DNA from: Rhodococcus oxybenzonivorans
Lineage (GTDB): Bacteria; Actinomycetota; Actinomycetes; Mycobacteriales; Mycobacteriaceae
Direction: 5' to 3'
NCBI RefSeq assembly: GCF_003130705.1
Contig: NZ_CP021354.1
Location: 4,774,001-4,838,000 of the forward strand
DNA length: 64,000 nt
Below, one piece after another: positions 1-64,000 of the stretch. Numbering within the stretch: the first letter of the stretch is position 1; every line of letters starts with the position of its first letter. The notes beneath the pieces are model-generated. The model was not told the origin of the DNA, did not search any database, and saw nothing but the letters and a program-made list of their open reading frames with translations. Position numbers and translations under genes: made by a program.

Positions 1-1
1 G

Positions 2-124
2 AAACACCTGGACGACCCTGCGACCGTGGTGGCCCGGGTCCGCCGGGCGTGCGAACTCGGCTGCCGATCCGCGCCGCTGTCGTTCGCGTCGCAGACCGGC
101 TCGCCGGTGCGGCGCAGGCACTAG
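2..124 (+). CDS. C-terminal end of an unidentified protein (partial)
   Basis: Only the last 40 codons lie in the window, read from base 2 to a TAG stop. Codons are rich in G/C at the third position and give a plausible basic C-terminus (ending S-P-V-R-R-R-H). The gene is convergent with mazG, whose stop lies 17 bases further on. I do not recognise the family from so little sequence. In M. tuberculosis mazG is followed by lpqU and eno in the same orientation as mazG, so this opposite-strand tail is not the equivalent gene. It could be a chance open frame. Confidence 0.35.
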   Translation, partial: KHLDDPATVVARVRRACELGCRSAPLSFASQTGSPVRRRH

Positions 125-141
125 GTCCGCGGACACGGGAA

Positions 142-1008
142 TCAGGCCGGCAAGTGGGCGGACCAGTCCCCCGGCTGGAGTACCTGGGTGCCTTCGGCGC
201 GGGCAGCTTTTTCGGCGGCACGGATGCGCGCGATGAACTCGTCCGTCACCGCGCGCAGCGTTGTCTCCGCGTCCGCCTGGGCGTGGAATGCGGCCTCGAG
301 TTCGGCGGGTATCAACTCCGTCGGCAACCCCGCCTTCGCTGCTTTGGCCATCACTTTTGCCGCAAGGGACGCGGCGGGCTGGCTGAGCGCGATACCGTCG
401 AGGCACGATTCGCGGGCTTTTTCTGCCGCCTTCCGGAGCTCCCATGCACGTTCCTGCTCCGCGATGTCGACGGGGCCGACGACGTCTTCGCTGAGATGGG
501 GACTGCGGTGGACGAGTTTGGCTACGAGAGTGGCGGCCACGTCATCGACGTCGAAGTTCCCCGACGCCGACGCGATCCGCGCATGGAACAGCACCTGCAG
601 CAGTAGGTCGCCCAGTTCTTCTCGCAGCTCACCGGTTTCGGAAGACTCGATTGCGTCGAGCACCTCGTAGGTCTCCTCCACGAGATAGTGCGCGAGGCTG
701 CGATGGGTTTGCGTCACTTCCCAGCCTCCGTAACTCCAGAGCCGGTCCATCACCTCGGCGGCCTCGACCAGGTTGTCTCCCAATAGTTTCGGTGCTGAGA
801 TGACGCGGTCTCCCCCTGCCACGCGGGCGCGAACGGCGGGGTGCTCGCGATCGGTGGTGACCAAGACATCCGACTTCGGCACGACAGTGAGGAACTGCCG
901 GACGCCGTCGGGGACCTCGTCGGTGACCTGCACGCCGTCGCCGATCACCCCGAGGGCTTCCATCGGGATCGTTATCGGCCGAAGGGGGTCGAGCAGGATC
1001 ACCGTCAT
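142..1008 (-). CDS. mazG: MazG nucleoside triphosphate pyrophosphohydrolase
   Basis: A 288-residue cytosolic house-cleaning enzyme that hydrolyses (d)NTPs, including damaged ones, to the monophosphate and pyrophosphate. The all-alpha MazG domain occupies roughly residues 90-190. Its metal-binding helices are visible as E-E-T-Y-E followed by E-E-L-G-D-L-L, the EExxE...ExxD signature. The first ~85 residues form the extra N-terminal domain typical of mycobacterial-type MazG, and the alanine-rich C-terminal helix continues to the stop. The ATG at 1008 lies only four bases after the mfd stop, so the two genes are almost certainly one transcript. The mfd-mazG order matches M. tuberculosis Rv1020-Rv1021. 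Confidence 0.93.
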   Translation of the reverse strand: MTVILLDPLRPITIPMEALGVIGDGVQVTDEVPDGVRQFLTVVPKSDVLVTTDREHPAVRARVAGGDRVISAPKLLGDNLVEAAEVMDRLWSYGGWEVTQTHRSLAHYLVEETYEVLDAIESSETGELREELGDLLLQVLFHARIASASGNFDVDDVAATLVAKLVHRSPHLSEDVVGPVDIAEQERAWELRKAAEKARESCLDGIALSQPAASLAAKVMAKAAKAGLPTELIPAELEAAFHAQADAETTLRAVTDEFIARIRAAEKAARAEGTQVLQPGDWSAHLPA

Positions 1009-1012
1009 AGGG

Positions 1013-4000
1013 TCAGGCCTCCATCACCACGGAACCGGCAGCCTTACCGTCGAGCGCGACGATGAAGTCGGCGATGTACTGCAACAGCTCCACGTCGCGT
1101 ACGCGGTCGGCGCCGATACCTCCCGAGCCGGCCCGCGGCAGAGGCAGCTGGACCATTCCGGTGGTGGCCCGGTACTGGGCGCTCGGATAAATCCGCTTGA
1201 GGCGCAACTGCTTCGAGTCGGGCAGCGGCATCGGTGCGATCTTCAGCTGAGTGCCGGCCACCGCGACCTCCTCGAGACCGTATTCGCGGCACAGCAGGCG
1301 CAGCTTGGCCACGGAGACCAGCCGACGTACCTCTTCGGGCATCGGACCGTACCGGTCGACGAGCTCGTCCACGACAGCGGCGATGCCGGCATGATCCGTC
1401 GCCGCGGCGAGTTTGCGATACCCCTCGAGCCGCAGCCGGTCGCTGGTGACGTAGTCGGGAGGGATGTGCGCGTCGACGGGAAGATCGATCCGGACCTCCT
1501 TGGGCGCGTCCTCCGTGGTGACGGGTCTTCCGTCCGCTGCTGCACGGAAGGCCTCGACGGCTTCACCGACCAGGCGCACGTACAGGTCGAAACCGACACC
1601 CGCGACGTGACCCGATTGTTCGGCCCCCAGCACATTTCCGGCGCCGCGGATCTCGAGGTCCTTCATCGCCACTGCCATGCCGGCGCCGAGATCCGAGTTC
1701 TGCGAGATGGTAGCGAGCCGGTCGTACGCCGTTTCGGTGAGCGGCTTCTCGGGCGGATACAGGAAGTACGCGTACCCACGTTCGCGGCTACGCCCCACCC
1801 GCCCGCGTAGCTGGTGCAGCTGGGAGAGCCCCAGGGAGTCGGCGCGTTCCACAATGAGCGTGTTTGCATTGGAGATGTCGAGGCCCGTCTCGATGATCGT
1901 GGTACACACCAGGACGTCGAAGTCACGTTCCCAGAAGCCCTGCACCGTCCGCTCGAGCGTGTCCTCGTTCATCTGACCGTGGGCCACCGCAACCCGTGCT
2001 TCCGGCACCAGCTCGCGGATGCGTTGCGCTGCCTTGTCGATGGAGCTCACCCGGTTGTGGACGTAGAAGACCTGACCGTCGCGGAGCAGTTCCCGTCGGA
2101 TTGCCGCGGCGACCTGCTTGTCGGCGTACGCACCGACGTAGGTGAGGATCGGGTGCCGTTCCTCCGGAGGCGTCAGAATCGTCGACATCTCGCGGATGCC
2201 GGCCATACTCATTTCGAGGGTTCGCGGAATCGGTGTGGCAGACATGGTGAGCACGTCGACGTGCGTACGCAGCGCCTTGATGTGCTCCTTGTGCTCGACA
2301 CCGAAGCGCTGCTCCTCGTCGACGATCACGAGGCCGAGGTCCTTCCACCGGACCCCGGTCTGCAGCAGCCGGTGTGTTCCGACCACCACGTCGATTTCGC
2401 CGTCCGCCATCCCAGCGATGATCTCCTTGGAGTCGCCGGGGTCGGTGAATCGGGACAGTCCGCGCACCTTCACCGGGAATGCTGCCATCCGCTCGGTGAA
2501 CGTCTGCAAATGTTGTTGCGCGAGAAGCGTGGTGGGCACCAGCACTGCCACCTGCTTGCCGTCCTGCACCGCCTTGAAGGCCGCACGGACCGCGATCTCG
2601 GTCTTGCCGTATCCGACGTCACCGATGACGACGCGGTCCATCGGGACCGCCTTCTCCATGTCGGCCTTGACCTCGCTGATCACCGTCAGCTGATCGACCG
2701 TCTCGGTGAACGCGAACGCGTCCTCCATCTCCGTCTGCCACGGTGTGTCCGGCCCGAATGCGTGGCCGGGCGCGGCCTGACGCGCCGCATAGAGCTGGAC
2801 GAGTTCGCCGGCGATCTCGCGAACTGCCTTGCGCGCCTTGCGTTTGGTGTTTGCCCAGTCGGAGCCGCCGAGCTTGCTCAGGGCGGGAAGCTCACCGCCG
2901 ACGTAACGGGACAGCTGATCGAGGGATTCCATGGGGACGAACAGGCGGTCACCGGGATGACCACGCTTGCTCGCGGCGTACTCGATCACGAGGTACTCAC
3001 GTCGCGCGCCGCCGATGGTGCGCTCGACCATCTCGACGAATCGTCCGATGCCGTGCTGGTCGTGCACGACCATGTCGCCCGCTGTCAGTGCGAGCGGATC
3101 CACTTGATTGCGGCGCTTGGCGGGCAGTCTCTTGCCGTCGCCGACGGCGGCAACCCGGTTACCGGTGAGATCGGACTCCGTGACGATGACCAGTCCGGGT
3201 GTCGAGTCGTCACCCGGCAGCACGAGCCCCTCGTGCAGCGCCCCACGGAGCACCGCCACCTGCCCGCGCGGCGGCTCCCCGCCCGCCGTGAGTTCGGCAG
3301 CGGGGACTTCCGCCTCGTGCAGCCGCTCGAGAACCCTGTGTGCGGTGCCTGCACCGGGTACGACGACGACAGCGCGACCACCAGTGCTCACGTGGGCACG
3401 CAGGGACACGAACAACTCGGCCAGCAGATCGTCGGATCCGCGCACCTGGGGCGCCGCGGTGACCGCCAGTTCGAGTTCTTCACCGTTTCCCGACGCGAGG
3501 GGACTCAGAGTCCACCAGGGGCGGCCACTGGCCTCCGCCGAGTCCCGGACCTGGCGCAGCGAACGATAGGCGGAGGCACCGAGGTCGATACCGCCCCCTT
3601 TCAACGCCGACGCGTCGAGCGGTGCGTCAGCGCCGATCGAGGCGGCCGTCCACGAGGCCTCCAGGAACTCCTGACCGGTGCGCACGAGATCGGTGGCACG
3701 GGTCCTGACCTTCTCGGGATCGCACAGCAGGATGTGGGCGTCGTCCGGCAGCACATCGGTGAGGAGCTGCAGTTGGCCCGGCCGCAGCACCGGCAGCAGA
3801 GCTTCCATGCCTTCCACCGGAATGCCCGCCGACATCTTGTCTAGCATCTCCACGAGAGCGGCGTCGGCTTGATTGTCGGCCGCGAGTTGCGCCGCACGAT
3901 CACGCACGTCCTGGGTGAGGATGAGCTCCCGACACGGCGGCGCTATCACCGCGTCGAGTTCGACTTCGGGAAGTGACCGCTGGTCCGCCACCGAGAAGGC

Positions 4001-4663
4001 GCGGAGCTCGGTGACCTCGTCGCCCCAGAACTCGATGCGGACGGGGTGGTCCGCGGTGGGCGAGAACAGGTCGAGGATGCCACCGCGGACGGCGAACTCC
4101 CCGCGCTTGCCGACCATGTCGACGCGGGTGTACGCCATTTCGACCAGCCGCTGGACGAGTCCGTCGAAATCGTGCTCGACGCCCACCCGCAGGGTGATCG
4201 GTTCGATCTCGCCGAGGCCGGGTGCCATGGGCTGCACGAGGGAGCGCACCGTGGTGACGATCACCCGCAACGGCGCACCGTACGAGACGTCGTCCGGCCG
4301 GGCCAGCCGGCGGAGAACCTCGATGCGCTTGCCGACGGTGTCGGCACTCGGTGACAGCCGCTCGTGCGGCAGGGTCTCCCACGACGGGAACTGGGCGACG
4401 GCGTCGCCGATCATCTCCTGAAGCTCGGCGGTGAGGTCGTCGGCCTCGCGGCCGGTGGCGGTGACCAGCAACAAGTGGGTGCGCTCGGCGAGCGCCGCGG
4501 CCACGAACGGGCGGACGGGCCCGGGAGCGACGATGTCGAGATGACTGCGTCCGAGTACCTCGGCCACTTGCGCGATGACGCCGTCGGCCAGAGCGATCCG
4601 TGCCAGGCCGGCGAGCGGAGTTCTAGCGGACGAGGGCTCGGCGGCGATGAGCGGGGAAGACAA
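1013..4663 (-). CDS. mfd: Transcription-repair coupling factor Mfd
   Basis: An SF2 DNA translocase that displaces RNA polymerase stalled at lesions and recruits UvrA. About 1216 residues, normal for the family. In order: an N-terminal UvrB-like module that binds UvrA (residues ~40-370), a CarD/RID-type polymerase-interaction domain beginning near the [12 protein letters not shown] segment, a RecG-like helicase core with Walker A (G-D-V-G-Y-G-K-T) and the D-E-E-Q-R-F-G box, and a C-terminal TRCF domain. I start it at a TTG at 4663 because AGGAG lies six bases upstream. The TTG two codons earlier directly abuts that AGGAG. mazG follows after four bases. Confidence 0.96.
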
Positions 4664-4808
4664 CGACAACTCCTGAGCAGTGATGACGAACTGCCGGCGA
4701 ACAGCTCGGGCCGAGGCGCTCGGCCAGTTGCGGACTGAGCCAGCCTAGTCGATCCCGGCGACATGCGGATTCTTGTCTGCCCGCTGGCCGGGCAAACAGA
4801 AACGGCCG

Positions 4809-6653
4809 TCAGATCGCGACGTCGATACTGCCCTTGACCAGCAGTGCACCGATCGCCGCCCCGGACACCGGGCGGCTGAACAAGAACCCCTGACCTCGGT
4901 GGCAGCCCAGGTCGATGAGCGCTCGGGCCGCCTCGGCGTTCTCGACCCCCTCCGCCACCAGCTCGAGACCGAACGACTCGGCCAGCCCGACGATCGACTT
5001 CACGATTGCCCTGTCCTCCGGGTTCTTGTCCAGATTCATGACGAAACCCCGGTCGATCTTGAGCGTCCCGACGGGGAGCGCCTTGAGGTGACTCAGCGAA
5101 CTGAAGCCCGTACCGAAGTCGTCGATCGCCACCTCGACGTGCAGCTCGTGCAGACCGTCGAGGGCCTCCCGAGTTCGGGTGAGGTCACTCAGCACCGCAT
5201 TCTCGGTAATCTCCAGACACAAGGCACCCTGTCGCAGATCGAACTCCTTCAGCGCACTCGCGACCACGTCGAGAAAGTCCAGCCCGGCCAGCTGTCCGGG
5301 TGAGACATTGACGCGAAGGGTGAGATCCAGGCCTGGTGCCTGGCTACTCCACCGTGACCACTGCGCACATGCGGTTCTGATGACCCAGCGACCGAGTTCC
5401 CCGGCCAGGTTGGTCGCCTCGGCGACATCGATGAACGACACCGGCTGCAGCAAGCCCAGGAACGGATGATGCCAGCGCACCAACGCCTCGACCCCGATGA
5501 TGCGACCGGTGCTCAGGTCGACCTCCGGCTGATACTCGAGGAACAGCGACCCGTCGGCGATGGCGCCGCGCAAGCTCAACTCGATCAGGTTGCGCTTTTC
5601 GCTTTCCGCCTGCATCTCCTCGGTGAACACGCTGATAGCGTTGCCGCCCTTGGTTTTCGCGGCCATGACCGCCTGGTCGCCCCGGCTGAGCAGTGCGCCC
5701 GTGGTCACCTTGCCCGGATGCCCTACCGCGACCCCGATACTGACGCTGCGACTGACCACCTCGCGCCCGAGCCGCACCCGCTCGGTCACCACGTCGCGGA
5801 TGTGCTGTGCCCGCAGTTCCGCTTCCGCGAGGTCGACGGACCCGCCGAGGACGAGGACGAATTCATCACCCCCGAGGCGTGCGACGAGGTCGTCGGGTGC
5901 GCAGCTCGCCCGAAGCCGATCCGCGATCGTGGAGATGAATCCGTCACCGGCCCCGTGGCCGAAGAAGTCGTTGAGCGGCTTCAACCGGTCGAGGTCGAGG
6001 AACAGGATGGCCACCGGGCCCGGATCCGCAGAACTCAACCGCGCGTCGAGATGGCTGTAGAGGGCGCGCCTGTTACTGAGCCCGGTGAGGGAGTCGTGAT
6101 CGGCCGAGTACCGCAACTGTTCCTCGACGGCGACACGCGCCTGCACCTGTGCGAGCAGAGCGGCGATCGCCTTGAGGACATCGACCTCGGCAGGCGTCCA
6201 GTCGCGATCGCCGAACTTGATGAACCCGAGGGTGCCCGTCGTCGTCTCCCCCGACAGCAACGGAACGGCCGCGAGCGACACCTCGGGTACTCCGGACGCC
6301 TCCCGAACACGGTCGTTGTAGTCGGGCCCGGACACCTCCGGACGGGTGATGACCACTTCCTTCTGATGCTCGGTCAGCGCGAACATCGGATCCGCATCCT
6401 TGAAGTACACCACCCCGATCGGGTCCGGTTCGGGGATGTGCGGGCGCGGGGGGTATTCGGCCACCAGTACGGTTGCCCCGAGTTCGTGGTCGTTGAAGCG
6501 AAGGAAACAGGTATCCACCTCGAAGTGCTCGACCAGGTCTTGGAGGACCAGCTTGGCGACGGGCACGAAGGACACCGCATCCACGGGCGTGAGCCGTGAC
6601 GCGACGGTCGTCACGAGGGTGTCGAGCTTCTCGGCGTGCTTCTCGGTAGGCAC
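4809..6653 (-). CDS. GAF-GGDEF-EAL bifunctional cyclic-di-GMP enzyme
   Basis: A predicted cytosolic enzyme of 614 residues that could both make and degrade cyclic di-GMP. An N-terminal GAF sensor covers residues ~8-165. A diguanylate cyclase domain follows with an intact G-G-D-E-F at 261-265. The phosphodiesterase domain has E-A-L at 389-391 and D-D-F-G-T-G further on, so both active sites look competent. The RxxD inhibitory site is not intact because the arginine position is alanine. The architecture matches mycobacterial Rv1354c/DcpA-type proteins. I chose the GTG at 6653, four bases after AGGAGG. Reading further upstream would overlap the preceding gene. It follows the ThiF/nitroreductase gene by 11 bases and is probably co-transcribed with it. 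Confidence 0.9.
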   Translation of the reverse strand: MPTEKHAEKLDTLVTTVASRLTPVDAVSFVPVAKLVLQDLVEHFEVDTCFLRFNDHELGATVLVAEYPPRPHIPEPDPIGVVYFKDADPMFALTEHQKEVVITRPEVSGPDYNDRVREASGVPEVSLAAVPLLSGETTTGTLGFIKFGDRDWTPAEVDVLKAIAALLAQVQARVAVEEQLRYSADHDSLTGLSNRRALYSHLDARLSSADPGPVAILFLDLDRLKPLNDFFGHGAGDGFISTIADRLRASCAPDDLVARLGGDEFVLVLGGSVDLAEAELRAQHIRDVVTERVRLGREVVSRSVSIGVAVGHPGKVTTGALLSRGDQAVMAAKTKGGNAISVFTEEMQAESEKRNLIELSLRGAIADGSLFLEYQPEVDLSTGRIIGVEALVRWHHPFLGLLQPVSFIDVAEATNLAGELGRWVIRTACAQWSRWSSQAPGLDLTLRVNVSPGQLAGLDFLDVVASALKEFDLRQGALCLEITENAVLSDLTRTREALDGLHELHVEVAIDDFGTGFSSLSHLKALPVGTLKIDRGFVMNLDKNPEDRAIVKSIVGLAESFGLELVAEGVENAEAARALIDLGCHRGQGFLFSRPVSGAAIGALLVKGSIDVAI

Positions 6654-6664
6654 TGCGCCTCCTG

Positions 6665-8818
6665 TCACGACGTCGTCCGCCGTCCTGTCCGGTCCCGTCG
6701 ACGCCCACTGCGCACCGAAGGCGCTGGGGCATGACTCAATCTCAGCACCATGATCAGCGACTCCTTCTCTCCCACTCCGACCAGGTCGACGAGTTCGCGT
6801 CGAAGACCCTCCAGCGACCTGGCATAGCGCGGCGACAATTGCTCGAACTCCGCCCGCTCCACACCATAGAGAAACGCCGGTGAGATGGGTTGCACCGCGA
6901 GCCCGTGCTGCTGCGCCGTGATCCACACACTCTCGGTGGCCTGTCCCCCCCGCACGTAGTCCGCCGCGTCTCGGCCGCACACCGAGAGCACCGCGATCGC
7001 CGAACTGGACGACACCCGGTCGCGAGTGGAATTGCCGAGCGCCCGGCCCCCGTCCTGCCCGCCCACGTGTTCCATCACGTCGGGTCGACGGAGCAACTCC
7101 AGCGTCGACAATTCCGCGGAGTCGAGCTCGAGAGCGCGGACATCAATTCCCACGTCGACCGGATCAGCGGGTGGCCAGCGCAATTCGTCGATCATTTCCC
7201 GGTGCAAGGTCGGAGTCAGGAACCGAATGCGGTCGGACTCCGCCAAAATCTCACCGATCGACGTCACGGTTGCTCGCTCGGTGACCAGGCGCAGCCGTCC
7301 CGCTTCCTTCTCGGCGTCCTCCACCAGGCAAGCCGCGAGTGCACTGTCGAGGCCGGCGGGCACGCCCATATTCCGGTTGGTCGTGCGCTCGCGCATGTGC
7401 ACGTACCGGCGGGCAAGGTCGGGGTCGTGGCCGTCGGCGAACGTCATCGTGGCAACCGGTCGCCCCGGGTCGGTACCGCCGTGGAGCCGCACGTCGCCGA
7501 GGATCCCGGACGCTGCCGCGGCGATTCGGGCGTTGTGCAGTGCCGCTCCGATAGCCACCAGACTCCCGCGGTAGCCGACGTCCATCTCGGTAGTGTGCTC
7601 TCGAGCCAGGAAGAAGCTGAGCGCTTCGTCGTCCGCGACGATCTTCCACGGTTGAACGTTGCCACCGGACGGCGCGAGGGCCGCGGACTCGAGCACTGCG
7701 TCCACTGCGTCCACCGGGGCCACTGCGTCGAGGGGCGCAGTGCCTCCTGCGTCCGCAGATTCCGCCGCCGCGAACACCGGCTCGGAGGTCGCCGGCTCGG
7801 ACAGGGTGTCGAGGTGCTCGTCGAGGTCCATGCGGCACCGCCCCGACGCGAGGGGCTGTCCGAGCCCGATCCGCCGTACCGCCGCGGCCACCTGGGCGCC
7901 ACCGAGCAGCACGTCACCGCCCAGCTGAGGCCAGGTGGAGATGGTTTCGTCCACCTCTACCAGCGAGGCCGCCATCGCCGTCGACAGCTGACCGGCATCG
8001 AGGATGCGCAATACCAGGGGGATCTTCTCCCGGGCCCCCAGACCGGACAGCGACTCGGCGTCGACGTCCCCGAGCACCCCGTGGAAGAGCGGACGCTCCG
8101 GTTCGAGGTCGAAACGTTCGACATCGACCAGCCCTCTGTCGCTGGTGGCCATCAGAACGGGGAGCCGCCTGCGACGCGCCTCCTGCCGCAGCGACAACTT
8201 GACGTCGAGGGAATCGCACTCGTCGATCACGACGTCGGTGCCGTCCAGGAACGCCGCCACCGTGTCGGTGCTCACGCCGTCTTCCCACAGAGACACATCC
8301 ACGTACGGGTCGATCTCGGCGAGCCGACGGGCGGCCACCACCGCCTTGTTCACGCCGAGGTCGAGCACCGTTCCGGGCACCCTGTTCAGGTTCGACAGTT
8401 CCATGGTGTCGAAGTCCGCGAGCCGCAGAGCACCACATGCGCCTTCCAGGGTGAGAGCGAGCGCCACCGCGTGCCCGACACTGAGGCCGACGATCCCCAC
8501 GGTCACGCCCCGTAACCGGTCCTGCTGCTCGGCCGTGATCTTGTTCCGGTTCCTGTCCAGTCGCAGCAACCGAAACGACGCCGGACCGAGGAGACGTACC
8601 ACCGTTCTGCGCCACGAATAGTAGGCCCAGACGGGACGCTCCTCGATCACCTCCGGCCCTGGGGCCGGTACGAGGCTGCGGAGATTCGTCCGCTGCAGTT
8701 CCAGCCGATCGACGAACAGCACGGCCGGATCCTGCCGGAGAAGCTCCAGCAGTTCCGCATCGTCGGGAACCGCCTCGTCGAGGACGAGTGCGGCATAGTC
8801 ACCGCGAAAATCGTTCAC
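6665..8818 (-). CDS. moeY: MoeY-like ThiF (E1-like)/nitroreductase fusion protein
   Basis: A two-enzyme fusion of 717 residues. Residues ~60-330 form a ThiF/MoeB/E1-like adenylating domain with the Rossmann turn G-I-V-G-L-S-V-G-H near 107-115 and the D-F-D-T-M-E-L-S-N-L-N-R nucleotide-binding segment. No CxxC zinc knuckle or obvious catalytic thioester cysteine is visible. The C-terminal ~320 residues are an FMN nitroreductase domain, starting at L-A-P-S-G-G-N-V-Q-P-W. Length and layout fit M. tuberculosis MoeY (Rv1355c), which is named after molybdopterin synthesis on sequence grounds only. The substrate is unknown. The GTG start at 8818 overlaps the upstream stop as GTGA, so translation is coupled to the acyltransferase-like gene. 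Confidence 0.82.
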   Translation of the reverse strand: MNDFRGDYAALVLDEAVPDDAELLELLRQDPAVLFVDRLELQRTNLRSLVPAPGPEVIEERPVWAYYSWRRTVVRLLGPASFRLLRLDRNRNKITAEQQDRLRGVTVGIVGLSVGHAVALALTLEGACGALRLADFDTMELSNLNRVPGTVLDLGVNKAVVAARRLAEIDPYVDVSLWEDGVSTDTVAAFLDGTDVVIDECDSLDVKLSLRQEARRRRLPVLMATSDRGLVDVERFDLEPERPLFHGVLGDVDAESLSGLGAREKIPLVLRILDAGQLSTAMAASLVEVDETISTWPQLGGDVLLGGAQVAAAVRRIGLGQPLASGRCRMDLDEHLDTLSEPATSEPVFAAAESADAGGTAPLDAVAPVDAVDAVLESAALAPSGGNVQPWKIVADDEALSFFLAREHTTEMDVGYRGSLVAIGAALHNARIAAAASGILGDVRLHGGTDPGRPVATMTFADGHDPDLARRYVHMRERTTNRNMGVPAGLDSALAACLVEDAEKEAGRLRLVTERATVTSIGEILAESDRIRFLTPTLHREMIDELRWPPADPVDVGIDVRALELDSAELSTLELLRRPDVMEHVGGQDGGRALGNSTRDRVSSSSAIAVLSVCGRDAADYVRGGQATESVWITAQQHGLAVQPISPAFLYGVERAEFEQLSPRYARSLEGLRRELVDLVGVGEKESLIMVLRLSHAPAPSVRSGRRRDRTGRRTTS

Positions 8819-9585
8819 GACACGCTCCGCATCGGCCGGACGACGCTTCCGATGGTCTCCGGCGCCATCGAAGGCGCCGGTCGGGACGTCGTGAGCAGTA
8901 GTTGGGCCAACTGCAAGGATTCGGCGTGGCCCCGGCGCCTCCTCCGATCCCACCACATCAGCCGCGTCTCGTAGCGGTCATCCGGATACGGCACCGGCGC
9001 AATATGGTCGGCCACCACGCCGCCGGAGGAAGCCCACGTCGCCAGCACGTGGGTGCCAGCCGTGGCGAGCATGAACTGCGCGTCGAGAAGGTCCATCGAA
9101 TACGCCGCGAAACGGCCGAGCGCCACACCCAGTTCTCCCCGGTGAGACGCATTCACCGACACCCAGGCGCCCTTCGCCTCCACGACCCCGAACGGTAACC
9201 GATCCTCGATCATCCGGCGAACCTCCGGGGCACCGGGATGGCCCGCCCATTCCGTTATTGCGTGTGCCTCACCTGCGACGACGTAGGGTCCTTGTGCCCG
9301 CACCCCCGCGGCCACCGAACCGTCCGCATCCAGCGCGACGAAGAACACCGCCGTGGTGTCACCGTGTCGAATCCGGCTGTACTCGAGTGCTTTTTCGGCA
9401 CCGTACCTCCGATAGCCATCCTTCGCTCCCTCGAGATATGCTTCCCAGAGTTGCGGCTCGGCCGACGGCCTGGCTGCAACGAAACGGCATTGAGATCGTG
9501 CATCCCAGACGCTCAGAGTTCGGTCCAGCGGTGTGTCGGTCGAGCGAAGTTCGTAGGGCGATTTCGACAATTGCTTCACAGGCAT
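8815..9585 (-). CDS. GNAT / acyl-homoserine-lactone-synthase-like acyltransferase (candidate)
   Basis: A 256-residue soluble protein. The central part reads like a GNAT or AHL-synthase fold. A strand pair around V-F-F-V-A-L-D-A-D-G-S-V-A-A-G-V-R is followed by a motif resembling the acyl-CoA pyrophosphate loop (H-R-G-E-L-G-V-A-L-G-R-F), then alternating strands and helices to an aromatic W-W-D-R end. The fold call is by pattern only, and the acyl donor and acceptor are unknown. It heads a coupled set with the ThiF/nitroreductase fusion (GTGA overlap) and the c-di-GMP enzyme, so it probably acts in one pathway with the fusion protein. The same gene triplet appears, from memory, as Rv1356c-Rv1354c in M. 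tuberculosis. Confidence 0.5.
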   Translation of the reverse strand: MPVKQLSKSPYELRSTDTPLDRTLSVWDARSQCRFVAARPSAEPQLWEAYLEGAKDGYRRYGAEKALEYSRIRHGDTTAVFFVALDADGSVAAGVRAQGPYVVAGEAHAITEWAGHPGAPEVRRMIEDRLPFGVVEAKGAWVSVNASHRGELGVALGRFAAYSMDLLDAQFMLATAGTHVLATWASSGGVVADHIAPVPYPDDRYETRLMWWDRRRRRGHAESLQLAQLLLTTSRPAPSMAPETIGSVVRPMRSVS

Positions 9586-9791
9586 TGGTGTGTCCCATCG
9601 TGAGTCGGTGCAGCAGTTCCGAGGGACTCACGGGTTACGAGAGACCCCAAGAACTGGACACACGATCACCGGTCACAGTCCCGCAGTGAGCTATTTTCCG
9701 CGCTCACCAGCCATTTGTCACCTGCGATGCCACAAAGCGGACCTGAAACAAACTGCAGGTCCGTCTTTTCCGGCAATAGCCGACTCTGGGA

Positions 9792-10217
9792 TTACGCCAG
9801 CGAAATGAACAACTCCACGCTGCTCGGGGAACGGAGAGACTCAACCTCTTCCGTGAAGGCGCGTTCGATGCGCCCTTCCTTCTCGGCTATTTCAGCCTGA
9901 AGCCACACATCCTCGATCGGATCGGACGACCGGCCGTCCGGCAGGAACTTGGCAAAGTATCCGGCAGGCACACGGACCAGCACGTCGCCGATCGCGAGGT
10001 CATCCAGTCCGGCACACCGGTATCCGACGACCGCGCTCCACCCGAGGTCGGGAACGGCCACATAGACGGTGGTCAGATCGTCGATTCCGCGCTGATGGAT
10101 GCGCTCCCGGGTGAACTTCATCAGGTCGGTGGCATGCACCGTCGAGCCCAATTCCCTACGCGGAAGCACCAACCCACCGAAGTCGGCTGCCTCACGCTTG
10201 ACGATCTCGAAAGTCAT
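9792..10217 (-). CDS. GyrI-like / AraC effector-binding-domain protein (copy 1)
   Basis: A stand-alone small-molecule-binding domain of 141 residues in the GyrI-like (SHS2) superfamily, without any DNA-binding part. Supporting segments are the opening M-T-F-E-I-V-K-R-E, the middle T-T-V-Y-V-A-V-P-D, and V-R-V-P-A-G-Y-F-A-K-F, which aligns with the same stretch of the neighbouring copy. Members bind hydrophobic or cationic ligands, and some protect gyrase or hydrolyse cyclopropanoid toxins. Copy 2 lies seven bases upstream on the same strand, so the pair is a tandem duplication expressed together. A ScbR-like TetR gene lies further upstream. The ligand is unknown. Confidence 0.65.
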   Translation of the reverse strand: MTFEIVKREAADFGGLVLPRRELGSTVHATDLMKFTRERIHQRGIDDLTTVYVAVPDLGWSAVVGYRCAGLDDLAIGDVLVRVPAGYFAKFLPDGRSSDPIEDVWLQAEIAEKEGRIERAFTEEVESLRSPSSVELFISLA

Positions 10218-10224
10218 TGCGGCC

Positions 10225-10677
10225 CTACCTCGTAGCGGGTGGCACTATGGCCACATACAGATCGATTCCGAAGGCGTGCGGGTAGAACTCGAAATCGCCC
10301 GTGAAGGACCGTTCGATCTGTTTCAACTCTTCCGCTTCACGAATCTGCCCCCACAGCGCGTCGAACAAGTCGGGAAAGGTTCCCACCGACGAGAACTTGG
10401 CATACGTGCCCGCGGGCAGCCGGGACACGATGTGTCCCCGCTTCACCTCGTCGAGCGAGGAGCATTGGTACCCGACGATCTGGGTGTAATACGAATTGAT
10501 GTCGGCTGCGTGGTCGACGTAGGCGGAGGCAAGCGGGCGGTCCACGTTCTGCGCGAGCAGCGTGGACCACGTCTTCTCGAGAGCTGGATCACGCGCCTCA
10601 CCGAGTGCACGTTTCGGACTACGCACGGCCAATCCGGCAACTAGCGTTTCTTCACGTTCGACGATGACGAACGGCAT
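10225..10677 (-). CDS. GyrI-like / AraC effector-binding-domain protein (copy 2)
   Basis: A 150-residue paralogue of the downstream gene. The shared skeleton is an N-terminal V-I-V-E-R-E-E strand, an I-V-G-Y-Q-C strand in the middle, R-L-P-A-G-T-Y-A-K-F, and an acidic helix with I-E-R-S/A-F-T before a final I/L-Y/F-V/I strand. The copies have diverged enough to bind different ligands. It has no DNA-binding domain, so a role as ligand sequestrator or sensor partner is possible but unproven. The 276 bases upstream (10678-10953) hold no gene I can support and probably contain the promoter of the pair. Confidence 0.65.
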   Translation of the reverse strand: MPFVIVEREETLVAGLAVRSPKRALGEARDPALEKTWSTLLAQNVDRPLASAYVDHAADINSYYTQIVGYQCSSLDEVKRGHIVSRLPAGTYAKFSSVGTFPDLFDALWGQIREAEELKQIERSFTGDFEFYPHAFGIDLYVAIVPPATR

Positions 10678-10953
10678 CGGGCACCCTCCGGCATCATCGG
10701 CGCACTGGGCTTACAACGACACTATCGCTTTTCGCTCCACCTGCATTCAGGCGAACGGACTTCAACCATACATTGCCGGGCCGGGAGCGGTGATTCATTG
10801 GTTCCGAAATCACCCGAGCCCCCGACCGCGGGTCCACTGCACTGTAGTGGCGTCTTTTCCTACCAGAGGAGGATGTGACACACATAACACTCTTGGGATA
10901 CTTCGGCATTGGCGGAACCACTCCCCTGTCCCGGTCAACTCCCCCCGCCCCTG

Positions 10954-11595
10954 TCAACGAAGTAGTCGACGCGACGCGAACTGGCGGAAGTACACGAGCT
11001 TGGACGGCTCCACGAGACCGGGAAGAATGAAGTACCAGACGCGCTCCATGCGACGCGGAAGTTCGTCGAACGCGTTGGTCGCAGTGGCAACGACATGGGT
11101 GCCCAACAGCGAGCCGAGCAAAAACGTCGCGAGCGTCTCGGGGGCGACGTCCTCTTCCGTGCGAATGTCGCCCTCGTCGACGGCCCTGCCGACGAGTCGC
11201 TCGAAAGCCTGCTGCCACGCGGTCACCACATTGCCGTCGGTGCCCTGGTAGTCGCCTATTTCGTGCTGAAGTCGCAGCATCGCCGCCACGATCGGATCAG
11301 CACTGGCCGCCTCTATTGCGACGTAGGAGAGTGCGACGAGCGCCTCCAGCGCGGGCGTGGGCCCGTCGCTCACGGAAGTAACTCCTGCAGTGAGCCGGAC
11401 CTGACCTTCGTCGATCACGCCGCGGGCGAGGTCTTCCTTGGAACTGAAGTGAAAGTACAGGGCACCTTTGGTGACACCGGACTGTTCGATGATCTCGTTG
11501 AGGCCCGCATTCGCATACCCGAGGCGCACGAACACGTCGGCCGCGGCCATCAGGACTGATGCCCGAGTGACCTCTGCACGAACCTGTCTCGCCAT
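10954..11595 (-). CDS. TetR-family regulator, gamma-butyrolactone receptor (ScbR/ArpA) type
   Basis: A 213-residue one-component repressor. The N-terminal helix-turn-helix (residues ~8-55) has the segments L-N-E-I-I-E-Q-S-G-V-T-K-G-A-L-Y-F-H-F and S-S-K-E-D-L-A-R typical of Streptomyces autoregulator receptors such as ScbR and ArpA. The C-terminal ligand-binding half is alpha-helical. The ATG at 11595 is supported by GGGGAGG six bases upstream, and an upstream in-frame extension looks non-coding. No butenolide synthase (AfsA/ScbA) gene is visible nearby, so the cognate signal, if any, is made elsewhere. It could regulate the downstream GyrI-like pair. Confidence 0.8.
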   Translation of the reverse strand: MARQVRAEVTRASVLMAAADVFVRLGYANAGLNEIIEQSGVTKGALYFHFSSKEDLARGVIDEGQVRLTAGVTSVSDGPTPALEALVALSYVAIEAASADPIVAAMLRLQHEIGDYQGTDGNVVTAWQQAFERLVGRAVDEGDIRTEEDVAPETLATFLLGSLLGTHVVATATNAFDELPRRMERVWYFILPGLVEPSKLVYFRQFASRRLLR

Positions 11596-11709
11596 CGATT
11601 GCCTCCCCGACCAACCCCTCCGAGGGGGCACACAACTGCTGCGAACCCTAACACCCGCCACGCTCGAGGCTGACGGTGTTGGACCGCGCGTCGGGAAATG
11701 AGAACCCGT

Positions 11710-12378
11710 TCACCCGACAGGAGGCTGTGGCCTGTCCGATCCGAGCTGCGGGTCTGCTTCCAGGTTGGTCAACCCGTTCCAGCAGAGGTTGACCAGATGT
11801 GCGGCCACCACCTCTTTGGACGGCGTGCGCTCGTCTAGCCACCAGGTCGCCGTGGTCGACACCATGCCGACCAACGCCTGCGCGTAGAGCAGGGCGAGGT
11901 CCGGATCGAATCCCCGCCGCGAGAAGTCACCGGCGAGAATGTGCCCCACCTGACCGATGGCCTCGTTCAGAAGACTCGAATATGTGCCGTCCGGCGCAGC
12001 CATCGGCGAGTCACGCACCAGAATCCGGAAGCCGTCGGTGTGCTCCTCGACGTAGGTGAGCAGGGCGAGCGCCACCCGCTCGACCCGCACGCGGGAGCGG
12101 TTCTGCTTCAGCGAGGACGTGATCATGTCGAGCAACCGCGACATCTCTCGGTCCACGACCACCGCGTAGAGGCCTTCCTTGCCACCGAAATGTTCGTACA
12201 CGACCGGCTTGGAGACGTGCGCGCGCTGCGCGATCTCCTCGATCGAGGTGGCCTCGTAACCCCGCTCGGCAAAGAGGGCGCGCGCAATTTCGATCAGTTG
12301 CTCGCGGCGTTGAGTGCCGGTCATCCGGGTGCGCGCCACCCGCGCCGGGGTCGCATCCACTTCGGTGGGTCGGGGCAC
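11710..12378 (-). CDS. TetR-family transcriptional regulator (Rv1019-like position)
   Basis: A 222-residue TetR repressor. The helix-turn-helix is at residues ~22-68, with the recognition-helix region A-H-V-S-K-P-V-V-Y-E-H-F-G-G-K-E. The remainder is a helical dimerisation and effector domain with a proline-rich tail. It lies upstream of tRNA-Gln and glmU on the opposite strand, the position held by Rv1019 in M. tuberculosis. There that gene sits directly beside mfd, whereas here the cyclic-di-GMP, MoeY, GyrI and ScbR-like genes lie between them. The effector is unknown. It is likely autoregulated from the 184-base gap before the tRNA. Confidence 0.85.
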   Translation of the reverse strand: MPRPTEVDATPARVARTRMTGTQRREQLIEIARALFAERGYEATSIEEIAQRAHVSKPVVYEHFGGKEGLYAVVVDREMSRLLDMITSSLKQNRSRVRVERVALALLTYVEEHTDGFRILVRDSPMAAPDGTYSSLLNEAIGQVGHILAGDFSRRGFDPDLALLYAQALVGMVSTTATWWLDERTPSKEVVAAHLVNLCWNGLTNLEADPQLGSDRPQPPVG

Positions 12379-12562
12379 CGAGGCACCATCCTTTCCTCAC
12401 ACGCGCGACGGAACAAGTGCCGCGGGCAGCGCAGAACGCTGCAGGTAGCACCCACTCTATCGGGACGCCCGAAACAAATTTCCGGAGCGGTTCGACCTAC
12501 GGCGGGTCGGCATGCGAGGATTCTCTCGCGCAAACGGGCGTGACACCCCGCGAGTGCGGCAA

Positions 12563-12633
12563 TCCGCCGTAGTGTAATGGCAGCACCTCTGATTTTGGTT
12601 CAGATAGTTCAGGTTCGAGTCCTGGCGGCGGAG
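12563..12633 (+). tRNA. tRNA-Gln (anticodon TTG)
   Basis: A 71-base cloverleaf. The acceptor stem TCCGCCG pairs with CGGCGGA, the anticodon stem TCTGA pairs with TCAGA around loop TTTTGGT (anticodon TTG), and the T-loop is TTCGAGT. The CCA end is not encoded. It reads the glutamine codons CAA and, by wobble, CAG. It sits between the TetR gene and glmU. Confidence 0.93.
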
Positions 12634-12711
12634 CGAAGCCTGAAGCGCAGCGCGCTGTCCGGGCAGGGCTGCCCAGAGAGCAGCAAGAGTGGAACGACCA
12701 GAGGGAGCTTC

Positions 12712-14211
12712 ATGCCAGTGCAGACCGCCGTGGTCGTCCTCGCCGCCGGTGCAGGAACCCGGATGCGGTCGAAGATCCCCAAGGTGCTGCACACCCTGGG
12801 GGGACGCACGATGCTGGCTCACTCTCTCCACGCGGCCGCCGAAGTCGACCCCACGCATCTCGTCACCGTGGTCGGTCACGATCGGGAGCGTGTCGCCGCC
12901 GCGGTCACCACCCTGGAACCATCGCTCGGCCGCGCGATCGCCGTCGCCGTCCAGGAAGAGCAGAACGGGACCGGGCACGCCGTCGACTGCGGCCTGTCTG
13001 CGCTACCCGCTGACTTCCAGGGGACCGTGCTGGTCACCGCCGCCGACGTACCCCTGCTGGACGGCGACACCTTGCGGGCGCTTCTCGAGCGCCATCGCGG
13101 CGGGACGGCCCCCACGGCCGTCACCGTGCTGACCTTCACCGCTCCCGAACCCACCGGATACGGGCGAATCGTCCGGCGGCCCGACGGCGAGATCACCCAC
13201 ATCGTCGAGCAGGCGGACGCTACCGCGGAGCAGGCAGCGATCACGGAGGTCAACTCCGGCGTGTACGCCTTCGACGCCGGCTTCCTGCGCACAGCCCTCG
13301 GCCGACTGAACGCGGACAACGCGCAGGGCGAGCTGTACCTGACCGATGTCGTGAAGATTGCCCGCGAGGCCGGTAAGCCCGTGGTCGCCGCCCACCTGAC
13401 GGATGCCGCGAAAGTAGGCGGCGCCAACGACCGCGTGCAACTGTCGCAGCTCGCCGCCGAACTGAATCGGCGCACCGTGGAGAGGTGGATGCGCGACGGA
13501 GTCACCGTCATCGATCCGGCCAGCACCTGGATCGACGTAGGCGTCACACTCGGGCGCGATGTCACCCTTCACCCCGGAGTCCAGCTGCACGGCACCACCA
13601 CGGTGGGCGAAGATGCGGTGATCGGCCCCGACACCACGCTCACCGACGTGTCCGTCGGCGAGGGAGCGAGCGTCATACGCACCCATGGCACCGAGGCACA
13701 CATCGGTGCCCGCGCCACCGTCGGCCCCTTCTCCTACCTGCGCCCGGGCACCGTACTCGGCGAGTCCGGCAAACTCGGCGCCTTCGTCGAGACGAAGAAC
13801 GCCGAGATCGGAGCGCATTCCAAAGTTCCTCACCTGACGTACGTCGGGGATGCCACGATCGGCGAGCACAGCAACATCGGAGCGTCCAGTGTGTTCGTCA
13901 ATTACGACGGCGTCGCCAAGAGCCGTACCGTGGTGGGGTCGCATGTCCGGACGGGATCGGACACCATGTTCGTCGCTCCGGTACAGGTCGGCGACGGTGC
14001 CTACACCGGAGCCGGCACCGTGCTGCGGTACGACGTACCCCCGGGGGCGCTCGCCGTCTCCGGTGGGAAGCAGCGCAATATTGACGGCTGGGTGCAACGC
14101 AACCGGCCAGGTACCGCCGCCGCCGAGGCGGCGTCTGCCGCGGAACATCCTCACAGTTCCGACCTGCACGAAACCGACAAGCAAGATTTAAAGGATGGCA
14201 TAGAGCAGTGA
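12712..14211 (+). CDS. glmU: Bifunctional GlmU uridyltransferase / acetyltransferase
   Basis: Makes UDP-N-acetylglucosamine for peptidoglycan. The C-terminal domain acetylates glucosamine-1-phosphate and the N-terminal domain adds UMP. About 499 residues. The N-terminal nucleotidyltransferase shows L-A-A-G-A-G-T-R-M near residue 10 with the following K-I-P-K. The second half is a left-handed beta-helix of hexapeptide repeats with the N-Y-D-G region. The ATG at 12712 follows a GAGGGAG motif. Frames open further upstream run into the tRNA and are not coding. Its stop overlaps the prs start as GTGA, so the two are translated as a coupled pair, as in mycobacteria. Confidence 0.96.
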
Positions 14212-15188
14212 CCGCGAATTGGATCGACAACCAGAAGAACCTCATGCTTTTTTCTGGTCGCGCGCATCCGGAGCTGGCCGAGCAGGTGGCGAAGGAGCTC
14301 GATGTGCGGGTCACTCCGCAGACTGCTCGTGACTTCGCGAACGGTGAGATCTTCGTCCGCTTCGAAGAGTCGGTGCGCGGCTCCGACGCCTTCGTGCTGC
14401 AGAGTCACCCGGCCCCGCTGAACACCTGGGTGATGGAACAGCTGATCATGATCGATGCGCTCAAGCGTGGATCGGCCAAGCGCATCACCGCGGTGCTGCC
14501 CTTCTACCCGTACGCGCGCCAGGACAAGAAGCACCGCGGACGTGAGCCCATCTCCGCTCGCCTCGTCGCAGACCTGCTCAAGACGGCCGGCGCCGACCGC
14601 ATCATCACAGTCGACCTGCACACCGATCAGATCCAGGGCTTCTTCGACGGACCCGTCGATCACATGCACGCCCAGGGACAGCTGGCCGAGTACATCCGCG
14701 GCAACTACGGCACCGAGAACATCGCCGTCGTCTCCCCCGACTCCGGTCGCGTCCGTGTGGCCGAGAAGTGGGCCGACACCCTCGGCGGCGCCCCGCTGGC
14801 GTTCATCCACAAGACCCGCGACCCGCTGGTGCCCAACCAGGTGAAGTCGAACCGTGTGGTCGGTGAGGTCGAAGGCCACACCTGCATCCTCATCGACGAC
14901 ATGATCGACACCGGTGGAACCATCGCCGGCGCCGTGAAGATCCTGAAGGAGGCCGGTGCCGGGGATGTGATCATCGCCGCCACCCACGGTGTGCTCTCCG
15001 ATCCCGCCGCCGAGCGTCTCGCAGCGTGTGGCGCCAAGGAAGTCATCGTCACCAACACCCTCCCGATCGACGAGTCGAAGAAGTTCGCGCAGCTGACGGT
15101 GCTGTCGATCGCTCCGCTCCTCGCGCGCACCATCAAGGAAGTATTCGAGAACGGCTCGGTGACCTCCCTGTTCAACGGCAACGCCTAG
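14208..15188 (+). CDS. prs: Ribose-phosphate pyrophosphokinase
   Basis: Makes PRPP from ribose-5-phosphate and ATP for nucleotide, histidine, tryptophan and, in actinomycetes, arabinan precursor synthesis. 326 residues. Class I features are visible: the [10 protein letters not shown]-terminus, the [11 protein letters not shown] loop and the PRPP-binding [11 protein letters not shown] segment near residue 225. The GTG start overlaps the glmU stop. A perfect hairpin directly after the stop ends the operon. In M. tuberculosis prsA is followed by lpqT, rplY and pth, and none of these is present here. Confidence 0.96.
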
Positions 15189-15201
15189 GCGCTCCGCGCC
15201 C

Positions 15202-15241
15202 GTGAGTGGTTGACGAGTCCCTGGACTCGTCAACCACTCAC
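15202..15241 (+). terminator. Perfect 19-bp hairpin after prs
   Basis: The arm at 15202-15220 (GTGAGTGGTTGACGAGTCC) is the exact reverse complement of 15223-15241, separated by two bases. It starts 14 bases after the prs stop and ends 17 bases before the next gene. No long T-run follows, which is common in high-G+C actinomycetes. It is the likely terminator of glmU-prs. Confidence 0.75.
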
Positions 15242-15258
15242 AGGCGTAGCCTTCTGTC

Positions 15259-15894
15259 GTGTTCACCGGGATACCTATCGCTGCACTCGACTTCTACGAG
15301 GATCTCGAGGCAGACAACAGCAAGAGCTTCTGGACCGCGCACAAAGCGGTGTACGACGACGTAGTGCGGGCACCCATGACGGCGTTGCTGGCCGAACTCG
15401 AGGACGAGTTCGGCGCGGGCAAGGTGTTCCGCCCCTACCGCGACGTCCGCTTCTCGAAGGACAAGACCCCGTACAAGACCCATCAGGGCGGCTTCGTCGA
15501 AACGCGCCCGGGAGTCGGCTTCTACGTGCAGATCGATGCATCGGGCTTGTTCGTCGCGGGAGGCTTCTACTCGCACACGCCGGTTCAAGTCACCCGGTTC
15601 CGTGACGCCGTCGACGACGACCGCCGGGGACGCCAGTTGGTGCGGCTCGTGAAGAAGCTGCAGTCGTCGGGGTACGAGATCGGCGGCGACACACTGAAAA
15701 CGCGGCCTCGTGGCGTTGCCGAGGATCACCCGCGTCTCGAACTGATGCGCCACAAATCGCTGACCGCGAGCAAGAAATACCTCTCCCCCGACTGGATCGA
15801 CAGTCCGCGCACCGCGCAGGAAGTGCGCGCAGCGTGGCGCGAGATGCGGCCACTTGTCGAGTGGCTGACCACGGTGATCGGCGCGGGCGAATGA
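15259..15894 (+). CDS. DUF2461 family protein
   Basis: A 211-residue conserved protein of unknown function (TIGR02453 type). Recognisable are the F-Y-E-D-L-E-A-D-N-S-K-S-F-W opening, the F-R-P-Y-R-D-V-R-F-S-K-D-K-T-P-Y-K-T-H signature near residues 55-73, and the G-F-Y-V-Q-I core. It starts at GTG just after the prs terminator hairpin, so it probably has its own promoter or depends on read-through. No enzymatic role is established for the family and the neighbours give no clue. Confidence 0.88.
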   Translation: MFTGIPIAALDFYEDLEADNSKSFWTAHKAVYDDVVRAPMTALLAELEDEFGAGKVFRPYRDVRFSKDKTPYKTHQGGFVETRPGVGFYVQIDASGLFVAGGFYSHTPVQVTRFRDAVDDDRRGRQLVRLVKKLQSSGYEIGGDTLKTRPRGVAEDHPRLELMRHKSLTASKKYLSPDWIDSPRTAQEVRAAWREMRPLVEWLTTVIGAGE

Positions 15895-16047
15895 AACTTA
15901 CTGGTCGGGAAAAGTAGTGCAGCACACAGCGATTGCACCCCCTCACCCGAGGGCGAACATGATCTTCGTCACGCCCGCTCGCAGAAGCGCAGGTCGCCCG
16001 GGGGGCAATGTGACGCCCGGGCTCGCAGTGCCCTACTGTGGCTCGTC

Positions 16048-16722
16048 GTGATCGACGCGCAAACTCTCTCGGGCCCTATCGATATCGGTGCAATTCGAAA
16101 CGTCCGGCGTTGGTCGCCGGGGGCTTGCGTCTGGTGCGGAGACGACCATGCAGTCGAGATGTTCCGCAACGAACCTCGCTGTGGCGCTTGCCGCGAGAAG
16201 GAGACCGTGATCGACGAAGCCCGGCGCTTCCTCGGCATGTACGGTCTGCGCCCCCTCGGTGGCACGCTGCAGTCGGACGACGACGAAGAGCGCGAACACC
16301 GTGTCAAGGCCCGCGATGCACGTCGTGAACTGAACGAGGTGAAGCTGTCCGAGCTTCCCGACCCCGCGGCCGTGCGCAAGGCGCTGCGCCCCCGGGCCGC
16401 CAGCGTCGTCTCGGAGACTCGCACTTCGGCCCACTCCGGAACGTCCTCGCCGTCCACGTCGAGTCGCCCGAGCTCGCCCCGCAGCTCGACCACCCCGCCC
16501 GTAGCACCCGTGCGCACCGACTCCGTGGACGTCGCCGCGCTCGAAACCCGGGTGACCGGACTTCTCGAGCAGCTCACGTCGATCGACGCCCAGATGAGCC
16601 AGATCGGCGAACCCGTCGGGTTGGCGGCACGCGCCCGCCTCAGCGACCTCGAGAAGCAGCGCGCCACCGTGCTCCGCACTCTCGCCGCGCTCGAGAAGGC
16701 CCGGATCGCCGCCGGACGGTAG
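16048..16722 (+). CDS. Conserved hypothetical protein with zinc-ribbon-like motif and C-terminal coiled coil
   Basis: A 224-residue protein with a GTG start. Residues ~27-47 hold C-V-W-C ... C-G-A-C, a four-cysteine zinc-ribbon-like knuckle. A Ser/Pro/Thr-rich low-complexity stretch occupies the middle (~125-155). The last ~60 residues are heptad-like (L-E-T-R-V-T-G-L-L-E-Q-L and onward) and predicted to be coiled coil. A long open frame on the opposite strand is composition-driven and was rejected. I do not know the family. A scaffold or nucleic-acid-associated role is possible but unsupported. Confidence 0.65.
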   Translation: MIDAQTLSGPIDIGAIRNVRRWSPGACVWCGDDHAVEMFRNEPRCGACREKETVIDEARRFLGMYGLRPLGGTLQSDDDEEREHRVKARDARRELNEVKLSELPDPAAVRKALRPRAASVVSETRTSAHSGTSSPSTSSRPSSPRSSTTPPVAPVRTDSVDVAALETRVTGLLEQLTSIDAQMSQIGEPVGLAARARLSDLEKQRATVLRTLAALEKARIAAGR

Positions 16723-16841
16723 AACTCACGCCACGCCGGCAAGAAACTCACTGCAGGCACGGCGCGCTCTTCAGACCTGCGTACACCCATATCCACGAGA
16801 CTCGTCGCCCACGCCGGGACCGGTGGCCGCCCTTCTCGTCA

Positions 16842-17108
16842 TCAACCCGCGTGATCCCGAGCGCATGCTCCGTCGATCATGGTCGTCCTGCGATGTGCCG
16901 ATGCCAGTCGGGCGCGGCAGATATCCCGTATCTCCTGGCGGATTTCGACCGGCTGGTTCGCTAACGCACCGCGATTGACCAACGCTTCGAGACGTTCGAA
17001 GTACTCGCGCGACGTCAGTCCGAACTCCACGAAGATGTCGGACTCACTGCCTCCGCCCCAATGTCGCCACCTGCGAGCGAAGTCAATAATGTCAGTTTCT
17101 CGATCCAC
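16842..17108 (-). CDS. DUF3263-like small protein
   Basis: An 88-residue protein whose N-terminal two thirds (D-I-I-D-F-A-R-R-W-R-H-W-G-G-G-S-E-S-D-I, then F-G-L-T-S-R-E-Y-F-E-R-L) matches the helical pattern of actinobacterial DUF3263 proteins, which look like HTH-type domains. I chose the GTG at 17108 because AAGGGAG lies seven bases upstream. A longer form starting 13 codons earlier is possible. Function unknown. It lies at the junction between the housekeeping block and the catabolic island. Confidence 0.6.
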   Translation of the reverse strand: MDRETDIIDFARRWRHWGGGSESDIFVEFGLTSREYFERLEALVNRGALANQPVEIRQEIRDICRARLASAHRRTTMIDGACARDHAG

Positions 17109-17124
17109 GCCTCTGCTCCCTTCG

Positions 17125-17433
17125 CTAGGTCCGACTGGACCTTTCACTCGCCGATCTTCCGTGCTCCACCATTGGCCATCCGTCGGATACCGAACTCAGA
17201 ATCCGCGGTTTTCCCCGTCTGTACCGCCACATGACGCCTCCGATACTCCGCACCGGCCAGTTGAAGCCCACACGGAACCAGAGACGAGCGAGTGCTGTCG
17301 CGAGAAATTCGGTCAGTTCAGTTCCGGACTCCGGGTCGACTTCGCAGTACAGCCCTGCGTCGGCCTCGAGGTGATCGCGACTCGTCGGCCCAGGTGCGCG
17401 TTCCAGCACGGCTTTGTCGCCCTTCGCAAGCAA
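17125..17433 (-). CDS. Hypothetical protein (possible)
   Basis: An open frame of up to 102 codons with a plausible coding look: acidic first half, then a W-F-R-V-G-F-N-W-P-V segment and a basic tail. The only start candidates are a TTG at 17433 and later ones, and no clear ribosome-binding site precedes them. It is in frame with the E2 gene and begins seven codons after the E2 stop, so it could also be the tail of a formerly longer protein or a chance frame. No family recognised. Confidence 0.35.
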   Translation of the reverse strand: MLAKGDKAVLERAPGPTSRDHLEADAGLYCEVDPESGTELTEFLATALARLWFRVGFNWPVRSIGGVMWRYRRGKPRILSSVSDGWPMVEHGRSASERSSRT

Positions 17434-17454
17434 AAGTTGTTCCGACGCTTGTCG

Positions 17455-18282
17455 TTAAAGCTCGTAAGAAGCGAGCGCGGCGGCAAAATCGTCTGTTTCG
17501 ATCCTTGCCTTGACCGCCGCAAGGAATCGTCCGGCGTCTGCGCCATCAATCAACCTGTGGTCGTATGTCAGCGGCAGATAGCACACGGATCGGATCGCGA
17601 CGGTCTCCTCTCCATCCGGGCGAACCACTACTTTCGGTTCCCGCCGGATGGCACCCGTTCCGAGGATTGCCACTTCGGGCTGATTGATGATCGGGGTGTC
17701 GAGCAGGGAACCGGCACTGCCGATGTTGGTGATCGTGAAAGTACTTCCACTCAGCTCAGCGGGCTTGATGGCGTTGGACCGCACCCTCTCCGCGATGTCG
17801 GCAATGCTCCGGGACAACTCGGGTAGCGTCAGGGTCTGCGCATCCCGAATCACGGGTACGAACAGGCCCCGCGGCGTGTCCACGGCAATACCCAGGTTCA
17901 CGGTGTCGTGGAACGTCACATGGGTGGCGGCGTCGTCGACCGAGGCATTGAGCTGGGGGAAGTGCCCGAGAACTTCGACTGCCGCCTTGGCGAAGAACGG
18001 CAAATAGGTCAACGAGATACCTTCTACCTGCTTGAAGGCCTCTTTCGTCGCGTTTCGCAGTTCGGATACTGCGGTGACGTCCACCTCCTGCACCGTTGTG
18101 AGTTGAGCGGAAACACGCAACGACTCGAGCATCCGAGTGGAGATCACTTTTCGCAGCCGGGAGAGCTTCACCGTCGATCCTCGCTGAGGATGTTCAGTGC
18201 TGGACCGAAGGACCTGCACGGGATCAGCGTCGGGCACCGTGTCGATTGTTCCCGTTTGTTGCGTTCCGGACGTCTCGTTCAT
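17455..18282 (-). CDS. 2-oxoacid dehydrogenase E2 acyltransferase, catalytic domain only
   Basis: The acyltransferase part of a 2-oxoacid dehydrogenase complex, which moves an acyl group from lipoamide to CoA. 275 residues, from an ATG six bases after GAGGAG. The trimeric catalytic fold starts near residue 35 (R-L-R-K-V-I-S-T-R-M) and ends with the active-site D-H-R-L-I-D-G (His ~242, Asp ~246). A normal E2 has one to three lipoyl domains and a peripheral-subunit-binding domain in front. Here there are only about 35 unstructured residues. The 77-residue lipoyl protein at 31274-31507 is the obvious missing part. The gene is downstream of the B12 mutase, 99 bases after its stop. Confidence 0.88.
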   Translation of the reverse strand: MNETSGTQQTGTIDTVPDADPVQVLRSSTEHPQRGSTVKLSRLRKVISTRMLESLRVSAQLTTVQEVDVTAVSELRNATKEAFKQVEGISLTYLPFFAKAAVEVLGHFPQLNASVDDAATHVTFHDTVNLGIAVDTPRGLFVPVIRDAQTLTLPELSRSIADIAERVRSNAIKPAELSGSTFTITNIGSAGSLLDTPIINQPEVAILGTGAIRREPKVVVRPDGEETVAIRSVCYLPLTYDHRLIDGADAGRFLAAVKARIETDDFAAALASYEL

Positions 18283-18381
18283 CACTGTCTCCTCGTCGAT
18301 CGCCGACATCGTTGGTCGGCAGGTAGCGATACTTCGGTCGAGCCGCCCAGGCGTCCAGCAGAAGCACCGTCGGCCATCCGG

Positions 18382-20037
18382 TCAGTGGAAGTCGAAGGGC
18401 GACTCGACCACTCCGAAGGGGTCGTATCTCATCCCACAGGCCAGACGCTGGACACCGGACACCTCTCCGACCGTCGCGCCGACGAGGAAGGCGTCGGCCA
18501 TTGCATCCTGGGTGTTGCGGTCACCGCGTGCGGAGTCGAACACTGCCCGCAGTGCCTGTTCGAGACGGTGTGGGTCCCTCGCCGACTTCTCGCGGATGAA
18601 GCGCTCGACGTGGGCGTCGACGCTGGCTTCGTCGACCTTGAAGCGGTGTGGAGGGTTCTCGCGGGAAGGCTGGAAGGCGTTGACTCCGATCACGATCCGC
18701 TCTCCGGACTGTATTTCCTCCTCACGTAGGAGGTTCTCGTCGTCCATCATCGACTCGATCGACCCATCCTCGATGCCACGCAGCAGTCCGTGGTCCTCGA
18801 TCTTCGCCAACAGCGCCAGGGCATCGGCCTCGACTCGGTCGGTAAGTGCCTCGACGTAGTAGCTTCCACCGAGTGGGTCGGCGGTGCGTGCCGCACCGAC
18901 CTCATGGGCGAGTATCAGCTGGGTCCGGGTCGCAAGCTCGCGGGCCTCGTGTGTCGGTATGCCGATCGGCTCGTCGAAGGTGCAGGTTTCTACGGATTGC
19001 ACTCCACCGAGGATCGCGGCGAGGGTTTCGATCGCGGCCCGAGTGAGATTGTTGAGGGGCTGCTGGTAAACCAGTGAACGACCGGAGGTGTGGCAGGCGA
19101 TGCGAAGCCGCATGCTGCGCGGGTCGGTGGCGCCGAACTCCTCTTTCATCGTGCGTGCCCAGATCCTCCGGAGCGCACGGAATTTTGCGACCTCCTCGAA
19201 CAGGTCGATATCAGCGGTCGAGACCCAGGCCATCCTCGGTGCGACCTCGTCGATTCGTACGCCACGTTCGGTGAGGTCGGTAAAGGTCTTCCGGACGATG
19301 GCCATACCGAGTGCGATCTCGCCAACCGGTGTGGTTCCGCGTTCGCGCAGGTTGTACGCCTGCGGGAACCCGCAAGACCATTTCGGGGTGTTGCGAGCGA
19401 CAAACTCCAGAGTGTCGATCGCGAGACGGTGACCGAACTCGGGTGAGACGAATTTCTGTCCGCCGCCGTCCAGGTTGAGCCGGAGATAGTCCGGCATGTG
19501 TGAGCCGTGCACATCGCTCAGCGACAATCCGTGCTTGCGCGCATACGCAACGACCATCGGATAGATGTTGAACGTGACGTGCCAGGCGACGTCGGTTTTC
19601 GTGATGTCGATGTGCGCGAGAAGTCGCTCGAGGTCATTGATACTCGACACCGACGCACCCTCGAGCCCGACATCGGGACGCAGCACAGGGTGGTCAGGAT
19701 CCAGGCCCTGGGTGGAGACTGTGTCGAGTACGACGTCGACCGCCGCGGACCCGGCCTTCAGCGACTGGGCGATACCATCGGCCGTGTCCTCGGGACTTCC
19801 GTAGCCGACGATGTTGCGGAGAGTCCACATTCGGCTCCGGTACATCTGCGGAAACGATCCGCGTGTGTAGGGGAACGTGCCCGGATCACCGAGCGCCTCG
19901 TCGTACGCGGGGTCGGGCTCGTCGGGCCTATAGAAATTTTCAGTAGGCGTGCCCGACCACGTCGTTGTGCGGGACAACTTGACCGAAACCTCGGACAAAT
20001 CCTCGTCGGCGTGTCCGTTTTGCTGCGAAGTCACCAT
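18382..20037 (-). CDS. Coenzyme B12-dependent acyl-CoA mutase, large subunit (2-hydroxyisobutyryl-CoA mutase-like)
   Basis: The substrate-binding TIM-barrel subunit (551 residues) of a two-subunit adenosylcobalamin mutase. The family signature T-R-G-S-F-P-Q-M-Y-R-S-R-M-W-T-L-R is at residues ~58-74. The specificity residue after R-N is Ile76, aligning with Tyr89 of methylmalonyl-CoA mutase, Phe80 of isobutyryl-CoA mutase and Ile90 of 2-hydroxyisobutyryl-CoA mutase. The second hallmark of that last enzyme, Asp117, aligns with Val103 here. The acid handled is therefore probably branched or hydroxylated, not methylmalonyl-CoA. The start is ATG 20037 or the GTG one codon on. The B12-binding subunit lies 64 bases upstream and the GTPase chaperone diverges beyond it. 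Confidence 0.87.
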   Translation of the reverse strand: MVTSQQNGHADEDLSEVSVKLSRTTTWSGTPTENFYRPDEPDPAYDEALGDPGTFPYTRGSFPQMYRSRMWTLRNIVGYGSPEDTADGIAQSLKAGSAAVDVVLDTVSTQGLDPDHPVLRPDVGLEGASVSSINDLERLLAHIDITKTDVAWHVTFNIYPMVVAYARKHGLSLSDVHGSHMPDYLRLNLDGGGQKFVSPEFGHRLAIDTLEFVARNTPKWSCGFPQAYNLRERGTTPVGEIALGMAIVRKTFTDLTERGVRIDEVAPRMAWVSTADIDLFEEVAKFRALRRIWARTMKEEFGATDPRSMRLRIACHTSGRSLVYQQPLNNLTRAAIETLAAILGGVQSVETCTFDEPIGIPTHEARELATRTQLILAHEVGAARTADPLGGSYYVEALTDRVEADALALLAKIEDHGLLRGIEDGSIESMMDDENLLREEEIQSGERIVIGVNAFQPSRENPPHRFKVDEASVDAHVERFIREKSARDPHRLEQALRAVFDSARGDRNTQDAMADAFLVGATVGEVSGVQRLACGMRYDPFGVVESPFDFH

Positions 20038-20101
20038 TGCTCCATCCGCCCTGACCGTACTGATTCACTGTTCGGCGCCAACCCTTGTGTCGGCCCCCGC
20101 G

Positions 20102-20524
20102 TCACGCGTTCGGCTCCGAGGCCGGCGCCGGGGCGAAGGTTCGATCGATGAACTCGAGGATCTGCGGCTTGTCCGAGCCCGGCCCGAAAACACCGGCAAC
20201 ACCCATCGCCTCGAGCGTCGGCACATCCTCGGGATGTATCAAACCCCCTGCCACCACCGCGATCTCACCACCGCCGACATCGCGAAGGGCATCGATCAGT
20301 TCCTGCACCCGCCGCACGTAGTCCCCGGTGCTGAAACTGACACCGACAAAGTCTGCATCCTCACTGACGGCCACGGAGGCGAGTTGCCGTGCAGTGTTGT
20401 GCTCACCCAGATAGACAACCTCGAGACCATGGTCCCGGAAAATTCGAGCCAAGGTACGAATACCCTTGCTGTGCTTGTCGGAGGCCAGCATGCCCAGGAC
20501 ACATCGGATCTTTCGTGTGTTCAC
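20102..20524 (-). CDS. B12-binding small subunit of acyl-CoA mutase
   Basis: A Rossmann-like cobalamin-binding subunit of 140 residues, the usual length for the HcmB/IcmB-small type. The base-off B12 motif D-K-H-S-K-G (DxHxxG) lies near residue 15 and supplies the lower axial histidine. The second G-G motif (V-V-A-G-G-L-I) is near residue 90. The GTG at 20524 is preceded by GGGAG at eight bases. A longer frame starting inside the operator region is unlikely. It is the first gene of the mutase-E2 operon, followed by the large subunit. Confidence 0.88.
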   Translation of the reverse strand: MNTRKIRCVLGMLASDKHSKGIRTLARIFRDHGLEVVYLGEHNTARQLASVAVSEDADFVGVSFSTGDYVRRVQELIDALRDVGGGEIAVVAGGLIHPEDVPTLEAMGVAGVFGPGSDKPQILEFIDRTFAPAPASEPNA

Positions 20525-20545
20525 CGAGTACTCTCCCTTACTGTC

Positions 20546-20568
20546 GTGCATGCACTTTAGCATGCAGT
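20546..20568. promoter_or_regulatory. Operator candidate between mutase operon and MeaB (two GCATGC cores)
   Basis: The 71-base gap between the divergent B12-subunit and GTPase genes holds the palindrome GTGCATGCAC (20546-20555) and a second GCATGC core centred 12 bp away. Both resemble the island-wide decamer TTGCATGCAA, so both operons could be controlled from here. Confidence 0.55.
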
Positions 20569-20595
20569 AGAGTCGACTGAAAGGAGAGTTTCACA

Positions 20596-21534
20596 ATGGA
20601 ATTGACTGACCTCATAACCCGCGCTCGCCGGTCAGAGGCGCGCGCACTCGGCCGGCTGATATCACTGGTGGAGAACGAATCCCCGCAGTCCCGTGAAATA
20701 GACGCGGAACTCGCGCCCCACACCGGCAGCGCGCACATTGTCGGCCTCACCGGACCGCCGGGAGTCGGCAAGTCCACGTCGGTGACAGCACTCGTCTCCG
20801 AATTGCGGCGCCGAGGCAGAACAGTGGCAGTACTCGCGATCGACCCCAGCTCGCCCTACACGGGCGGCGCCCTGTTGGGAGATCGCGTCCGGATGCAAAG
20901 CCACTCAACAGACCCCGGGGTTTACATCCGGTCCATGGCGAGCAGGGGAAGCCTGGGCGGCCTCTCCGCAACCGCCACAGCATCGCTCCGGGTGCTCGAT
21001 GGGATCGGCTTCGACGTCATCCTCGTCGAAACGGTGGGTGTCGGTCAGTCGGAGGTCGACATCTCGGCTGTCGCCGACACGACGATCGTTCTACTGGCTC
21101 CGGGAATGGGTGACGAAGTTCAGGCCTCCAAGGCCGGCGTTCTCGAGGTCGGTGACATCTTTATCGTCAACAAAGCCGACCAGGGAGGCGCCGAGTCGAC
21201 CCGACGCCAACTCCGGTTCATGATTGGCGGTAACGACCACGATGCCTCGACCTGGCTACCCCCCGTCACACTGGCGGTAGCCCTCTCCAGCAAAGGATTC
21301 GGTGACATCGTCGACGCGATCGACAGCCATCGCATCCACCTCACTGCCTCTGGCGAACTCGAACGACGTCGCACCCGCCGCGCACGCCGTGAGATCGAAG
21401 AGCTCACCATGCAGCTGATACGAGCGCGCCTCCACGCTGGCCCACACCTGGCCAAGCTCGATGCGCTCGCCTCCGACGTGGTCTCAGGCTCTACAGATCC
21501 CTACTCGGCCGCGGTGGAGCTGGCCGGGCAGTGA
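20596..21534 (+). CDS. meaB: MeaB/ArgK-type G3E GTPase, mutase chaperone
   Basis: A P-loop GTPase of 312 residues that loads adenosylcobalamin onto B12 acyl-CoA mutases and protects or reactivates them. Walker A is G-P-P-G-V-G-K-S-T near residue 55. The D-P-S-S-P-Y-T-G-G-A-L-L-G-D-R stretch, V-E-T-V-G-V-G-Q-S-E switch region and N-K-A-D specificity motif are all intact. AAGGAGAG precedes the ATG by about nine bases. It is divergent from the mutase subunits across a 71-base shared control region, which supports this mutase as its client. Confidence 0.92.
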   Translation: MELTDLITRARRSEARALGRLISLVENESPQSREIDAELAPHTGSAHIVGLTGPPGVGKSTSVTALVSELRRRGRTVAVLAIDPSSPYTGGALLGDRVRMQSHSTDPGVYIRSMASRGSLGGLSATATASLRVLDGIGFDVILVETVGVGQSEVDISAVADTTIVLLAPGMGDEVQASKAGVLEVGDIFIVNKADQGGAESTRRQLRFMIGGNDHDASTWLPPVTLAVALSSKGFGDIVDAIDSHRIHLTASGELERRRTRRARREIEELTMQLIRARLHAGPHLAKLDALASDVVSGSTDPYSAAVELAGQ

Positions 21535-21560
21535 CGATGGCGGCTCCTCCGACTTACCCC

Positions 21561-21586
21561 ACCCGACTACCTGCCGGCAGTCGGGT
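21561..21586. terminator. Hairpin between convergent meaB and dihydrolipoamide dehydrogenase genes
   Basis: ACCCGACT (21561-21568) pairs with AGTCGGGT (21579-21586) around a CTGCCGGC-containing loop. It sits in the 114-base gap between two converging stops, so it can act on both strands. Confidence 0.5.
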
Positions 21587-21648
21587 GCCGAAAGATGCCC
21601 GTCCGCAGTGTAAGTCGATTCTTTGGCCAGTCGCGACGGGCAATCTTT

Positions 21649-23022
21649 TCAAGCGTGCACGTGGAGCGGTTTGCCGGACACTGCCAGCAATGCCTCGCCG
21701 AGCGCCTCCCCCTGGGTTGGATGAGCGTGTACGAACTTCGCGGCCTCCGATGCCTTGACCTCGAGGTTGTACATCAACTGAGCCTCGCCGATCAGTTCAC
21801 CTACCCGGTCACCGACCATATGGACGCCCACGACAGCGCCCGTGGGCGCAACCACCAATTTGACTACACCGGTCGTCTTCAAGATCTGACTCTTCCCATT
21901 TCCGGCGAGATCATACGTCACAGTATCGATATCGTCACCGAACCGCCCACGTGCTGCAGCCTCGGTCACGCCAACCGACGCTACCTCGGGATGCGAGTAG
22001 ATGACGCGGGGAATACCAGTCTCGTCGATGCGGTCAGGACTGCATCCGGCAACGTCCTCGGCGACGAAGATCCCCTGTTGAAACCCTCGATGCGCCAGCT
22101 GGAGTCCCCGCACAATGTCGCCGACCGCGTAGATGCTCGGCACTGCCGTGCGCAAGCGGTCATCGGTCGCCACGAAGCCGTCTTCGATCGTTATCCCCGC
22201 TGCCTCGAATCCCATCCCATTCGTATTGGGAACACGCCCGACCGCGACCAGAACGACGTCGGCGTCGAGAACGTCACCCGAGTCGAGGGTGACGGTCACC
22301 GCATCACCATCCTGCACCACCGCGGTGACCCGTGTGCCCGTCTTCGCCGTGATCTTGCGCCGCCTGAACGCCCGCTCCAGGTACGTCGACATCGCCTCGT
22401 CCTCATGCGGCACGAGGCGCGGCAACGCCTCGACGATTGTGACGGCGGCTCCGAAGGACGACCAGATGCTGGCGAATTCGACGCCGATGACGCCGCCTCC
22501 GAGAATGATTGCCTTTTTCGGCACCGACGGCAGCACAAGCGCCTCGTCGCTGGTAATCACTCGACCGCCGAGAGGAATGCCGGGCAATCCCTTCGGGATC
22601 GATCCGGTTGCGAGGACGATGTGTGCGCCCGTGATCAGTTCGCCTTCTACCTCAATGCCGTTCGGCCCGACCAAGTGACCGCGACCGTCCACCACGGTGA
22701 TGCCGTGCGAGCCGATGAGGCCCTGCAGTCCCTTGTGCAGCCGGGTGACGATCGAGTTCTTGTAACTGTGTACCTTGCCGACATCGATCCCGCTGAAGGT
22801 GGCGGCGACGCCGAATTGTGTTGCAATCTTGGCTGTGTCCGCTACTTCGGCTGCATGCAACAACGCTTTCGTCGGAATACACCCTCGGTGCAGGCACGTG
22901 CCCCCGAGGTCACCCTCCTCGATGAGTATTACCGAGCGGCCCAACTCGGCCGAGCGTATTGCGGCGGCGTACCCGCCGGAACCACCACCGAGGATGACGA
23001 CATCTGCTGAACGTGGGGTCAT
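21649..23022 (-). CDS. lpd: Dihydrolipoamide dehydrogenase (E3)
   Basis: An FAD disulphide oxidoreductase that re-oxidises dihydrolipoamide with NAD+. 457 residues from an ATG preceded by AGGAGTGTCTC. The FAD-binding V-I-L-G-G-G-S-G-G is at the N-terminus. The redox-active pair is in G-G-T-C-L-H-R-G-C near residue 40, the NAD-binding I-L-G-G-G-V-I-G-V-E is near 175, and the dimer-interface H-P-T-Q-G-E is at the C-terminus. As no other E3 gene is in the window, it probably serves the E1 (31528-33572) and split E2 of this island. The F420-type gene lies 239 bases upstream. That gap holds nothing else I recognise. Confidence 0.93.
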   Translation of the reverse strand: MTPRSADVVILGGGSGGYAAAIRSAELGRSVILIEEGDLGGTCLHRGCIPTKALLHAAEVADTAKIATQFGVAATFSGIDVGKVHSYKNSIVTRLHKGLQGLIGSHGITVVDGRGHLVGPNGIEVEGELITGAHIVLATGSIPKGLPGIPLGGRVITSDEALVLPSVPKKAIILGGGVIGVEFASIWSSFGAAVTIVEALPRLVPHEDEAMSTYLERAFRRRKITAKTGTRVTAVVQDGDAVTVTLDSGDVLDADVVLVAVGRVPNTNGMGFEAAGITIEDGFVATDDRLRTAVPSIYAVGDIVRGLQLAHRGFQQGIFVAEDVAGCSPDRIDETGIPRVIYSHPEVASVGVTEAAARGRFGDDIDTVTYDLAGNGKSQILKTTGVVKLVVAPTGAVVGVHMVGDRVGELIGEAQLMYNLEVKASEAAKFVHAHPTQGEALGEALLAVSGKPLHVHA

Positions 23023-23261
23023 GAGACACTCCTGACTGAACAGAATTAGCAAAGAGCCACGCATAGGCATCTGCGCGTGCGAGCAAGCAGTGACGGTGCG
23101 CACCCGCACGTGAGACTTACCGTCGTTCCAGTACGTGTGCGCTCATCAACCCCAACACTGCCGCTCTTCGATAACGGCTTGGCATGGATAGCGAAACGCG
23201 TTGCGACGCTGTAGCAGCCGACGACACCGGAGCTTCCCTGAGTACGGCCGGGGCTCGAGCC

Positions 23262-24191
23262 TCAGGAGTTCACGAGAGCGGGCGCGAGTTCGCGCCACTG
23301 CTCGAGCGGAAGCGAGGTCGGATCCGACGGTAGGACTTGGACGCACACATGGTCGGCGCCGGCGTCGATATGCGCCTGAACACGCGCCTGCACCGCTTCG
23401 ACATCACCCCAAGCGATGACAGCGTCGATGACACGGTCACTACCGCCGTCGTCGAAGTCTGCTTCGGTGAACCCGTGCTTCAACAGGTCCTTGCGGTAAC
23501 TGTCGAAGCCGAAATAAAGCTGTGCATACCTGCGCGCTATCTCGCGTGCCCGCCCGGGGTCGGTCTCGAGAACCACCGCCTGCTCCGGGCAGAGCAGCGG
23601 CCCGGATCCGAGGATGCCGCGTGCTTCAGCGGTGTGTTCGGGAACCACGAAGTACGGGTGGGCACCGGCTGCGCGTCGGGAGGCAAGCTCGAGCATTTTG
23701 GGACCCACCGCTGCCAACACCCGTGGTGGCGGGGCTGCCGGCCGCGGCGACTGGTAGGCCACACCGTCCATAGCGTCGAGGTAGTCGGCCATACGCTTCA
23801 GCGGACTCGAATACTTCTGCCCCCGCATGCCCTCCACGATGGCAGCCCGACTGACGCCGAGGCCGAGTAGGAACCGGTCATCGAAGGCCTCTGCCAAAGT
23901 GAGCTGGCCGGCCGCCATCGCCACGGGGTCGCGCGCCCATATGTTGGCAATGCCCGTGGCGACCACCAATTGCCGTGTTGCGCCCAACAGCATGGCCGAG
24001 TTGGCGAGAACCTCGCGGCGCAAACCCTCGGAAATCCAGACCGTGGGATAGCCGAGATCCTCGAGTTCCGCCGCTACTTCCCGGGCTCGTGAGGCGGGTT
24101 GCAGGTCCAGCGCCTGCGTCCAGAGGCCCACCTTGCCCAGCGATCGAAGAGGGTCAGCGCTGACGTCGTGTGAATCTGAAGAATTGCTCAT
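23262..24191 (-). CDS. F420-dependent LLM-class oxidoreductase (TIGR03620-like)
   Basis: A luciferase-like (beta/alpha)8 monooxygenase or reductase of about 309 residues. Typical segments are G-L-W-T-Q-A-L-D near residue 20, the A-T-G-I-A-N-I-W-A-R-D-P strand-loop near 80, and F-L-L-G-L-G-V-S near 110. Family members use reduced F420 or FMN. The F420 route is common in Rhodococcus and Mycobacterium but cannot be proved by reading. The ATG follows AGGTG, and a GTG two codons earlier is an alternative. A decamer operator sits about 98 bases upstream. Its substrate in the pathway is unknown. Confidence 0.8.
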   Translation of the reverse strand: MSNSSDSHDVSADPLRSLGKVGLWTQALDLQPASRAREVAAELEDLGYPTVWISEGLRREVLANSAMLLGATRQLVVATGIANIWARDPVAMAAGQLTLAEAFDDRFLLGLGVSRAAIVEGMRGQKYSSPLKRMADYLDAMDGVAYQSPRPAAPPPRVLAAVGPKMLELASRRAAGAHPYFVVPEHTAEARGILGSGPLLCPEQAVVLETDPGRAREIARRYAQLYFGFDSYRKDLLKHGFTEADFDDGGSDRVIDAVIAWGDVEAVQARVQAHIDAGADHVCVQVLPSDPTSLPLEQWRELAPALVNS

Positions 24192-24288
24192 AGACACCTG
24201 ACTAGATCATCTTCCTGTGCGCGTTCGAGGCTGGGCGAGATTCGGGCGGTACATGTGTTGCAGGCGACGGTAGCACGTGACGAACATT

Positions 24289-24298
24289 TTGCATACAT
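24289..24298. promoter_or_regulatory. Decamer operator upstream of F420-type gene
   Basis: TTGCATACAT, within ATTTTGCATACATTA, matches the island decamer TTGCATGCAA at eight of ten positions. It lies in the 167-base gap upstream of the minus-strand LLM gene. Confidence 0.55.
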
Positions 24299-24358
24299 TA
24301 CTTCCGTGACCACTCGCCTCGACCTCGCGGCTGACACCCCGCTTATCCCACCGGCTTC

Positions 24359-24682
24359 TCATGGGGGTGCGTAGACGGTGGTCTGACGTAGCAGTCGGAC
24401 ACTGGGTTCTGGATCCAGTTGGATGCTGTCCGACATGCGCAGCCCGCCCTGTGCATGCACTTCCAGCATGTGGTCCACAACGGCCTGGAAGTCGTCCGCT
24501 TCGATCTCATAGATCGCAACAAATGGGCCATCGCCGTTGACTGGAGTCAGTCGCCGGCCCGCGGTAAAACCCTCCAGCGCTACAACTTCGGGTAGGTGAA
24601 TCTCGTCATACCAGGTGTGGAACTCTACCTCGCGCTCCGGCGCGCTCGGCCACGTCTCCACATAGAGAATTCCTTTTGCCAT
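24359..24682 (-). CDS. Small ferredoxin-fold (alpha-beta barrel, EthD/DUF4286-like) protein
   Basis: A 107-residue protein patterned like dimeric alpha-beta barrel proteins: strand I-L-Y-V-E-T, the W-Y-D-E-I-H-L-P-E-V helix start typical of EthD-like families, strand F-V-A-I-Y-E-I-E and a central helix. Relatives include small isomerases, lyases and EthD, which assists a P450 system. I start it at the ATG at 24682. The GTG six codons earlier lies closer to a GGTGGAG motif and is possible. It is the last gene of the flavoprotein/SnoaL operon. Confidence 0.6.
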   Translation of the reverse strand: MAKGILYVETWPSAPEREVEFHTWYDEIHLPEVVALEGFTAGRRLTPVNGDGPFVAIYEIEADDFQAVVDHMLEVHAQGGLRMSDSIQLDPEPSVRLLRQTTVYAPP

Positions 24683-24855
24683 GATGTGTCCGATCTCCAC
24701 CGGAGTGGTCGAGTGAGTGTGCGTTTTCGGGCAGAAACATCGGCAGCGACATAAGCCCGGCCCAGGCCTCCCGCACCGCCACCGAGACCCGCACAGACGT
24801 GCGCTGTGCGGGTTCGGCGCATCGATCTCACAATCGAGTGTTCAGCGTCGAGCAA

Positions 24856-25269
24856 TCACTCGACGCTCTGTTCGGCCATCATTTCGAGGAGCGTCTCATC
24901 GGCAAGCTTGGTGTCGGTGTATTCGTCCATGTGATAGATCTTCCCGTCGCGGACGTGGAACATGAAGATGTAGTCGTTGTTGTACTCCCGCCCGTCGGCA
25001 AGCGTCGAGTACCCCTTGAGTTGGCACGCAACGCGGTCGGCTTCAGCGGTGACGCTCTCGAACTCGAATCGAATTCCGTTCTTGAACAACGACGAAACGG
25101 CTGCCACGAAGGCGACTGTCTCCTCCCGAGTCCGCCTCCCGCAAATCTTGGCGGTTCCCCGGGCAAGAGTGTCGAAGTCTTCCGTGAGGACGCTGTCCAT
25201 CAGCACGGGGTCACCTTCACCGAGTGCCTTCAGGTAGTTCATAGCAACTTCTTTGTTCTTCTCAGTCAT
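24856..25269 (-). CDS. SnoaL/NTF2-like protein
   Basis: A 137-residue cone-shaped NTF2-like domain. The pattern is an N-terminal helix (N-K-E-V-A-M-N-Y-L-K-A-L), a G-D-P-V-L-M-D-S-V-L-T-E-D-F turn, and final antiparallel strands with F-M-F-H-V-R-D-G-K-I and the D-E-Y-T-D-T motif of SnoaL-like families. Members include polyketide cyclases, steroid isomerases and limonene-epoxide-hydrolase-like enzymes, so an isomerase or hydrolase on a cyclic intermediate is possible. It follows the flavoprotein gene by 84 bases on the same strand. Confidence 0.75.
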   Translation of the reverse strand: MTEKNKEVAMNYLKALGEGDPVLMDSVLTEDFDTLARGTAKICGRRTREETVAFVAAVSSLFKNGIRFEFESVTAEADRVACQLKGYSTLADGREYNNDYIFMFHVRDGKIYHMDEYTDTKLADETLLEMMAEQSVE

Positions 25270-25353
25270 GACATTTCCTCCGAGAGTCCTGGATTGGTGA
25301 GCTTGTCGCCGAGCGAGCCGCGGGACAGGCGCTTCGGTACGGCCGTTCCGTCG

Positions 25354-26841
25354 TCAGGCGGTGACCGCGGTGGGAGCCCCTACATCGACGGCAGCGGACG
25401 GCGCCGTCCCCGCCGTATCACGCGCGAGTGCCGCCGCATTGCGGCCTGCGATCCGCCCGTAGGTGAGGCAGTTCGCGATCGAGTTCCCGCTTCCGACGTA
25501 CATTTTGCCGATGACGCCACCGGCGCACTCACCCGCGGCGAACAAACCCGGCACCGGATGCTGATTGCTGCTGAGCACCCGTGCCTCCGAATCGACCGCT
25601 GGTCCACAGGCGGTGAGCGCAATCAGCGACAGCCGCAATTCGCAGGCGTAGAAGGGCCCGGTCTCGACGGGACGCATCTGCTCGCCGTCCTTGAGGAAGA
25701 GCGAGTCGTGCTTCTGGTGAGCGTCCTCGTTGTATCGTTCGATAGTGCCCACCAAGTTCGACGCCGGCACTCCGAGCTGCTCGGCCAGATCGGAGAGCGT
25801 CTCGGCAACCTTCACCTTGCCTTCGGCGATCGCCTCGTCGATCACCGGCTCGAGCCAGTGAGACCTTGGCACACCCGGAAGGTTCACCTTGGTTGCCGCC
25901 TCTGTGCTTTCCGGGTTTGCAGCCCGCTTGGCAGCATGATCGAAGATGGCATAGACGCGGTTACCCTGCGCGCGAACGATTGGGTCCACGACGCTGTAAG
26001 GCGTCATTTCATCCATGAAACGGCGACCGCTGGAATTCACGATCACCAGCCAACCGGGAAGGTACGCCTGCGGGTCGCGGTTGAAGTCCGCGATCAAAAC
26101 CCACCCTCCTCGGTCCACTCCTTCGATGTAAGCATCAACGGGTTCTACGAGGTTGAAGATATCTCCAGACCTCGGGAATGCGCCGCCTATGTACCAACTC
26201 TTCTCGTCCGCGGCCGCGAGCGGCAGGTACTGCTCATGTAGCTCAGGGTTGCCCGCGAAACCTCCCATGGCGAGCACGACAGCGTCCGCGCGTACGACCT
26301 CGTCGCCGACCGCAATACCACGGACACGTCCGCCTTCAACCACGAGGCGGTCCACGCGTTGGCTCAGGGCGATGTCGATATTCGGCTGCTTGCGGATGTG
26401 GCGGGTCAGCACGTCGATGATCTCCTGCCCCTGTCCAGGAACGGAATGGCCCCGCGGTGCGCGCTCTTCACCTGCGCTGATGAGCTGGTTCTGGAAAGTG
26501 ACGCCGAGATCACGGATCCACTCGAAAGTGTCCGGAAGCTCGTCCACCAGGCGCCGAACCACCGAAGGAGTCACGTCCCAGTGGTTGGCCAGCATGTAGT
26601 CCTGGAACAGCTCGTCAGGATGATCATCGAGGCCGTTGGCGCGCTGCAGGCTCGTTCCTGCGGCCATCATAATTCCGGTCGAGAGTCGGCTGGCACCTCC
26701 CAGAATCGTCTCACCCTCCACTAGGAGGACTTTCGCGCCGTCCGACGCGGCCTCCAGCGCCGCCGACATCCCCGCCATTCCCGAGCCGACGACAATCACG
26801 TCTACGTCGCTCGCGGCAACGTCGTTGTCGAGTGTGCTCAA
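25354..26841 (-). CDS. FAD-dependent oxidoreductase, fumarate reductase / 3-ketosteroid-1-dehydrogenase-like
   Basis: A 495-residue flavoprotein of the FAD_binding_2 superfamily. The dinucleotide fold V-I-V-V-G-S-G-M-A-G is at residues ~15-25, with E-G-E-T-I-L-G-G-A-S next. A cap domain fills the middle, and the C-terminal FAD segment reads G-L-F-A-A-G-E-C-A-G-G-V-I-G near 435. Relatives dehydrogenate or reduce alpha,beta-bonds next to a carbonyl, as in KstD and fumarate reductase, so ring desaturation is a reasonable guess. It is the first gene of an operon with the SnoaL-like and ferredoxin-fold genes. Its composite promoter at 27084-27121 implies an unusually long leader of about 235 bases. 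Confidence 0.82.
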   Translation of the reverse strand: MSTLDNDVAASDVDVIVVGSGMAGMSAALEAASDGAKVLLVEGETILGGASRLSTGIMMAAGTSLQRANGLDDHPDELFQDYMLANHWDVTPSVVRRLVDELPDTFEWIRDLGVTFQNQLISAGEERAPRGHSVPGQGQEIIDVLTRHIRKQPNIDIALSQRVDRLVVEGGRVRGIAVGDEVVRADAVVLAMGGFAGNPELHEQYLPLAAADEKSWYIGGAFPRSGDIFNLVEPVDAYIEGVDRGGWVLIADFNRDPQAYLPGWLVIVNSSGRRFMDEMTPYSVVDPIVRAQGNRVYAIFDHAAKRAANPESTEAATKVNLPGVPRSHWLEPVIDEAIAEGKVKVAETLSDLAEQLGVPASNLVGTIERYNEDAHQKHDSLFLKDGEQMRPVETGPFYACELRLSLIALTACGPAVDSEARVLSSNQHPVPGLFAAGECAGGVIGKMYVGSGNSIANCLTYGRIAGRNAAALARDTAGTAPSAAVDVGAPTAVTA

Positions 26842-27083
26842 TGGTCTCTCCTATCGATCGGTGTTGCGGTTCAACGTGACTGAATGCACGCCAAACAGCG
26901 TGAGGCTCTACTCTGCATGGTGTTAGTAAGAGGTCGAACTTGTTCGGTTGCACGCACCCATGGCCGCCTTGACGGACCGGCCTGCATTCCGATTTCGTCC
27001 GCTTGCCCGCGGAAACGTATGGGTGACCCTTCTCCGAGGTTTTCGAAGGTCCGCCCGAAACGAAACAAGCGGCGGTGTCCCTA

Positions 27084-27121
27084 ATCTTATGCAAAATAAT
27101 CGCCATGTGTCCAGGGCCACA
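27084..27121 (-). promoter_or_regulatory. Composite oxygenase-type promoter (flavoprotein operon)
   Basis: Read on the minus strand: the box TGTGGCCCTGGACACA (27121-27106), 11 bases, then TTGCATAAGA (27094-27085), inside which TAAGAT (27089-27084) fits an actinobacterial -10. The 40 bases 27088-27127 match 43095-43134 (reverse strand) at 39 of 40 positions. No -35 consensus is present, which suits activator-dependent transcription. Confidence 0.65.
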
Positions 27122-27410
27122 TTCTCGACTCGAAGTCGAGGGAATCTTCTTCATGAAGACGGCCGCGATCAGGGCGCCAGTTGTCATGGCGGAGAAGCAA
27201 TGCCAGAGTTGACCGCCGGATCGAGAAGCCCTCTACACACCAATCTGGGATTTCCAAGACGTCGACGGCATCGACGTCCGCCGCAGTAGTGCCGAGCGGT
27301 TACGACTCTGGAGTGCGTCTCGACAGAGTTCGTCCCGTACCGCAGTTTGGCGTCATTGAATAGGAGTCGCATCGGAGCGTGGGTGGACAACGCTGCTGCC
27401 GATACAGTTC

Positions 27411-27445
27411 GGGGGCATTCATCACACGGTGCGATGAATGCCCCC
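27411..27445 (-). terminator. Hairpin after the Rieske oxygenase gene
   Basis: GGGGGCATTCATC (27411-27423) pairs perfectly with GATGAATGCCCCC (27433-27445) around a nine-base loop. It begins 13 bases after the Rieske stop on the minus strand. There is no T-run. Confidence 0.65.
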
Positions 27446-27457
27446 AGACACATGCGA

Positions 27458-28909
27458 TCAGACGCGCCCGGCGATGTAATCCATCAGCCTGGCATGGAAG
27501 TGCCGGATCCGACTCTCCTGATAGGAGGCCAGGGTGATGCCCGGCTTGGTGCGCTGTAACGCTTTGAGGCCCCGCTGAACCTGGGGCATGTTGATGCGAT
27601 CCTGGTTGACCACGGCGCTCAAGTTCCCCAGTTCCGGGGCATCGAGCCAGTCGCCGTCGCGCTCGAGCCAGTGCACCGGTGCCGGCTTGGGTCGCGGTCC
27701 TCCCTCCGGCACCGGTGTGAGGTAGAAGATCTCGAGGATGCAGGAGTCGGGATCCTCACCATTGGGCCGGAAGCGGTAGTAGATGTTCGTCATCCCCGAG
27801 TCCCACGGAAAAAAATTGGGGAAGACGAAATACTGCACGGCGTCCATGAGCTGATATGCCGGCACGGAGGTGAGATCCAGACCCAGGCGGGGCGCGAGAT
27901 CCTCCCGGATCGTGTTGACGATGCGCTTGCGCGCCGTCATTCCCTCGGGCAGGCCTTCGAGCATCTCCCTCGGCACATCACGCGAGTTCTCACCGAGCCG
28001 CTCCTCGTAGAACGTACGGGCTGCAAGGTAGCTCTCGTAGATGTCCTCTTCCTCCAGCTCACCGAGCGTGCTGCTGCTGACACCGCGAGCTGACAGGACA
28101 CGGTTGACGTTCTTCCCGAACAGATCAACCTGACTCATGTAGTCCTGGATGCTCGGCGCCGTCTGCGGGTGAGTTGCCGGCAGGTGGTAGGCCTCGATGA
28201 AGGCCTCGAGGGCAACCTTCCAGTTCGCCGACACCACCTGGGCAACGTGCGCCGACTTGAAGCGCGCTTCGTAGCTGGTGTGCTTGAAGTGGTCGGGAAT
28301 GGGTGCCAGAAAGTCCTCGAGCGGTTCGCAGTCCGGGTCCATATTGATGAAAACGAATCCGCCCCAGGTACCTACGCGCGCCTCGGGCAAGGCAAACCTC
28401 TCACGGTCCACGTGTTTGAAGTCCCACTCGCTACATGGCAGCCGTTTGATCTCTCCGTCCAGCTCCCATGTCCAGCCGTGGAACGGGCAGCGAAATTCGG
28501 GGACCTTCCCGTCCGTGGCCCGCAGTCGGCGACCACGATGAAGACAGGCATTCTGGAGGGCCTTGATCTCCCCGCTCGCAGTGCGGGTGATGATGAAGGA
28601 GTCATTGACGATCTCGTAGACGATGTGGTCGCCGGGCTCTGGAATCTCTTCCTCCCGACACACCATCTGCCACGCCTTACGCCAGACGTGTTCGACTTCG
28701 AGCTCGAGGAATTCGCGCGACGTGTATCGGTCGATCGGAATGTCCTCGTCACCGAGGTCCGTCCACGACGGCCGCATGAACTCCGGAATCTCGTCGCCGT
28801 CCTCGCGGATGACTTGCTGGTAGGTCTTGCCCACTCGCCCGGCAACCTTCTGCTCGATCAGGGCTTCTGCGTCGGTCTGTTCGGACGACGGTTCGGAAAG
28901 CTGCGTCAT
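27458..28909 (-). CDS. Rieske non-haem iron oxygenase, alpha subunit
   Basis: The terminal oxygenase component of a Rieske system, 483 residues. The [2Fe-2S] ligands are Cys122 and His124 (C-L-H-R-G) and Cys141 and His144 (C-P-F-H-G-W). The mononuclear-iron histidines are His242 and His247 in E-A-Y-H-L-P-A-T-H. The bridging acidic residue, normally Asp before A-Y-H, is Glu239 here. No beta subunit is encoded nearby, so an alpha-only enzyme is likely. Electrons probably come from the ferredoxin at the head of the operon. AGGAG lies nine bases before the ATG. The substrate is unknown, and cyclic acids or their CoA esters are plausible. Confidence 0.9.
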   Translation of the reverse strand: MTQLSEPSSEQTDAEALIEQKVAGRVGKTYQQVIREDGDEIPEFMRPSWTDLGDEDIPIDRYTSREFLELEVEHVWRKAWQMVCREEEIPEPGDHIVYEIVNDSFIITRTASGEIKALQNACLHRGRRLRATDGKVPEFRCPFHGWTWELDGEIKRLPCSEWDFKHVDRERFALPEARVGTWGGFVFINMDPDCEPLEDFLAPIPDHFKHTSYEARFKSAHVAQVVSANWKVALEAFIEAYHLPATHPQTAPSIQDYMSQVDLFGKNVNRVLSARGVSSSTLGELEEEDIYESYLAARTFYEERLGENSRDVPREMLEGLPEGMTARKRIVNTIREDLAPRLGLDLTSVPAYQLMDAVQYFVFPNFFPWDSGMTNIYYRFRPNGEDPDSCILEIFYLTPVPEGGPRPKPAPVHWLERDGDWLDAPELGNLSAVVNQDRINMPQVQRGLKALQRTKPGITLASYQESRIRHFHARLMDYIAGRV

Positions 28910-28935
28910 ATCGGAATGCTCCTCTCGCTAACGAA

Positions 28936-29136
28936 TCACTTGTCCGGGCCGATGTAGGCACCAGCGACGTAGTCGAGCATCACCTGGTCCGCATAGCTCA
29001 GGTCGCCGGAGACCCGCGTCCCGTCCCGCTCGAACACGCCGCTCTGGCCGGTCGCGGGATCTTCGACTGCCACGGTCCCGTCGGGCAGCAGCGCGAAAAC
29101 CATGTTCGTGCCGCGCTGCACCAATTTCTTACTCAT
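28936..29136 (-). CDS. 66-residue conserved-looking small protein between ferredoxin and Rieske oxygenase
   Basis: A very short gene with an excellent AAGGAG six bases before its ATG, placed between ferredoxin and oxygenase genes in the same direction. The protein is acidic towards its end and has a pattern of short strands: M-V-F-A-L-L-P-D-G-T-V-A-V-E, then S-G-V-F-E-R-D-G-T. The C-terminus is D-Y-V-A-G-A-Y-I-G-P-D-K. I recognise no family. The position suggests an accessory of the oxygenase, for instance an assembly factor or small subunit. Confidence 0.65.
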   Translation of the reverse strand: MSKKLVQRGTNMVFALLPDGTVAVEDPATGQSGVFERDGTRVSGDLSYADQVMLDYVAGAYIGPDK

Positions 29137-29203
29137 CTGTCGCTCCTTAGGCGTATACCGCGGTTTGTCTTCGATCAGGCGTAGTGCTCGGCCCTGGCCA
29201 CCA

Positions 29204-29533
29204 TCAGGCCGTCTTCCGCACACCGCGTTTGACGACCACTAGATCGCCTACCGGCCGGGCCTGGCATGCCAGACGCAAGGTGCCCTCGTTGACGGGGTCC
29301 AGGACGGCTTCTAATCCCTCCGCCTCGAACGGTTCGACGGAGTTCAGATGTTCTGCCCCCTCGATCACCGACATGAAGCACATGTGGCAGGTGCCCATGC
29401 CCTCGCAGGTCGTCGGCCACCGCACGCTCTGCTCGACAGCCGCCTCGTAGACGCTCTGACCGCGGGCAACGTCGAGGACTATGCCTTTGGGCTGGACCGT
29501 GACCGTGACATTGTCGCCTCCTGGCTGCTGCAT
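29204..29533 (-). CDS. [2Fe-2S] ferredoxin (plant/xylene-monooxygenase type)
   Basis: A 109-residue ferredoxin with the C-E-G-M-G-T-C-H-M-C cluster loop (cysteines near 43, 49, 52) and a fourth cysteine in L-A-C-Q-A near 88, giving the CxxxxxCxxC...C spacing. AAGGAG four bases before the ATG fixes the start. It is the first gene of the ferredoxin-small protein-Rieske operon and the likely electron donor to the oxygenase. No dedicated reductase is in this operon. The reductase at 43651-44895 could serve both oxygenases. Confidence 0.9.
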   Translation of the reverse strand: MQQPGGDNVTVTVQPKGIVLDVARGQSVYEAAVEQSVRWPTTCEGMGTCHMCFMSVIEGAEHLNSVEPFEAEGLEAVLDPVNEGTLRLACQARPVGDLVVVKRGVRKTA

Positions 29534-29577
29534 CTGTCTCCTTCGAATGCGTATGCGGCTTCAGACTGGTGTGCTTT

Positions 29578-29615
29578 ATTGTATGCAAAATATTCGTCGT
29601 GTGTCCAGGTTCACA
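29578..29615 (-). promoter_or_regulatory. Composite oxygenase-type promoter (Rieske operon)
   Basis: On the minus strand: TGTGAACCTGGACACA (29615-29600), 11 bases, then TTGCATACAA (29588-29579) overlapping the -10 TACAAT (29583-29578). Box centre to -10 centre is 27 bp, identical to the promoters at 27084 and 43101. The predicted leader to the ferredoxin ATG is about 38 bases. Confidence 0.7.
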
Positions 29616-29633
29616 ATTCTTACGGGGAAATGC

Positions 29634-30473
29634 CTACACAAGGCCGAGCGTCGCCGGGGCGTTGAGCTCGAGACGCTTGCGCACACCGTCAGTGGTGTCC
29701 GCTTCGACCGACACCACCAACTGGTCGACCCCGGCGGACTCGTACGCACTCACCAGTTCCGTGGTGAGGCGCGCACGGGGAGTCACCGTGATCTGGAAGT
29801 CCTTCAGATCGCGTCCGATCGCGTCTGCGTGCCGGACCATCAGCTCGCGTGCCTCCGCAACCTCGTCCGGGGTTTGACCGAAGCCGTACCACCCCGTTCC
29901 CAGTGCGGCTGCATCACGCAACGCCAGCGGTGTGGCGCCACCGAGGACCAGGCGCGGACCGCCTTCCTGGATCGGACGCGGATACGCGTCGATACCGTCG
30001 AATTCCACGAAGTCTCCGTGAAATTGGGGGTCGTCCATTGTCCACATCGCACGCAACGCTGCAAGATGCTCTCGAAAGCGAGCTCGCCGACGTTCCATCG
30101 GGACGCCGGTTGCTCGGAACTCGGGAACGACGTACCCCACGCCGACTCCGAGGACCAACCGCCCGCGGGAGAGAACGTCGACCGTGGCGGCAGCCTTCGC
30201 AAGTTGAACGGGGCCTCGCTGGGTCAACACGAGGATTCCGGTGCATAACTCGATGCGGTCGGTGAACGCCGCGAGGTACCCCAGGGTGACCAGCGGGTCC
30301 ATGATGGGCCAGTCCGGGTCGAGCGGCGGTTTGGGTTGCCGCGGCTTCGGCAAGATCGCATGGTCGGCGGTCCACAGCGAGTGGTACCCGAGCTCCTCGC
30401 CTCGTGCTGCGAGTTCGCCCGCTTCGTCAGAGGCCATACCGCCGACATTGGCTCCGAAAAACCCGAGCTTCAC
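29634..30473 (-). CDS. F420-dependent LLM-class oxidoreductase, second copy
   Basis: A luciferase-like oxidoreductase of 279 residues. The N-terminus K-L-G-F-F-G-A-N-V-G-G, the L-W-T-A-D-H-A-I-L-P segment near residue 35, R-L-V-L-G-V-G-V-G-Y near 105 and R-L-V-L-G-G-A-T-P are typical. The start is GTG with AGGAGG six bases upstream. It is the last gene of the E1-lipoyl-crotonase operon. It shares a fold with the gene at 23262-24191 but little sequence, so the two likely act on different intermediates. A reaction such as F420-dependent oxidation of an alcohol or lactone is possible but not shown. Confidence 0.82.
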   Translation of the reverse strand: MKLGFFGANVGGMASDEAGELAARGEELGYHSLWTADHAILPKPRQPKPPLDPDWPIMDPLVTLGYLAAFTDRIELCTGILVLTQRGPVQLAKAAATVDVLSRGRLVLGVGVGYVVPEFRATGVPMERRRARFREHLAALRAMWTMDDPQFHGDFVEFDGIDAYPRPIQEGGPRLVLGGATPLALRDAAALGTGWYGFGQTPDEVAEARELMVRHADAIGRDLKDFQITVTPRARLTTELVSAYESAGVDQLVVSVEADTTDGVRKRLELNAPATLGLV

Positions 30474-30515
30474 GTTGTGCCTCCTGCAAAAAAAGTGCGC
30501 AGACTTTGCGCGTCG

Positions 30516-31265
30516 CTACGAGATTCGGTCCCGCACCGCGTCTCGCGCCCGCGCGCGATCAGGGTGCTGGGATGTTTCGTCGAACGCCTGGGTCTCCAAT
30601 TCCAACTGCTCGGCTAGGTGACGCCGGTGGGAGTCCTTCAGCAGTCTCTTGGTCACAGGTACTGCCAGGCCGGGCATATACGCCAGACGGGTTGCGAGGT
30701 CCACGGCGCATGCGAGTAGCTCGCCATGAGGTACGACCTCGTTGACCAGACCCCAGGAGTGTGCCGCGGCAGCATCTAGTCGCGCGCCCCCGAGCAGAAG
30801 CTCGAATGCCCGGGTGTAACCCAGGACGCGCACGAGGTGGTGGGTCGCACCGTTGTCAGGTGACAGTCCGACCGGCGCGAACCCGGCCGAGAACGAGGCG
30901 CGATCGGACGCCAATCGGATGTCGGCGGCCGCCGCGAGGGATAGCCCCGCACCCAGCGCCGGACCGTTGACGGCCGCGATCAGCGGGATATCGAGCGCGT
31001 CCAGTTGCTGTATGACCGGGTGGTAGAAGCGCCGCATTCGCCGGGACGACGGCGCATAGTCCGACTTGGGTGCCCGAATGTCGCCGCCGGCGCAGAAACC
31101 CTTCCCCGCTCCCGTCAACACCACGGCTTTCACAGTGCCATCCGCAGCGGCGAGGACGTCGGAAAGCGCATCGAACAACTCGGGCACAACAGCATTGAGC
31201 CGCTCCGGGCGGTTCAACGTCAGGACGAGCACCGCGTCACGCATTTCACTCAGGACGAGGGACAT
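30516..31265 (-). CDS. Enoyl-CoA hydratase/isomerase family protein (PaaG-like active site)
   Basis: A crotonase-fold protein of 249 residues. The oxyanion-hole strands F-C-A-G-G-D (near 67) and A-L-G-A-G-L-S are present. At the positions of the two catalytic glutamates of classical hydratases I read F-A-P-V-G-L-S-P-D-N-G-A. The Asp in P-D-N-G fits PaaG/ECI-type isomerases better than hydratases. A double-bond or ring isomerisation on an acyl-CoA is the best guess. The ATG at 31265 is just after the lipoyl-protein stop, with only a weak ribosome site, so it may be coupled to it. Confidence 0.8.
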   Translation of the reverse strand: MSLVLSEMRDAVLVLTLNRPERLNAVVPELFDALSDVLAAADGTVKAVVLTGAGKGFCAGGDIRAPKSDYAPSSRRMRRFYHPVIQQLDALDIPLIAAVNGPALGAGLSLAAAADIRLASDRASFSAGFAPVGLSPDNGATHHLVRVLGYTRAFELLLGGARLDAAAAHSWGLVNEVVPHGELLACAVDLATRLAYMPGLAVPVTKRLLKDSHRRHLAEQLELETQAFDETSQHPDRARARDAVRDRIS

Positions 31266-31273
31266 CGAAGGCG

Positions 31274-31507
31274 TCAGGATTCTTCGATGGTCGCCACGAC
31301 GTGGCCGACGGGGTAGGCCGTGTCCACCTCCGCGATGACTCGCAATACCCCGTTGGCCGGGGATTCGACCTCGAGCTGGGCCTTGTCTGCCTCGAGGACG
31401 TAAATTACCTGGCCCTCGGCTACCTGATCGCCGTCGTCGGCGAGCCATTCGGCGACATACCCCTCGGTCATCTCCATCGATGCCTGTGGGATGCGGATCT
31501 CCAACAT
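31274..31507 (-). CDS. Free-standing lipoyl (biotinyl_lipoyl) domain protein
   Basis: A single 77-residue lipoyl domain and nothing else. The swinging-arm lysine is Lys42 in E-A-D-K-A at the tip of the hairpin, and the flanking strands (I-P-Q-A-S-M-E-M-T-E-G-Y-V and G-V-L-R-V-I-A-E-V) complete the flattened barrel. The D-K-A context is lipoyl-type, not the M-K-M of biotin carriers. It lies between E1-beta and the crotonase in the E1 operon. It supplies the lipoyl arm that the E2 at 17455-18282 lacks. AAGGA lies seven bases before the ATG. Confidence 0.88.
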   Translation of the reverse strand: MLEIRIPQASMEMTEGYVAEWLADDGDQVAEGQVIYVLEADKAQLEVESPANGVLRVIAEVDTAYPVGHVVATIEES

Positions 31508-31527
31508 GTTGTTCCTTCGGTCGTGAG

Positions 31528-32556
31528 TTAGGCGAGCAGGTCGCGTGCGGCCTGGATCATCCGCGCAGCGTCGGGGACGTACTGCGCCTCGAGGGGGCCG
31601 CCCGGTGTGGGTGCGTATGGCGCACCGAGTCGACGAACCGGCTTGTGCAGTTCACCGAGCAGTTCCTCGTGGATCTGGCTGGACACCTCGGCACCGAAAC
31701 CGCCGAACTGCACAGCGGCGTGAGCGACGATTGCCCGCTTGGTCTTCGCGACGCTCTGGAGGACGGTGCTGATATCCAGTGGGACCAGCGACCTCAGGTC
31801 AACGACCTCGACGTCGACGCCTTCCGCCGCCAGCGCCTCGGCGGCCTCGAGGGCATCGAGCACCGCGCGACCGTAGGTGATGATGGAGAGGTCGGCACCC
31901 GGGCGCGCAATAGACGCACGCCCGAGGGGTACGCGGTAGTCCCCCACCGGTACGTCTCGCTTCTGCGGATCGAACACCACCCGGGACATTTCCATCACGA
32001 CGCACGGATCCTCGTCGTAGATGCTGCTGAGCAGCAGTCCCTTGGCATCGAGCGGATTGCTGGCGCACACCACCTTCAGCCCTGGGACATTGGCCAACCA
32101 GGCCTCGAGGGACTGCGAGTGCTGCGCACCCATGTTGCCCCGGCCGGCACCGACGACCGTGCGGATGGTGATGGGCACGGCGGTGCGACCGCCGGACATG
32201 TAGCGCAGCTTCGCAGCATGGTTGGCGATCTGATCCATCGCGACACCGAAGAAGTCCATGAGCATGATTTCGACGATGGGCCGCATACCTGCGAGACCGG
32301 CGCCGATGGCCGTGCCGATGAGCGCCTGCTCCGCGATAGGAGTGGCCCGAACACGTTCCGTGCCGAACTTGGTCGACAGCCCCTTGGTCATTTTGAATAC
32401 GCCACCGGCGGGGTCTGCGATGTCCTCTCCCAGCATGAACACTGACGGGTCAGTGCTGAGGGCGTAGTCGAAGGCATCGAGGCAGGCCTGCTGGAAGTTC
32501 ATTTCCTGGAACTGCACCGTGGTCGATGCGTCCTTAGTAATCTGTGTCACCGTCAT
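31528..32556 (-). CDS. 2-oxoacid dehydrogenase E1 component, beta subunit
   Basis: The pyrimidine-binding and C-terminal transketolase-like half of a heterotetrameric E1, 342 residues. Landmarks are F-M-L-G-E-D-I-A-D-P-A-G-G near residue 40, R-V-R-A-T-P-I-A-E-Q-A near 70, and D-L-R-S-L-V-P-L-D near 250, which carries the E2-interaction domain. The style is that of acetoin or branched-chain dehydrogenases, but the 2-oxo substrate cannot be told from sequence. Its ATG overlaps the E1-alpha stop (ATGA), so the subunits are translated in equal amounts. Confidence 0.92.
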   Translation of the reverse strand: MTVTQITKDASTTVQFQEMNFQQACLDAFDYALSTDPSVFMLGEDIADPAGGVFKMTKGLSTKFGTERVRATPIAEQALIGTAIGAGLAGMRPIVEIMLMDFFGVAMDQIANHAAKLRYMSGGRTAVPITIRTVVGAGRGNMGAQHSQSLEAWLANVPGLKVVCASNPLDAKGLLLSSIYDEDPCVVMEMSRVVFDPQKRDVPVGDYRVPLGRASIARPGADLSIITYGRAVLDALEAAEALAAEGVDVEVVDLRSLVPLDISTVLQSVAKTKRAIVAHAAVQFGGFGAEVSSQIHEELLGELHKPVRRLGAPYAPTPGGPLEAQYVPDAARMIQAARDLLA

Positions 32557-33572
32557 CGCCGTGAGTCCTCCTGGTTGCCGTACACATCGCGAAGCATTTC
32601 TTCGGGAGGGGTGGGGTCCGAGCTTCGCGCAAACTCCATCGCATCCCGGACTTCCTCGTCGACATCGGCGTCGATCGAGCTCAACGTGTCTTCGGAGTGC
32701 CAGCCCTCCTGCAGAATCGAGAGGCGGAACGCGACGACGGGGTCTCGCGCCTCAGCAGCCTTTCGCTCCTCGGCCGGGACATACCGGTTTTCGGAACCGA
32801 ATGAGTGGCCCTTGGTGCGGTAGGTAACGGACTCCACGAACACCGGCCCCTGGCCCGCGCGAGCCTCTTCGACGGCCGCCTGGACCGCGGCATGAATCTC
32901 GAGAGGCGCGAATCCGTCGACTCGCACCGCGCGCATCCCGACTGCTTCCGCCCGGCTGGTGAGCTCGGTGTTGCGGGTGTAGTCGGAGATGCTGGTGTGC
33001 TCGGCCCACTGATTGTTCTGGCATACGAATACCAGCGGAAGGTTCCAGATCGCCGCGAGGTTCAGGCTTTCGGCGATCGCACCAATGGATGTGGCTCCAT
33101 CACCGAACGTGGTGACGGCGACCTGTCCGTTGCCCTCGAGCTGAGCAGCTAAACCGAGTCCACACGCAATGGGGGCACCGGCACCGACGATTCCCGTCGT
33201 CGCCATGAGGCCGAGCTCCGGGGCGGACAGGTGCATCGAACCGCCTTTACCTTTGGACGTTCCGGTAACGCGCCCGAGGAACTCCGCGGCAATTCCACGC
33301 AGTGGCACACCTTTCGCGACGACGTCGCCTAGGCAGCGGTACGTTGTAGAGAGGTAATCACTCGGCTGCATCGCCAGGCCGATCGACGCGCACGTCGCCT
33401 CCAGGCCGCGAATCGGGTAGGACGGGAACCGCGCCTCACCGGTTGAGAGCACCTTCTGCAGGGCGTTTTCCAGCGCCCGCATACGTCTCATGCTCCGGTA
33501 CAGGTTCAGAGCGACGTCAGCCGGCGTACCGACCGACTCCGCCGCGGCCACCGATGTCGGTGAAGAGACCAC
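32553..33572 (-). CDS. 2-oxoacid dehydrogenase E1 component, alpha subunit
   Basis: The thiamine-diphosphate-binding E1 half, 339 residues. The TPP/Mg motif runs from G-D-G-A-T-S near residue 160 to Q-N-N-Q-W-A near 190. The phosphorylation-loop histidine region (R-T-K-G-H-S) is near 265. It decarboxylates a 2-oxoacid and transfers the acyl group to lipoamide. The GTG start at 33572 has AAGGAG eight bases upstream. Codons further upstream do not look coding. It heads the operon E1-alpha, E1-beta, lipoyl protein, crotonase and LLM enzyme. Confidence 0.92.
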   Translation of the reverse strand: MVSSPTSVAAAESVGTPADVALNLYRSMRRMRALENALQKVLSTGEARFPSYPIRGLEATCASIGLAMQPSDYLSTTYRCLGDVVAKGVPLRGIAAEFLGRVTGTSKGKGGSMHLSAPELGLMATTGIVGAGAPIACGLGLAAQLEGNGQVAVTTFGDGATSIGAIAESLNLAAIWNLPLVFVCQNNQWAEHTSISDYTRNTELTSRAEAVGMRAVRVDGFAPLEIHAAVQAAVEEARAGQGPVFVESVTYRTKGHSFGSENRYVPAEERKAAEARDPVVAFRLSILQEGWHSEDTLSSIDADVDEEVRDAMEFARSSDPTPPEEMLRDVYGNQEDSRR

Positions 33573-33629
33573 GGGTAGCTCCTTCCGAAAGTGGGGGGGT
33601 GGGCAGCGAATGCCCGTTGGCCTACTATT

Positions 33630-33639
33630 TTGCATGACA
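33630..33639. promoter_or_regulatory. Decamer operator between E1 operon and CoA ligase
   Basis: TTGCATGACA within CTATTTTGCATGACATAG lies in the 136-base gap between the divergent E1-alpha and CoA-ligase genes. It keeps the TTGCATG core of the island decamer and could control both operons. Confidence 0.55.
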
Positions 33640-33708
33640 TAGCTCTCGCACACAAGGGCGCGTCGACTCGGGTCGTCGCGCAGCCCTCGAGAAAGAAGAG
33701 GTGGGCAC

Positions 33709-35352
33709 ATGACGGATCTCGGCACGCAAGCTCTGTTCGGGCCCGTGAGCGGCAACCCGTGGCAGGGCAGAGTCGTCCATGAGGCGATCGACGCTGCCGC
33801 TGCCGCGTGGCCTGATCACGACGCGATCGTCGACGGCGACACAACCCTGACGTTCAGCGAACTCACGACGCGACGCGACGCACTGGCCGCTGTCCTGGCG
33901 CAGCGTGGAGTCAGTCGAGGAACCCACGTGGCGTTATATCTACGCCGCTCCTGGGAACACGTCGTCCTACTCCATGCGCTGTGGCGACTCGGCGCAGTGG
34001 TCGTTACGCTCAACACCGGCTGGGAAACCGATGAGCTCGAGTACGCACTGAACTTCACAGACGCGGAATTCCTCATCGCCAGCACCAGCGTCGCCGGAGT
34101 TGCTGTCTCACATCGCATCACCGGCCTCGGATTGCCAGAGCACGGTCCGGTCACCAACCCTCGGTTCCCGTCGCTCCGGGCCGTTGTCGGCGAAGATTCC
34201 GACGCGACTTCCCACGAATGGCACCTCCAGAGCTGGATGCGCGCCGAACCGGGTCCCCTTCCCGAACCGGTCCGAACCCAGGACGCAGTCATCCTGTTCA
34301 CTTCCGGCTCCACCGCCCGGCCCAAGGGCGTCATCGTCCGTCAGGAATCCCTGCTGGGCTCGGCGCACTTCTTCATGGGCAGGCTCGGGTTAACCGACTC
34401 GGACCGATTCCTCGGGTTGGGCCAGTACTTTCATGCCGGCGGCCTGGTCCAACTACTCGGGACCAACCTGTACGGCACCGCCCACCACCTTTTCGACGGG
34501 TTTCAGCTCAAAAAGATCGTGCGTGCGGTCGACGAGTACGGGATTACCGCAACAACGGGGTTCGACCTGGTGCTGTCGCGTATCTGGGACGAGTTCGACC
34601 GCATCGAACGGCCGTGTCCTCTCCACAAGGTCGGATGTGCCCCTGGCATGGCCATGCACGACCGACTGGAAGACGCAGGCGCCACAGTTGTGATGATGTA
34701 CGCGATGAGCGAGGCCGCGAATATGGTGTCGCTGACCGAACCTGTCGAATCCGAACGTGATCGGATGAGCAACGGCTACCCCTTGCCGGGGGTGACCGTT
34801 CGCATCTGCGACCCCGACTCCGGGGCTCTGATGCCCGCGGGTACGCCGGGAGAAATCTGTTTCGCCGGCTGGAATCTGTTCTCTGGCTATTACAAGGCGC
34901 CCGAGGAAACGAGTCGGGCGATGGATGGCGACGGCTTCTTCCACACCGGCGACTACGGCTGGCTCGACGAGAAAGGACGACTGTACTACCGCGGCCGGTA
35001 TTCGATGATGGTGAAAACCGGTGGTGAGAACGTTTCGGAGACGGAGGTGGAGAACTTTCTGGTGCGGGAGGTCGCGGGGGTCGTCGGCGCCGCCGTTGTC
35101 GGCGCGCCGGACGAGCGCTGGGGCGAGGCAGTGGTCGCCTTCGTCGAACTTGCACCAGGTGTCGCCTTCGATCCCCATTGGCTCCGTGAAGCATGCCGAG
35201 GGAGAATCGCCGGTTACAAGATTCCGAAGCGGTTCATTCAGGTTGCTGCCGGCGACTGGCCGACAAGCCCCATGGGCAAGCTGCGAAAGCAGGAATTACG
35301 CATCGCTGCCCGACATGAGGCCCTCGAAGCGAAAGTAACTGCTCCCGAATAG
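33709..35352 (+). CDS. Acyl-CoA ligase (AMP-forming)
   Basis: An ANL-superfamily ligase of 547 residues that activates a carboxylic acid with ATP and CoA. The P-loop core is F-T-S-G-S-T-A-R-P-K-G near residues 200-210, with Ala where Gly is usual. The Y-A-M-S-E-A motif, the hinge D-G-D-G-F-F-H-T-G-D-Y-G and Y-Y-R-G-R-Y-S, and the C-terminal catalytic lysine in M-G-K-L-R-K follow in order. GAGG lies seven bases before the ATG. The gene stands alone, divergent from the E1 operon, and is a candidate for activating the primary substrate. Confidence 0.9.
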   Translation: MTDLGTQALFGPVSGNPWQGRVVHEAIDAAAAAWPDHDAIVDGDTTLTFSELTTRRDALAAVLAQRGVSRGTHVALYLRRSWEHVVLLHALWRLGAVVVTLNTGWETDELEYALNFTDAEFLIASTSVAGVAVSHRITGLGLPEHGPVTNPRFPSLRAVVGEDSDATSHEWHLQSWMRAEPGPLPEPVRTQDAVILFTSGSTARPKGVIVRQESLLGSAHFFMGRLGLTDSDRFLGLGQYFHAGGLVQLLGTNLYGTAHHLFDGFQLKKIVRAVDEYGITATTGFDLVLSRIWDEFDRIERPCPLHKVGCAPGMAMHDRLEDAGATVVMMYAMSEAANMVSLTEPVESERDRMSNGYPLPGVTVRICDPDSGALMPAGTPGEICFAGWNLFSGYYKAPEETSRAMDGDGFFHTGDYGWLDEKGRLYYRGRYSMMVKTGGENVSETEVENFLVREVAGVVGAAVVGAPDERWGEAVVAFVELAPGVAFDPHWLREACRGRIAGYKIPKRFIQVAAGDWPTSPMGKLRKQELRIAARHEALEAKVTAPE

Positions 35353-35355
35353 CAT

Positions 35356-35393
35356 TCGGTCCGGGTGCGAGCCATAGGCCGCACCCGGACCGA
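35356..35393. terminator. Bidirectional hairpin between CoA ligase and acyl-CoA dehydrogenase
   Basis: TCGGTCCGGGTGCG (35356-35369) pairs perfectly with 35380-35393 around ten bases. It begins four bases after the ligase stop and lies 30 bases beyond the converging dehydrogenase stop. Confidence 0.75.
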
Positions 35394-35422
35394 GTGTGAT
35401 GAGAGGACGAGACTGCGAAATG

Positions 35423-36619
35423 TCAGTAGCTCTTCTCGAGCCCCAGAACCTTCTCGGACATGAAGTTGAGCACCATCTGGTTGTTCACCGGGGCGATCCG
35501 GTGCGGGCGCAGCTCGATCCAGTGCCGACCGATGTGGTATTCGGTGGCGAACGAGTACCCGCCGTGCACCTGCATGACAGCGTCGGCAGTGCGGAACGCC
35601 GCCTCGGACGCCAGATACTTCGCCATGTTGGCGAGACGCCCGATCTCCTTCGCCGGCGCTCCCCTGTCGTACGCGTCGGCCGCCTGCCGCACCGCGAGTC
35701 CGGCTGCGCAGAGCTGAATGTAGGAGTCCGCCAGAGGATGCTGTACCGACTGGTTCTTCCCGATCGTGCGTCCGAAGACCACGCGTTCGCCGGCGTAGGC
35801 AACACCCCGCTCCAGGCACCAGCGACCCATGCCGACACATTCTGCGGCCAGCAGGATCCGCTCGGAGTTCACACTCGCCAGAATCTGCCGGAAGCCCTGT
35901 CCCTCCTCACCGACAAGATCGGATACGGGAACCGGAAGGTCGTGGAACCACACCTCGTTGGAGTCGACGGCGTTGCGCCCGAGCTTGGGAATCTTCTTGA
36001 TGGTGACCTCCGGGACCTTGAGATCGGCCATCAGCATCGACATACCCGAAGTGTGTTCCGTGCCATCGGCACCACGGCTGGAGGTTCGGCACAGCAGCAG
36101 GCATTTCTCGGCCCGCTGGGCGTGGGAGTTCCAGACCTTTTGACCGTTGACCACGTAGTGGTCACCCTGACGTACTGCTGAGGTGCTGATGCGGGAGGTG
36201 TCCGTCCCCGCGTCGGGCTCGGTGACCCCGAAGCTGACCGCGAGCTCGCCTGCGACCATGCGCTCGAGGTACTTCTGCTTGAGCTCGGCGCTGCCGTATT
36301 TGATGATCGAGCTCAGGGCGATGTGACTCGAGTGCACGGTGCTGCACGCCGCCGTGGCGCCGCCTCCTGCACCGACCTCCTCCAGCATCGCCGCTGCCTG
36401 GCTGATGCTTGCCCCTCCGCCCCCGTACTCCTCGGGCACCGTCATGGTGGTGAAGCCGCTCTTGACGAATTCCTCGAAGTAGTCCTGGGGAAATTCTCGG
36501 TGTTCCTCCTTGGCACTCCAGTATTCGAGGGGAAACTTGGCATTGATCGCCCTGACCGCTTCCCGGATGTCGTCGTGCCCGAGGGTGGTGATCGGCAGGT
36601 GCTCCTGCTTGATGGTCAT
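35423..36619 (-). CDS. Acyl-CoA dehydrogenase
   Basis: An FAD acyl-CoA dehydrogenase of 398 residues. The FAD/substrate segments F-G-V-T-E-P-D-A-G-T-D-T-S near 140 and N-G-Q-K-V-W-N-S-H near 175 are typical, and the C-terminal helical domain carries the Q-V-H-G-G-Y-S motif. In the C-terminal segment that usually ends with the catalytic Glu-Gly-Thr, I read R-I-A-P-V-N-N-Q-M, so the base may be elsewhere in the sequence, as in isovaleryl-CoA-type enzymes. It is the last gene of the crotonase-AtuA operon. Its ATG overlaps the upstream stop by four bases. Confidence 0.88.
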   Translation of the reverse strand: MTIKQEHLPITTLGHDDIREAVRAINAKFPLEYWSAKEEHREFPQDYFEEFVKSGFTTMTVPEEYGGGGASISQAAAMLEEVGAGGGATAACSTVHSSHIALSSIIKYGSAELKQKYLERMVAGELAVSFGVTEPDAGTDTSRISTSAVRQGDHYVVNGQKVWNSHAQRAEKCLLLCRTSSRGADGTEHTSGMSMLMADLKVPEVTIKKIPKLGRNAVDSNEVWFHDLPVPVSDLVGEEGQGFRQILASVNSERILLAAECVGMGRWCLERGVAYAGERVVFGRTIGKNQSVQHPLADSYIQLCAAGLAVRQAADAYDRGAPAKEIGRLANMAKYLASEAAFRTADAVMQVHGGYSFATEYHIGRHWIELRPHRIAPVNNQMVLNFMSEKVLGLEKSY

Positions 36620-36984
36620 TTCGTGTGGCCTTCCTCATCGTCGGTGTCCGCGTCGAGCGCTGCGGACTCGGTATCTGTCAGTTCGATCTCGAGGAAGCAG
36701 ATGGCATCGGCGAGCGCCTTACCCTGGGGGTCCAGGCGCAGCGTGCTGGTTCCGCCGCGGCCGAGGATTCCGTGTAACAGGAAATTCAAGGCATGCAGAT
36801 TTTCGAGTTCGAAACGCTCGGTTCGTATGGCACGGTCGGAGAAATACTTCTGCACGACATCAGCAGTCAGCTCGCGGCGTAAAGCGTTGAACCAAAGCTT
36901 CTCTCGCGCCGCGACACCGACATTGGCCATGCCGCCCTTGTCGCCCGACCGAGCGTAGGCGATCCGACCCACCGGTACCTTCAT
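36616..36984 (-). CDS. AtuA C-terminal-domain-like protein (separate small subunit)
   Basis: A 122-residue protein corresponding to the ferredoxin-like C-terminal domain seen at the end of long AtuA-family proteins. Typical are R-I-A-Y-A-R-S-G-D-K-G-G-M-A-N-V-G-V and the N-L-H-A-L-N-F-L-L-H-G-I-L-G-R-G-G segment. It is overlapped by four bases on both sides (AtuA upstream, acyl-CoA dehydrogenase downstream), which implies fixed stoichiometry with the large AtuA protein. The molecular function of AtuA is not established. Confidence 0.8.
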   Translation of the reverse strand: MKVPVGRIAYARSGDKGGMANVGVAAREKLWFNALRRELTADVVQKYFSDRAIRTERFELENLHALNFLLHGILGRGGTSTLRLDPQGKALADAICFLEIELTDTESAALDADTDDEEGHTK

Positions 36985-38363
36985 GTGCTCGGTCCTTCCT
37001 CGAGGAGTTCGACGGTCGGGTGAACGAGCTCACGTGGGACGAGGGTCGGCCAATAGCTCATCACCGAGGACACCCGGCTGCGGCCAGGTGACAGCGTGGT
37101 TTTGCCCGGCGGTCCGTGGAACACGGTGCTCAGTTCGACGACGGCACGCTGTAGATCAGCCTTGTCGCGTGCCCGTGCGGCGAACCGCAACACCACCTCG
37201 CTCGGCTCACCGGTGAACGTGCGCGGTGTCCGGCGCTCATGCACGGCACCCATGCCGATGAGGTCCCATCGCACTTCCTCGAGAGTGACACCCAGACGGG
37301 CGATGCGCCGTTCGAGCACGTCCTGGGCCTTGCGTGCCCGGGCGACCGCGTCCGGCGCGGAATACAGCCACAGCGAGCTGGTCGAGTATCCCTCGGGATA
37401 ACTGGCGGAGACCTTCAGTGTGGGCGGGGCAGCGCGTCCGGTCGCGCCGTCGATTTCTACCAGGTCGGGACCGAGCTGGCGCACAGTGAGGGTGGTCCAG
37501 TCCGCGGCCACATCAGGGGTCAGGTATGCCCGCGGATCACCGATCTCGTAGAGGAGCTGCTCGACGGCTGTGGACACGTCCACGATTCCGCCGCTACCTG
37601 GTGTCTTACTGAGCTCGATGCGTCCACGCTCGTCGACTTCGACGATCGGGAAGCCGATGTCCGCCATGTCCGGAACATCCGCCCAGCCGGCCTGATGGTT
37701 CCCTCCCGTGACATGCGCGCCGCACTCGACTAGGTGGCCTGCGACGGTGCCTGCCGCGAGAAGGTCCCATTCGTCGTTCTTCCATCCAAAGGCGTGCCGT
37801 AGCGCACCCAGGGTCAAGGACGGATCTGCAACCCGGCCGGCAATCACGACGTTAGCCCCGAGGCGCAGAGCCTCCACCACCGGTTCGGCACCGATGTAGG
37901 CGTTGGCGCTCGCCAGTCTCTCCCGCACCGCCGAGAACGCCTCGCCGGTCTCCGTGTTACGGAAGTCGATGCCTTGCGCGACGAGTTCATCGATCCCCGG
38001 CATGAGATCGTCCCCACCGATCGCCGCGACGCGGACCCGGTCACCGACACCGAGTTCCTGGGCCAGCTCACGCACACGCCGCGCGCACCCGGACGGGTTC
38101 ATGCCTCCGGCATTGCAGATGATGGTGACCCCACGCTCGACGGCGTCTCGGAGTCCGTCGCGGAGGATGGGGAGGATGTCGGCGGCATAACCGGCGTTCG
38201 GGTCGCGTTCCATCTGCTTACGCAGAACCGACATGGTCACCTCCGCGAGGAAATCCATGACCAGGTAGTCGATATTGCCCTCGCGGATCAGCCTGCCCGG
38301 CGCGGAGGTGTCATCACCCCAGTACCCGAGTCCGCCGCCGACGCGGATCGTCGACGCCGTCAT
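36981..38363 (-). CDS. AtuA-family acyl-CoA catabolism protein (DUF1446), large part
   Basis: A 460-residue member of the family named after acyclic terpene utilisation in Pseudomonas. It has the N-terminal I-R-V-G-G-G-L-G-Y-W-G-D-D, the I-C-N-A-G-G-M-N-P segment near 95, and the V-E-C-G-A-H-V-T-G-G-N motif near 220. Full-length relatives are about 600 residues. The missing C-terminal domain is the next gene, with a four-base overlap. Context in this and known clusters is beta-oxidation of branched isoprenoid acids. This is a main clue that the substrate is terpenoid-like or methyl-branched. Confidence 0.87.
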   Translation of the reverse strand: MTASTIRVGGGLGYWGDDTSAPGRLIREGNIDYLVMDFLAEVTMSVLRKQMERDPNAGYAADILPILRDGLRDAVERGVTIICNAGGMNPSGCARRVRELAQELGVGDRVRVAAIGGDDLMPGIDELVAQGIDFRNTETGEAFSAVRERLASANAYIGAEPVVEALRLGANVVIAGRVADPSLTLGALRHAFGWKNDEWDLLAAGTVAGHLVECGAHVTGGNHQAGWADVPDMADIGFPIVEVDERGRIELSKTPGSGGIVDVSTAVEQLLYEIGDPRAYLTPDVAADWTTLTVRQLGPDLVEIDGATGRAAPPTLKVSASYPEGYSTSSLWLYSAPDAVARARKAQDVLERRIARLGVTLEEVRWDLIGMGAVHERRTPRTFTGEPSEVVLRFAARARDKADLQRAVVELSTVFHGPPGKTTLSPGRSRVSSVMSYWPTLVPRELVHPTVELLEEGPST

Positions 38364-39121
38364 CGGTTCTTCCAGACGGGTCGGCGCTTCTCACGGAAAG
38401 CACGTGGGCCTTCGAGCGCATCCTCGCTGTCGTAGACAGGACGGAAGATCTCATCGGCGATCACACTGGTGGCTCCTACCCCAGCTTCCGCGCCGACCCT
38501 CATCATCCACTTGTAGGCCTTGATCGAGAGGGGGGCGTTGTCGGCGATCGTCCGTGCGACCGCCCAAGCCCGCGGCAGAAGTTCGGTGGGCGGAAGGACT
38601 TCGTTGACGAGACCCACCTCGTAGGCGCGACGCGCAGAGATCGGTTGCGCCGTCAACAGCAACTCGGCAAGCACACGACGTGGCAGCATCCGCGTCAGAG
38701 GCGCCGCCCACGGTGCACCGCGGCTCCACTTGGCTTCGGAGATCGCAAACGATGCTGTTTCCGCTGCAAGGCAAAGGTCACCGAATTGGGCCATCCGGAA
38801 TCCTCCGGCATACGCGGCGCCGTTGACAGCGGTGATCACCGGCTTCTCGATGAAGTCGTCCGGACCGAACTCGGCGAAGTAGTCCGGCGGCCGGCTTCCG
38901 GTGGCCCGGCCGGCCATCTCTTTCAGATCCGCCCCAGCGCAGAATACTTCTCCCACTCCAGTGAGGATGGCCACCCGGTAGGTGTCGTCGGTTGCGAATT
39001 CATGCATCGCCCGCGACAACGCCTCGCGGAGCTCCGTGTTCACAGCATTGCGCGCTTCGGGTCGATTCAACGTGAGCAGCAGAACGCCGTCACGAGACTC
39101 AGACTGCAGAACGTCCGTCAT
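38360..39121 (-). CDS. Enoyl-CoA hydratase/isomerase family protein
   Basis: A crotonase-superfamily protein of 253 residues. The first oxyanion strand is F-C-A-G-A-D-L-K near 65 and the second is N-G-A-A-Y-A-G-G-F near 105. One acidic residue is visible in the active-site region I-S-E-A-K-W-S-R-G-A. It probably hydrates or isomerises an unsaturated acyl-CoA. It is the first gene of a tightly overlapped operon (crotonase, AtuA, AtuA C-domain, acyl-CoA dehydrogenase) expressed from the region with the perfect decamer operator. GAGGGG lies about six bases before the ATG. Confidence 0.85.
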   Translation of the reverse strand: MTDVLQSESRDGVLLLTLNRPEARNAVNTELREALSRAMHEFATDDTYRVAILTGVGEVFCAGADLKEMAGRATGSRPPDYFAEFGPDDFIEKPVITAVNGAAYAGGFRMAQFGDLCLAAETASFAISEAKWSRGAPWAAPLTRMLPRRVLAELLLTAQPISARRAYEVGLVNEVLPPTELLPRAWAVARTIADNAPLSIKAYKWMMRVGAEAGVGATSVIADEIFRPVYDSEDALEGPRAFREKRRPVWKNR

Positions 39122-39150
39122 AGAAATCCCCTCGTCGTTTGACGATTATT

Positions 39151-39160
39151 TTGCATGCAA
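39151..39160. promoter_or_regulatory. Perfect palindromic operator TTGCATGCAA
   Basis: An exact ten-base palindrome in the 114-base gap between the divergent crotonase operon and the GntR/FCD gene. It defines the island consensus. Its position next to the GntR gene is what one expects of an autoregulated operator. Confidence 0.7.
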
Positions 39161-39235
39161 TCGTCCACCTCGTCAACGTAGGGCAGTGCATGTAGGATGA
39201 AGTGCAGGATCCTATTTCTCGGAGGGGAGCGGCGA

Positions 39236-39952
39236 GTGGCTCACGACTCGTTCAATCACGACCCGTTGACCGACGCGTTGTGCACTTTGATTCGCACTGG
39301 GGAACTTTCCCCCGGTGAGCGCGTCGACCAACGCATCATCTCCGAGCGGCTCAAAGTCAGCCGCACACCGCTGCGGGAAGCCCTGCGCGCCCTCGAGTCG
39401 GACGGGATTCTGACTCGCGTCCCGAATGCGGGCTACGCCGTCGCGAAACTCAGCGCTACCGATCTCTTGCAATGCTATTCGATGCGAACCCTCCTCGAGG
39501 CGGAAGTTCTCCGCTCGATCAGCTGGCCGGACAGCGACGGGATCGCGAAGCTCGAGGCCCTGAACGAGGACTGCCGCGCAGCTGCCAGAGCCGACGACAT
39601 CGAAGGTCTGATCGAAGCCAACCGAGCGTTCCACTTTCTCATGTTCAGCTGGTCACCCCTGACGATGTTCGTCAATGAGATCGGTCGAATCTGGCGACTG
39701 TCGGACCCGTACCGTGCTCTCCACTACCAATCGAACAGCGACCGCCGGAAGCGTGCGGTCGTGGACCACGACGCCATGATTGCGGCGGTCGAGGCTGCCG
39801 ATGCGGACGAACTAGTCGCTCTGATGGACCGGCATCGCTCGGGTTCCCGCACCATGCTTCAAAGCATGCTCGGCCCGTCCGCGAGCCCAGCCCTTTTGAG
39901 ACTCCCCCAGGAAGCTCCCCTCAGTCAGGGTAGCCACCTGTCTGCAAGCTGA
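39236..39952 (+). CDS. GntR-family transcriptional regulator, FadR/FCD subfamily
   Basis: A 238-residue one-component regulator. The N-terminal winged helix (residues ~8-70) shows R-I-I-S-E-R-L-K-V-S-R-T-P-L-R-E-A-L-R-A-L and a wing ending V-P-N-A-G-Y-A-V. The rest is an all-helical FCD ligand-binding domain that in relatives binds acyl-CoAs or carboxylic acids through metal-holding histidines. The GTG at 39236 has GGAGGGG nearby, and an earlier ATG would add an unlikely 13 residues. It faces the perfect TTGCATGCAA palindrome. Similar sites across the island make it the prime candidate for regulon control. Confidence 0.9.
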   Translation: MAHDSFNHDPLTDALCTLIRTGELSPGERVDQRIISERLKVSRTPLREALRALESDGILTRVPNAGYAVAKLSATDLLQCYSMRTLLEAEVLRSISWPDSDGIAKLEALNEDCRAAARADDIEGLIEANRAFHFLMFSWSPLTMFVNEIGRIWRLSDPYRALHYQSNSDRRKRAVVDHDAMIAAVEAADADELVALMDRHRSGSRTMLQSMLGPSASPALLRLPQEAPLSQGSHLSAS

Positions 39953-40010
39953 GCGCGGCCAGCTCACTCTGGCACGGCGAAGCCTGAAAGCATTGCGCCA
40001 CCCTGTCGTT

Positions 40011-40035
40011 GGATGCATACTACGATTGCATGCAT
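40011..40035. promoter_or_regulatory. Operator candidate upstream of SRPBCC gene
   Basis: TTGCATGCAT (40026-40035) matches the decamer at nine of ten positions. A second ATGCAT core sits at 40013-40018. The site is about 40 bases upstream of the SRPBCC start. Confidence 0.55.
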
Positions 40036-40072
40036 AATTGTCTGCAAATCGCTCCGACAGAAGGGCACGCTC

Positions 40073-40546
40073 ATGCGCCGCGTCTACGTCAGCACCATCT
40101 TCGATCAACCGATAGATGTCGTTTGGGCGTCACTGGGTGACTTCCACCGCGTCGATAAGTGGATCCGCATCGTCCACGCATCCAGCGTGGAGGGCGCCGG
40201 GACCGAGCAATTGCCGACGATCGGATCCATCCGTCGGCTCACGGTGGGAGAGGACCGGCACACAACACGGGAACGGCTGGTCTCTTACGATTCCCGAGCC
40301 CGGCGAATGACGTACGACCTCCCGGATGCACCCCCCTTCGGCATGACCGAGTATCTGGGTACCATCCACGCAGTTCCGGTCACCGACTCACACAAGACCT
40401 TCGTCGAGTGGTACGGCCAGTACACCTGCGCGAGCGCCGACGAAGCTCCGACCATCGAGGACAAGCTGCGCGGCATTTACACAGTCTTCCTGGGCGACCT
40501 GCGCGACCACCTCACCGAAATGGCGTCGGTCACCCCGGTGGCCTGA
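40073..40546 (+). CDS. SRPBCC (START/Bet v1-like) family protein
   Basis: A 157-residue hydrophobic-ligand-binding protein of the polyketide cyclase/dehydrase group. Visible are V-Y-V-S-T-I-F-D-Q-P-I-D-V-V-W at the N-terminus, the D-F-H-R-V-D-K-W turn, and the closing long helix after V-F-L-G-D-L-R-D-H-L. The ATG at 40073 follows AGAAGGG, and the longer upstream frame runs through the operator. Such proteins act as cyclases, carriers or co-activators in aromatic and steroid pathways. Its decamer operator suggests it belongs to this catabolic regulon. Confidence 0.8.
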   Translation: MRRVYVSTIFDQPIDVVWASLGDFHRVDKWIRIVHASSVEGAGTEQLPTIGSIRRLTVGEDRHTTRERLVSYDSRARRMTYDLPDAPPFGMTEYLGTIHAVPVTDSHKTFVEWYGQYTCASADEAPTIEDKLRGIYTVFLGDLRDHLTEMASVTPVA

Positions 40547-40742
40547 CAGCCCATCGCGGGAGAACGCGACTAGGCGCGCAGCCCAGGACTGTGGCAAATC
40601 TCAGTACCCCCGGCCCGGTGATCTACACCACACCGAAACGTAGCGTCAATTCCAGTCCCCAGGGATGCACCGGAAATGTCGTCGAACGATCAGTTCCGTG
40701 TGTGATTCGACCGCGATTGCTGACATCGGTGAGGAGTTTGTC

Positions 40743-41480
40743 GTGACCACCATTGGCCAACTAGAGCTGCGTGGCGCTAGTCGCCCATCTGCGAACAACC
40801 AGGAGAGCACTCGGCCCGAACGATCCACCGCCGACCGCCGATTCGATGGAGGCGCTCAGCCGTCCTACTCGGTGCCAGCGATCTACGGCAGTCCACAACT
40901 CCCGGTGGCGTTCGAGCACGAGTCCCAGACATCCGTGCTTCAAAGGCCGAGCGATCTCTCGCACCACGCCGGCGATGACGTGTGGTCCGGCGCTGAGGCC
41001 AGCTATTCCCCCATACCGCTGGAGAACAGCGTCGGAATATGGATCGAGGCTTCGGGTACCAGTCCGGAGCGAGTACTCCTCTACTTACATGTTGGGGCAC
41101 TACAGTGTTGGGGACTGCACAGCCATCAGCGCTTGGTGGCTCGAATGTCCGCTACTCTCGAGGCCGCGGTGTTCATGGTGGACTACCGGACAGTGCCCGA
41201 ATACACCGTCAGCGAAGGCATCGGCGACGGCATCAGCGCGTTCCGAAGCCTGTTGGGAGCGGGCTACCAGCCTGATCAGATCGTCCTGGCAGTAGATTCG
41301 GCCGATGGAGACCTGGCGTTGATGGTCCCCATGGCGATTCAGGAACTGGGGCTGCCCCTACCGGCATCTATCGTCACGATATCGCCACTGACCGAAGAAC
41401 CCCGATCTGCGTGCACACGGCAGCAGGCGAACTTCTCGCCGTGCGCACTGCTGCCCTCGAGCAAGGTAGGAGTGTCATGA
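40743..41480 (+). pseudogene. Degenerate HSL-family alpha/beta hydrolase (truncated, active site lost)
   Basis: From a GTG with GAGGAG six bases upstream, 245 codons. Residues from about 100 onward follow a hormone-sensitive-lipase-like hydrolase: V-L-L-Y-L-H-V-G-A, F-M-V-D-Y-R-T-V-P-E-Y, and P-A-S-I-V-T-I-S-P. However, the oxyanion motif HGGG reads H-V-G-A and the nucleophile elbow G-D-S-A-G-G reads V-D-S-A-D-G. The frame stops before the Asp/His part of the triad. The first ~95 residues are unlike the family. It is most simply a decaying esterase gene, and a non-catalytic binding protein is the alternative. Confidence 0.6.
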
Positions 41481-41639
41481 CGGCCTAGGTCCTACACCTT
41501 TCCGCGGGCTGCGGACCGCTCCAGCTGATTTTGTTCGGTGAGATCCGTCGACCTGTCAATCCCTTTCCATTGCTAAATCTGAGGCACCCTCGAGCGAGTA
41601 TGCTTGCAAGGTGATGCCGGCCGATGCCACTTCGAGCAG

Positions 41640-42941
41640 ATGAAGCGCACAAGTACCAACCCCGGCGGGTCGGCGGTAGATCCAGGCCCTTCTGCACGGG
41701 CACTCGTGGTAGCCGTCGCTGCGGCGGCAAACACTCATCGCGACGAGATCGTGCGTTTGATGATCGACCATGTCATCCTCGAAATGGCCGAAGTAGCGGC
41801 CGACCAACGACTCGTAGAATTGCTCGCAGTAGGGGCGGACGCTTCGGTTACCGCCAACGTACAGATGCTCGAGCACGACATCGACGTCAAGTGGATGACA
41901 GCGCCAGGGGCTGTCAGGGAGTTCGCCCGGGTAGTCGCTCAGCGAGGATTTCCTGTCGCTGTCCTGGAGCAGGGCTCTCGACTGACCCGAAACGTCATGT
42001 TGCGCTGGTGCTTGGAGCAACTCGGGGTGCTCGGAAAGGATCCCGTGGTCGTCGCCCAGGCAGCTGTGGATTTGATGTCGAGGCTGACCGACTGGGCCGA
42101 CAATCTGTATCAACAGCTATTGGAGATTTACGAGGCCGCATTCGAGACCTGGCTGCGAAACCGTAGTGCAGCCCGATCAGCGCGGATCGACGACATTCTC
42201 GCAGGCCGCCATGTAGAGGTAGCCGAAGCCGAAATTACACTTGCCTACCGGCTCGATCAATGGCATCTAGGGTTGACAGCGTGGATCGACAGTTCAGCAC
42301 ACGGTGACTATTTGGCACGTCTGGACGAGGTGGTCACTACCCTCGCCAAAACCCTTGGCTGTCATAGTCGCCCGTTATTCGAGCCTCGTGACGAACGCAC
42401 CGCATGGGCGTGGCTGCCGCTCGGAACCAGCCGCCGGGTCGACCTGTCCGAAGTCGCATCCACAATCGATGGTCGGGACGATTCGGTAACGATCGCTTTG
42501 GGGGCGGCGCACGAAGGAAGGAAGGGGTTCGTCCGCACCCACCAACAAGCCGTTCAGGCGGCTGTGGTGGCACGGGCGTCACAAGCTCCTGGACTCCACG
42601 CCGTACCCATGGAAGAGGTTGGGGCTGTGGCGCTGATGTGCTCAGACCTCGAACTGACCCGCTCATGGGTCAACGACGTCCTCGGCCCTTTGGCCGCCGA
42701 CGATCCCACCATTGCACTGTATCGGGAGACCCTGCGCGTATTCCTGACGAGTGGCGGTAGCTACACGACTGCTGCCATTTCGTTGAACCTCCACAAAAAC
42801 TCGGTCATGTACAGGCTGCGCAAGATCGAGGACCTGCTCGGGCGAAGCGTCCGCGAAAGACGGCTGGATCTCGAAAACGCTCTTGCGCTGTGCGCTTGGC
42901 TCGGCCCGGCCGTCCTTCACCCTTTCACGCCCGCAGACTGA
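41640..42941 (+). CDS. PucR/CdaR-family transcriptional regulator
   Basis: A 433-residue regulator. The last ~60 residues are the PucR-type helix-turn-helix: S-Y-T-T-A-A-I-S-L-N-L-H-K-N-S-V-M-Y-R-L-R-K-I, then L-D-L-E-N-A-L-A-L. The middle resembles the GGDEF-like sensor domain of CdaR proteins, and the N-terminal ~190 residues are helical. PucR proteins are mostly activators that bind near -35. It lies directly upstream of, and in the same direction as, the ferredoxin-reductase-P450 operon and its composite promoter. It is therefore my candidate for binding the TGTG-N8-CACA box. The start is uncertain, with a TTG 12 codons earlier possible. Confidence 0.88.
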   Translation: MKRTSTNPGGSAVDPGPSARALVVAVAAAANTHRDEIVRLMIDHVILEMAEVAADQRLVELLAVGADASVTANVQMLEHDIDVKWMTAPGAVREFARVVAQRGFPVAVLEQGSRLTRNVMLRWCLEQLGVLGKDPVVVAQAAVDLMSRLTDWADNLYQQLLEIYEAAFETWLRNRSAARSARIDDILAGRHVEVAEAEITLAYRLDQWHLGLTAWIDSSAHGDYLARLDEVVTTLAKTLGCHSRPLFEPRDERTAWAWLPLGTSRRVDLSEVASTIDGRDDSVTIALGAAHEGRKGFVRTHQQAVQAAVVARASQAPGLHAVPMEEVGAVALMCSDLELTRSWVNDVLGPLAADDPTIALYRETLRVFLTSGGSYTTAAISLNLHKNSVMYRLRKIEDLLGRSVRERRLDLENALALCAWLGPAVLHPFTPAD

Positions 42942-43100
42942 TATCGCGGAGCCGGCGGCACCACACATCCACGGCGGAACTCATTGCGGTGATAGATGGC
43001 TCAGGTCGGCGGCCTCCCCAGGCTCGCCGATCATGCCTCTCCGGTGCGGATCGCCCCCTCCAACCTCCCGCCCGGCGAAGCCGAAAGGGGAGCGCGAGAA

Positions 43101-43138
43101 TGTGGCCCTGGACACATAGCGATTATTTTGCATACACT
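43101..43138 (+). promoter_or_regulatory. Composite oxygenase-type promoter (P450 operon)
   Basis: TGTGGCCCTGGACACA (43101-43116), 11 bases, then TTGCATACAC (43128-43137) overlapping the -10 TACACT (43133-43138). The 40 bases 43095-43134 repeat 27088-27127 inverted, with one mismatch. Transcription would start near 43145, so the 42942-43286 gap is otherwise leader and promoter. Confidence 0.7.
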
Positions 43139-43286
43139 CGTTCATGCCAAGTCGTCGTCTTCCGACTTCTCCCGTGATATCGATCGCGGCCCTATCTCTA
43201 TTGAAAGCTATGCCGCAGAACGGGAACAAGGAGCTGCTGTGAATCAGCCACATTATATGCCAACTCGCACGCAAGGAGTGGAATCT

Positions 43287-43649
43287 ATGCCAGCCGGTGC
43301 CGAGAGCCCTCAGGAAGGAGCCGAATCTACATTGGCGCGCCTTGTCGTAACCCGGCGTGACGGGTTGCCAACGGTCATCGAGGCTGCGGGCGGTCGTTCG
43401 GTCATGGAACTGATCCGCGACCACGGTATCGACGAACTACTCGCGATGTGCGGCGGGTGTTGCTCGTGTGCGACCTGTCATGTCTACGTCGATCCGGCAT
43501 TCGCCGACAGGCTGCCGCCGATGACCGGCGAGGAAGACGACCTGCTCGACAGTGCTGCCTCCCGCGACGCGAACTCACGCCTGTCGTGCCAGCTTGCGTT
43601 CACCGACGCCCTGGATGGCCTGCGTGTGACGATCGCTCAGGAAGAGTGA
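43287..43649 (+). CDS. [2Fe-2S] ferredoxin of the P450 (putidaredoxin/rhodocoxin) type
   Basis: A 120-residue adrenodoxin-like ferredoxin. The cluster loop is [10 protein letters not shown] near residue 55, with the fourth cysteine in L-S-C-Q-L. The [12 protein letters not shown] acidic helix is the partner-docking signature of this class. I start it at ATG 43287, eight bases after AAGGAG. A GTG at 43239 also has AAGGAG five bases before it and would add 16 residues. It is the first gene of ferredoxin-reductase-P450 and passes electrons to the P450. Confidence 0.9.
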
Positions 43650-43650
43650 C

Positions 43651-44895
43651 ATGAAGAATTCGTACGACGCCCTGATCGTCGGTGCGGGTCATGCCGGCGC
43701 CCACACCGCGCTAGCTTTGCGACAGAACGGTTTCGGCGGCAGTGTCGCGCTGTTGGGTGACGAGCCCGAACCGCCTTACGAGCGGCCACCGCTCTCCAAG
43801 GAGTTCCTCAACGGTGACAAGCAGTTCGACCGACTATTGATCCGCCCGGTGCCATTTTGGGCAGAACGCGCCGTGCAGATGCTGCCTGGTCGCCGCGTAG
43901 TCGCCGTTGATCCCGTCGCTCGCACGGTGGGAACCACCGCGGGCGAGGAATTCACCTACGGTCGGCTGGTGTGGGCCACTGGCGGGCGGGCGCGCGCGCT
44001 GACCTGCCCCGGCGCGGGGGCTGCAGGTGTCCACAGCCTGCGGACTCGAGCCGACGCCGAGCGGATCCAACTCGCACTGCCCGACATTCAACATGTCGTG
44101 ATCATCGGCGGTGGTTACATCGGCTTGGAAGTGGCCGCGGCGCTGGCGACAAAGGGCAAGAGCGTGACCGTGCTGGAGGCTTGTGAGAGGGTACTCGCAC
44201 GCGTAGCCGGCGAGGAGCTTTCGCGGTTCTACGAAGCCGAGCATCGTGCGCGAGGCGTCGACGTCCGACTCGGCGCGAAGGTCGACGCCATCGAGACGAA
44301 AGACGGGCGCGTCACGGGCGTTTGCCTCGCCGACGGCACAGTTTTACCAGCAGAGATGGTGGTCGTGGGCATCGGCATCATCCCGGCGGTCGAGCCTCTG
44401 GTCGACGCCGGCGCCGAGGGAGGCAACGGCGTCGCAGTCGATGCATTCATGCGCACCAGCCTGCCGGACGTCTTGGCCGTTGGTGACTGCGCGTTCCACG
44501 CGAACCCGTTCGCCGACGGAGAGCGCGTTCGACTCGAGTCGGTTCAGAACGCCGTGGACACGGCCGCCACGGCGGGACGCACCCTGGTTGGCAATCCACT
44601 TCCGTACCACGCGGTGCCGTGGTTCTGGTCGAACCAGTTCGACTTGAAGCTGCAGACCATGGGTTTGTCGACCGGTTACGACCAAACGGTGGTACGTGGC
44701 GAGATGGCGACACGCAGCTTTTCCCTCGTCTACCTGCGGCGCGGACGGGTGATCGCCCTGGACTGCATCAATGCCACTCGAGATTTCGCGCAGGGACGGG
44801 CCTTGGTGACAGAGGGCGCGCAGATCGAGCCAGCCCTGTTGGCGGACGCTTCCATTCCGCTCAAACAGGCCAAGGTGATGGGCGCGCCCGCCTGA
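43651..44895 (+). CDS. NAD(P)H ferredoxin reductase (putidaredoxin reductase type)
   Basis: A 414-residue FAD protein of the ThcD/CamA class. The FAD fold I-V-G-A-G-H-A-G is at residues ~9-16. The Y-E-R-P-P-L-S-K-E segment is near 45, the NAD-binding I-I-G-G-G-Y-I-G-L-E is near 150, and D-V-L-A-V-G-D-C-A near 270 closes the FAD site. Its ATG is one base after the ferredoxin stop, so translation is coupled. It reduces the ferredoxin for the P450 and may also feed the Rieske ferredoxin, which has no reductase of its own here. Confidence 0.93.
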   Translation: MKNSYDALIVGAGHAGAHTALALRQNGFGGSVALLGDEPEPPYERPPLSKEFLNGDKQFDRLLIRPVPFWAERAVQMLPGRRVVAVDPVARTVGTTAGEEFTYGRLVWATGGRARALTCPGAGAAGVHSLRTRADAERIQLALPDIQHVVIIGGGYIGLEVAAALATKGKSVTVLEACERVLARVAGEELSRFYEAEHRARGVDVRLGAKVDAIETKDGRVTGVCLADGTVLPAEMVVVGIGIIPAVEPLVDAGAEGGNGVAVDAFMRTSLPDVLAVGDCAFHANPFADGERVRLESVQNAVDTAATAGRTLVGNPLPYHAVPWFWSNQFDLKLQTMGLSTGYDQTVVRGEMATRSFSLVYLRRGRVIALDCINATRDFAQGRALVTEGAQIEPALLADASIPLKQAKVMGAPA

Positions 44896-45009
44896 ATAGC
44901 GCGCTGCACCTTCGACATTCTCGCACGAACCGTCCCATGGACGACCAAATAGGGCCGGCCTCCCAACGTCCGGTTCACCAGTTCGCCGACAGCCACGATG
45001 TAAGGAAAC

Positions 45010-46251
45010 ATGATGGACACCCAACACTCAGACCAGCCAATCAGTTTCGCCGACCCAGACGTCTATGCTTGCCCGTTCCCTGCCTACGATCGCCTGCGTG
45101 AAGAGCAGCCGGTGTACTGCGATCCGAAGTCCGGCCATTACGTCCTCACGCGATACGACGATGTGCGCAAGGCCATGCTGAACGTCGCCGCGCTGAGCAA
45201 CAACACGGGGGTGATGGGCGATCGCTGGGCATCGGAGGCCAACCATCTGTTCGAGACGGAAGGCTGGTTGCCGATGAACACGCTGGTATCCAACGACCCA
45301 CCGGGCCACCGGGCCTACCGCGCTCTGGTCGACAAAGTATTCACGACACAAAAGGTACGGAGCCTGGAACCGCGCATTCAGCAACTCGTCGACGAGCTGA
45401 TCGACGACTTCGTGGGACTTTCCGAGATCGACTTCCTCGCCGCGTTCGCGGTGCCACTGCCGATGTACGTGATCTCCGAGCAGCTGGGCGTGGCGCACGA
45501 GGACCGAGCGCAGTTCAAGCATTGGTCCGACGTGGCCATGGAGAGCATGAACCCATTGGTGACGCCGGAGCGCCAAATCGTTCTGGCGCGAGAACTGATC
45601 GCGATGCAGCGTTACATGGCGCGCCAAATCGATCGCGTGCGTGCGACGCCCGACGACAAGCTGTTGAGCCGCTTGGCGAATTCAGAGACCGAGGGGCGGC
45701 GGCTCGATATGCGCGAACTGCAGAGCTTGATCCTGCAGATCCTGGTGGCCGGCAACGAGACGACGACGACGACGCTGGCACTTGGCATGAAGACATTGAT
45801 CGAGCGTCCCGATCTTGCCGACACCGTCCGCCGCGATCCCGGATACGCCCAACTGTTCGTGGAGGAAACGCTGCGTGTCACGGCGCCGCTGCAGACACTG
45901 TTTCGACGGGCGCTCGCCGACGTCGAGATCGGGGGCGTGACGATTCCCCTCGGTTCGATGGTCGAAGTGCGGTTCGGCGCCGCGAACCGCGACCCACGGC
46001 AGTTCGCCTGCCCGGCGGACGTCGATTTGGACCGCCCGAACAGCGCGAGCCACCTCAGCTTCGGGGCTGGCATCCACATGTGCGTCGGTAATCAGCTTGC
46101 GCGAGCGGAGCTTCGGCTTGCGTTCCAAACCTTGACTCGGCGGCTGACCGGCTTCCGCACGACACGGGGCAGCGACAGCCTGCACTGGATGGACAACTAC
46201 ACCGCGTACGGGCCGGACCGGATGTGGATGACATTCGAGGTGCAAGGGTAA
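45010..46251 (+). CDS. Cytochrome P450
   Basis: A soluble bacterial class I P450 of 413 residues. The I-helix oxygen-activation motif reads A-G-N-E-T-T, with Glu in place of the more common Asp. The K-helix E-T-L-R is about 290. The haem loop F-G-A-G-I-H-M-C-V-G has the thiolate Cys near 357. AAGGAA precedes the ATG. The P450 family number cannot be assigned by eye. With its own ferredoxin and reductase in the operon it forms a complete hydroxylase for a hydrophobic catabolic substrate, plausibly the first oxidation step. Confidence 0.95.
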   Translation: MMDTQHSDQPISFADPDVYACPFPAYDRLREEQPVYCDPKSGHYVLTRYDDVRKAMLNVAALSNNTGVMGDRWASEANHLFETEGWLPMNTLVSNDPPGHRAYRALVDKVFTTQKVRSLEPRIQQLVDELIDDFVGLSEIDFLAAFAVPLPMYVISEQLGVAHEDRAQFKHWSDVAMESMNPLVTPERQIVLARELIAMQRYMARQIDRVRATPDDKLLSRLANSETEGRRLDMRELQSLILQILVAGNETTTTTLALGMKTLIERPDLADTVRRDPGYAQLFVEETLRVTAPLQTLFRRALADVEIGGVTIPLGSMVEVRFGAANRDPRQFACPADVDLDRPNSASHLSFGAGIHMCVGNQLARAELRLAFQTLTRRLTGFRTTRGSDSLHWMDNYTAYGPDRMWMTFEVQG

Positions 46252-46382
46252 CGACGACTGCTACTCGGACGCGGGTACCGGAGAGTGGGGTGACGCCCGC
46301 GTCCGGCAGACAGTCGAATGCTTCGTCCACGAGTGACCTCGAATGTGTCCACACCGCCGAAATGCTCCAATCGCGAACTGTA

Positions 46383-46473
46383 TTGCGCTACAGACACTTC
46401 AGGGATACAATGGAGCTGTAGCGGGACAATGACAGCCTTCCTAGCCTGAGGATGCATTTGTCCCGCTACAGCT
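46383..46473 (+). other. Promoter-like element followed by a 16-bp inverted repeat
   Basis: TTGCGC (46383-46388), exactly 17 bases, then TACAAT (46406-46411) resembles a vegetative promoter. Right after it AGCTGTAGCGGGACAA (46414-46429) is repeated inverted and perfect at 46458-46473 around 28 bases. It lies in the 268-base gap between convergent P450 and ADH-like genes. Possibilities are a short structured RNA, a bidirectional terminator, or a MITE-like relic with TGTAGCGGGACAA ends. Confidence 0.4.
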
Positions 46474-46519
46474 TTCCTCGTCTCTCCCGGCCAACCTGAA
46501 TTCGGCTACCGACCCCACA

Positions 46520-47647
46520 TCACAGCGCACTCTCGAGCACTCGCTCGAGGTCGTGTTCATTTACGCGGAACGTAGTCCCTGCGGAAGCGAAGTCACTCAT
46601 CGCGGCCCTGGCGAGATCTGTCAGATCCGTGGGTGCGACGCCGATCTCGCTCAGCCGGCGGGGCTTCGAGAGGTCCGCCAGCAGCTTCTCCGCAGCTACC
46701 GATGCAGGCACCGAGCCGAAAACATCCTTTAATGCGGAAACAGCAGACGGGTCGCGACGGATCACCAAATCGAGTACGTGCGGAAGCACAATGGCGTCCA
46801 CTACGCCGTTATGGACATGGACTTGGTGACCGATGGTGTGCGAAAGCGCAGCGGTGAGGCCCCCGCCGGCCGAGTCCGTTCCGTCGCCGACAAGCAAGGC
46901 AAGGACGGACAATTCGATCCTGACGTCCGGATCGTGCGGGTTGTCGGCGAGCGCACGGATACGGCCGGGAAGGTGACGGGCGGCGTAGCCGAGAGCCGCG
47001 TCGGCGAAAAGATTTCGCCGCTTGGTAGTGAGCCCCTCGACGGCCATGACAAGCGCATTCACGGCGGCGTCGCGGACTACGGTGTCGGGAGCGCCTACCA
47101 TCAGCGCGGGGTCGACGATCACACAGCGGGCCCGCGTACCGGGATCGAACAGCGCAATACGCTCGGACAATTCCGTATGGGTGACAGCGGATCCGGCCTT
47201 CGTTGCCGCCGTCGTCGGCGTGGTCGGGAGAACCACCATCGGCAGCTTGGGCCGGTTCAGACGCGGACTGACGAGCTGGCCTCGGTCGTTGCGATGCGTT
47301 GCGAGTGCCGCGAGGTCTTTACCCTCGGCGCGAACAATGTTCGCAGCCCTGGCCGTAACCATGGCCGAACCGCCCCCGACGACCACCACCGCATCGGCGG
47401 TAGCCAGCTCATCCGCCGCAGCAAGGACCGTGTCGATCGGGCTGTGTGGACGGACGTCACTGATGACACCCGCCAGGTCGCGGCCGGCGGCCCGGGCGAC
47501 GAACTCGATGAGGGTACCGTCCCGCGCAACACTGGGTGCACAGACCAGCACGGGCCGAGCCGAACCGCACCGATCGAGTTCAGCAGCGAGGTGTTCGGCG
47601 CCCCAGTGGACACGCAGCGCCGCGCGGAAGAAGGTCCGGACGCTCAC
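46520..47647 (-). CDS. Iron-containing alcohol dehydrogenase / maleylacetate reductase homologue lacking metal ligands
   Basis: A 375-residue protein of the group III ADH fold. The N-terminal nucleotide site G-G-G-S-A-M-V-T is at residues 91-98 and the helical C-terminal domain aligns over its full length. The four metal ligands of family members (E. coli FucO Asp196, His200, His263, His277) align with Asn197, Met201, Ala266 and Asn280. Only the His267 equivalent (His270) is kept. A metal-dependent dehydrogenase reaction is therefore unlikely. It may be a metal-free reductase or a binding protein. Its ATG overlaps the acyl-CoA dehydrogenase stop, so it belongs to the dehydrogenase-pair operon. 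Confidence 0.82.
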   Translation of the reverse strand: MSVRTFFRAALRVHWGAEHLAAELDRCGSARPVLVCAPSVARDGTLIEFVARAAGRDLAGVISDVRPHSPIDTVLAAADELATADAVVVVGGGSAMVTARAANIVRAEGKDLAALATHRNDRGQLVSPRLNRPKLPMVVLPTTPTTAATKAGSAVTHTELSERIALFDPGTRARCVIVDPALMVGAPDTVVRDAAVNALVMAVEGLTTKRRNLFADAALGYAARHLPGRIRALADNPHDPDVRIELSVLALLVGDGTDSAGGGLTAALSHTIGHQVHVHNGVVDAIVLPHVLDLVIRRDPSAVSALKDVFGSVPASVAAEKLLADLSKPRRLSEIGVAPTDLTDLARAAMSDFASAGTTFRVNEHDLERVLESAL

Positions 47648-48744
47648 GACGGCCCGTCGATCCCTATTCGGACGGCGAGCCGGTCCAGTTCACGGTCGAC
47701 CGTGGTGAAGAGCCGAGCCGAGGTCAGCGTGCGCTTGTAGTAGAGGTGTCCTGGGTGTTCCCAGGTGTAGCCGATACCACCGAGCACCTGCAGTGCAGAC
47801 GAGGCCACCCGGACGGCACAATCCGAGACGTGTGCGTGCGTCATCGCAGCTAATTCCTCTGGGTCATCAGCGTTCTCCGTGAGGCTCCACACCCCGTACC
47901 GCGCAACGTCCCGGGCGGTCTCCACGTCCACCAACATGTCGGCAAGCAGATGCTTGAGCGCCTGGAAGCTGCCGATCGCGCGCCCGAACTGTTGCCGCTC
48001 ACGCGCGTGCGACAGTGCGAGATGGAGAGCCCCGCGAGCAACACCAGCCTGCTCAGCGGCCAGGAGGACGGCAGGCACTGCGCGGGCCCGACGGAGCGCG
48101 GCGGCGTCGAGGTGTTCGTGCGCCAACATGGCCGGGGCGCCCGTGACATGAATGGTGCCGAGAGGCCGCGTGGGATCGAGGGCCGACTCCGGGTGCACGT
48201 CGAGGCCGGTGGTTCCCCGGGTGACGCCGAAGATTCGCTCACCTTGTGGGGTGTGCGCGGCAATCAACACCAGACCGGCCTGTTCGGCATGCGGTACATG
48301 TGCGATCCGGCCATGGAGCAGCCAGCCACCCGGCCCCTGCTCTGCTCGAACGACATCGTCCGCACTCGCAGGGTCGGCCCACGTTCCGACGAGTTCTCCG
48401 GCCGCCAGCCCACCGAGCCACTTACGCGCCTGGTCGCCCACGCCTGCTTGCAGCGCAGCGACCGCAGCACCTGCGCTGGCCAGAAGCGGTTGAGTCGATA
48501 CACTCTGCCCGGCCGCCTCCAGCACGACGGCGAGGTCGACGAGAGTGCCGCCTCCACCCCCGTCCGACTCGCCTACCGCAATGCCGGCCAGACCGAGTTC
48601 GCCCGTCAGCTGCCCCCATACCGCGGGGTCGGCCGTGGTCTTGCCGGCGAGCACGGCCTCGTGGTCGGCAGCGCGTGCGCGCTCGAAGAAGCGGCCGGCG
48701 TGCTGCGCCAGGTCCTGTTGGTCGTCGGTAAGATTAAACCGCAT
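47644..48744 (-). CDS. Acyl-CoA dehydrogenase, short subunit type
   Basis: A 366-residue acyl-CoA dehydrogenase homologue. M-R-F-N-L-T-D-D-Q-Q-D-L at the N-terminus and the Q-V-L-G-G-I-G-Y-T-W-E-H segment near 325 are typical. The C-terminus reads S-A-R-L-F-T-T-V-D-R, without the usual Glu-Gly-Thr base. It directly follows a larger homologue whose stop lies inside its ribosome-binding region. This pairing resembles alpha2beta2 dehydrogenases of steroid side-chain degradation (FadE28/FadE29 type), where one subunit lacks the catalytic base. AGGAGG six bases before the ATG fixes the start. Confidence 0.85.
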   Translation of the reverse strand: MRFNLTDDQQDLAQHAGRFFERARAADHEAVLAGKTTADPAVWGQLTGELGLAGIAVGESDGGGGGTLVDLAVVLEAAGQSVSTQPLLASAGAAVAALQAGVGDQARKWLGGLAAGELVGTWADPASADDVVRAEQGPGGWLLHGRIAHVPHAEQAGLVLIAAHTPQGERIFGVTRGTTGLDVHPESALDPTRPLGTIHVTGAPAMLAHEHLDAAALRRARAVPAVLLAAEQAGVARGALHLALSHARERQQFGRAIGSFQALKHLLADMLVDVETARDVARYGVWSLTENADDPEELAAMTHAHVSDCAVRVASSALQVLGGIGYTWEHPGHLYYKRTLTSARLFTTVDRELDRLAVRIGIDGPS

Positions 48745-50002
48745 TTCTTTCCTCCTGCCTCGGCTCCTTGTGAACTGGTAACTGCCGCGGCTCGCGGGGC
48801 AGACCGAGCACACGTTCGGCAAGCGTGTTGCGCTGTATCTGCAGAGAGCCGCCGTAGACCGTTCCAGGGCGGGCGTGCAATGCATCGTCGACCCAGGCCG
48901 TGGCTGATGCAGCATCGAGACCGCGTGGTTGCGGACCGAGAGCTGCGACCGCACCGGGCCCATCGAGGCTCAGGGCGGATCGCCCGAGAAGGTCGAGGGC
49001 GAGTTCGGTAACACGTTGGCGGTACAAAGACATGAACATCTTCGTGACCGAGGATTCGGGGCCGGGCGGGTCTCCCGACACTCCTGCCGAAAGGCTACGT
49101 AGCGCGAGGCAGCGCAGCACGTGTACGTCGGCACGGCACCGAGCGATGCGCCGCCGGAGTCCCCGGTCTCTCGCGCCACCCGTCGCGCGGGCGAGTTCGA
49201 TGAGCCTCTCGACTTCGATTCGGGCTGCGGCGGCGGCCGCCAACCCACCTGCACCTCGCTCGAAACCCAGCAGGCCGAGTGCAACCTGCGCCCCGTTACC
49301 GATGCCGCCCACCACATGTTCATCCGAGGCGACCGCGTCGGTGAGAAACACCTCGGCAAACTCCGTTTCACCCGCCATGTTCTTGATGCCGCGCACTGTC
49401 ACACCCGGCTGATCGATCGGCAGCAACATGAAGCTGAGCCCCTTACCGCCGGGGAGGGCGGGATCGGTCCGAACCAGCGCGAACAGCCAGTTGGCGCTGA
49501 GCCCGGCCGTTTGCCAGATCTTCTGGCCGTTGATGATCCACGAATCTCCCTGCCGCACAGCCCTCGTCCGAACATTGAACAGGTCCGAACCTGCCTCTGG
49601 TTCGGAATAGCCTTGTGCCCAGGTGATTTCTCCAGAAAGGGTCCGAGGGAGAAAGAAGGCCTTCTGTGCCGCCGAACCGTAGTGCATCAGCGTCGGGCCG
49701 AGAAGCACCATCCCGTTCGCGTCGTTCGCAGTCGGGAATTGGGGGGCGCCCGCTTCCGCAAGCTCTTCGGTGACGATCGACTGCTCGATCAATGTCAAGC
49801 CACCGCCGCCGTACTCCGCCGGCCAACCGGGCGCAAGGAGTCCATGCTCGAGAAGAGTCGCCCGCCATTCCGACCGGAATGTCGCGCGCTCCCCCTCGGA
49901 CAGAGCACCGAATCCATGCCAATCAGGACCCAAAAGTCGTGCTAGAAGCTCACGCACCTCCATCCGGTAGCGCTGCTCAGCGTCCGAGTAATGCAGATCC
50001 AT
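48734..50002 (-). CDS. Acyl-CoA dehydrogenase, long subunit type
   Basis: A 422-residue acyl-CoA dehydrogenase. Landmarks are Y-S-E-P-E-A-G-S-D-L near 145, N-G-Q-K-I-W near 170 and the C-terminal G-T-V-Y-G-G-S-L-Q-I-Q-R-N typical of FadE29-like subunits. The insert between 255 and 300 is unusually arginine- and alanine-rich. The ATG at 50002 is 11 codons inside the longest frame and better placed for a GGGAAGAG site. Its last 11 bases overlap the start of the smaller partner, so the two probably form one heteromer that oxidises a bulky acyl-CoA side chain. Confidence 0.87.
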   Translation of the reverse strand: MDLHYSDAEQRYRMEVRELLARLLGPDWHGFGALSEGERATFRSEWRATLLEHGLLAPGWPAEYGGGGLTLIEQSIVTEELAEAGAPQFPTANDANGMVLLGPTLMHYGSAAQKAFFLPRTLSGEITWAQGYSEPEAGSDLFNVRTRAVRQGDSWIINGQKIWQTAGLSANWLFALVRTDPALPGGKGLSFMLLPIDQPGVTVRGIKNMAGETEFAEVFLTDAVASDEHVVGGIGNGAQVALGLLGFERGAGGLAAAAAARIEVERLIELARATGGARDRGLRRRIARCRADVHVLRCLALRSLSAGVSGDPPGPESSVTKMFMSLYRQRVTELALDLLGRSALSLDGPGAVAALGPQPRGLDAASATAWVDDALHARPGTVYGGSLQIQRNTLAERVLGLPREPRQLPVHKEPRQEERNAV

Positions 50003-50049
50003 CGTCGTCTCTTCCCATCGCCGGGCCATCGACACTCAGTGTAGCCGAA

Positions 50050-50059
50050 TGGCATGCAT
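50050..50059. promoter_or_regulatory. Decamer operator upstream of acyl-CoA dehydrogenase pair
   Basis: TGGCATGCAT, followed by a second TGGCAT nine bases on, fits the island decamer at eight of ten positions. It lies about 50 bases upstream of the minus-strand operon start. The rest of 50003-50244 shows no gene. Confidence 0.5.
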
Positions 50060-50244
50060 TATGGCATTCTTTACGGGAGGTAGCTATCTCACGGCGACCG
50101 AAGTTCGACAGTGTCGCCCGGTACACTCGTCTGGTGCCGACGCGTCGTCGCGCCACTCACGCACGGGCAAATTTGCCCGCAGCCGGTGGCGGAGAACACT
50201 TCTCGAGATGAACTGTACGCGACCCTCACGCCTGGAGCGGACCG

Positions 50245-51723
50245 TTGATTTCGCAATTGGAGGCACATTCCCGAGTCCGTCCACAGGACCCACCACAGGA
50301 TTACATTCGCCGTGCTCGCATTGGGAGTTGCGGTGTATTCCATGCTGCAATCCCTGGTCGCACCTGTGCTGCCGACCATCACGGTGAACCTCCACACCAC
50401 ACAGAACACGGTGACGTGGGTGCTGACCGCCTACCTCCTTTCTGCCTCGATTTTCACTCCGATCCTCGGACGGATCGGGGACGCCGTCGGCAAGAAGGAA
50501 GTGCTGCTCGTGGCGCTCGGCGCTCTGGCACTCGGCTCCTTGCTCTCCGCACTCGCCGACGGAATCAGCACCATGATCGTCGCCCGCGCCATCCAGGGCG
50601 TCGGCGGCGGCATCTTGCCGCTGGCGTTCGGCATCGTGCGCGACGAGTTTCCCCGCGAAAAGGTCTCCGACGCCATCGGTCTGTTCGCCGCTTTGACAGC
50701 GGTGGGCGCCGGCTTGGGGATGGTAGTGGCCGGGCCGATCGTGAACTTCCTGGACTACTATTGGCTGTTCTGGCTGCCCATGATCATGGTGCTGCTGGCC
50801 GCCGTGCCACCGTTGTTCTCGTCCCGGAGTCGGTTTAACGCAATGGATCCCGAACAAGTGTGCTGCCCGTAGTTCTGCTGTCGGCGTGGTTGGTGTGCCT
50901 GTTGCTGGCCTTGTCGAAGGCATCGGACTGGGGGTGGACCTCCGGCATAGTAATCGGATTACTCCTGGGTGCCCTGGCCCTGGCCGTGGGGTGGTACTCG
51001 TCGAAGCGAAGGTGGCAACGCCCCTCGTCGATATGCAGATGATGCGCCTGCCTGCGGTGTGGACGACCAACCTCGTCGCACTTCTGGTCGGGGCGGGAAT
51101 GTACGCGTTCTTCGGGTTCGTACCCCAGTACGTGCAGACGCCCTCGACCGCCGGGTACGGATTCGGAGCGAGTATTGCCGAGTCCGGGCTGATCTTGCTG
51201 CCCTTCAGCGTGACGATGTTCGCGGTGGGACTCGTCTCCGGCCGACTCGCCGCCCGCGTCGGATCCAAGGCAGTCGTTATCGGGGGCACCGCCACCGCCA
51301 CCGCCGTTGTCCCGTTCGTCCTGCTCGTCGTCGCCCACGATCACAAGTGGTCGCTCTACACGGCTACCGCAATTATGGGTGCCGGTTTCGGCCCCGCCTT
51401 CGCGGCTATGGCGAGCCTCATCGTCGACGCGGTCCCCGCGGAGCACACCGGTGTCGCCTCGGGCATGAACGCTGACATCCGCACTATCGGTGGCTCGATC
51501 GGCGCCGCCCCCATGACCAGCATCGTCAACGCCGGGGGCCGACGGCTTGCCGCGGGAGGAGGGTTACACCCACGGCTTCGCCGTGCTTGCCGGCGTCACC
51601 GCGCTTGCTGTGCTCGCTGCCTCGGCCATCGCGGTCACCCATCGCGTCGGAGCATCATCCGCGAACGCACCGTCTCACCTCGAGGTGAGTGCAGCTCGCT
51701 CAGTATCTCCGGCCGTGAGGTAG
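50245..51723 (+). pseudogene. DHA2-type MFS drug/solute exporter, broken by several frameshifts
   Basis: The remains of a 14-helix MFS exporter. Frame one runs from about 50249 to 50872 with L-G-V-A-V-Y-S-M-L-Q-S-L, the G-R-I-G-D loop and R-A-I-Q-G-V-G-G-G. The next helix pair continues in a second frame (50860-51000). A third frame from about 51000 carries the region through A-S-L-I-V-D-A-V-P and T-G-V-A-S-G-M-N-A-D-I-R. The last helix (G-F-A-V-L-A-G-V-T-A-L-A) is in a fourth frame ending at 51723. At least three indels are needed, near 50850, 51000 and 51540. No start codon in frame one is convincing. Confidence 0.82.
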
Positions 51724-51749
51724 GAACAAGACCTGCCGTGGATTCAGGG

Positions 51750-52748
51750 TCACTCGCGTAGCGAGCCCGTAGTCGCGGCGGCGGTGACCTCGGCGCCCAA
51801 GTGGGACAGGGCTTCCGGTAGCGTCCCACCGCGATGCGCCACCGTTCGAGCGTAGAGCCGCCCGGCGCGGTACGACGAGCGCACCAGCGGCCCGGACATC
51901 ACACCCGCGAATCCGACCTCCTGAGCGAACTCGGCGTGACGAACGAACTCTTCGGGTTCGACCCAGCGCTCCACCGGATGGTGCCGCTTCGAAGGACGCA
52001 GATACTGCGTGATCGTAATGATGTCGCACCCGGCCGCGTGCAGGTCGGTCAACGCCTCGGTGACCTCGTCGGGTGTCTCCCCCATTCCGAGAATCAGGTT
52101 GGACTTGGTGACCAGGCCCGCCTCGCGGGCCTTCGTCAGCACCTCCAGCGAGCGCTCGTAACGGAACGCCGGCCGGATTCGCTTGAAAATCCGAGGTACC
52201 GTCTCGAGGTTGTGCGCGAGCACCTCCGGCCGGGCACCGAACACTTCACCGAGCTGGTCGTCCTGAGAGTTGAAGTCAGGGATCAGCAACTCGACTCCCG
52301 TATCCGGGTTCAGTTCATGGATCTCCCGGACCGTCTCGGCGTAGAGCCATGCGCCACCGTCTGAGAGGTCGTCACGGGCGACACCGGTAACAGTGGAGTA
52401 CCGCAGCTTCATGTGCCGCACGGACTCTGCGACACGACGGGGCTCGTCACGGTCGAGTTCGGCGGGCCGGCCTGTATCGATCAAACAGAAGTCGCAGCGC
52501 CGGGTACATTGCTCACCACCGATGAGGAACGTGGCCTCACGGTCTTCCCAGCACTCGTAGATGTTCGGGCAGCCGGCTTCCTCACATACCGTGTGCAGGC
52601 CACCGGACCGCACGATGTCCATGAGTTCCGTGTACTGCGGCCCGATTCGCGCCGTGGTGCGGATCCACTCGGGTTTGCGCTCGATCGGAGTCCGGGCGTT
52701 GCGGACCTCGAGTCGAAGCAGCTTACGGCCTTCCGGAGTGATCGTCAT
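51750..52748 (-). CDS. lipA: Lipoyl synthase (radical SAM)
   Basis: Inserts two sulphurs into octanoyl-lysine on lipoyl domains. 332 residues. The auxiliary cluster motif [12 protein letters not shown] (CX4CX5C, residues ~55-66) and the radical-SAM cluster motif C-T-R-R-C-D-F-C (CX3CX2C, ~81-88) are both complete, and the terminal R-S-S-Y-R-A-G is present. LipB is not adjacent, whereas housekeeping lipA normally sits beside lipB. This copy is 39 bases after the propionyl-CoA-synthetase-like gene under a decamer operator. It is likely a dedicated extra copy for the island lipoyl protein. Confidence 0.93.
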
Positions 52749-52787
52749 TCGTGTTCTCCCCTCCGTTCGAGCTAGTGTCCGGCGAAG

Positions 52788-54689
52788 TCATGGCGCCTTG
52801 CTCAGGACGGTTCGGAGCGCGTCAAGAACACTCGGGTCATCGATAGTCGATGGAACGTGATCGTCGATGCCGTCGGCGATCCCGCGCATCGTCTTACGGA
52901 GAATCTTTCCCGATCGCGTCTTGGGCAGAGCCGGGACCACGGTGACCTGCCTGAGTGAGGCGACAGGACCCACCTGGTCGCGCACCATCTCGACCAGTTC
53001 GGTGCGTAGTTGGTCCTCGTAGTTGTCCGCGCTGGTGTCCACGCCCGCCTTGAGTACGACGAACCCCCGGGGCACCTGCCCCTTCACCGCGTCTGCGGTG
53101 CCAATGACGGCGCACTCTGCTACATCGGGGTGGGAGGACACGGCCTCTTCCATTGCGCCGGTCGACAATCGATGTCCGGCAACGTTGATGATGTCGTCGG
53201 TGCGGCCCATGACGAACACGTAACCGTCGGAGTCGATCCGCCCTCCGTCGCCGGTGAGGTAGTAACCATCGAATGCAGAGAGGTAGGACCGCACGAACCG
53301 GTCGTCGTCCTTCCACAGCGTAGGTAGCGCACCCGGCGGCATCGGCAATTTCATCACGATGGCACCGTCTTCACCCGCCGCAACCGGTACACTGTCGGTA
53401 CCGAGAACTTGGACGTCCCAACCGGGTAGAGGGCGGGTCGGCGATCCCGGTTTGATCTCGAGCAACTCGATTCCCGCCGGGTTGGCGACGATCGGCCAGC
53501 CGGTTTCGGTCTGCCACCAATGGTCTATGACCGGGATGCCTAGCAGATCCGATGCCCAACCGAAAGTTCCCGGGTCCAGCCGCTCGCCGGCAAGGAACAG
53601 ATACTTCAACTCCGACAGGTCGAATTGCTGCGCGAATGCGCCGTTCGGGTCTTCCTTCCGGAGAACTCGCAAGGCCGTCGGCGCAGTGAACATGGTGCGG
53701 ACCCCGTACTCGGAGATCACTCGCCAGAATTGGCCGGCATCGGGGGTGCCCACCGGCTTGCCCTCATACAGCACGGTCGTCGCGCCGGCCAGCAACGGCC
53801 CATAGACGATATAGGAATGGCCGACCACCCAGCCGACGTCGGATGCGGTGAAAATCGTTTGCCCCGGCCGAATATCGTACACATTCGGCATCGACCACGT
53901 CAGGGCCGTGGCGTAACCACCACAGTCGCGTACTACCCCTTTGGGCTTTCCCGTGGTTCCGGAGGTGTACAGCACGTACAGCGGGTCGGTGCTCTTCACC
54001 GGGACAGGATCGGCCGGAATCGCCGACTTCATGGCCTCGGCCCAGTCCACGTCGCCAGAACCCATCACGGCCCCGGCCTGAGGGCGCTGCAAGATCACGC
54101 GCGCGCCCGGACTGTAAGAAGCAAGCTCGATTGCTCTGTCCAGCAACGGCTTGTACTCGATAACTCGACTGCCCTCGATTCCGCAGGAAGCCGACACTAT
54201 CGCGGCCGGCTCGGCATCGTCGATGCGTGCGGCGAGCTCCTTCGCGGCGAATCCGCCGAAGACCACCGAGTGCACCGCCCCCAGCCTGGCGCACGCCAGC
54301 ATTGCAACCACAGCCTCGGGAACCATCGGCATGTAGATGACGACCCGGTCGCCTCGGCTCACGCCGACCCCGCGCAATACCCCGGCGAACAGTGCAACCT
54401 CGTCGCGCAACTGCGCGTAGCTGTAGGACCGCTTCGTTCCGGTGACAGGCGAGTCGTATATGAGCGCTGCGCGGTCGCCGTGCCCGGCGTCGACATGCCG
54501 GTCCAGTGCGTTATACGCCACGTTCAGCTCCCCGTCGGGGAACCAGCGGTAGAACGGCGGGTTCTCGTCGTCGAGGGCGACTGACGGAGCGCTGTGCCAA
54601 TCCAGTGCCTGTGCGGCTCGCAACCAAAACCCCTCGCGGTCCGTCACACTCGACCGGAAGACCGCCTCGTAATTACCCACTGTGTCCAC
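52788..54689 (-). CDS. Propionyl/acetyl-CoA synthetase (PrpE/ACSS-like)
   Basis: An AMP-forming short-chain acyl-CoA synthetase of 633 residues. The P-loop is Y-T-S-G-T-T-G-K-P-K-G-V near residue 235, W-W-Q-T-E-T-G-W-P near 390 is typical of PrpE rather than AcsA, and the catalytic lysine is in R-S-G-K-I-L-R-K near 605. It activates propionate, isobutyrate, 3-hydroxy or similar short acids to CoA esters, so it may salvage free short-chain or 2-hydroxyisobutyrate-like products. It is the first gene of an operon with lipoyl synthase. Confidence 0.9.
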   Translation of the reverse strand: MDTVGNYEAVFRSSVTDREGFWLRAAQALDWHSAPSVALDDENPPFYRWFPDGELNVAYNALDRHVDAGHGDRAALIYDSPVTGTKRSYSYAQLRDEVALFAGVLRGVGVSRGDRVVIYMPMVPEAVVAMLACARLGAVHSVVFGGFAAKELAARIDDAEPAAIVSASCGIEGSRVIEYKPLLDRAIELASYSPGARVILQRPQAGAVMGSGDVDWAEAMKSAIPADPVPVKSTDPLYVLYTSGTTGKPKGVVRDCGGYATALTWSMPNVYDIRPGQTIFTASDVGWVVGHSYIVYGPLLAGATTVLYEGKPVGTPDAGQFWRVISEYGVRTMFTAPTALRVLRKEDPNGAFAQQFDLSELKYLFLAGERLDPGTFGWASDLLGIPVIDHWWQTETGWPIVANPAGIELLEIKPGSPTRPLPGWDVQVLGTDSVPVAAGEDGAIVMKLPMPPGALPTLWKDDDRFVRSYLSAFDGYYLTGDGGRIDSDGYVFVMGRTDDIINVAGHRLSTGAMEEAVSSHPDVAECAVIGTADAVKGQVPRGFVVLKAGVDTSADNYEDQLRTELVEMVRDQVGPVASLRQVTVVPALPKTRSGKILRKTMRGIADGIDDHVPSTIDDPSVLDALRTVLSKAP

Positions 54690-54795
54690 CTTTCAGACTC
54701 GGCCCCGGCGGCGCATTCCGTACGGCACATGGCCCAGCACACCCGGACAGGTGCGGCTGGTGGGCGCACGGCCAACCTGCGATTAATATGCCATA

Positions 54796-54805
54796 TTGCA
54801 TGACA
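54796..54805. promoter_or_regulatory. Decamer operator upstream of PrpE-like/lipA operon
   Basis: TTGCATGACA inside CCATATTGCATGACAA. The flank CCATATTGCATG is shared with the site at 63118. It lies about 107 bases upstream of the synthetase start. Confidence 0.55.
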
Positions 54806-54935
54806 AAACTCAATGGGCTGGCCGGGGCGAACCCGCTCCGCGTACCGCTTTGCCCCAGTAATCCTGCGTCGTGATGCGTAGCCGCCACTACCTCTCGGCA
54901 AAATACTGTGAATGCTATAGACGCGTCCACTCAAT

Positions 54936-54957
54936 TTGCATAACCTATGGCATGCGT
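54936..54957. promoter_or_regulatory. Decamer-like operators upstream of AAHS transporter
   Basis: TTGCATAACC (54936-54945) followed by TGGCATGCGT (54948-54957). Each keeps six or more core bases of TTGCATGCAA, spaced 12 bp apart as at 20546-20568. Confidence 0.45.
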
Positions 54958-55132
54958 CACCGCATATGCGTCTGTGTCCCGCAGTCGGCTGTAAGGACCT
55001 ACCCGAGGGCCGTGGTGCGCCGCCGTCCAGATGCAGGCCTGACCTCTGAGCCCATTCCACGATCGATCACCACCGCAGGCCGAAACAACATGACAACGTC
55101 CCGACCAGTACGGGCCCTACTTCAGGATCGCC

Positions 55133-56482
55133 ATGAAAATTATCGAAGACTTGCATAGCGCGCCGATGAGCCGCTTCCAGGTCGTTGCCATCTCTGTCGC
55201 ACTACTGCTACTACTCATGGATGGTTACGACCTCGCAGTCATGGCCTTTGTGGCACCGAGCCTTTCCGAACAGTGGACCCTCCCCGCAGACAGCTTGGGA
55301 TACCTCATCAGTGCCGGCTTGTTCGGAACAGCCGTCGGCTCGATCGTTCTTGCACCCATCGCCGATCGGATCGGCCGTCGGCCACTGACATTGGCGTGTC
55401 TCGTGATCATCATTGCCGGACTGGTGGGATCTGGCTTCAGCACGAACTTCGAGTTGATGTTCGCGTCCCGGGTCGTCACAGGACTGGGCATCGGCGGCTT
55501 GGCAGCCACGCTCAACGTCCTTGTTTCCGAGATGAGCTCGAATAGGCGACGTGGCTTGGCCATGGGTGTCTTCGCAGCGGGATTCTCGATCGGGGCAACA
55601 GTGTGCGGAATTGTCGCTCGCTGGATGATCCCGGCCTTCGGATGGCAATCGATGTTCTTCGTCGGAGCCGCCGTCACCATCGCGCTACTGCTGGTCTGCG
55701 TCCGGCTTCTCCCCGAGTCGCTGGAATTTCTGTTGACCAAACAACCGCCGAGCGCCCTTGAACGCGCCAATTCCATCCTCGACAAGATCGGTATGTCGCA
55801 GTTGTCCGAGCTGCCGGCTCCGGACAAGACCGAGTCGATCGAAGGAAGTGTGCGGGAGGTCCTCTCCAGGACCATGATCATCCGCACGATCCTCTTGTGG
55901 ATCGGCTATGGGTGCCTCGTCGCCGGATACTACTTCTTCAGCACCTGGCTGCCCAAGATCATGGCGACGACCACTGGGGACAAGACCATTGGCATCACCT
56001 TGGGGACCATCGCCAACTTCGGCGGCATCCTGGGTTGCCTCGTCTTCGGCGTCCTCACTTCCTACTTTGCGATTCGCAAGGTATTGATCACCATGCTGAC
56101 CGCAGGCGGAGTGGCTTGCCTCGCGTTCGCTGCGGTCCTCGGGCAAACGGGACTCGCCATGGTTGTCGCTGCCCTCATCGGGCTTCTGCTCATGGGCGGC
56201 ATTGTCGGCTTCTACACCCAGCCCCACGCTGTCTATTCGCCCCGAGCGCGCGCCACCGGAAACGGATGGATGATCGGTATCGGGCGATTGGTGTCCATCG
56301 CGGCGCCCGTTGTCACCGGATACTTGATCGCCGCGCATTGGACACCGGCAAGCCTCTTCGTTGCGTATTCGGTCCCGCTCTTCGTCGCGGCTCTGTGCAT
56401 TGTCACGTTAGGCATGGCATCCAGACGTCCGGGCATGGGGAGCATGTCAGAGGTATCGCCCGCCCCGGCGGAGACACGCTGA
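55133..56482 (+). CDS. MFS transporter, aromatic acid:H+ symporter (AAHS) family
   Basis: An inner-membrane 12-helix importer of 449 residues. The first helix carries L-M-D-G-Y-D-L-A-V-M-A, the DGxD signature of PcaK/BenK-type carriers, and the loop between helices 2 and 3 is A-D-R-I-G-R-R. A second charged loop between helices 8 and 9 is not as clear. AGGA lies five bases before the ATG, and an ATG 11 codons later is possible. Two decamer-like sites sit upstream. Family members import benzoate-type acids, so it is the likely uptake system for the pathway substrate. Confidence 0.9.
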   Translation: MKIIEDLHSAPMSRFQVVAISVALLLLLMDGYDLAVMAFVAPSLSEQWTLPADSLGYLISAGLFGTAVGSIVLAPIADRIGRRPLTLACLVIIIAGLVGSGFSTNFELMFASRVVTGLGIGGLAATLNVLVSEMSSNRRRGLAMGVFAAGFSIGATVCGIVARWMIPAFGWQSMFFVGAAVTIALLLVCVRLLPESLEFLLTKQPPSALERANSILDKIGMSQLSELPAPDKTESIEGSVREVLSRTMIIRTILLWIGYGCLVAGYYFFSTWLPKIMATTTGDKTIGITLGTIANFGGILGCLVFGVLTSYFAIRKVLITMLTAGGVACLAFAAVLGQTGLAMVVAALIGLLLMGGIVGFYTQPHAVYSPRARATGNGWMIGIGRLVSIAAPVVTGYLIAAHWTPASLFVAYSVPLFVAALCIVTLGMASRRPGMGSMSEVSPAPAETR

Positions 56483-56512
56483 CACCCGTTCGATACCGGA
56501 GGAACAAGACTG

Positions 56513-56555
56513 AGGGCCAGGGTCACCGATCGCACAGATCGGTGACCCTGGCCCT
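56513..56555 (+). terminator. Perfect 19-bp hairpin after AAHS transporter
   Basis: The arm 56513-56531 (AGGGCCAGGGTCACCGATC) pairs exactly with 56537-56555 around GCACA. It begins 30 bases after the transporter stop. Confidence 0.8.
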
Positions 56556-56573
56556 GGCCATTGCCGCGCAAAA

Positions 56574-56611
56574 GACACCTCGAACGAGGCGTGAGTCTCA
56601 TTCGAGGTGTC
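56574..56611 (-). terminator. Hairpin after the DUF35 gene (minus strand)
   Basis: GACACCTCGAA (56574-56584) pairs with TTCGAGGTGTC (56601-56611) around 16 bases. Read on the minus strand it follows the DUF35 stop by 27 bases and is followed by TTTT, as in an intrinsic terminator. Confidence 0.7.
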
Positions 56612-56638
56612 CTTCCGATATTCAGAAGCGAGGCTTGT

Positions 56639-57070
56639 TCACGGGTCGCTCTTGAATCTCAGCACCGGTGCCCCCTCACCGACGGTGTCGAACTCGGCCG
56701 TCACTCTTTGCCCGATCTCCACGTCGGTGGCGCTGCCGCCGTCGGCATTCAGCAGGTTCGTCAGGACCCTCGGCCCCTCATCGAGTTCCACGTAGGCGAG
56801 GACGTACGGGGAGGTCTTCGCAAAGGCACCCTCACCTCGGTGAACCGTGGTGTAGCTGTGCACCACACCCCTGCCGCTGGCCTCTTGCCAGCGGACCTCG
56901 CCGGTCATGTGACGGGGGCAGAACGGCCGTGGCGGCCATATCACCGCTCCGTCCTCGGGGCATTTACTGAGCATCAGTCGATTTTCCGCACCACCCTCCC
57001 AATACGGTTCGATGCCAGGCTCGACGGCGAAGGCTACTTCAGGAAATGGCTGCGGTCGTGGATGGATCAC
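56639..57070 (-). CDS. DUF35 OB-fold / zinc-ribbon protein
   Basis: A 143-residue partner protein of thiolase-like enzymes. A zinc-ribbon region has C-P-E-D-G ... F-C-P (cysteines near 37 and 51, with His54 nearby), fewer cysteines than the usual four. An OB fold follows with G-R-G-V-V-H-S-Y-T-T-V. The start overlaps the thiolase-like stop (ATGA). In Ltp2- and IpfD-type systems the DUF35 partner is required for activity of the thiolase-fold enzyme, so a complex with the upstream product is expected. Confidence 0.88.
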   Translation of the reverse strand: MIHPRPQPFPEVAFAVEPGIEPYWEGGAENRLMLSKCPEDGAVIWPPRPFCPRHMTGEVRWQEASGRGVVHSYTTVHRGEGAFAKTSPYVLAYVELDEGPRVLTNLLNADGGSATDVEIGQRVTAEFDTVGEGAPVLRFKSDP

Positions 57071-58218
57071 GAGTCCTCCTGCCCGAGAATGAGGGTCGCG
57101 CTACCCATGCGGGTACCGAGCCAACCGCCGGTGCCGTGGACCAGCGCGATATCGCAGTCCGGCACCTGAACTACGGGGGTCGCGTCACCACGCAACTGGC
57201 GGACGGCCTCGATAGTGCGCGTCATTCCGCCGCGGTTCGCGGGATGGTTGTTGCAGAGTGAACCGCCGTCGGTGTTGAACGGCAGCGCGCCGGTCGAACG
57301 GAGTGTCCCGTCCGTGACGAACCGCCCACCGTAGCCCTTTGCGCAGAAGCCGAGGTCTTCGAGGGTCATGATGACGGTGATGGTGAACGAGTCGTAGATC
57401 GACACGTAGTCGATGTCGGCGTGTGAGACGCCGGCCTCGGCAAAGGCGCGTGGGCCGGACCACACTGCGCCCGTGTGGGTGAGATCGATGCCTCCGAGTT
57501 CGGTGTGCTTCGTGGCCTCACCGGCGCCGAGCACCTTGACCGTCCTGCGCGACAGGCCGGCCGCGACTTCTGGCGATACCACGACCAGCGCGCCGCCTCC
57601 GTCGGTGACGACGCAGCAATCCATGCGGCGCAGTGGATCCGCAACGAGGGGGGAACCGAGCACCTCCTCGATGGTGACCGGCTTCTGCAGGAAAGCCGAC
57701 GGATTGTGTTGGGCGTGCGAGGCGGCGGCCACCTTGACTTCGGCCAGCTGCGCTGCCGTAGTGCCGAACTCGTGCATGTGTCTGCGGGCGGCGAGCGCGT
57801 AGGACGAGGGATTGCTGTGCCCGTACGGTGCCTCGAACGGGTGCGCCGGCCCCGCTGACGGGGGTGTCCTGCGCCCGGCCGACCGTGGGCGGCCGCCCAT
57901 GGTGATCAGCGCGACCGTGCATTTACCTGCCGCGATCGCCTGCGCCGCATGGCTCACCTCCGCGACGTATGTGGAGCCGCCGAGGTCGGTCGAGTCGATG
58001 TGCCGGGCGGCGAGTCCGAGGTGATCGGCCATTGCGATCGGTCCGCCGGGAGCGTCACCGGAGCAGAAGTAGCCGTCGACGTCGGTGAGTTGCAGCCCCG
58101 CGTCGGTCAGAGCGCCGATCGCGGCCTCGACATGAATCTGCGCCGTCGAAGTATTCGGCAGGATACGGCCGGGATGCTCGTAGGCGCCGGCGATGAACGC
58201 CGCGCCTCGGATGGTCAC
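57067..58218 (-). CDS. Thiolase-fold lipid-transfer-protein-like enzyme lacking thiolase cysteines (Ltp/aldolase type)
   Basis: A 383-residue thiolase-superfamily protein. The position of the acyl-accepting cysteine (C-S-T-G-S-T in SCP2 thiolase) reads Asp78-L-G-G-S-T. The second cysteine position (CxG near the C-terminus) reads H361-G-T-G-G. The R-M-D-C-C-V-V-T-D-G-G-G-A segment and Y-D-S-F-T-I-T are typical of Ltp proteins. Without either cysteine a thiolase reaction is improbable. A retro-aldol cleavage as in Ltp2, or a deacylation as in IpfD, fits better. I start it at GTG 58218, seven bases after GAGG. It is coupled to DUF35 and co-operonic with MaoC and SDR genes. Confidence 0.85.
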   Translation of the reverse strand: MTIRGAAFIAGAYEHPGRILPNTSTAQIHVEAAIGALTDAGLQLTDVDGYFCSGDAPGGPIAMADHLGLAARHIDSTDLGGSTYVAEVSHAAQAIAAGKCTVALITMGGRPRSAGRRTPPSAGPAHPFEAPYGHSNPSSYALAARRHMHEFGTTAAQLAEVKVAAASHAQHNPSAFLQKPVTIEEVLGSPLVADPLRRMDCCVVTDGGGALVVVSPEVAAGLSRRTVKVLGAGEATKHTELGGIDLTHTGAVWSGPRAFAEAGVSHADIDYVSIYDSFTITVIMTLEDLGFCAKGYGGRFVTDGTLRSTGALPFNTDGGSLCNNHPANRGGMTRTIEAVRQLRGDATPVVQVPDCDIALVHGTGGWLGTRMGSATLILGQEDS

Positions 58219-58252
58219 CGTCCCGCCTCTGCATACCCGGATTCGTGGCCGC

Positions 58253-59014
58253 TCATGCTCGCGGCCCTCCGGCAACGTAGATGATCTGGCCGTTGATGTA
58301 CCCGGCGTCCTCACTCGCGAGTAGTGCGATCGCGTTGGCAATATCGATCGGCTGAGCAACCCTGCGCATCGGATTCGCTTCCGCCACAGTCTTTTTGTAG
58401 GTCTCGAAGTCGCGCCCCTGCCGCTCGGCGGTTTGACGGATCATCGGCGTTTCGACGAAGCCGGGGGCAACGGAGTTGACCGTGATGCCGAACTGACCGA
58501 GTTCGATGGCGTGAGTCTTGGTCATTCCTTGCAGTCCGGCCTTCGCCGCCGAGTAATTCGTCTGCCCGCGATGGCCGAGTGCTGCGACGCTCGAGAGATT
58601 GACGATGCGGCCCCACCGGTTTTCCACCATCGAGGCCTGTGCCGCGCGGGTGAACAGAAAGGTGCCCTTCAGATGGGTATCGATGACTGTCGTCCAGTCG
58701 TCGTCACTCATCTTGAACAGCAGATTGTCCCGCAGCACCCCCGCGTTGTTGACGAGAACACCGATGGGGCCGAGTTCGCCGAGGGTGCGCTCGACTGCGG
58801 CGGTCACCTGTCCGGGATCGGAGACATCACAGCCGATGGCGATCGCCTTGCCACCTTCGGCGACGATGTCGGCAGCCACCGATTTCGCTTTGTCTTCGGC
58901 CAGGTCGACGACGGCCACCGACGCACCTGCTGTAGACAATCGCTGAGCGGTGGCGGCGCCGATCCCCTGTGCGGCGCCGGTGATGATCGCAACGCGACCG
59001 TTCAGGTTCACCAT
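58253..59014 (-). CDS. Short-chain dehydrogenase/reductase (FabG-like 3-hydroxyacyl-CoA dehydrogenase)
   Basis: A classical SDR of 253 residues. The cofactor motif T-G-A-A-Q-G-I-G is at residues ~12-19, N-N-A-G near 89, the catalytic Ser in N-L-S-S-V near 140 and the Y-S-A-A-K tetrad near 155. The A-E-D-K segment after beta2 (V-V-D-L-A) with Asp favours NAD(H). In this operon of hydratase, Ltp-like and crotonase genes it most likely oxidises a 3-hydroxyacyl-CoA to the 3-oxo form, possibly the secondary alcohol produced by the B12 mutase. Confidence 0.88.
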   Translation of the reverse strand: MVNLNGRVAIITGAAQGIGAATAQRLSTAGASVAVVDLAEDKAKSVAADIVAEGGKAIAIGCDVSDPGQVTAAVERTLGELGPIGVLVNNAGVLRDNLLFKMSDDDWTTVIDTHLKGTFLFTRAAQASMVENRWGRIVNLSSVAALGHRGQTNYSAAKAGLQGMTKTHAIELGQFGITVNSVAPGFVETPMIRQTAERQGRDFETYKKTVAEANPMRRVAQPIDIANAIALLASEDAGYINGQIIYVAGGPRA

Positions 59015-59060
59015 GAGTTACTCCTCTTGTGCTGGAAAGCACGAGCCGCATCGCTCGTGC

Positions 59061-59909
59061 TCATCGAAAATCGAAACGGCCACGGTCGAGGACAGTTCGC
59101 CCCGCACCGTCGATCGTTCGGAACCGGGCGCCGTTGTCATCGCGCCAGATGGCAGTCCGAAGTTTCTCGCCCGGCAAGACGGGCCGGCTGAAGCGGGCGT
59201 ACATGCCATCTATGCGGGACGTGTCGCCGTCGCACAGTGTGCCGAGGAGGGCGCGGTGGACGACACCGTAGGTGCACAATCCGTGCAGGATCGGGCGGTC
59301 GAAACCTGCCCGGGCCGCGAACGTCGGATCGGAGTGCAGCGGGTTGCGATCACCACTGAGCCGGTACAGAAGTGCCTGGTCGGGCCTGGTCGGCGTGGCC
59401 AGGAGATGGTCCGGTTCGCGGTCCGGATCTCTCCAGTCCGCGGCAGCGGGCTCCCCTGCGAGGCCGACTTCGTCACGAATGAAGTAACCCAGCCGACTCG
59501 TCCACAGCGCCTTTCCGGTTTCGGCGTCGCATGCGTGCGCCGAGATCACGACGAGCGCACCCGTGCGTTTGTCGTGGATCCCGTCCAGTCGGGCCTCGAC
59601 CGTGGCGGCTCCCTCGATTGGGATCGTGCCGTTCATCTCGATCTGCTGGTCGGCGTGGAGCAGCTTGGACCGGTCGAACTCGCCGATCGGAATCCGCCGC
59701 AGAATCCCGCTCTGCGCGAGTACGACACCGAACGTCGGCAACACCTGCTGGTCGACTCCGGTCGTGTTTTCGGTGGTCAGTGCCAGCTCGTCGAGCGGAT
59801 CCGCCTGTCCGGCGCCAACTCCCAGCGCATAGAGGATGGCGTCTTCAGCGGTCCACGTGACGGTGAAGGGTTCGGCCCGGAAGCCGATCGCGTCGAGGTT
59901 CAGCGGCAT
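59061..59909 (-). CDS. MaoC-family double-hotdog enoyl-CoA hydratase
   Basis: A 282-residue hydratase like the R-specific domain of 17-beta-HSD4. The N-terminal hotdog lacks the catalytic pair. The C-terminal hotdog has the hydratase-2 motif Y-R-L-S-G-D-R-N-P-L-H (Asp near 187, His near 192) followed by L-H-G-L-C-T-Y-G. It adds water to trans-2-enoyl-CoA to give (R)-3-hydroxyacyl-CoA, a stereochemistry that would suit the Asp-to-Val mutase at 18382. The stop of the crotonase gene lies three bases upstream. Confidence 0.9.
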   Translation of the reverse strand: MPLNLDAIGFRAEPFTVTWTAEDAILYALGVGAGQADPLDELALTTENTTGVDQQVLPTFGVVLAQSGILRRIPIGEFDRSKLLHADQQIEMNGTIPIEGAATVEARLDGIHDKRTGALVVISAHACDAETGKALWTSRLGYFIRDEVGLAGEPAAADWRDPDREPDHLLATPTRPDQALLYRLSGDRNPLHSDPTFAARAGFDRPILHGLCTYGVVHRALLGTLCDGDTSRIDGMYARFSRPVLPGEKLRTAIWRDDNGARFRTIDGAGRTVLDRGRFDFR

Positions 59910-59912
59910 CGG

Positions 59913-60704
59913 TCAGCGCCCCGTGAACTTCGGTGTGCGCTTTTCCATGAAGGCGTCGATCCCCTCGAGTAAGTCCTGGGAACTCATCGTCTCTGCCTCG
60001 TAGGCGAAGGACAGTTCCAGCACCTCATGGGCGCGCAACCGCATCACATGGTTGAGCGACCGCTTTGTCCCCTGCACAGCCAACGGCGGCAAGGCCGCGA
60101 TTCGATCGGCAAGTGCCCGGGCCGCGGGGAGCACTTCGTCTGCGGTCTCGACGAGATCCGACACCACACCGAGCGCCGCGGCATCTTCGGCCAGCAACGG
60201 GTCTCCAGTCAATAAGTGTCGCTTCGCCTTCACCATGCCCATCGCTGACGGCCACATGACGACGCCGCCATCACCGGCCACCAGGCCGATCGCGACGTGG
60301 GAGTCGACGATCCGGACACCCCGAGCGGCGACGACGGCGTCACACGCCAGCACGAGCGTCGAGCCCAGACCGATGGCGTGACCGTGCACGGCCGCCACTA
60401 CCGGCACCGGGGTGTCGAAGAGGGTGTCGATGAGTCGGCGGCCGGCGTCGGTTCCGCGGTGAATGGCGACGACGTCACCGTGTTTCGCCTTCATCATCGC
60501 CATGTCACCACCGGCGGAGAACACTTTCCCTTCCGCGCCGAGGACGACACAACGCGTCGAGCCGTCATTCGCGACGGATCGCAGGGCGTCGATCAGAGCG
60601 TCGCGAAGCTCGTCGTCGACGCGGTTGAGCAGGTCTGGACGGGCGAGCATGATGTCCGTTCGCCCATTGTCGTGGGCCGTGACGGTCAGAGGTGACGTAC
60701 TCAT
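59913..60704 (-). CDS. Enoyl-CoA hydratase/isomerase family protein
   Basis: A crotonase-superfamily protein of 263 residues. F-S-A-G-G-D-M near 67 and H-G-H-A-I-G-L-G-S near 113 form the oxyanion hole. The active-site region reads D-S-H-V-A-I-G-L-V-A-G-D-G-G, with His and Asp where hydratases carry Glu, so isomerase, hydrolase or a different chemistry is possible. The ATG has GAGGAG about seven bases upstream. It is the second gene of the CaiB operon, 16 bases after the CoA-transferase stop. Confidence 0.83.
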   Translation of the reverse strand: MSTSPLTVTAHDNGRTDIMLARPDLLNRVDDELRDALIDALRSVANDGSTRCVVLGAEGKVFSAGGDMAMMKAKHGDVVAIHRGTDAGRRLIDTLFDTPVPVVAAVHGHAIGLGSTLVLACDAVVAARGVRIVDSHVAIGLVAGDGGVVMWPSAMGMVKAKRHLLTGDPLLAEDAAALGVVSDLVETADEVLPAARALADRIAALPPLAVQGTKRSLNHVMRLRAHEVLELSFAYEAETMSSQDLLEGIDAFMEKRTPKFTGR

Positions 60705-60720
60705 CGGGATACTCCTCCTC

Positions 60721-63078
60721 TTAGCGCAGGACGCCGTCGGCGCGCAATTGGGCGATGCGCTCGGAATCGAACGCGAGAAGATCGTGCAGCACATCGTCGG
60801 TGTCGGCGCCGAGTAACGGCGCCGACAGCGCCCTGCCTGCCGACTGACCGCCGAACTTCCACGGCACGACGTAGACGTCGGTATCGCCGAGGTAGAGGTG
60901 CGGCACCGAGACGGTCAGTTCGCGTTCCTTCGCCCACGACGAGCTGGACATATCCTCGTAGGACGCGACGGGAGCGGCGGGAATACCCTCTGCGAGAAGC
61001 GATTCGACGAGGTCCTCGCGGTCACGCTCTGCGCTCCACTCGGCGATGGCCGCCTCGAGTTCGGCTCGGCTACGCACTCGTTCCGCAGCGTCGGACCAAC
61101 GCGGGTTCGACGCGAACTGCGCCTCAGACGCCACAGCGACAAAGGCAGACCAATGCTCGTTCCGCACGCTCAACGCAACCCAACGGTCGTCGCCCTTACA
61201 AGGAAAGTGCCCGTGCGGGGCGAAACGCGAATGTGTGTTGGCCGGAACTTCAATGTGCGGTTCGAGCTGTGCCTGAATGATCGGTGCAGGCAGTACACAG
61301 AGCAGTGCCTCGATCTGCGACAGGTCGATCCAGGCGCCACGCCCGGTCCTGCGACGACGAACCAACGCAGCCAGCAGAACAGTCAGAGCGTGCCCGGCAG
61401 CATTCGGATCACCCAACGCCGGTGACAGGCTGCCGACGATGTTGTGCTCGTCGTAGCCGATCAACGACTCCATGCCCGACATCGCGGCCATGATCCCGGC
61501 GTAACCTTTCATGGTCCGCAACGGGCCTTCCTGCCCGGCCATCGACATCGACAGCATGACCACCGAGGGATTTCGCTCCGCGAAATCTTCGTAGGAGAGG
61601 CCGAGGCGGGCCAGCGCTCCCGGTCGCATGTTCTCCACGACAACGTCGCACTGCTCGACCAGGTCGAGCAATACGACTCTGCCCCGCTCGTCCTTCATGT
61701 CGACGGTGATGCTGCGCTTGCCGTGGTTCATCTGGTTGAAGTAGGGCGTGGCCTCGTGCTCGGGTCCCTCTACTTCGACACCACCTCGACGGGCCTTACC
61801 GCGGAGTCGTCCGGTATCCATGTGGCCGCCGTGCTCAACCTTGATGACCTCGGCACCCAGGTCGCCGAGCACCGAGGTGGTCAGCGGTCCGGACCATACC
61901 CAGCTCAGGTCCAGCACCCGCAGGCCCTGGAGTAGGCGGCTGGGTTCCTCCGCACTGCCGGTGACCTTCCACTCGCGCGTCCCCGTCGCTCCACTCGACA
62001 GTTCGTGGAGGTGCCACGGGACTGTGGCGGAGCGGACATCCTTGTTCGCGGTGTCACCGGAGAGGAAACCGCGGAAGGCGAACTGTTCCTCGTCCAAGGC
62101 TTCGCGCATCGATCGAATCGGTGCTACGGCAAGGCCGCGCTCACGGCCCATGACCATCAACTCGTCGATCGTCTGTGCCCGGATCCACGGCTCGAGGTAC
62201 GAGTCTGCCTCGTCGGCATGCGCTCTGGCCACCACCCGCGGATCGGTGAACTTCTCGTCGCGGCTCCAGGCGGGGCTCCCCATCGCCTCGAGCAGAGCAC
62301 CCCACTCGCGCTGGTTTCGGCACATGAGCACCACATGACCGTCTTTGCATGGGAAGATGCTCGCCGGGTACACCCCCGCCGAGCCGGGAGGCCGTGCACC
62401 GTCGCGGGTCCAGGGGCGCTCGTAGGGCAGGAAATTCGCGGTGATCATTCCGACGTAGTACGCAAGCACGTCACGGCCGGCAACCTCGACGCTACGCAGG
62501 TCGCGATTGGCCGGATCGGCGAGGAGCGCCGCGAGCCCGGCAGCAGCTGCGTACAGTGCGGCCTGGAAGTCCGCAAGGTCGAATGGCAGTGTCAGCGGCG
62601 GCTTGTCGGCATCGCCGATCGACCAGCTCACCGCAGACCAGGCGCCGGTGGTGAGACTGTCACTCGGGATCGGATGCCCGTCGACGATCGCACCATCGAC
62701 ACGGACCACGATGGGCGGCGAGGCCATGTCACCGGCCGCGGCAATACATGCCGACGCCCACTCACACCACGCCGAGTCGGCCGAGTCGGTCTCCACGACG
62801 AGGAGGTCCGCCGCGGCGACGACGTGCGCAGGGTCGGGCAGCCCGGCGGTGTCGTGCACCTGCTTGCCCTGGTGGAACCATCTCTCGGTGACGTCCGCTG
62901 TCTCGCCGACAGCGGCAATGTCGAGGCGGGGTCCATAGCGGGTAACCGCGGCACCGAGGACGGAGAAGAGCCGTCCCGCGTAAGCGCCGGACGCACGGGA
63001 CGAAACCTCGACCACACGGATCCCGTCGAGCAGGGTGCCGGTCGAAAGTGAGTGAACAGCATCGCTGGGTTGAGGCAC
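60721..63078 (-). CDS. Fused two-domain class III (CaiB/BaiF) CoA-transferase
   Basis: A 785-residue fusion of two family III CoA-transferase modules, each normally ~390 residues. The first half starts L-L-D-G-I-R-V-V-E-V-S-S. The second begins near residue 385 with L-L-Q-G-L-R-V-L-D-L-S-W-V-W-S-G-P. The catalytic Asp normally follows a G-D-P-N-type or equivalent motif, and A-L-G-D-P-N-A-A-G-H in the second half fits. In the first half the equivalent region is degenerate, so only one site may work. It would transfer CoA between acids without ATP. GTG start with AAGGAG eight bases upstream. First gene of the six-gene operon. Confidence 0.88.
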   Translation of the reverse strand: MPQPSDAVHSLSTGTLLDGIRVVEVSSRASGAYAGRLFSVLGAAVTRYGPRLDIAAVGETADVTERWFHQGKQVHDTAGLPDPAHVVAAADLLVVETDSADSAWCEWASACIAAAGDMASPPIVVRVDGAIVDGHPIPSDSLTTGAWSAVSWSIGDADKPPLTLPFDLADFQAALYAAAAGLAALLADPANRDLRSVEVAGRDVLAYYVGMITANFLPYERPWTRDGARPPGSAGVYPASIFPCKDGHVVLMCRNQREWGALLEAMGSPAWSRDEKFTDPRVVARAHADEADSYLEPWIRAQTIDELMVMGRERGLAVAPIRSMREALDEEQFAFRGFLSGDTANKDVRSATVPWHLHELSSGATGTREWKVTGSAEEPSRLLQGLRVLDLSWVWSGPLTTSVLGDLGAEVIKVEHGGHMDTGRLRGKARRGGVEVEGPEHEATPYFNQMNHGKRSITVDMKDERGRVVLLDLVEQCDVVVENMRPGALARLGLSYEDFAERNPSVVMLSMSMAGQEGPLRTMKGYAGIMAAMSGMESLIGYDEHNIVGSLSPALGDPNAAGHALTVLLAALVRRRRTGRGAWIDLSQIEALLCVLPAPIIQAQLEPHIEVPANTHSRFAPHGHFPCKGDDRWVALSVRNEHWSAFVAVASEAQFASNPRWSDAAERVRSRAELEAAIAEWSAERDREDLVESLLAEGIPAAPVASYEDMSSSSWAKERELTVSVPHLYLGDTDVYVVPWKFGGQSAGRALSAPLLGADTDDVLHDLLAFDSERIAQLRADGVLR

Positions 63079-63117
63079 GGTGCAATCTCCTTAACAGTCG
63101 CAGGAGAGTATTCCATA

Positions 63118-63127
63118 TTGCATGCCA
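63118..63127. promoter_or_regulatory. Decamer operator upstream of CaiB operon
   Basis: TTGCATGCCA, nine of ten matches to the decamer, preceded by CCATA as at 54791-54795. A second ATGCAT follows at 63130-63135. It lies about 40 bases upstream of the CaiB GTG. Confidence 0.6.
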
Positions 63128-63175
63128 AGATGCATAGTCCCATCCACCCGCTTTGACGAGATCTAGCCCGCATAC

Positions 63176-63220
63176 AACAGCACACCACGCCCGCGTCATC
63201 GCGACGCGGACGTGGTGCTG
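63176..63220 (-). terminator. Long imperfect hairpin after DHA2 exporter gene
   Basis: CACCACGCCCGCGTC (63183-63197) pairs with GACGCGGACGTGGTG (63203-63217), one mismatch, five-base loop, with further pairing outside through AACAGC/GCTGTT after a two-base bulge. It begins 16 bases after the minus-strand exporter stop. Confidence 0.55.
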
Positions 63221-63235
63221 TTCGAGCGGAACAGC

Positions 63236-64000
63236 TCAGTGCGCCATCACCAATTCGCCCTCCGAAGGTTCCAGAGCTGCATTCGGCACCAGGAACGCCG
63301 CGATCACCGCACCGGCCACGAATATTCCGGCACCCCACGTGAACGTGGCCGTATAGCTGGCAACGTGGGCCTGCGCCACGGTCAGCGGGCCGGGCTGGTG
63401 CGAGGTCAGGTAGTCGGTCATCGCCGATGCGGCGACGGTAGTCAGTAGCGCCGTGCTGATCGAGCCACCCACCTGCTGGCTGGTGTTGATCAGCGCCGAG
63501 GCGACACCAGCATCCTCGTGGTGCACACCTGCGGTCGCGCCCTGGAACGCGGTGGTCATCGCACCACCGAGGCCGATACCCAGCAAGACGAGGCCAGGCA
63601 GGACGTCGGTGACGAAGCTGCTGCCCAATTCGAGCTGCGTCAGCCACACCATGCCGACTGCGGAAACCAGGAAGCTACTGCTGATGACAATTTTCGGACC
63701 GACCCTGGGCAACAGCAGCGACGGCACCGTGGTCGACGAGAGAACGATGCCCGCGACCATCGGCAGGAACGCCAGACCTCCCTCGATCGGCGAGTAGCCC
63801 AAGCTGACAATCAGATAAAAGGTCAGGAACAGGAAAATCGAAAACATTCCCATGCCCATGACGAACACCGCCAAGAACGAACCACCGCGCGTGCGGTCCA
63901 GCACCAGTCGCAGGGGCAGCAGCGGATGTGTGACCCTCGCCTCCAGCCAGACGAACACCGCGAGCAGTACGACTCCGCCGATCAGGCACCCGAGCGTGAC
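63236..64000 (-). CDS. DHA2-type MFS exporter, C-terminal part (partial)
   Basis: The frame is open to the window edge and gives 254 residues of an MFS exporter of the EmrB/QacA type. Several hydrophobic helices are clear: C-L-I-G-G-V-V-L-L at the edge, M-G-M-F-S-I-F-L-F-L-T-F-Y-L, L-V-L-L-G-I-G-L-G-G-A, and I-F-V-A-G-A-V-I-A-A. The conserved G-V-A-S-A-L-I-N-T-S-Q-Q-V-G-G-S-I motif of helix 11 in the 14-helix group is intact. It has no decamer operator of its own visible in the window and may mark the right edge of the island. Confidence 0.88.
   Translation of the reverse strand, partial: VTLGCLIGGVVLLAVFVWLEARVTHPLLPLRLVLDRTRGGSFLAVFVMGMGMFSIFLFLTFYLIVSLGYSPIEGGLAFLPMVAGIVLSSTTVPSLLLPRVGPKIVISSSFLVSAVGMVWLTQLELGSSFVTDVLPGLVLLGIGLGGAMTTAFQGATAGVHHEDAGVASALINTSQQVGGSISTALLTTVAASAMTDYLTSHQPGPLTVAQAHVASYTATFTWGAGIFVAGAVIAAFLVPNAALEPSEGELVMAH

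Follow-up and report, generated by a model that had tools for sequence, protein, structure and literature searches.

The window analysed here is a stretch of 64,000 nt from Rhodococcus oxybenzonivorans (GCF_003130705.1, NZ_CP021354.1, 4,774,001–4,838,000), and all coordinates refer to it. On its minus strand lies a heteromeric, ThDP-dependent E1 of the 2-oxoacid dehydrogenase type. The alpha subunit (32553..33551, 332 aa, GTG start assigned by the gene caller) matched PF00676 with an E-value of 9.9e-68, scored on the longer frame 32553–33755, and its score was below the PDH equivalog cut-offs. The beta subunit (31528..32556, 342 aa) carries PF02779 and PF02780. The two E1 genes overlap and stand directly upstream of a gene for a lone lipoyl protein, hereafter LIP (31274..31507, minus strand, 77 aa, PF00364), with Lys42 in the motif EADKA. 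The gap between E1 beta and LIP is 20 nt, and 8 nt separate LIP from the gene of an enoyl-CoA hydratase family protein in the same operon (30516..31265, minus strand, PF00378). An E2 catalytic domain without lipoyl or subunit-binding domain, hereafter E2c (17455..18309, minus strand, 284 aa), is located 12.96 kb from LIP. Between them lies a dihydrolipoyl dehydrogenase gene, the putative E3 (21649..23022, minus strand, 457 aa), which scored 459.6 bits against TIGR01350 on a 486-aa frame (21649–23109), over the cut-off of 408.8. An earlier note on this DNA had described the E1 genes followed by a 77-residue lipoyl domain, a bare E2 catalytic domain with an intact DHRLIDG site in a B12 mutase operon about 13 kb away, and an E3 between them; all of these parts were found as described.

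The operon of E2c includes the large subunit of an acyl-CoA mutase (18382..20037, minus strand, PF01642, E-value 9e-132), whose closest solved relative by sequence was 4r3u, a 2-hydroxyisobutyryl-CoA mutase. A B12-binding mutase subunit (20102..20563, minus strand, PF02310) and a MeaB-type mutase chaperone GTPase (20596..21534, plus strand, TIGR00750 over the cut-off) are also encoded. Further genes on the minus strand encode a flavoprotein resembling flavocytochrome c and ketosteroid dehydrogenases (25354..26841; TIGR01813, 231.6 bits, below the cut-off of 285.45), a Rieske-type oxygenase alpha subunit (27458..28909; NCBIfam Rieske families below the cut-off) that is 65% identical to a gene adjoining E1 at locus L230, and a 2Fe-2S ferredoxin-like protein (29204..29533), the probable electron donor of this Rieske oxygenase. 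The last was assigned by a seed profile rather than a family scan; the same profile matched the annotated 2Fe-2S protein of locus L070, and the protein shares 41% identity with genes of L102 (108 aa) and L108 (101 aa). An extra lipoyl synthase, LipA (51750..52748, minus strand, named by eye), is 77–79% identical to two further LipA-like genes of its own genome and has an 80% homologue at L229, downstream of LIP with two genes between; it may possibly serve LIP. An Rfam scan returned one tRNA. Genes were called with small seed HMMs and with a simple caller trained for high GC, which called zero genes in L228, and many neighbours were named by reading their sequences, without a family call.

The domain content of E2c was then considered. 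PF00198 (E-value 8.7e-76, DHRLIDG intact) was its only Pfam match; no lipoyl domain was detected, nor was PF02817, the peripheral subunit-binding domain, at E ≤ 0.001. The stop-to-stop frame, 308 codons long, leaves no room for a hidden in-frame lipoyl domain; the end of the mutase gene is 72 nt upstream of E2c. In the predicted model, most of residues 44–280 were confident, while residues 1–43 were mostly below pLDDT 50 and without a fold, and the nearest folds were DlaT and AceF. Judged from this model, E2c is a catalytic domain alone that aligns with actinobacterial AceF/DlaT. AceF of Actinomycetota is described as trimeric (PMC10415282), and by homology E2c is probably a free trimer.

LIP matched Biotin_lipoyl (PF00364, E-value 7.6e-17) and, below the cut-off, PF13533; no further domain was found in Pfam at E ≤ 0.001, and GCV_H was not matched. 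Against the AcoC-type model PRK14875 only positions 5–79 of 372 were aligned (64.9 against a cut-off of 307), so that LIP is not an E2 of the acetoin dehydrogenase type, in which lipoyl domain and acyltransferase share one chain. PF00364 includes lipoyl and biotin proteins alike, and the other short PF00364 proteins of the genome resemble biotin carriers: three (L030–L032) adjoin carboxylase-type genes and a fourth, of 71 aa (L033), has the biotin-type motif ESMKMEI, all named by eye. LIP could accordingly be taken for the biotin carrier of a carboxylase, but its motif is the lipoyl-type EADKA and not AMKM, its neighbours are E1 and the enoyl-CoA hydratase, and no carboxylase was recognised alongside. 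This reading was rejected as very improbable, and Lys42 is predicted to be lipoylated. In the own genome (8.0 Mb, four contigs), LIP was the sole lone match to the LIP profile; the ten others lay in frames of at least 363 codons.

The coupling of LIP to E1 was evaluated across relatives found with an E1 beta profile, of which the best 80 of at least 574 loci were inspected. Since seven of the nine profile sequences were known neighbours of LIP and the best matches were sampled, the shares of loci are not population frequencies; several rows, moreover, are near copies. A LIP gene was present within 9 kb of E1 beta at 55 of the 80 loci, two of which (L207 and L211) run into a contig end, may begin a full E2 and are placed in the tree with the full-E2 rows. 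Loci classed as having neither LIP nor E2 were so classed within the available stretch of up to 9 kb, which was short at some loci (that of L214 stops 39 bases past the E1 beta match); L158 was counted as a lone LIP after inspection, where the length cut by itself gave neither. The gap between E1 beta and LIP was at most 60 nt, or an overlap, in 45 of 50 measured cases, with a median of 4 nt. After two biotin-type matches (L146 and L213) were removed from 57 extracted sequences, the lysine was kept in all 55 LIPs from 54 loci, preceded by D or E in 54 and by N in one (L161); L171 belongs to the locus count and is absent from the extracted set. In the E1 beta tree, a branch with 100/99 support held 79 rows (61 with a lone LIP, 17 with neither and one with a full E2), and the remaining 38 comprised 30 with a full-length E2, five with a lone LIP and three with neither. 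This tree marks the lone lipoyl protein as a feature conserved within one E1 branch. The gene order recurs in two phyla and is therefore more than chance.

LIP was also sought where the E1 locus lacked it. Seven of nine such genomes had a lone LIP-like frame elsewhere (80–126 codons, 99–124 bits), no frame longer than 200 codons exceeded 88.2 bits in the same search, and in the other two no lone frame reached a similar score. Mycolicibacterium P9-22, which has the nearest E1 beta relative, carries LIP about 32 kb from E1 beta; a LipA-like gene lies downstream of this LIP, two genes intervening, and no lipoyl-less E2 was found. One E1 beta branch of seven rows is without LIP, and none was found in the four Rhodococcus genomes searched from it, one of them 74% complete. 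With LIP alone as the query, a homologue search gave only five matches, LIP included, and a search of 296 genomes of the phylum found 25 at E ≤ 1e-11, spread over 24 genomes and almost always inside long frames. The Rhodococcus sub-branch without LIP and the five lipoyl-bearing E2s of the own genome would fit an E1 that is served in trans by the lipoyl domains of a full-length E2, with LIP vestigial or acting elsewhere. The close association of LIP with E1 beta in two phyla and the clustering of most lone LIPs make this improbable.

Whether E2c, E3 and the mutase belong with E1 and LIP was judged from other loci. At L109, the genes for E1 alpha, E1 beta, LIP, E3 and E2c are consecutive, and the last two are 58–59% and 54% identical to those of the window. 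A lipoyl-less E2 is encoded close to LIP at 12 of the best 80 loci, and likewise at L232. At L102, a 60% homologue of the mutase lies within 7.3 kb of E1 alpha and E1 beta homologues, which links the two operons of the window. A mutase search in 249 genomes of the order returned nothing but the own copy at E ≤ 1e-110, the L102 homologue having been found otherwise, and at E ≤ 1e-92 the P0088 query in 394 genomes had the own E2c as its sole match. The L109 run and the 12 loci support the view that the five proteins belong together; the identity of E3 and the assignment of E2c and E3 to the pathway of E1 are what we infer. E3 is not specific evidence, because relatives 60–64% identical also adjoin E2 matches in another genome (G024). 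Its closest relative, 81% identical and from a genus mate among four genomes searched, adjoins a LipA-like gene and apparent glycine-cleavage genes named by eye. Split genes are often sequencing errors, and L231 may be such a case; however, LIP and E2c belong to separate operons at a distance of 13 kb, the frames of both are intact and their motifs conserved, and both the lone LIP and the lipoyl-less E2 were met again in further genomes. A frameshift, assembly error or pseudogene was accordingly rejected as having a negligible chance.

A more serious alternative is that E1 does work with LIP, but that LIP hands its acyl group to the core of a housekeeping full-length E2, with E2c performing another acyl transfer in the mutase operon. 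The own genome has seven PF00198 matches, namely five in lipoyl-bearing frames, one in a Kgd-like frame of 1271 codons and E2c; among them, a SucB/AceF-type E2 of 607 codons has no E1 in the 14 kb viewed around its gene and could be the real partner. When 18 LIP genomes without a neighbouring E2c were surveyed, an intact lipoyl-less E2 occurred elsewhere in two, two were undecided and 14 showed none. Thus, E2c is not required by this type of E1, a full-length cellular E2 may serve in those genomes and could serve here, and E2c could belong to the mutase pathway. Three mycobacterial genomes with LIP (G591, G595 and G597) have only two PF00198 matches each, one E2 frame of 493–641 codons and one Kgd-like frame, and the lipoyl domains of the trimeric actinobacterial AceF are themselves thought to act in trans for OdhA (PMC10415282). 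Against this stand the 12 loci, L109 and L232, as well as 13 genomes without a lone LIP at the viewed E1 locus, none of which had an intact lipoyl-less E2 (LIP was searched elsewhere in five of the 13). In both surveys, E2 frames above 400 codons are presumed to hold a lipoyl domain. This alternative is considered unlikely, though it carries more weight than any of the others.

The earlier note had spoken of one E2 split into two genes. In the LIP tree, which is poorly resolved, most lone LIPs cluster together and the window LIP groups with them weakly; in the E2 tree, where fragments may be among the short database proteins, E2c falls inside the actinobacterial SucB/AceF-type E2s. As LIP and E2c appear to differ in ancestry, the word split is probably wrong as history, and the origin of both from one E2 gene was rejected. 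A fixed pair of LIP and lipoyl-less E2 was rejected as well, given the 14 LIP genomes that showed no such E2. Of the co-occurrence that the note envisaged, the part seen at the 12 loci stands, and the diffusible carrier it proposed is favoured by these loci, the L109 run and the E1-branch trait, whereas strict pairing is not retained.

The genes, the missing domains, the E1–LIP coupling and the recurrence of E2c beside LIP are evident at the level of sequence. With a lone LIP conserved in one E1 branch and the parts found together, a carrier acting in trans is the natural reading, and a 2-oxoacid dehydrogenase-type system served by a freely diffusing lipoyl protein is considered likely. The E1 (α2β2, ThDP) would decarboxylate or cleave its substrate and reductively acylate the lipoyl group on Lys42 of LIP. 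Acyl-LIP would diffuse to an E2 acyltransferase that stands apart from E1, in the window E2c, and this would pass the acyl group to CoA, and LIP would then visit E3, where the dihydrolipoyl group would be reoxidised with NAD+. LIP would be recognised as a substrate in the manner of the glycine-cleavage H-protein. A subunit-binding domain would be unnecessary because E1 and E3 would be untethered, and acyl transfer would proceed in trans without a stable complex.

In the textbook account of these complexes, lipoyl domains are tethered on a large core. We put forward tentatively, as something possible rather than probable, that an E1 branch spanning phyla abandoned the multienzyme complex for a dedicated diffusible carrier that brings acyl groups to any available acyltransferase, a specialised lipoyl-less E2 trimer in some members and a housekeeping E2 in others, and that in the clusters with Rieske oxygenases and flavoproteins the substrate of E1 may be an oxidised cyclic ketone or an acyloin, cleaved thioclastically, rather than a plain 2-oxoacid. 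The present system is not a one-off, as related systems in other bacteria are similarly built. If the free-carrier reading is true, a recurring natural family of carriers (about 76–81 aa) would offer a ready test of the need for tethering and channelling, would account for small "biotin/lipoyl-containing" annotations beside E1 genes without an E2, and would provide minimal, separable components for enzymology and engineering.

Among known systems, glycine cleavage uses GcvH, a small separate lipoyl protein that is the shared substrate of the otherwise free P, T and L proteins. The LIP system is alike in its small separate lipoyl protein, and its gene arrangement supports a role of LIP as such a free substrate, but the chemistry differs and LIP has no GCV_H match; the closest relative of the window E3, as noted, adjoins apparent glycine-cleavage genes. 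In the archaeon Haloferax volcanii, operons for 2-oxoacid dehydrogenases reportedly encode a lipoyl domain on its own beside the E1 genes (van Ooyen and Soppa 2007), an arrangement that would resemble that of LIP. In a literature search by titles and the starts of abstracts, no bacterial E1 with a free lipoyl protein was recognised among the matches listed, which is weak evidence as subscription literature lay mostly outside it. LbpA of Hdr-like sulfur oxidation is described as a separate, GcvH-like lipoyl carrier linked to hdr genes (PMC6067878); LIP is likewise a separate lipoyl carrier, and no hdr genes were recognised around it in the gene calls inspected by eye. The PDH, BCKDH and OGDH complexes and acetoin dehydrogenase share with the window system the families of E1 alpha and beta, the E2 catalytic domain and E3. 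In canonical complexes, E2 is described as bearing one or more lipoyl domains and usually a subunit-binding domain in the same chain (PMC10415282), whereas E2c lacks both. A parallel to E2c in this respect is OdhA/Kgd, with an acyltransferase domain without its own lipoyl group that depends on lipoyl-lysine supplied in trans, thought to come from the PDH E2 rather than from a small protein devoted to it (PMC10415282); OdhA/Kgd is, however, an E2o–E1o fusion, while E1 and E2c of the window are separate genes.

E1α (32553-33551) and E1β (31528-32556), the subunits of a ThDP-dependent 2-oxoacid dehydrogenase-type enzyme, were encoded on the minus strand, packed end to end with the lone 77-aa lipoyl protein (LIP, 31274-31507) and an enoyl-CoA hydratase (ECH, 30516-31265). 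LIP consisted of a lipoyl domain and nothing more, and its Lys42 lies within EADKA. After ECH followed an LLM-type gene and a ferredoxin-like gene, whose names come from homologues and from inspection by eye; a 66-aa gene came next, and then a Rieske oxygenase. The 66-aa protein (28936-29136), which has no assigned function, was located just ahead of the Rieske oxygenase, and a 67-aa homologue (52%) was placed alike in a related locus, L230. The 284-aa lipoyl-less E2 catalytic domain with a DHRLIDG site (E2c, 17455-18309, minus strand) lay 13 kb from the E1-LIP run. It came last in a second run, after the genes for an acyl-CoA mutase (18382-20037) and the B12-binding subunit of that mutase (20102-20563), and next to this run were a divergent MeaB gene (20596-21534) and the gene for dihydrolipoyl dehydrogenase (E3, 21649-23022). 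The observation of the earlier note, a lone LIP and an E2c without lipoyl domain 13 kb apart, was thus confirmed, and it was generalized, as the pattern recurs in other genomes. In the mutase, Asn (YNLRERG) aligned with the His (YHxxEAG) of methylmalonyl-/hydroxyisobutyryl-CoA mutases, which we take to be catalytic, and Asn was also present in a 60% homologue (L102:4908-6563). The alignment suggests that the Asn-type mutases of the window and L102 may form an undescribed mutase subfamily.

The E1-LIP pattern first appeared in plasmid records. Two Paraburkholderia plasmids carried E1α, E1β, a 76-aa lipoyl protein, and an E2 of 250-275 aa consecutively; a Thermus plasmid carried E1α, E1β, and LIP; and a Sphingobium plasmid carried LIP approximately 4 kb from E1. 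A Rhodococcus plasmid had E1αβ, but LIP was absent from the 21 kb viewed. In Streptomyces sp. NBC_00564, a Rieske oxygenase, a 2Fe-2S protein, an FAD protein, E1α, E1β, and LIP occurred together, and an annotated E2 was absent from the 31 kb viewed. Moreover, a species-genome collection was scanned by E1β alignment, and the best 80 of 574 relatives were surveyed: 43 loci had LIP but no E2c in the vicinity (LIP adjacent to E1β in 39, up to 9 kb away in 3, and L158), 12 had LIP and a lipoyl-less E2, 12 a full-length E2, 1 only E2c, 11 neither, and 1 was at a contig end. Within these 80, 55 LIPs were extracted from 54 loci; 52 were 76-81 aa long, two of the other three being truncated at contig ends, and the lysine was kept in all 55 (54 D/E-K, one N-K). 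The gap between E1β and LIP was an overlap or ≤60 nt in 45 of the 50 cases measured, with a median of 4 nt. In Actinomadura physcomitrii (L183), two E1-LIP sets with differing LIPs were located approximately 8 kb apart.

The genome of the window had seven PF00198 matches, namely, E2c, a Kgd-like frame, and five E2s that carry a lipoyl domain themselves. In the stretches viewed, an E1-type gene adjoined four of the five lipoyl-bearing E2s (two long single-chain E1s were named by eye), while the 607-codon SucB/AceF-type E2 had no neighbouring E1-type gene. Three E1β matches were obtained at E ≤ 1e-60, the window's and two adjoining lipoyl-bearing E2s.

The expectation that LIP and a lipoyl-less E2 always occur together did not hold in the co-occurrence search. 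Twenty genomes were searched, 18 of which had LIP and lacked an adjacent E2c at the locus seen, and 14 of these 18 showed only E2 frames of at least 405 codons or partial matches. An intact lipoyl-less E2 was found elsewhere in two (G603, 237 aa by the gene caller and approximately 41 kb from E1; G604, a 266-codon frame), and two were ambiguous: in G593, a frame of 263 codons lay at the edge of its contig, and in G594, a 280-codon frame adjoined a 116-aa lipoyl fragment that belongs to another complex. At that site in M. bohemicum (L231:8771-9804), the E2 of the other complex was in two pieces, 116-aa lipoyl and 219-aa catalytic, which may be a frameshift. Three mycobacterial genomes (G591, G595, and G597; loci L163, L186, and L192) had E1α-E1β-LIP, yet PF00198 matched just twice in each, in an E2 frame and in a Kgd-like one. 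In a second set, one of five LIP genomes, that of locus L109 (G093), had a lipoyl-less E2; in the 13 genomes of this set that lacked a lone LIP at the E1 locus viewed, no intact one was found, although G024, G005, and G001 contained incomplete or disrupted remnants. When nine "neither" genomes were searched for LIP, seven had a lone LIP elsewhere, and it was not found in those of L155 and L166 (just a weak 95-codon frame, 44 bits, in the latter). Lone LIP was also not found in Rhodococcus G024, G006, G019, and G026 (74% complete), whose E1s belong to a LIP-less sub-branch. In the genome of L176, LIP adjoined E2c (L232), both far from E1. By these counts, E1 and LIP keep together more constantly, and the third part, E2c, is the one that varies.

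The two operons of the window were linked in other genomes. In L109, from the same order, E1α, E1β, LIP, E3, and E2c were consecutive, with identities to the window proteins of 43, 52, 45, 58, and 54%, respectively. In L102, which is from the same genus, the mutase (60%), B12 subunit (50%), MeaB (45%), ferredoxin-like gene (41%), E1α (49%), and E1β (56%) all had homologues within 7.3 kb, on both strands, and LIP was absent from the stretch viewed. The closest E1β among the best 80 of 574 relatives was that of Mycolicibacterium P9-22 (71%), which had E1α, E1β, a 67-aa gene, and Rieske oxygenase in one block (59, 71, 52, and 65%). Approximately 32 kb off on the same contig, a second block contained AtuA, its partner, an acyl-CoA dehydrogenase (68, 74, and 78%), an AMP-ligase-like gene (27%), LIP (50%), ECH (58%), and a LipA-like gene (80%). 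Thus, LIP need not adjoin E1, and the LipA-like gene near LIP favours lipoylation of LIP. AtuA and its ferredoxin-like domain were two neighbouring genes in the window (36616-38363), and likewise in P9-22. LipA was not found within 8 kb of the 55 LIP loci among the best 80 of 574. Additional lipoyl-synthase-like genes were located near LIP clusters of Rhodococcus and Mycolicibacterium (L107:14027-14872; L229:10933-11865; window 51750-52748, 20 kb from the LIP cluster and one of at least three LipA-like genes in its genome).

In the E1β tree of 117 rows, a branch (100/99) parted 79 rows (61 lone LIP, 17 neither, and 1 full E2) from 38 (30 full E2, 5 lone, and 3 neither). The sole full-E2 row of the 79, L208, had its E2 approximately 4 kb off, and the same genome carried a separate E1α-E1β-LIP set approximately 17 kb away. 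Of the five lone rows among the 38, L207 and L211 were truncated by contig ends, and L075, L122, and L135 were lone LIPs outside the branch. A sub-branch of seven rows (L102, L103-L106, L074, and L155; 100/99) lacked both LIP and E2 in the regions viewed. In the E2 catalytic-domain tree (67 rows), the LIP-linked lipoyl-less E2s of Pseudomonadota formed one clade (13 rows, 100/100), and E2c and an 87% relative were nested within actinobacterial SucB/AceF-type E2s. The lipoyl-less state required eight changes, at least four forced by well-supported branches, though fragments may be among the short database rows; consequently, lipoyl-less E2 probably arose more than once. In the lipoyl-domain tree (99 rows, few columns), lone versus fused required four changes against a shuffled average of 31, and the window LIP was nearest to lone LIPs, with no well-supported set containing it. 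As LIP lies nearest to lone LIPs and E2c among SucB/AceF-type E2s, LIP probably did not originate as an N-terminal part that E2c has lost, which speaks against the single split E2 proposed in the earlier note.

E2c had PF00198 as its sole domain match, and its full reading frame was 308 codons. An AlphaFold2 model built from 20 sequences (mean pLDDT 81.2) was confident across most of the catalytic part, and residues 1-43 were unfolded, mostly with pLDDT <50. Among solved structures, actinobacterial AceF/DlaT catalytic domains were closest both in sequence and in fold, and the sequence alignment to them was nearly gap-free through the C terminus; one DlaT entry among the fold matches carries the title of a hexamer. 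Since PMC10415282 attributes the trimeric state of actinobacterial AceF to a C-terminal insertion, E2c would likely be a free trimer.

Among the best 80 of 574, Rieske oxygenase matches were found within 8 kb of 33 of 55 LIP loci, versus 4 of 12 full-E2 and 4 of 11 neither loci. The corresponding counts were 30, 1, and 3 for AMP-ligase and 19, 1, and 2 for flavoprotein matches. These neighbours hint that the system may serve the breakdown of cyclic compounds.

The simplest reading is that LIP would act as a free lipoyl carrier that visits separate enzymes. This part of the earlier interpretation, which had likened the carrier to H-protein, was supported by the occurrence of the parts together, as in L109, and by the concentration of lone LIPs in one E1β branch; the interpretation as a whole was partly supported. 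In four genomes searched, the closest relative of the window E3 (81%) was located in G024 (L234:9120-10490) by a LipA-like gene, next to genes read by eye as a gcvP-gcvT-gcvH-glyA run for glycine cleavage. This setting would argue weakly for an E3 that serves a free lipoyl protein, because 60-64% E3 relatives directly adjoin PF00198 matches in G024. GcvH is a precedent for a free lipoyl carrier, and Haloferax operons reportedly include an unattached lipoyl domain. Further precedents are described in two papers, namely, LbpA, a separate lipoyl carrier of sulfur oxidation (PMC6067878), and OdhA/Kgd, which relies on lipoyl-lysine supplied in trans (PMC10415282).
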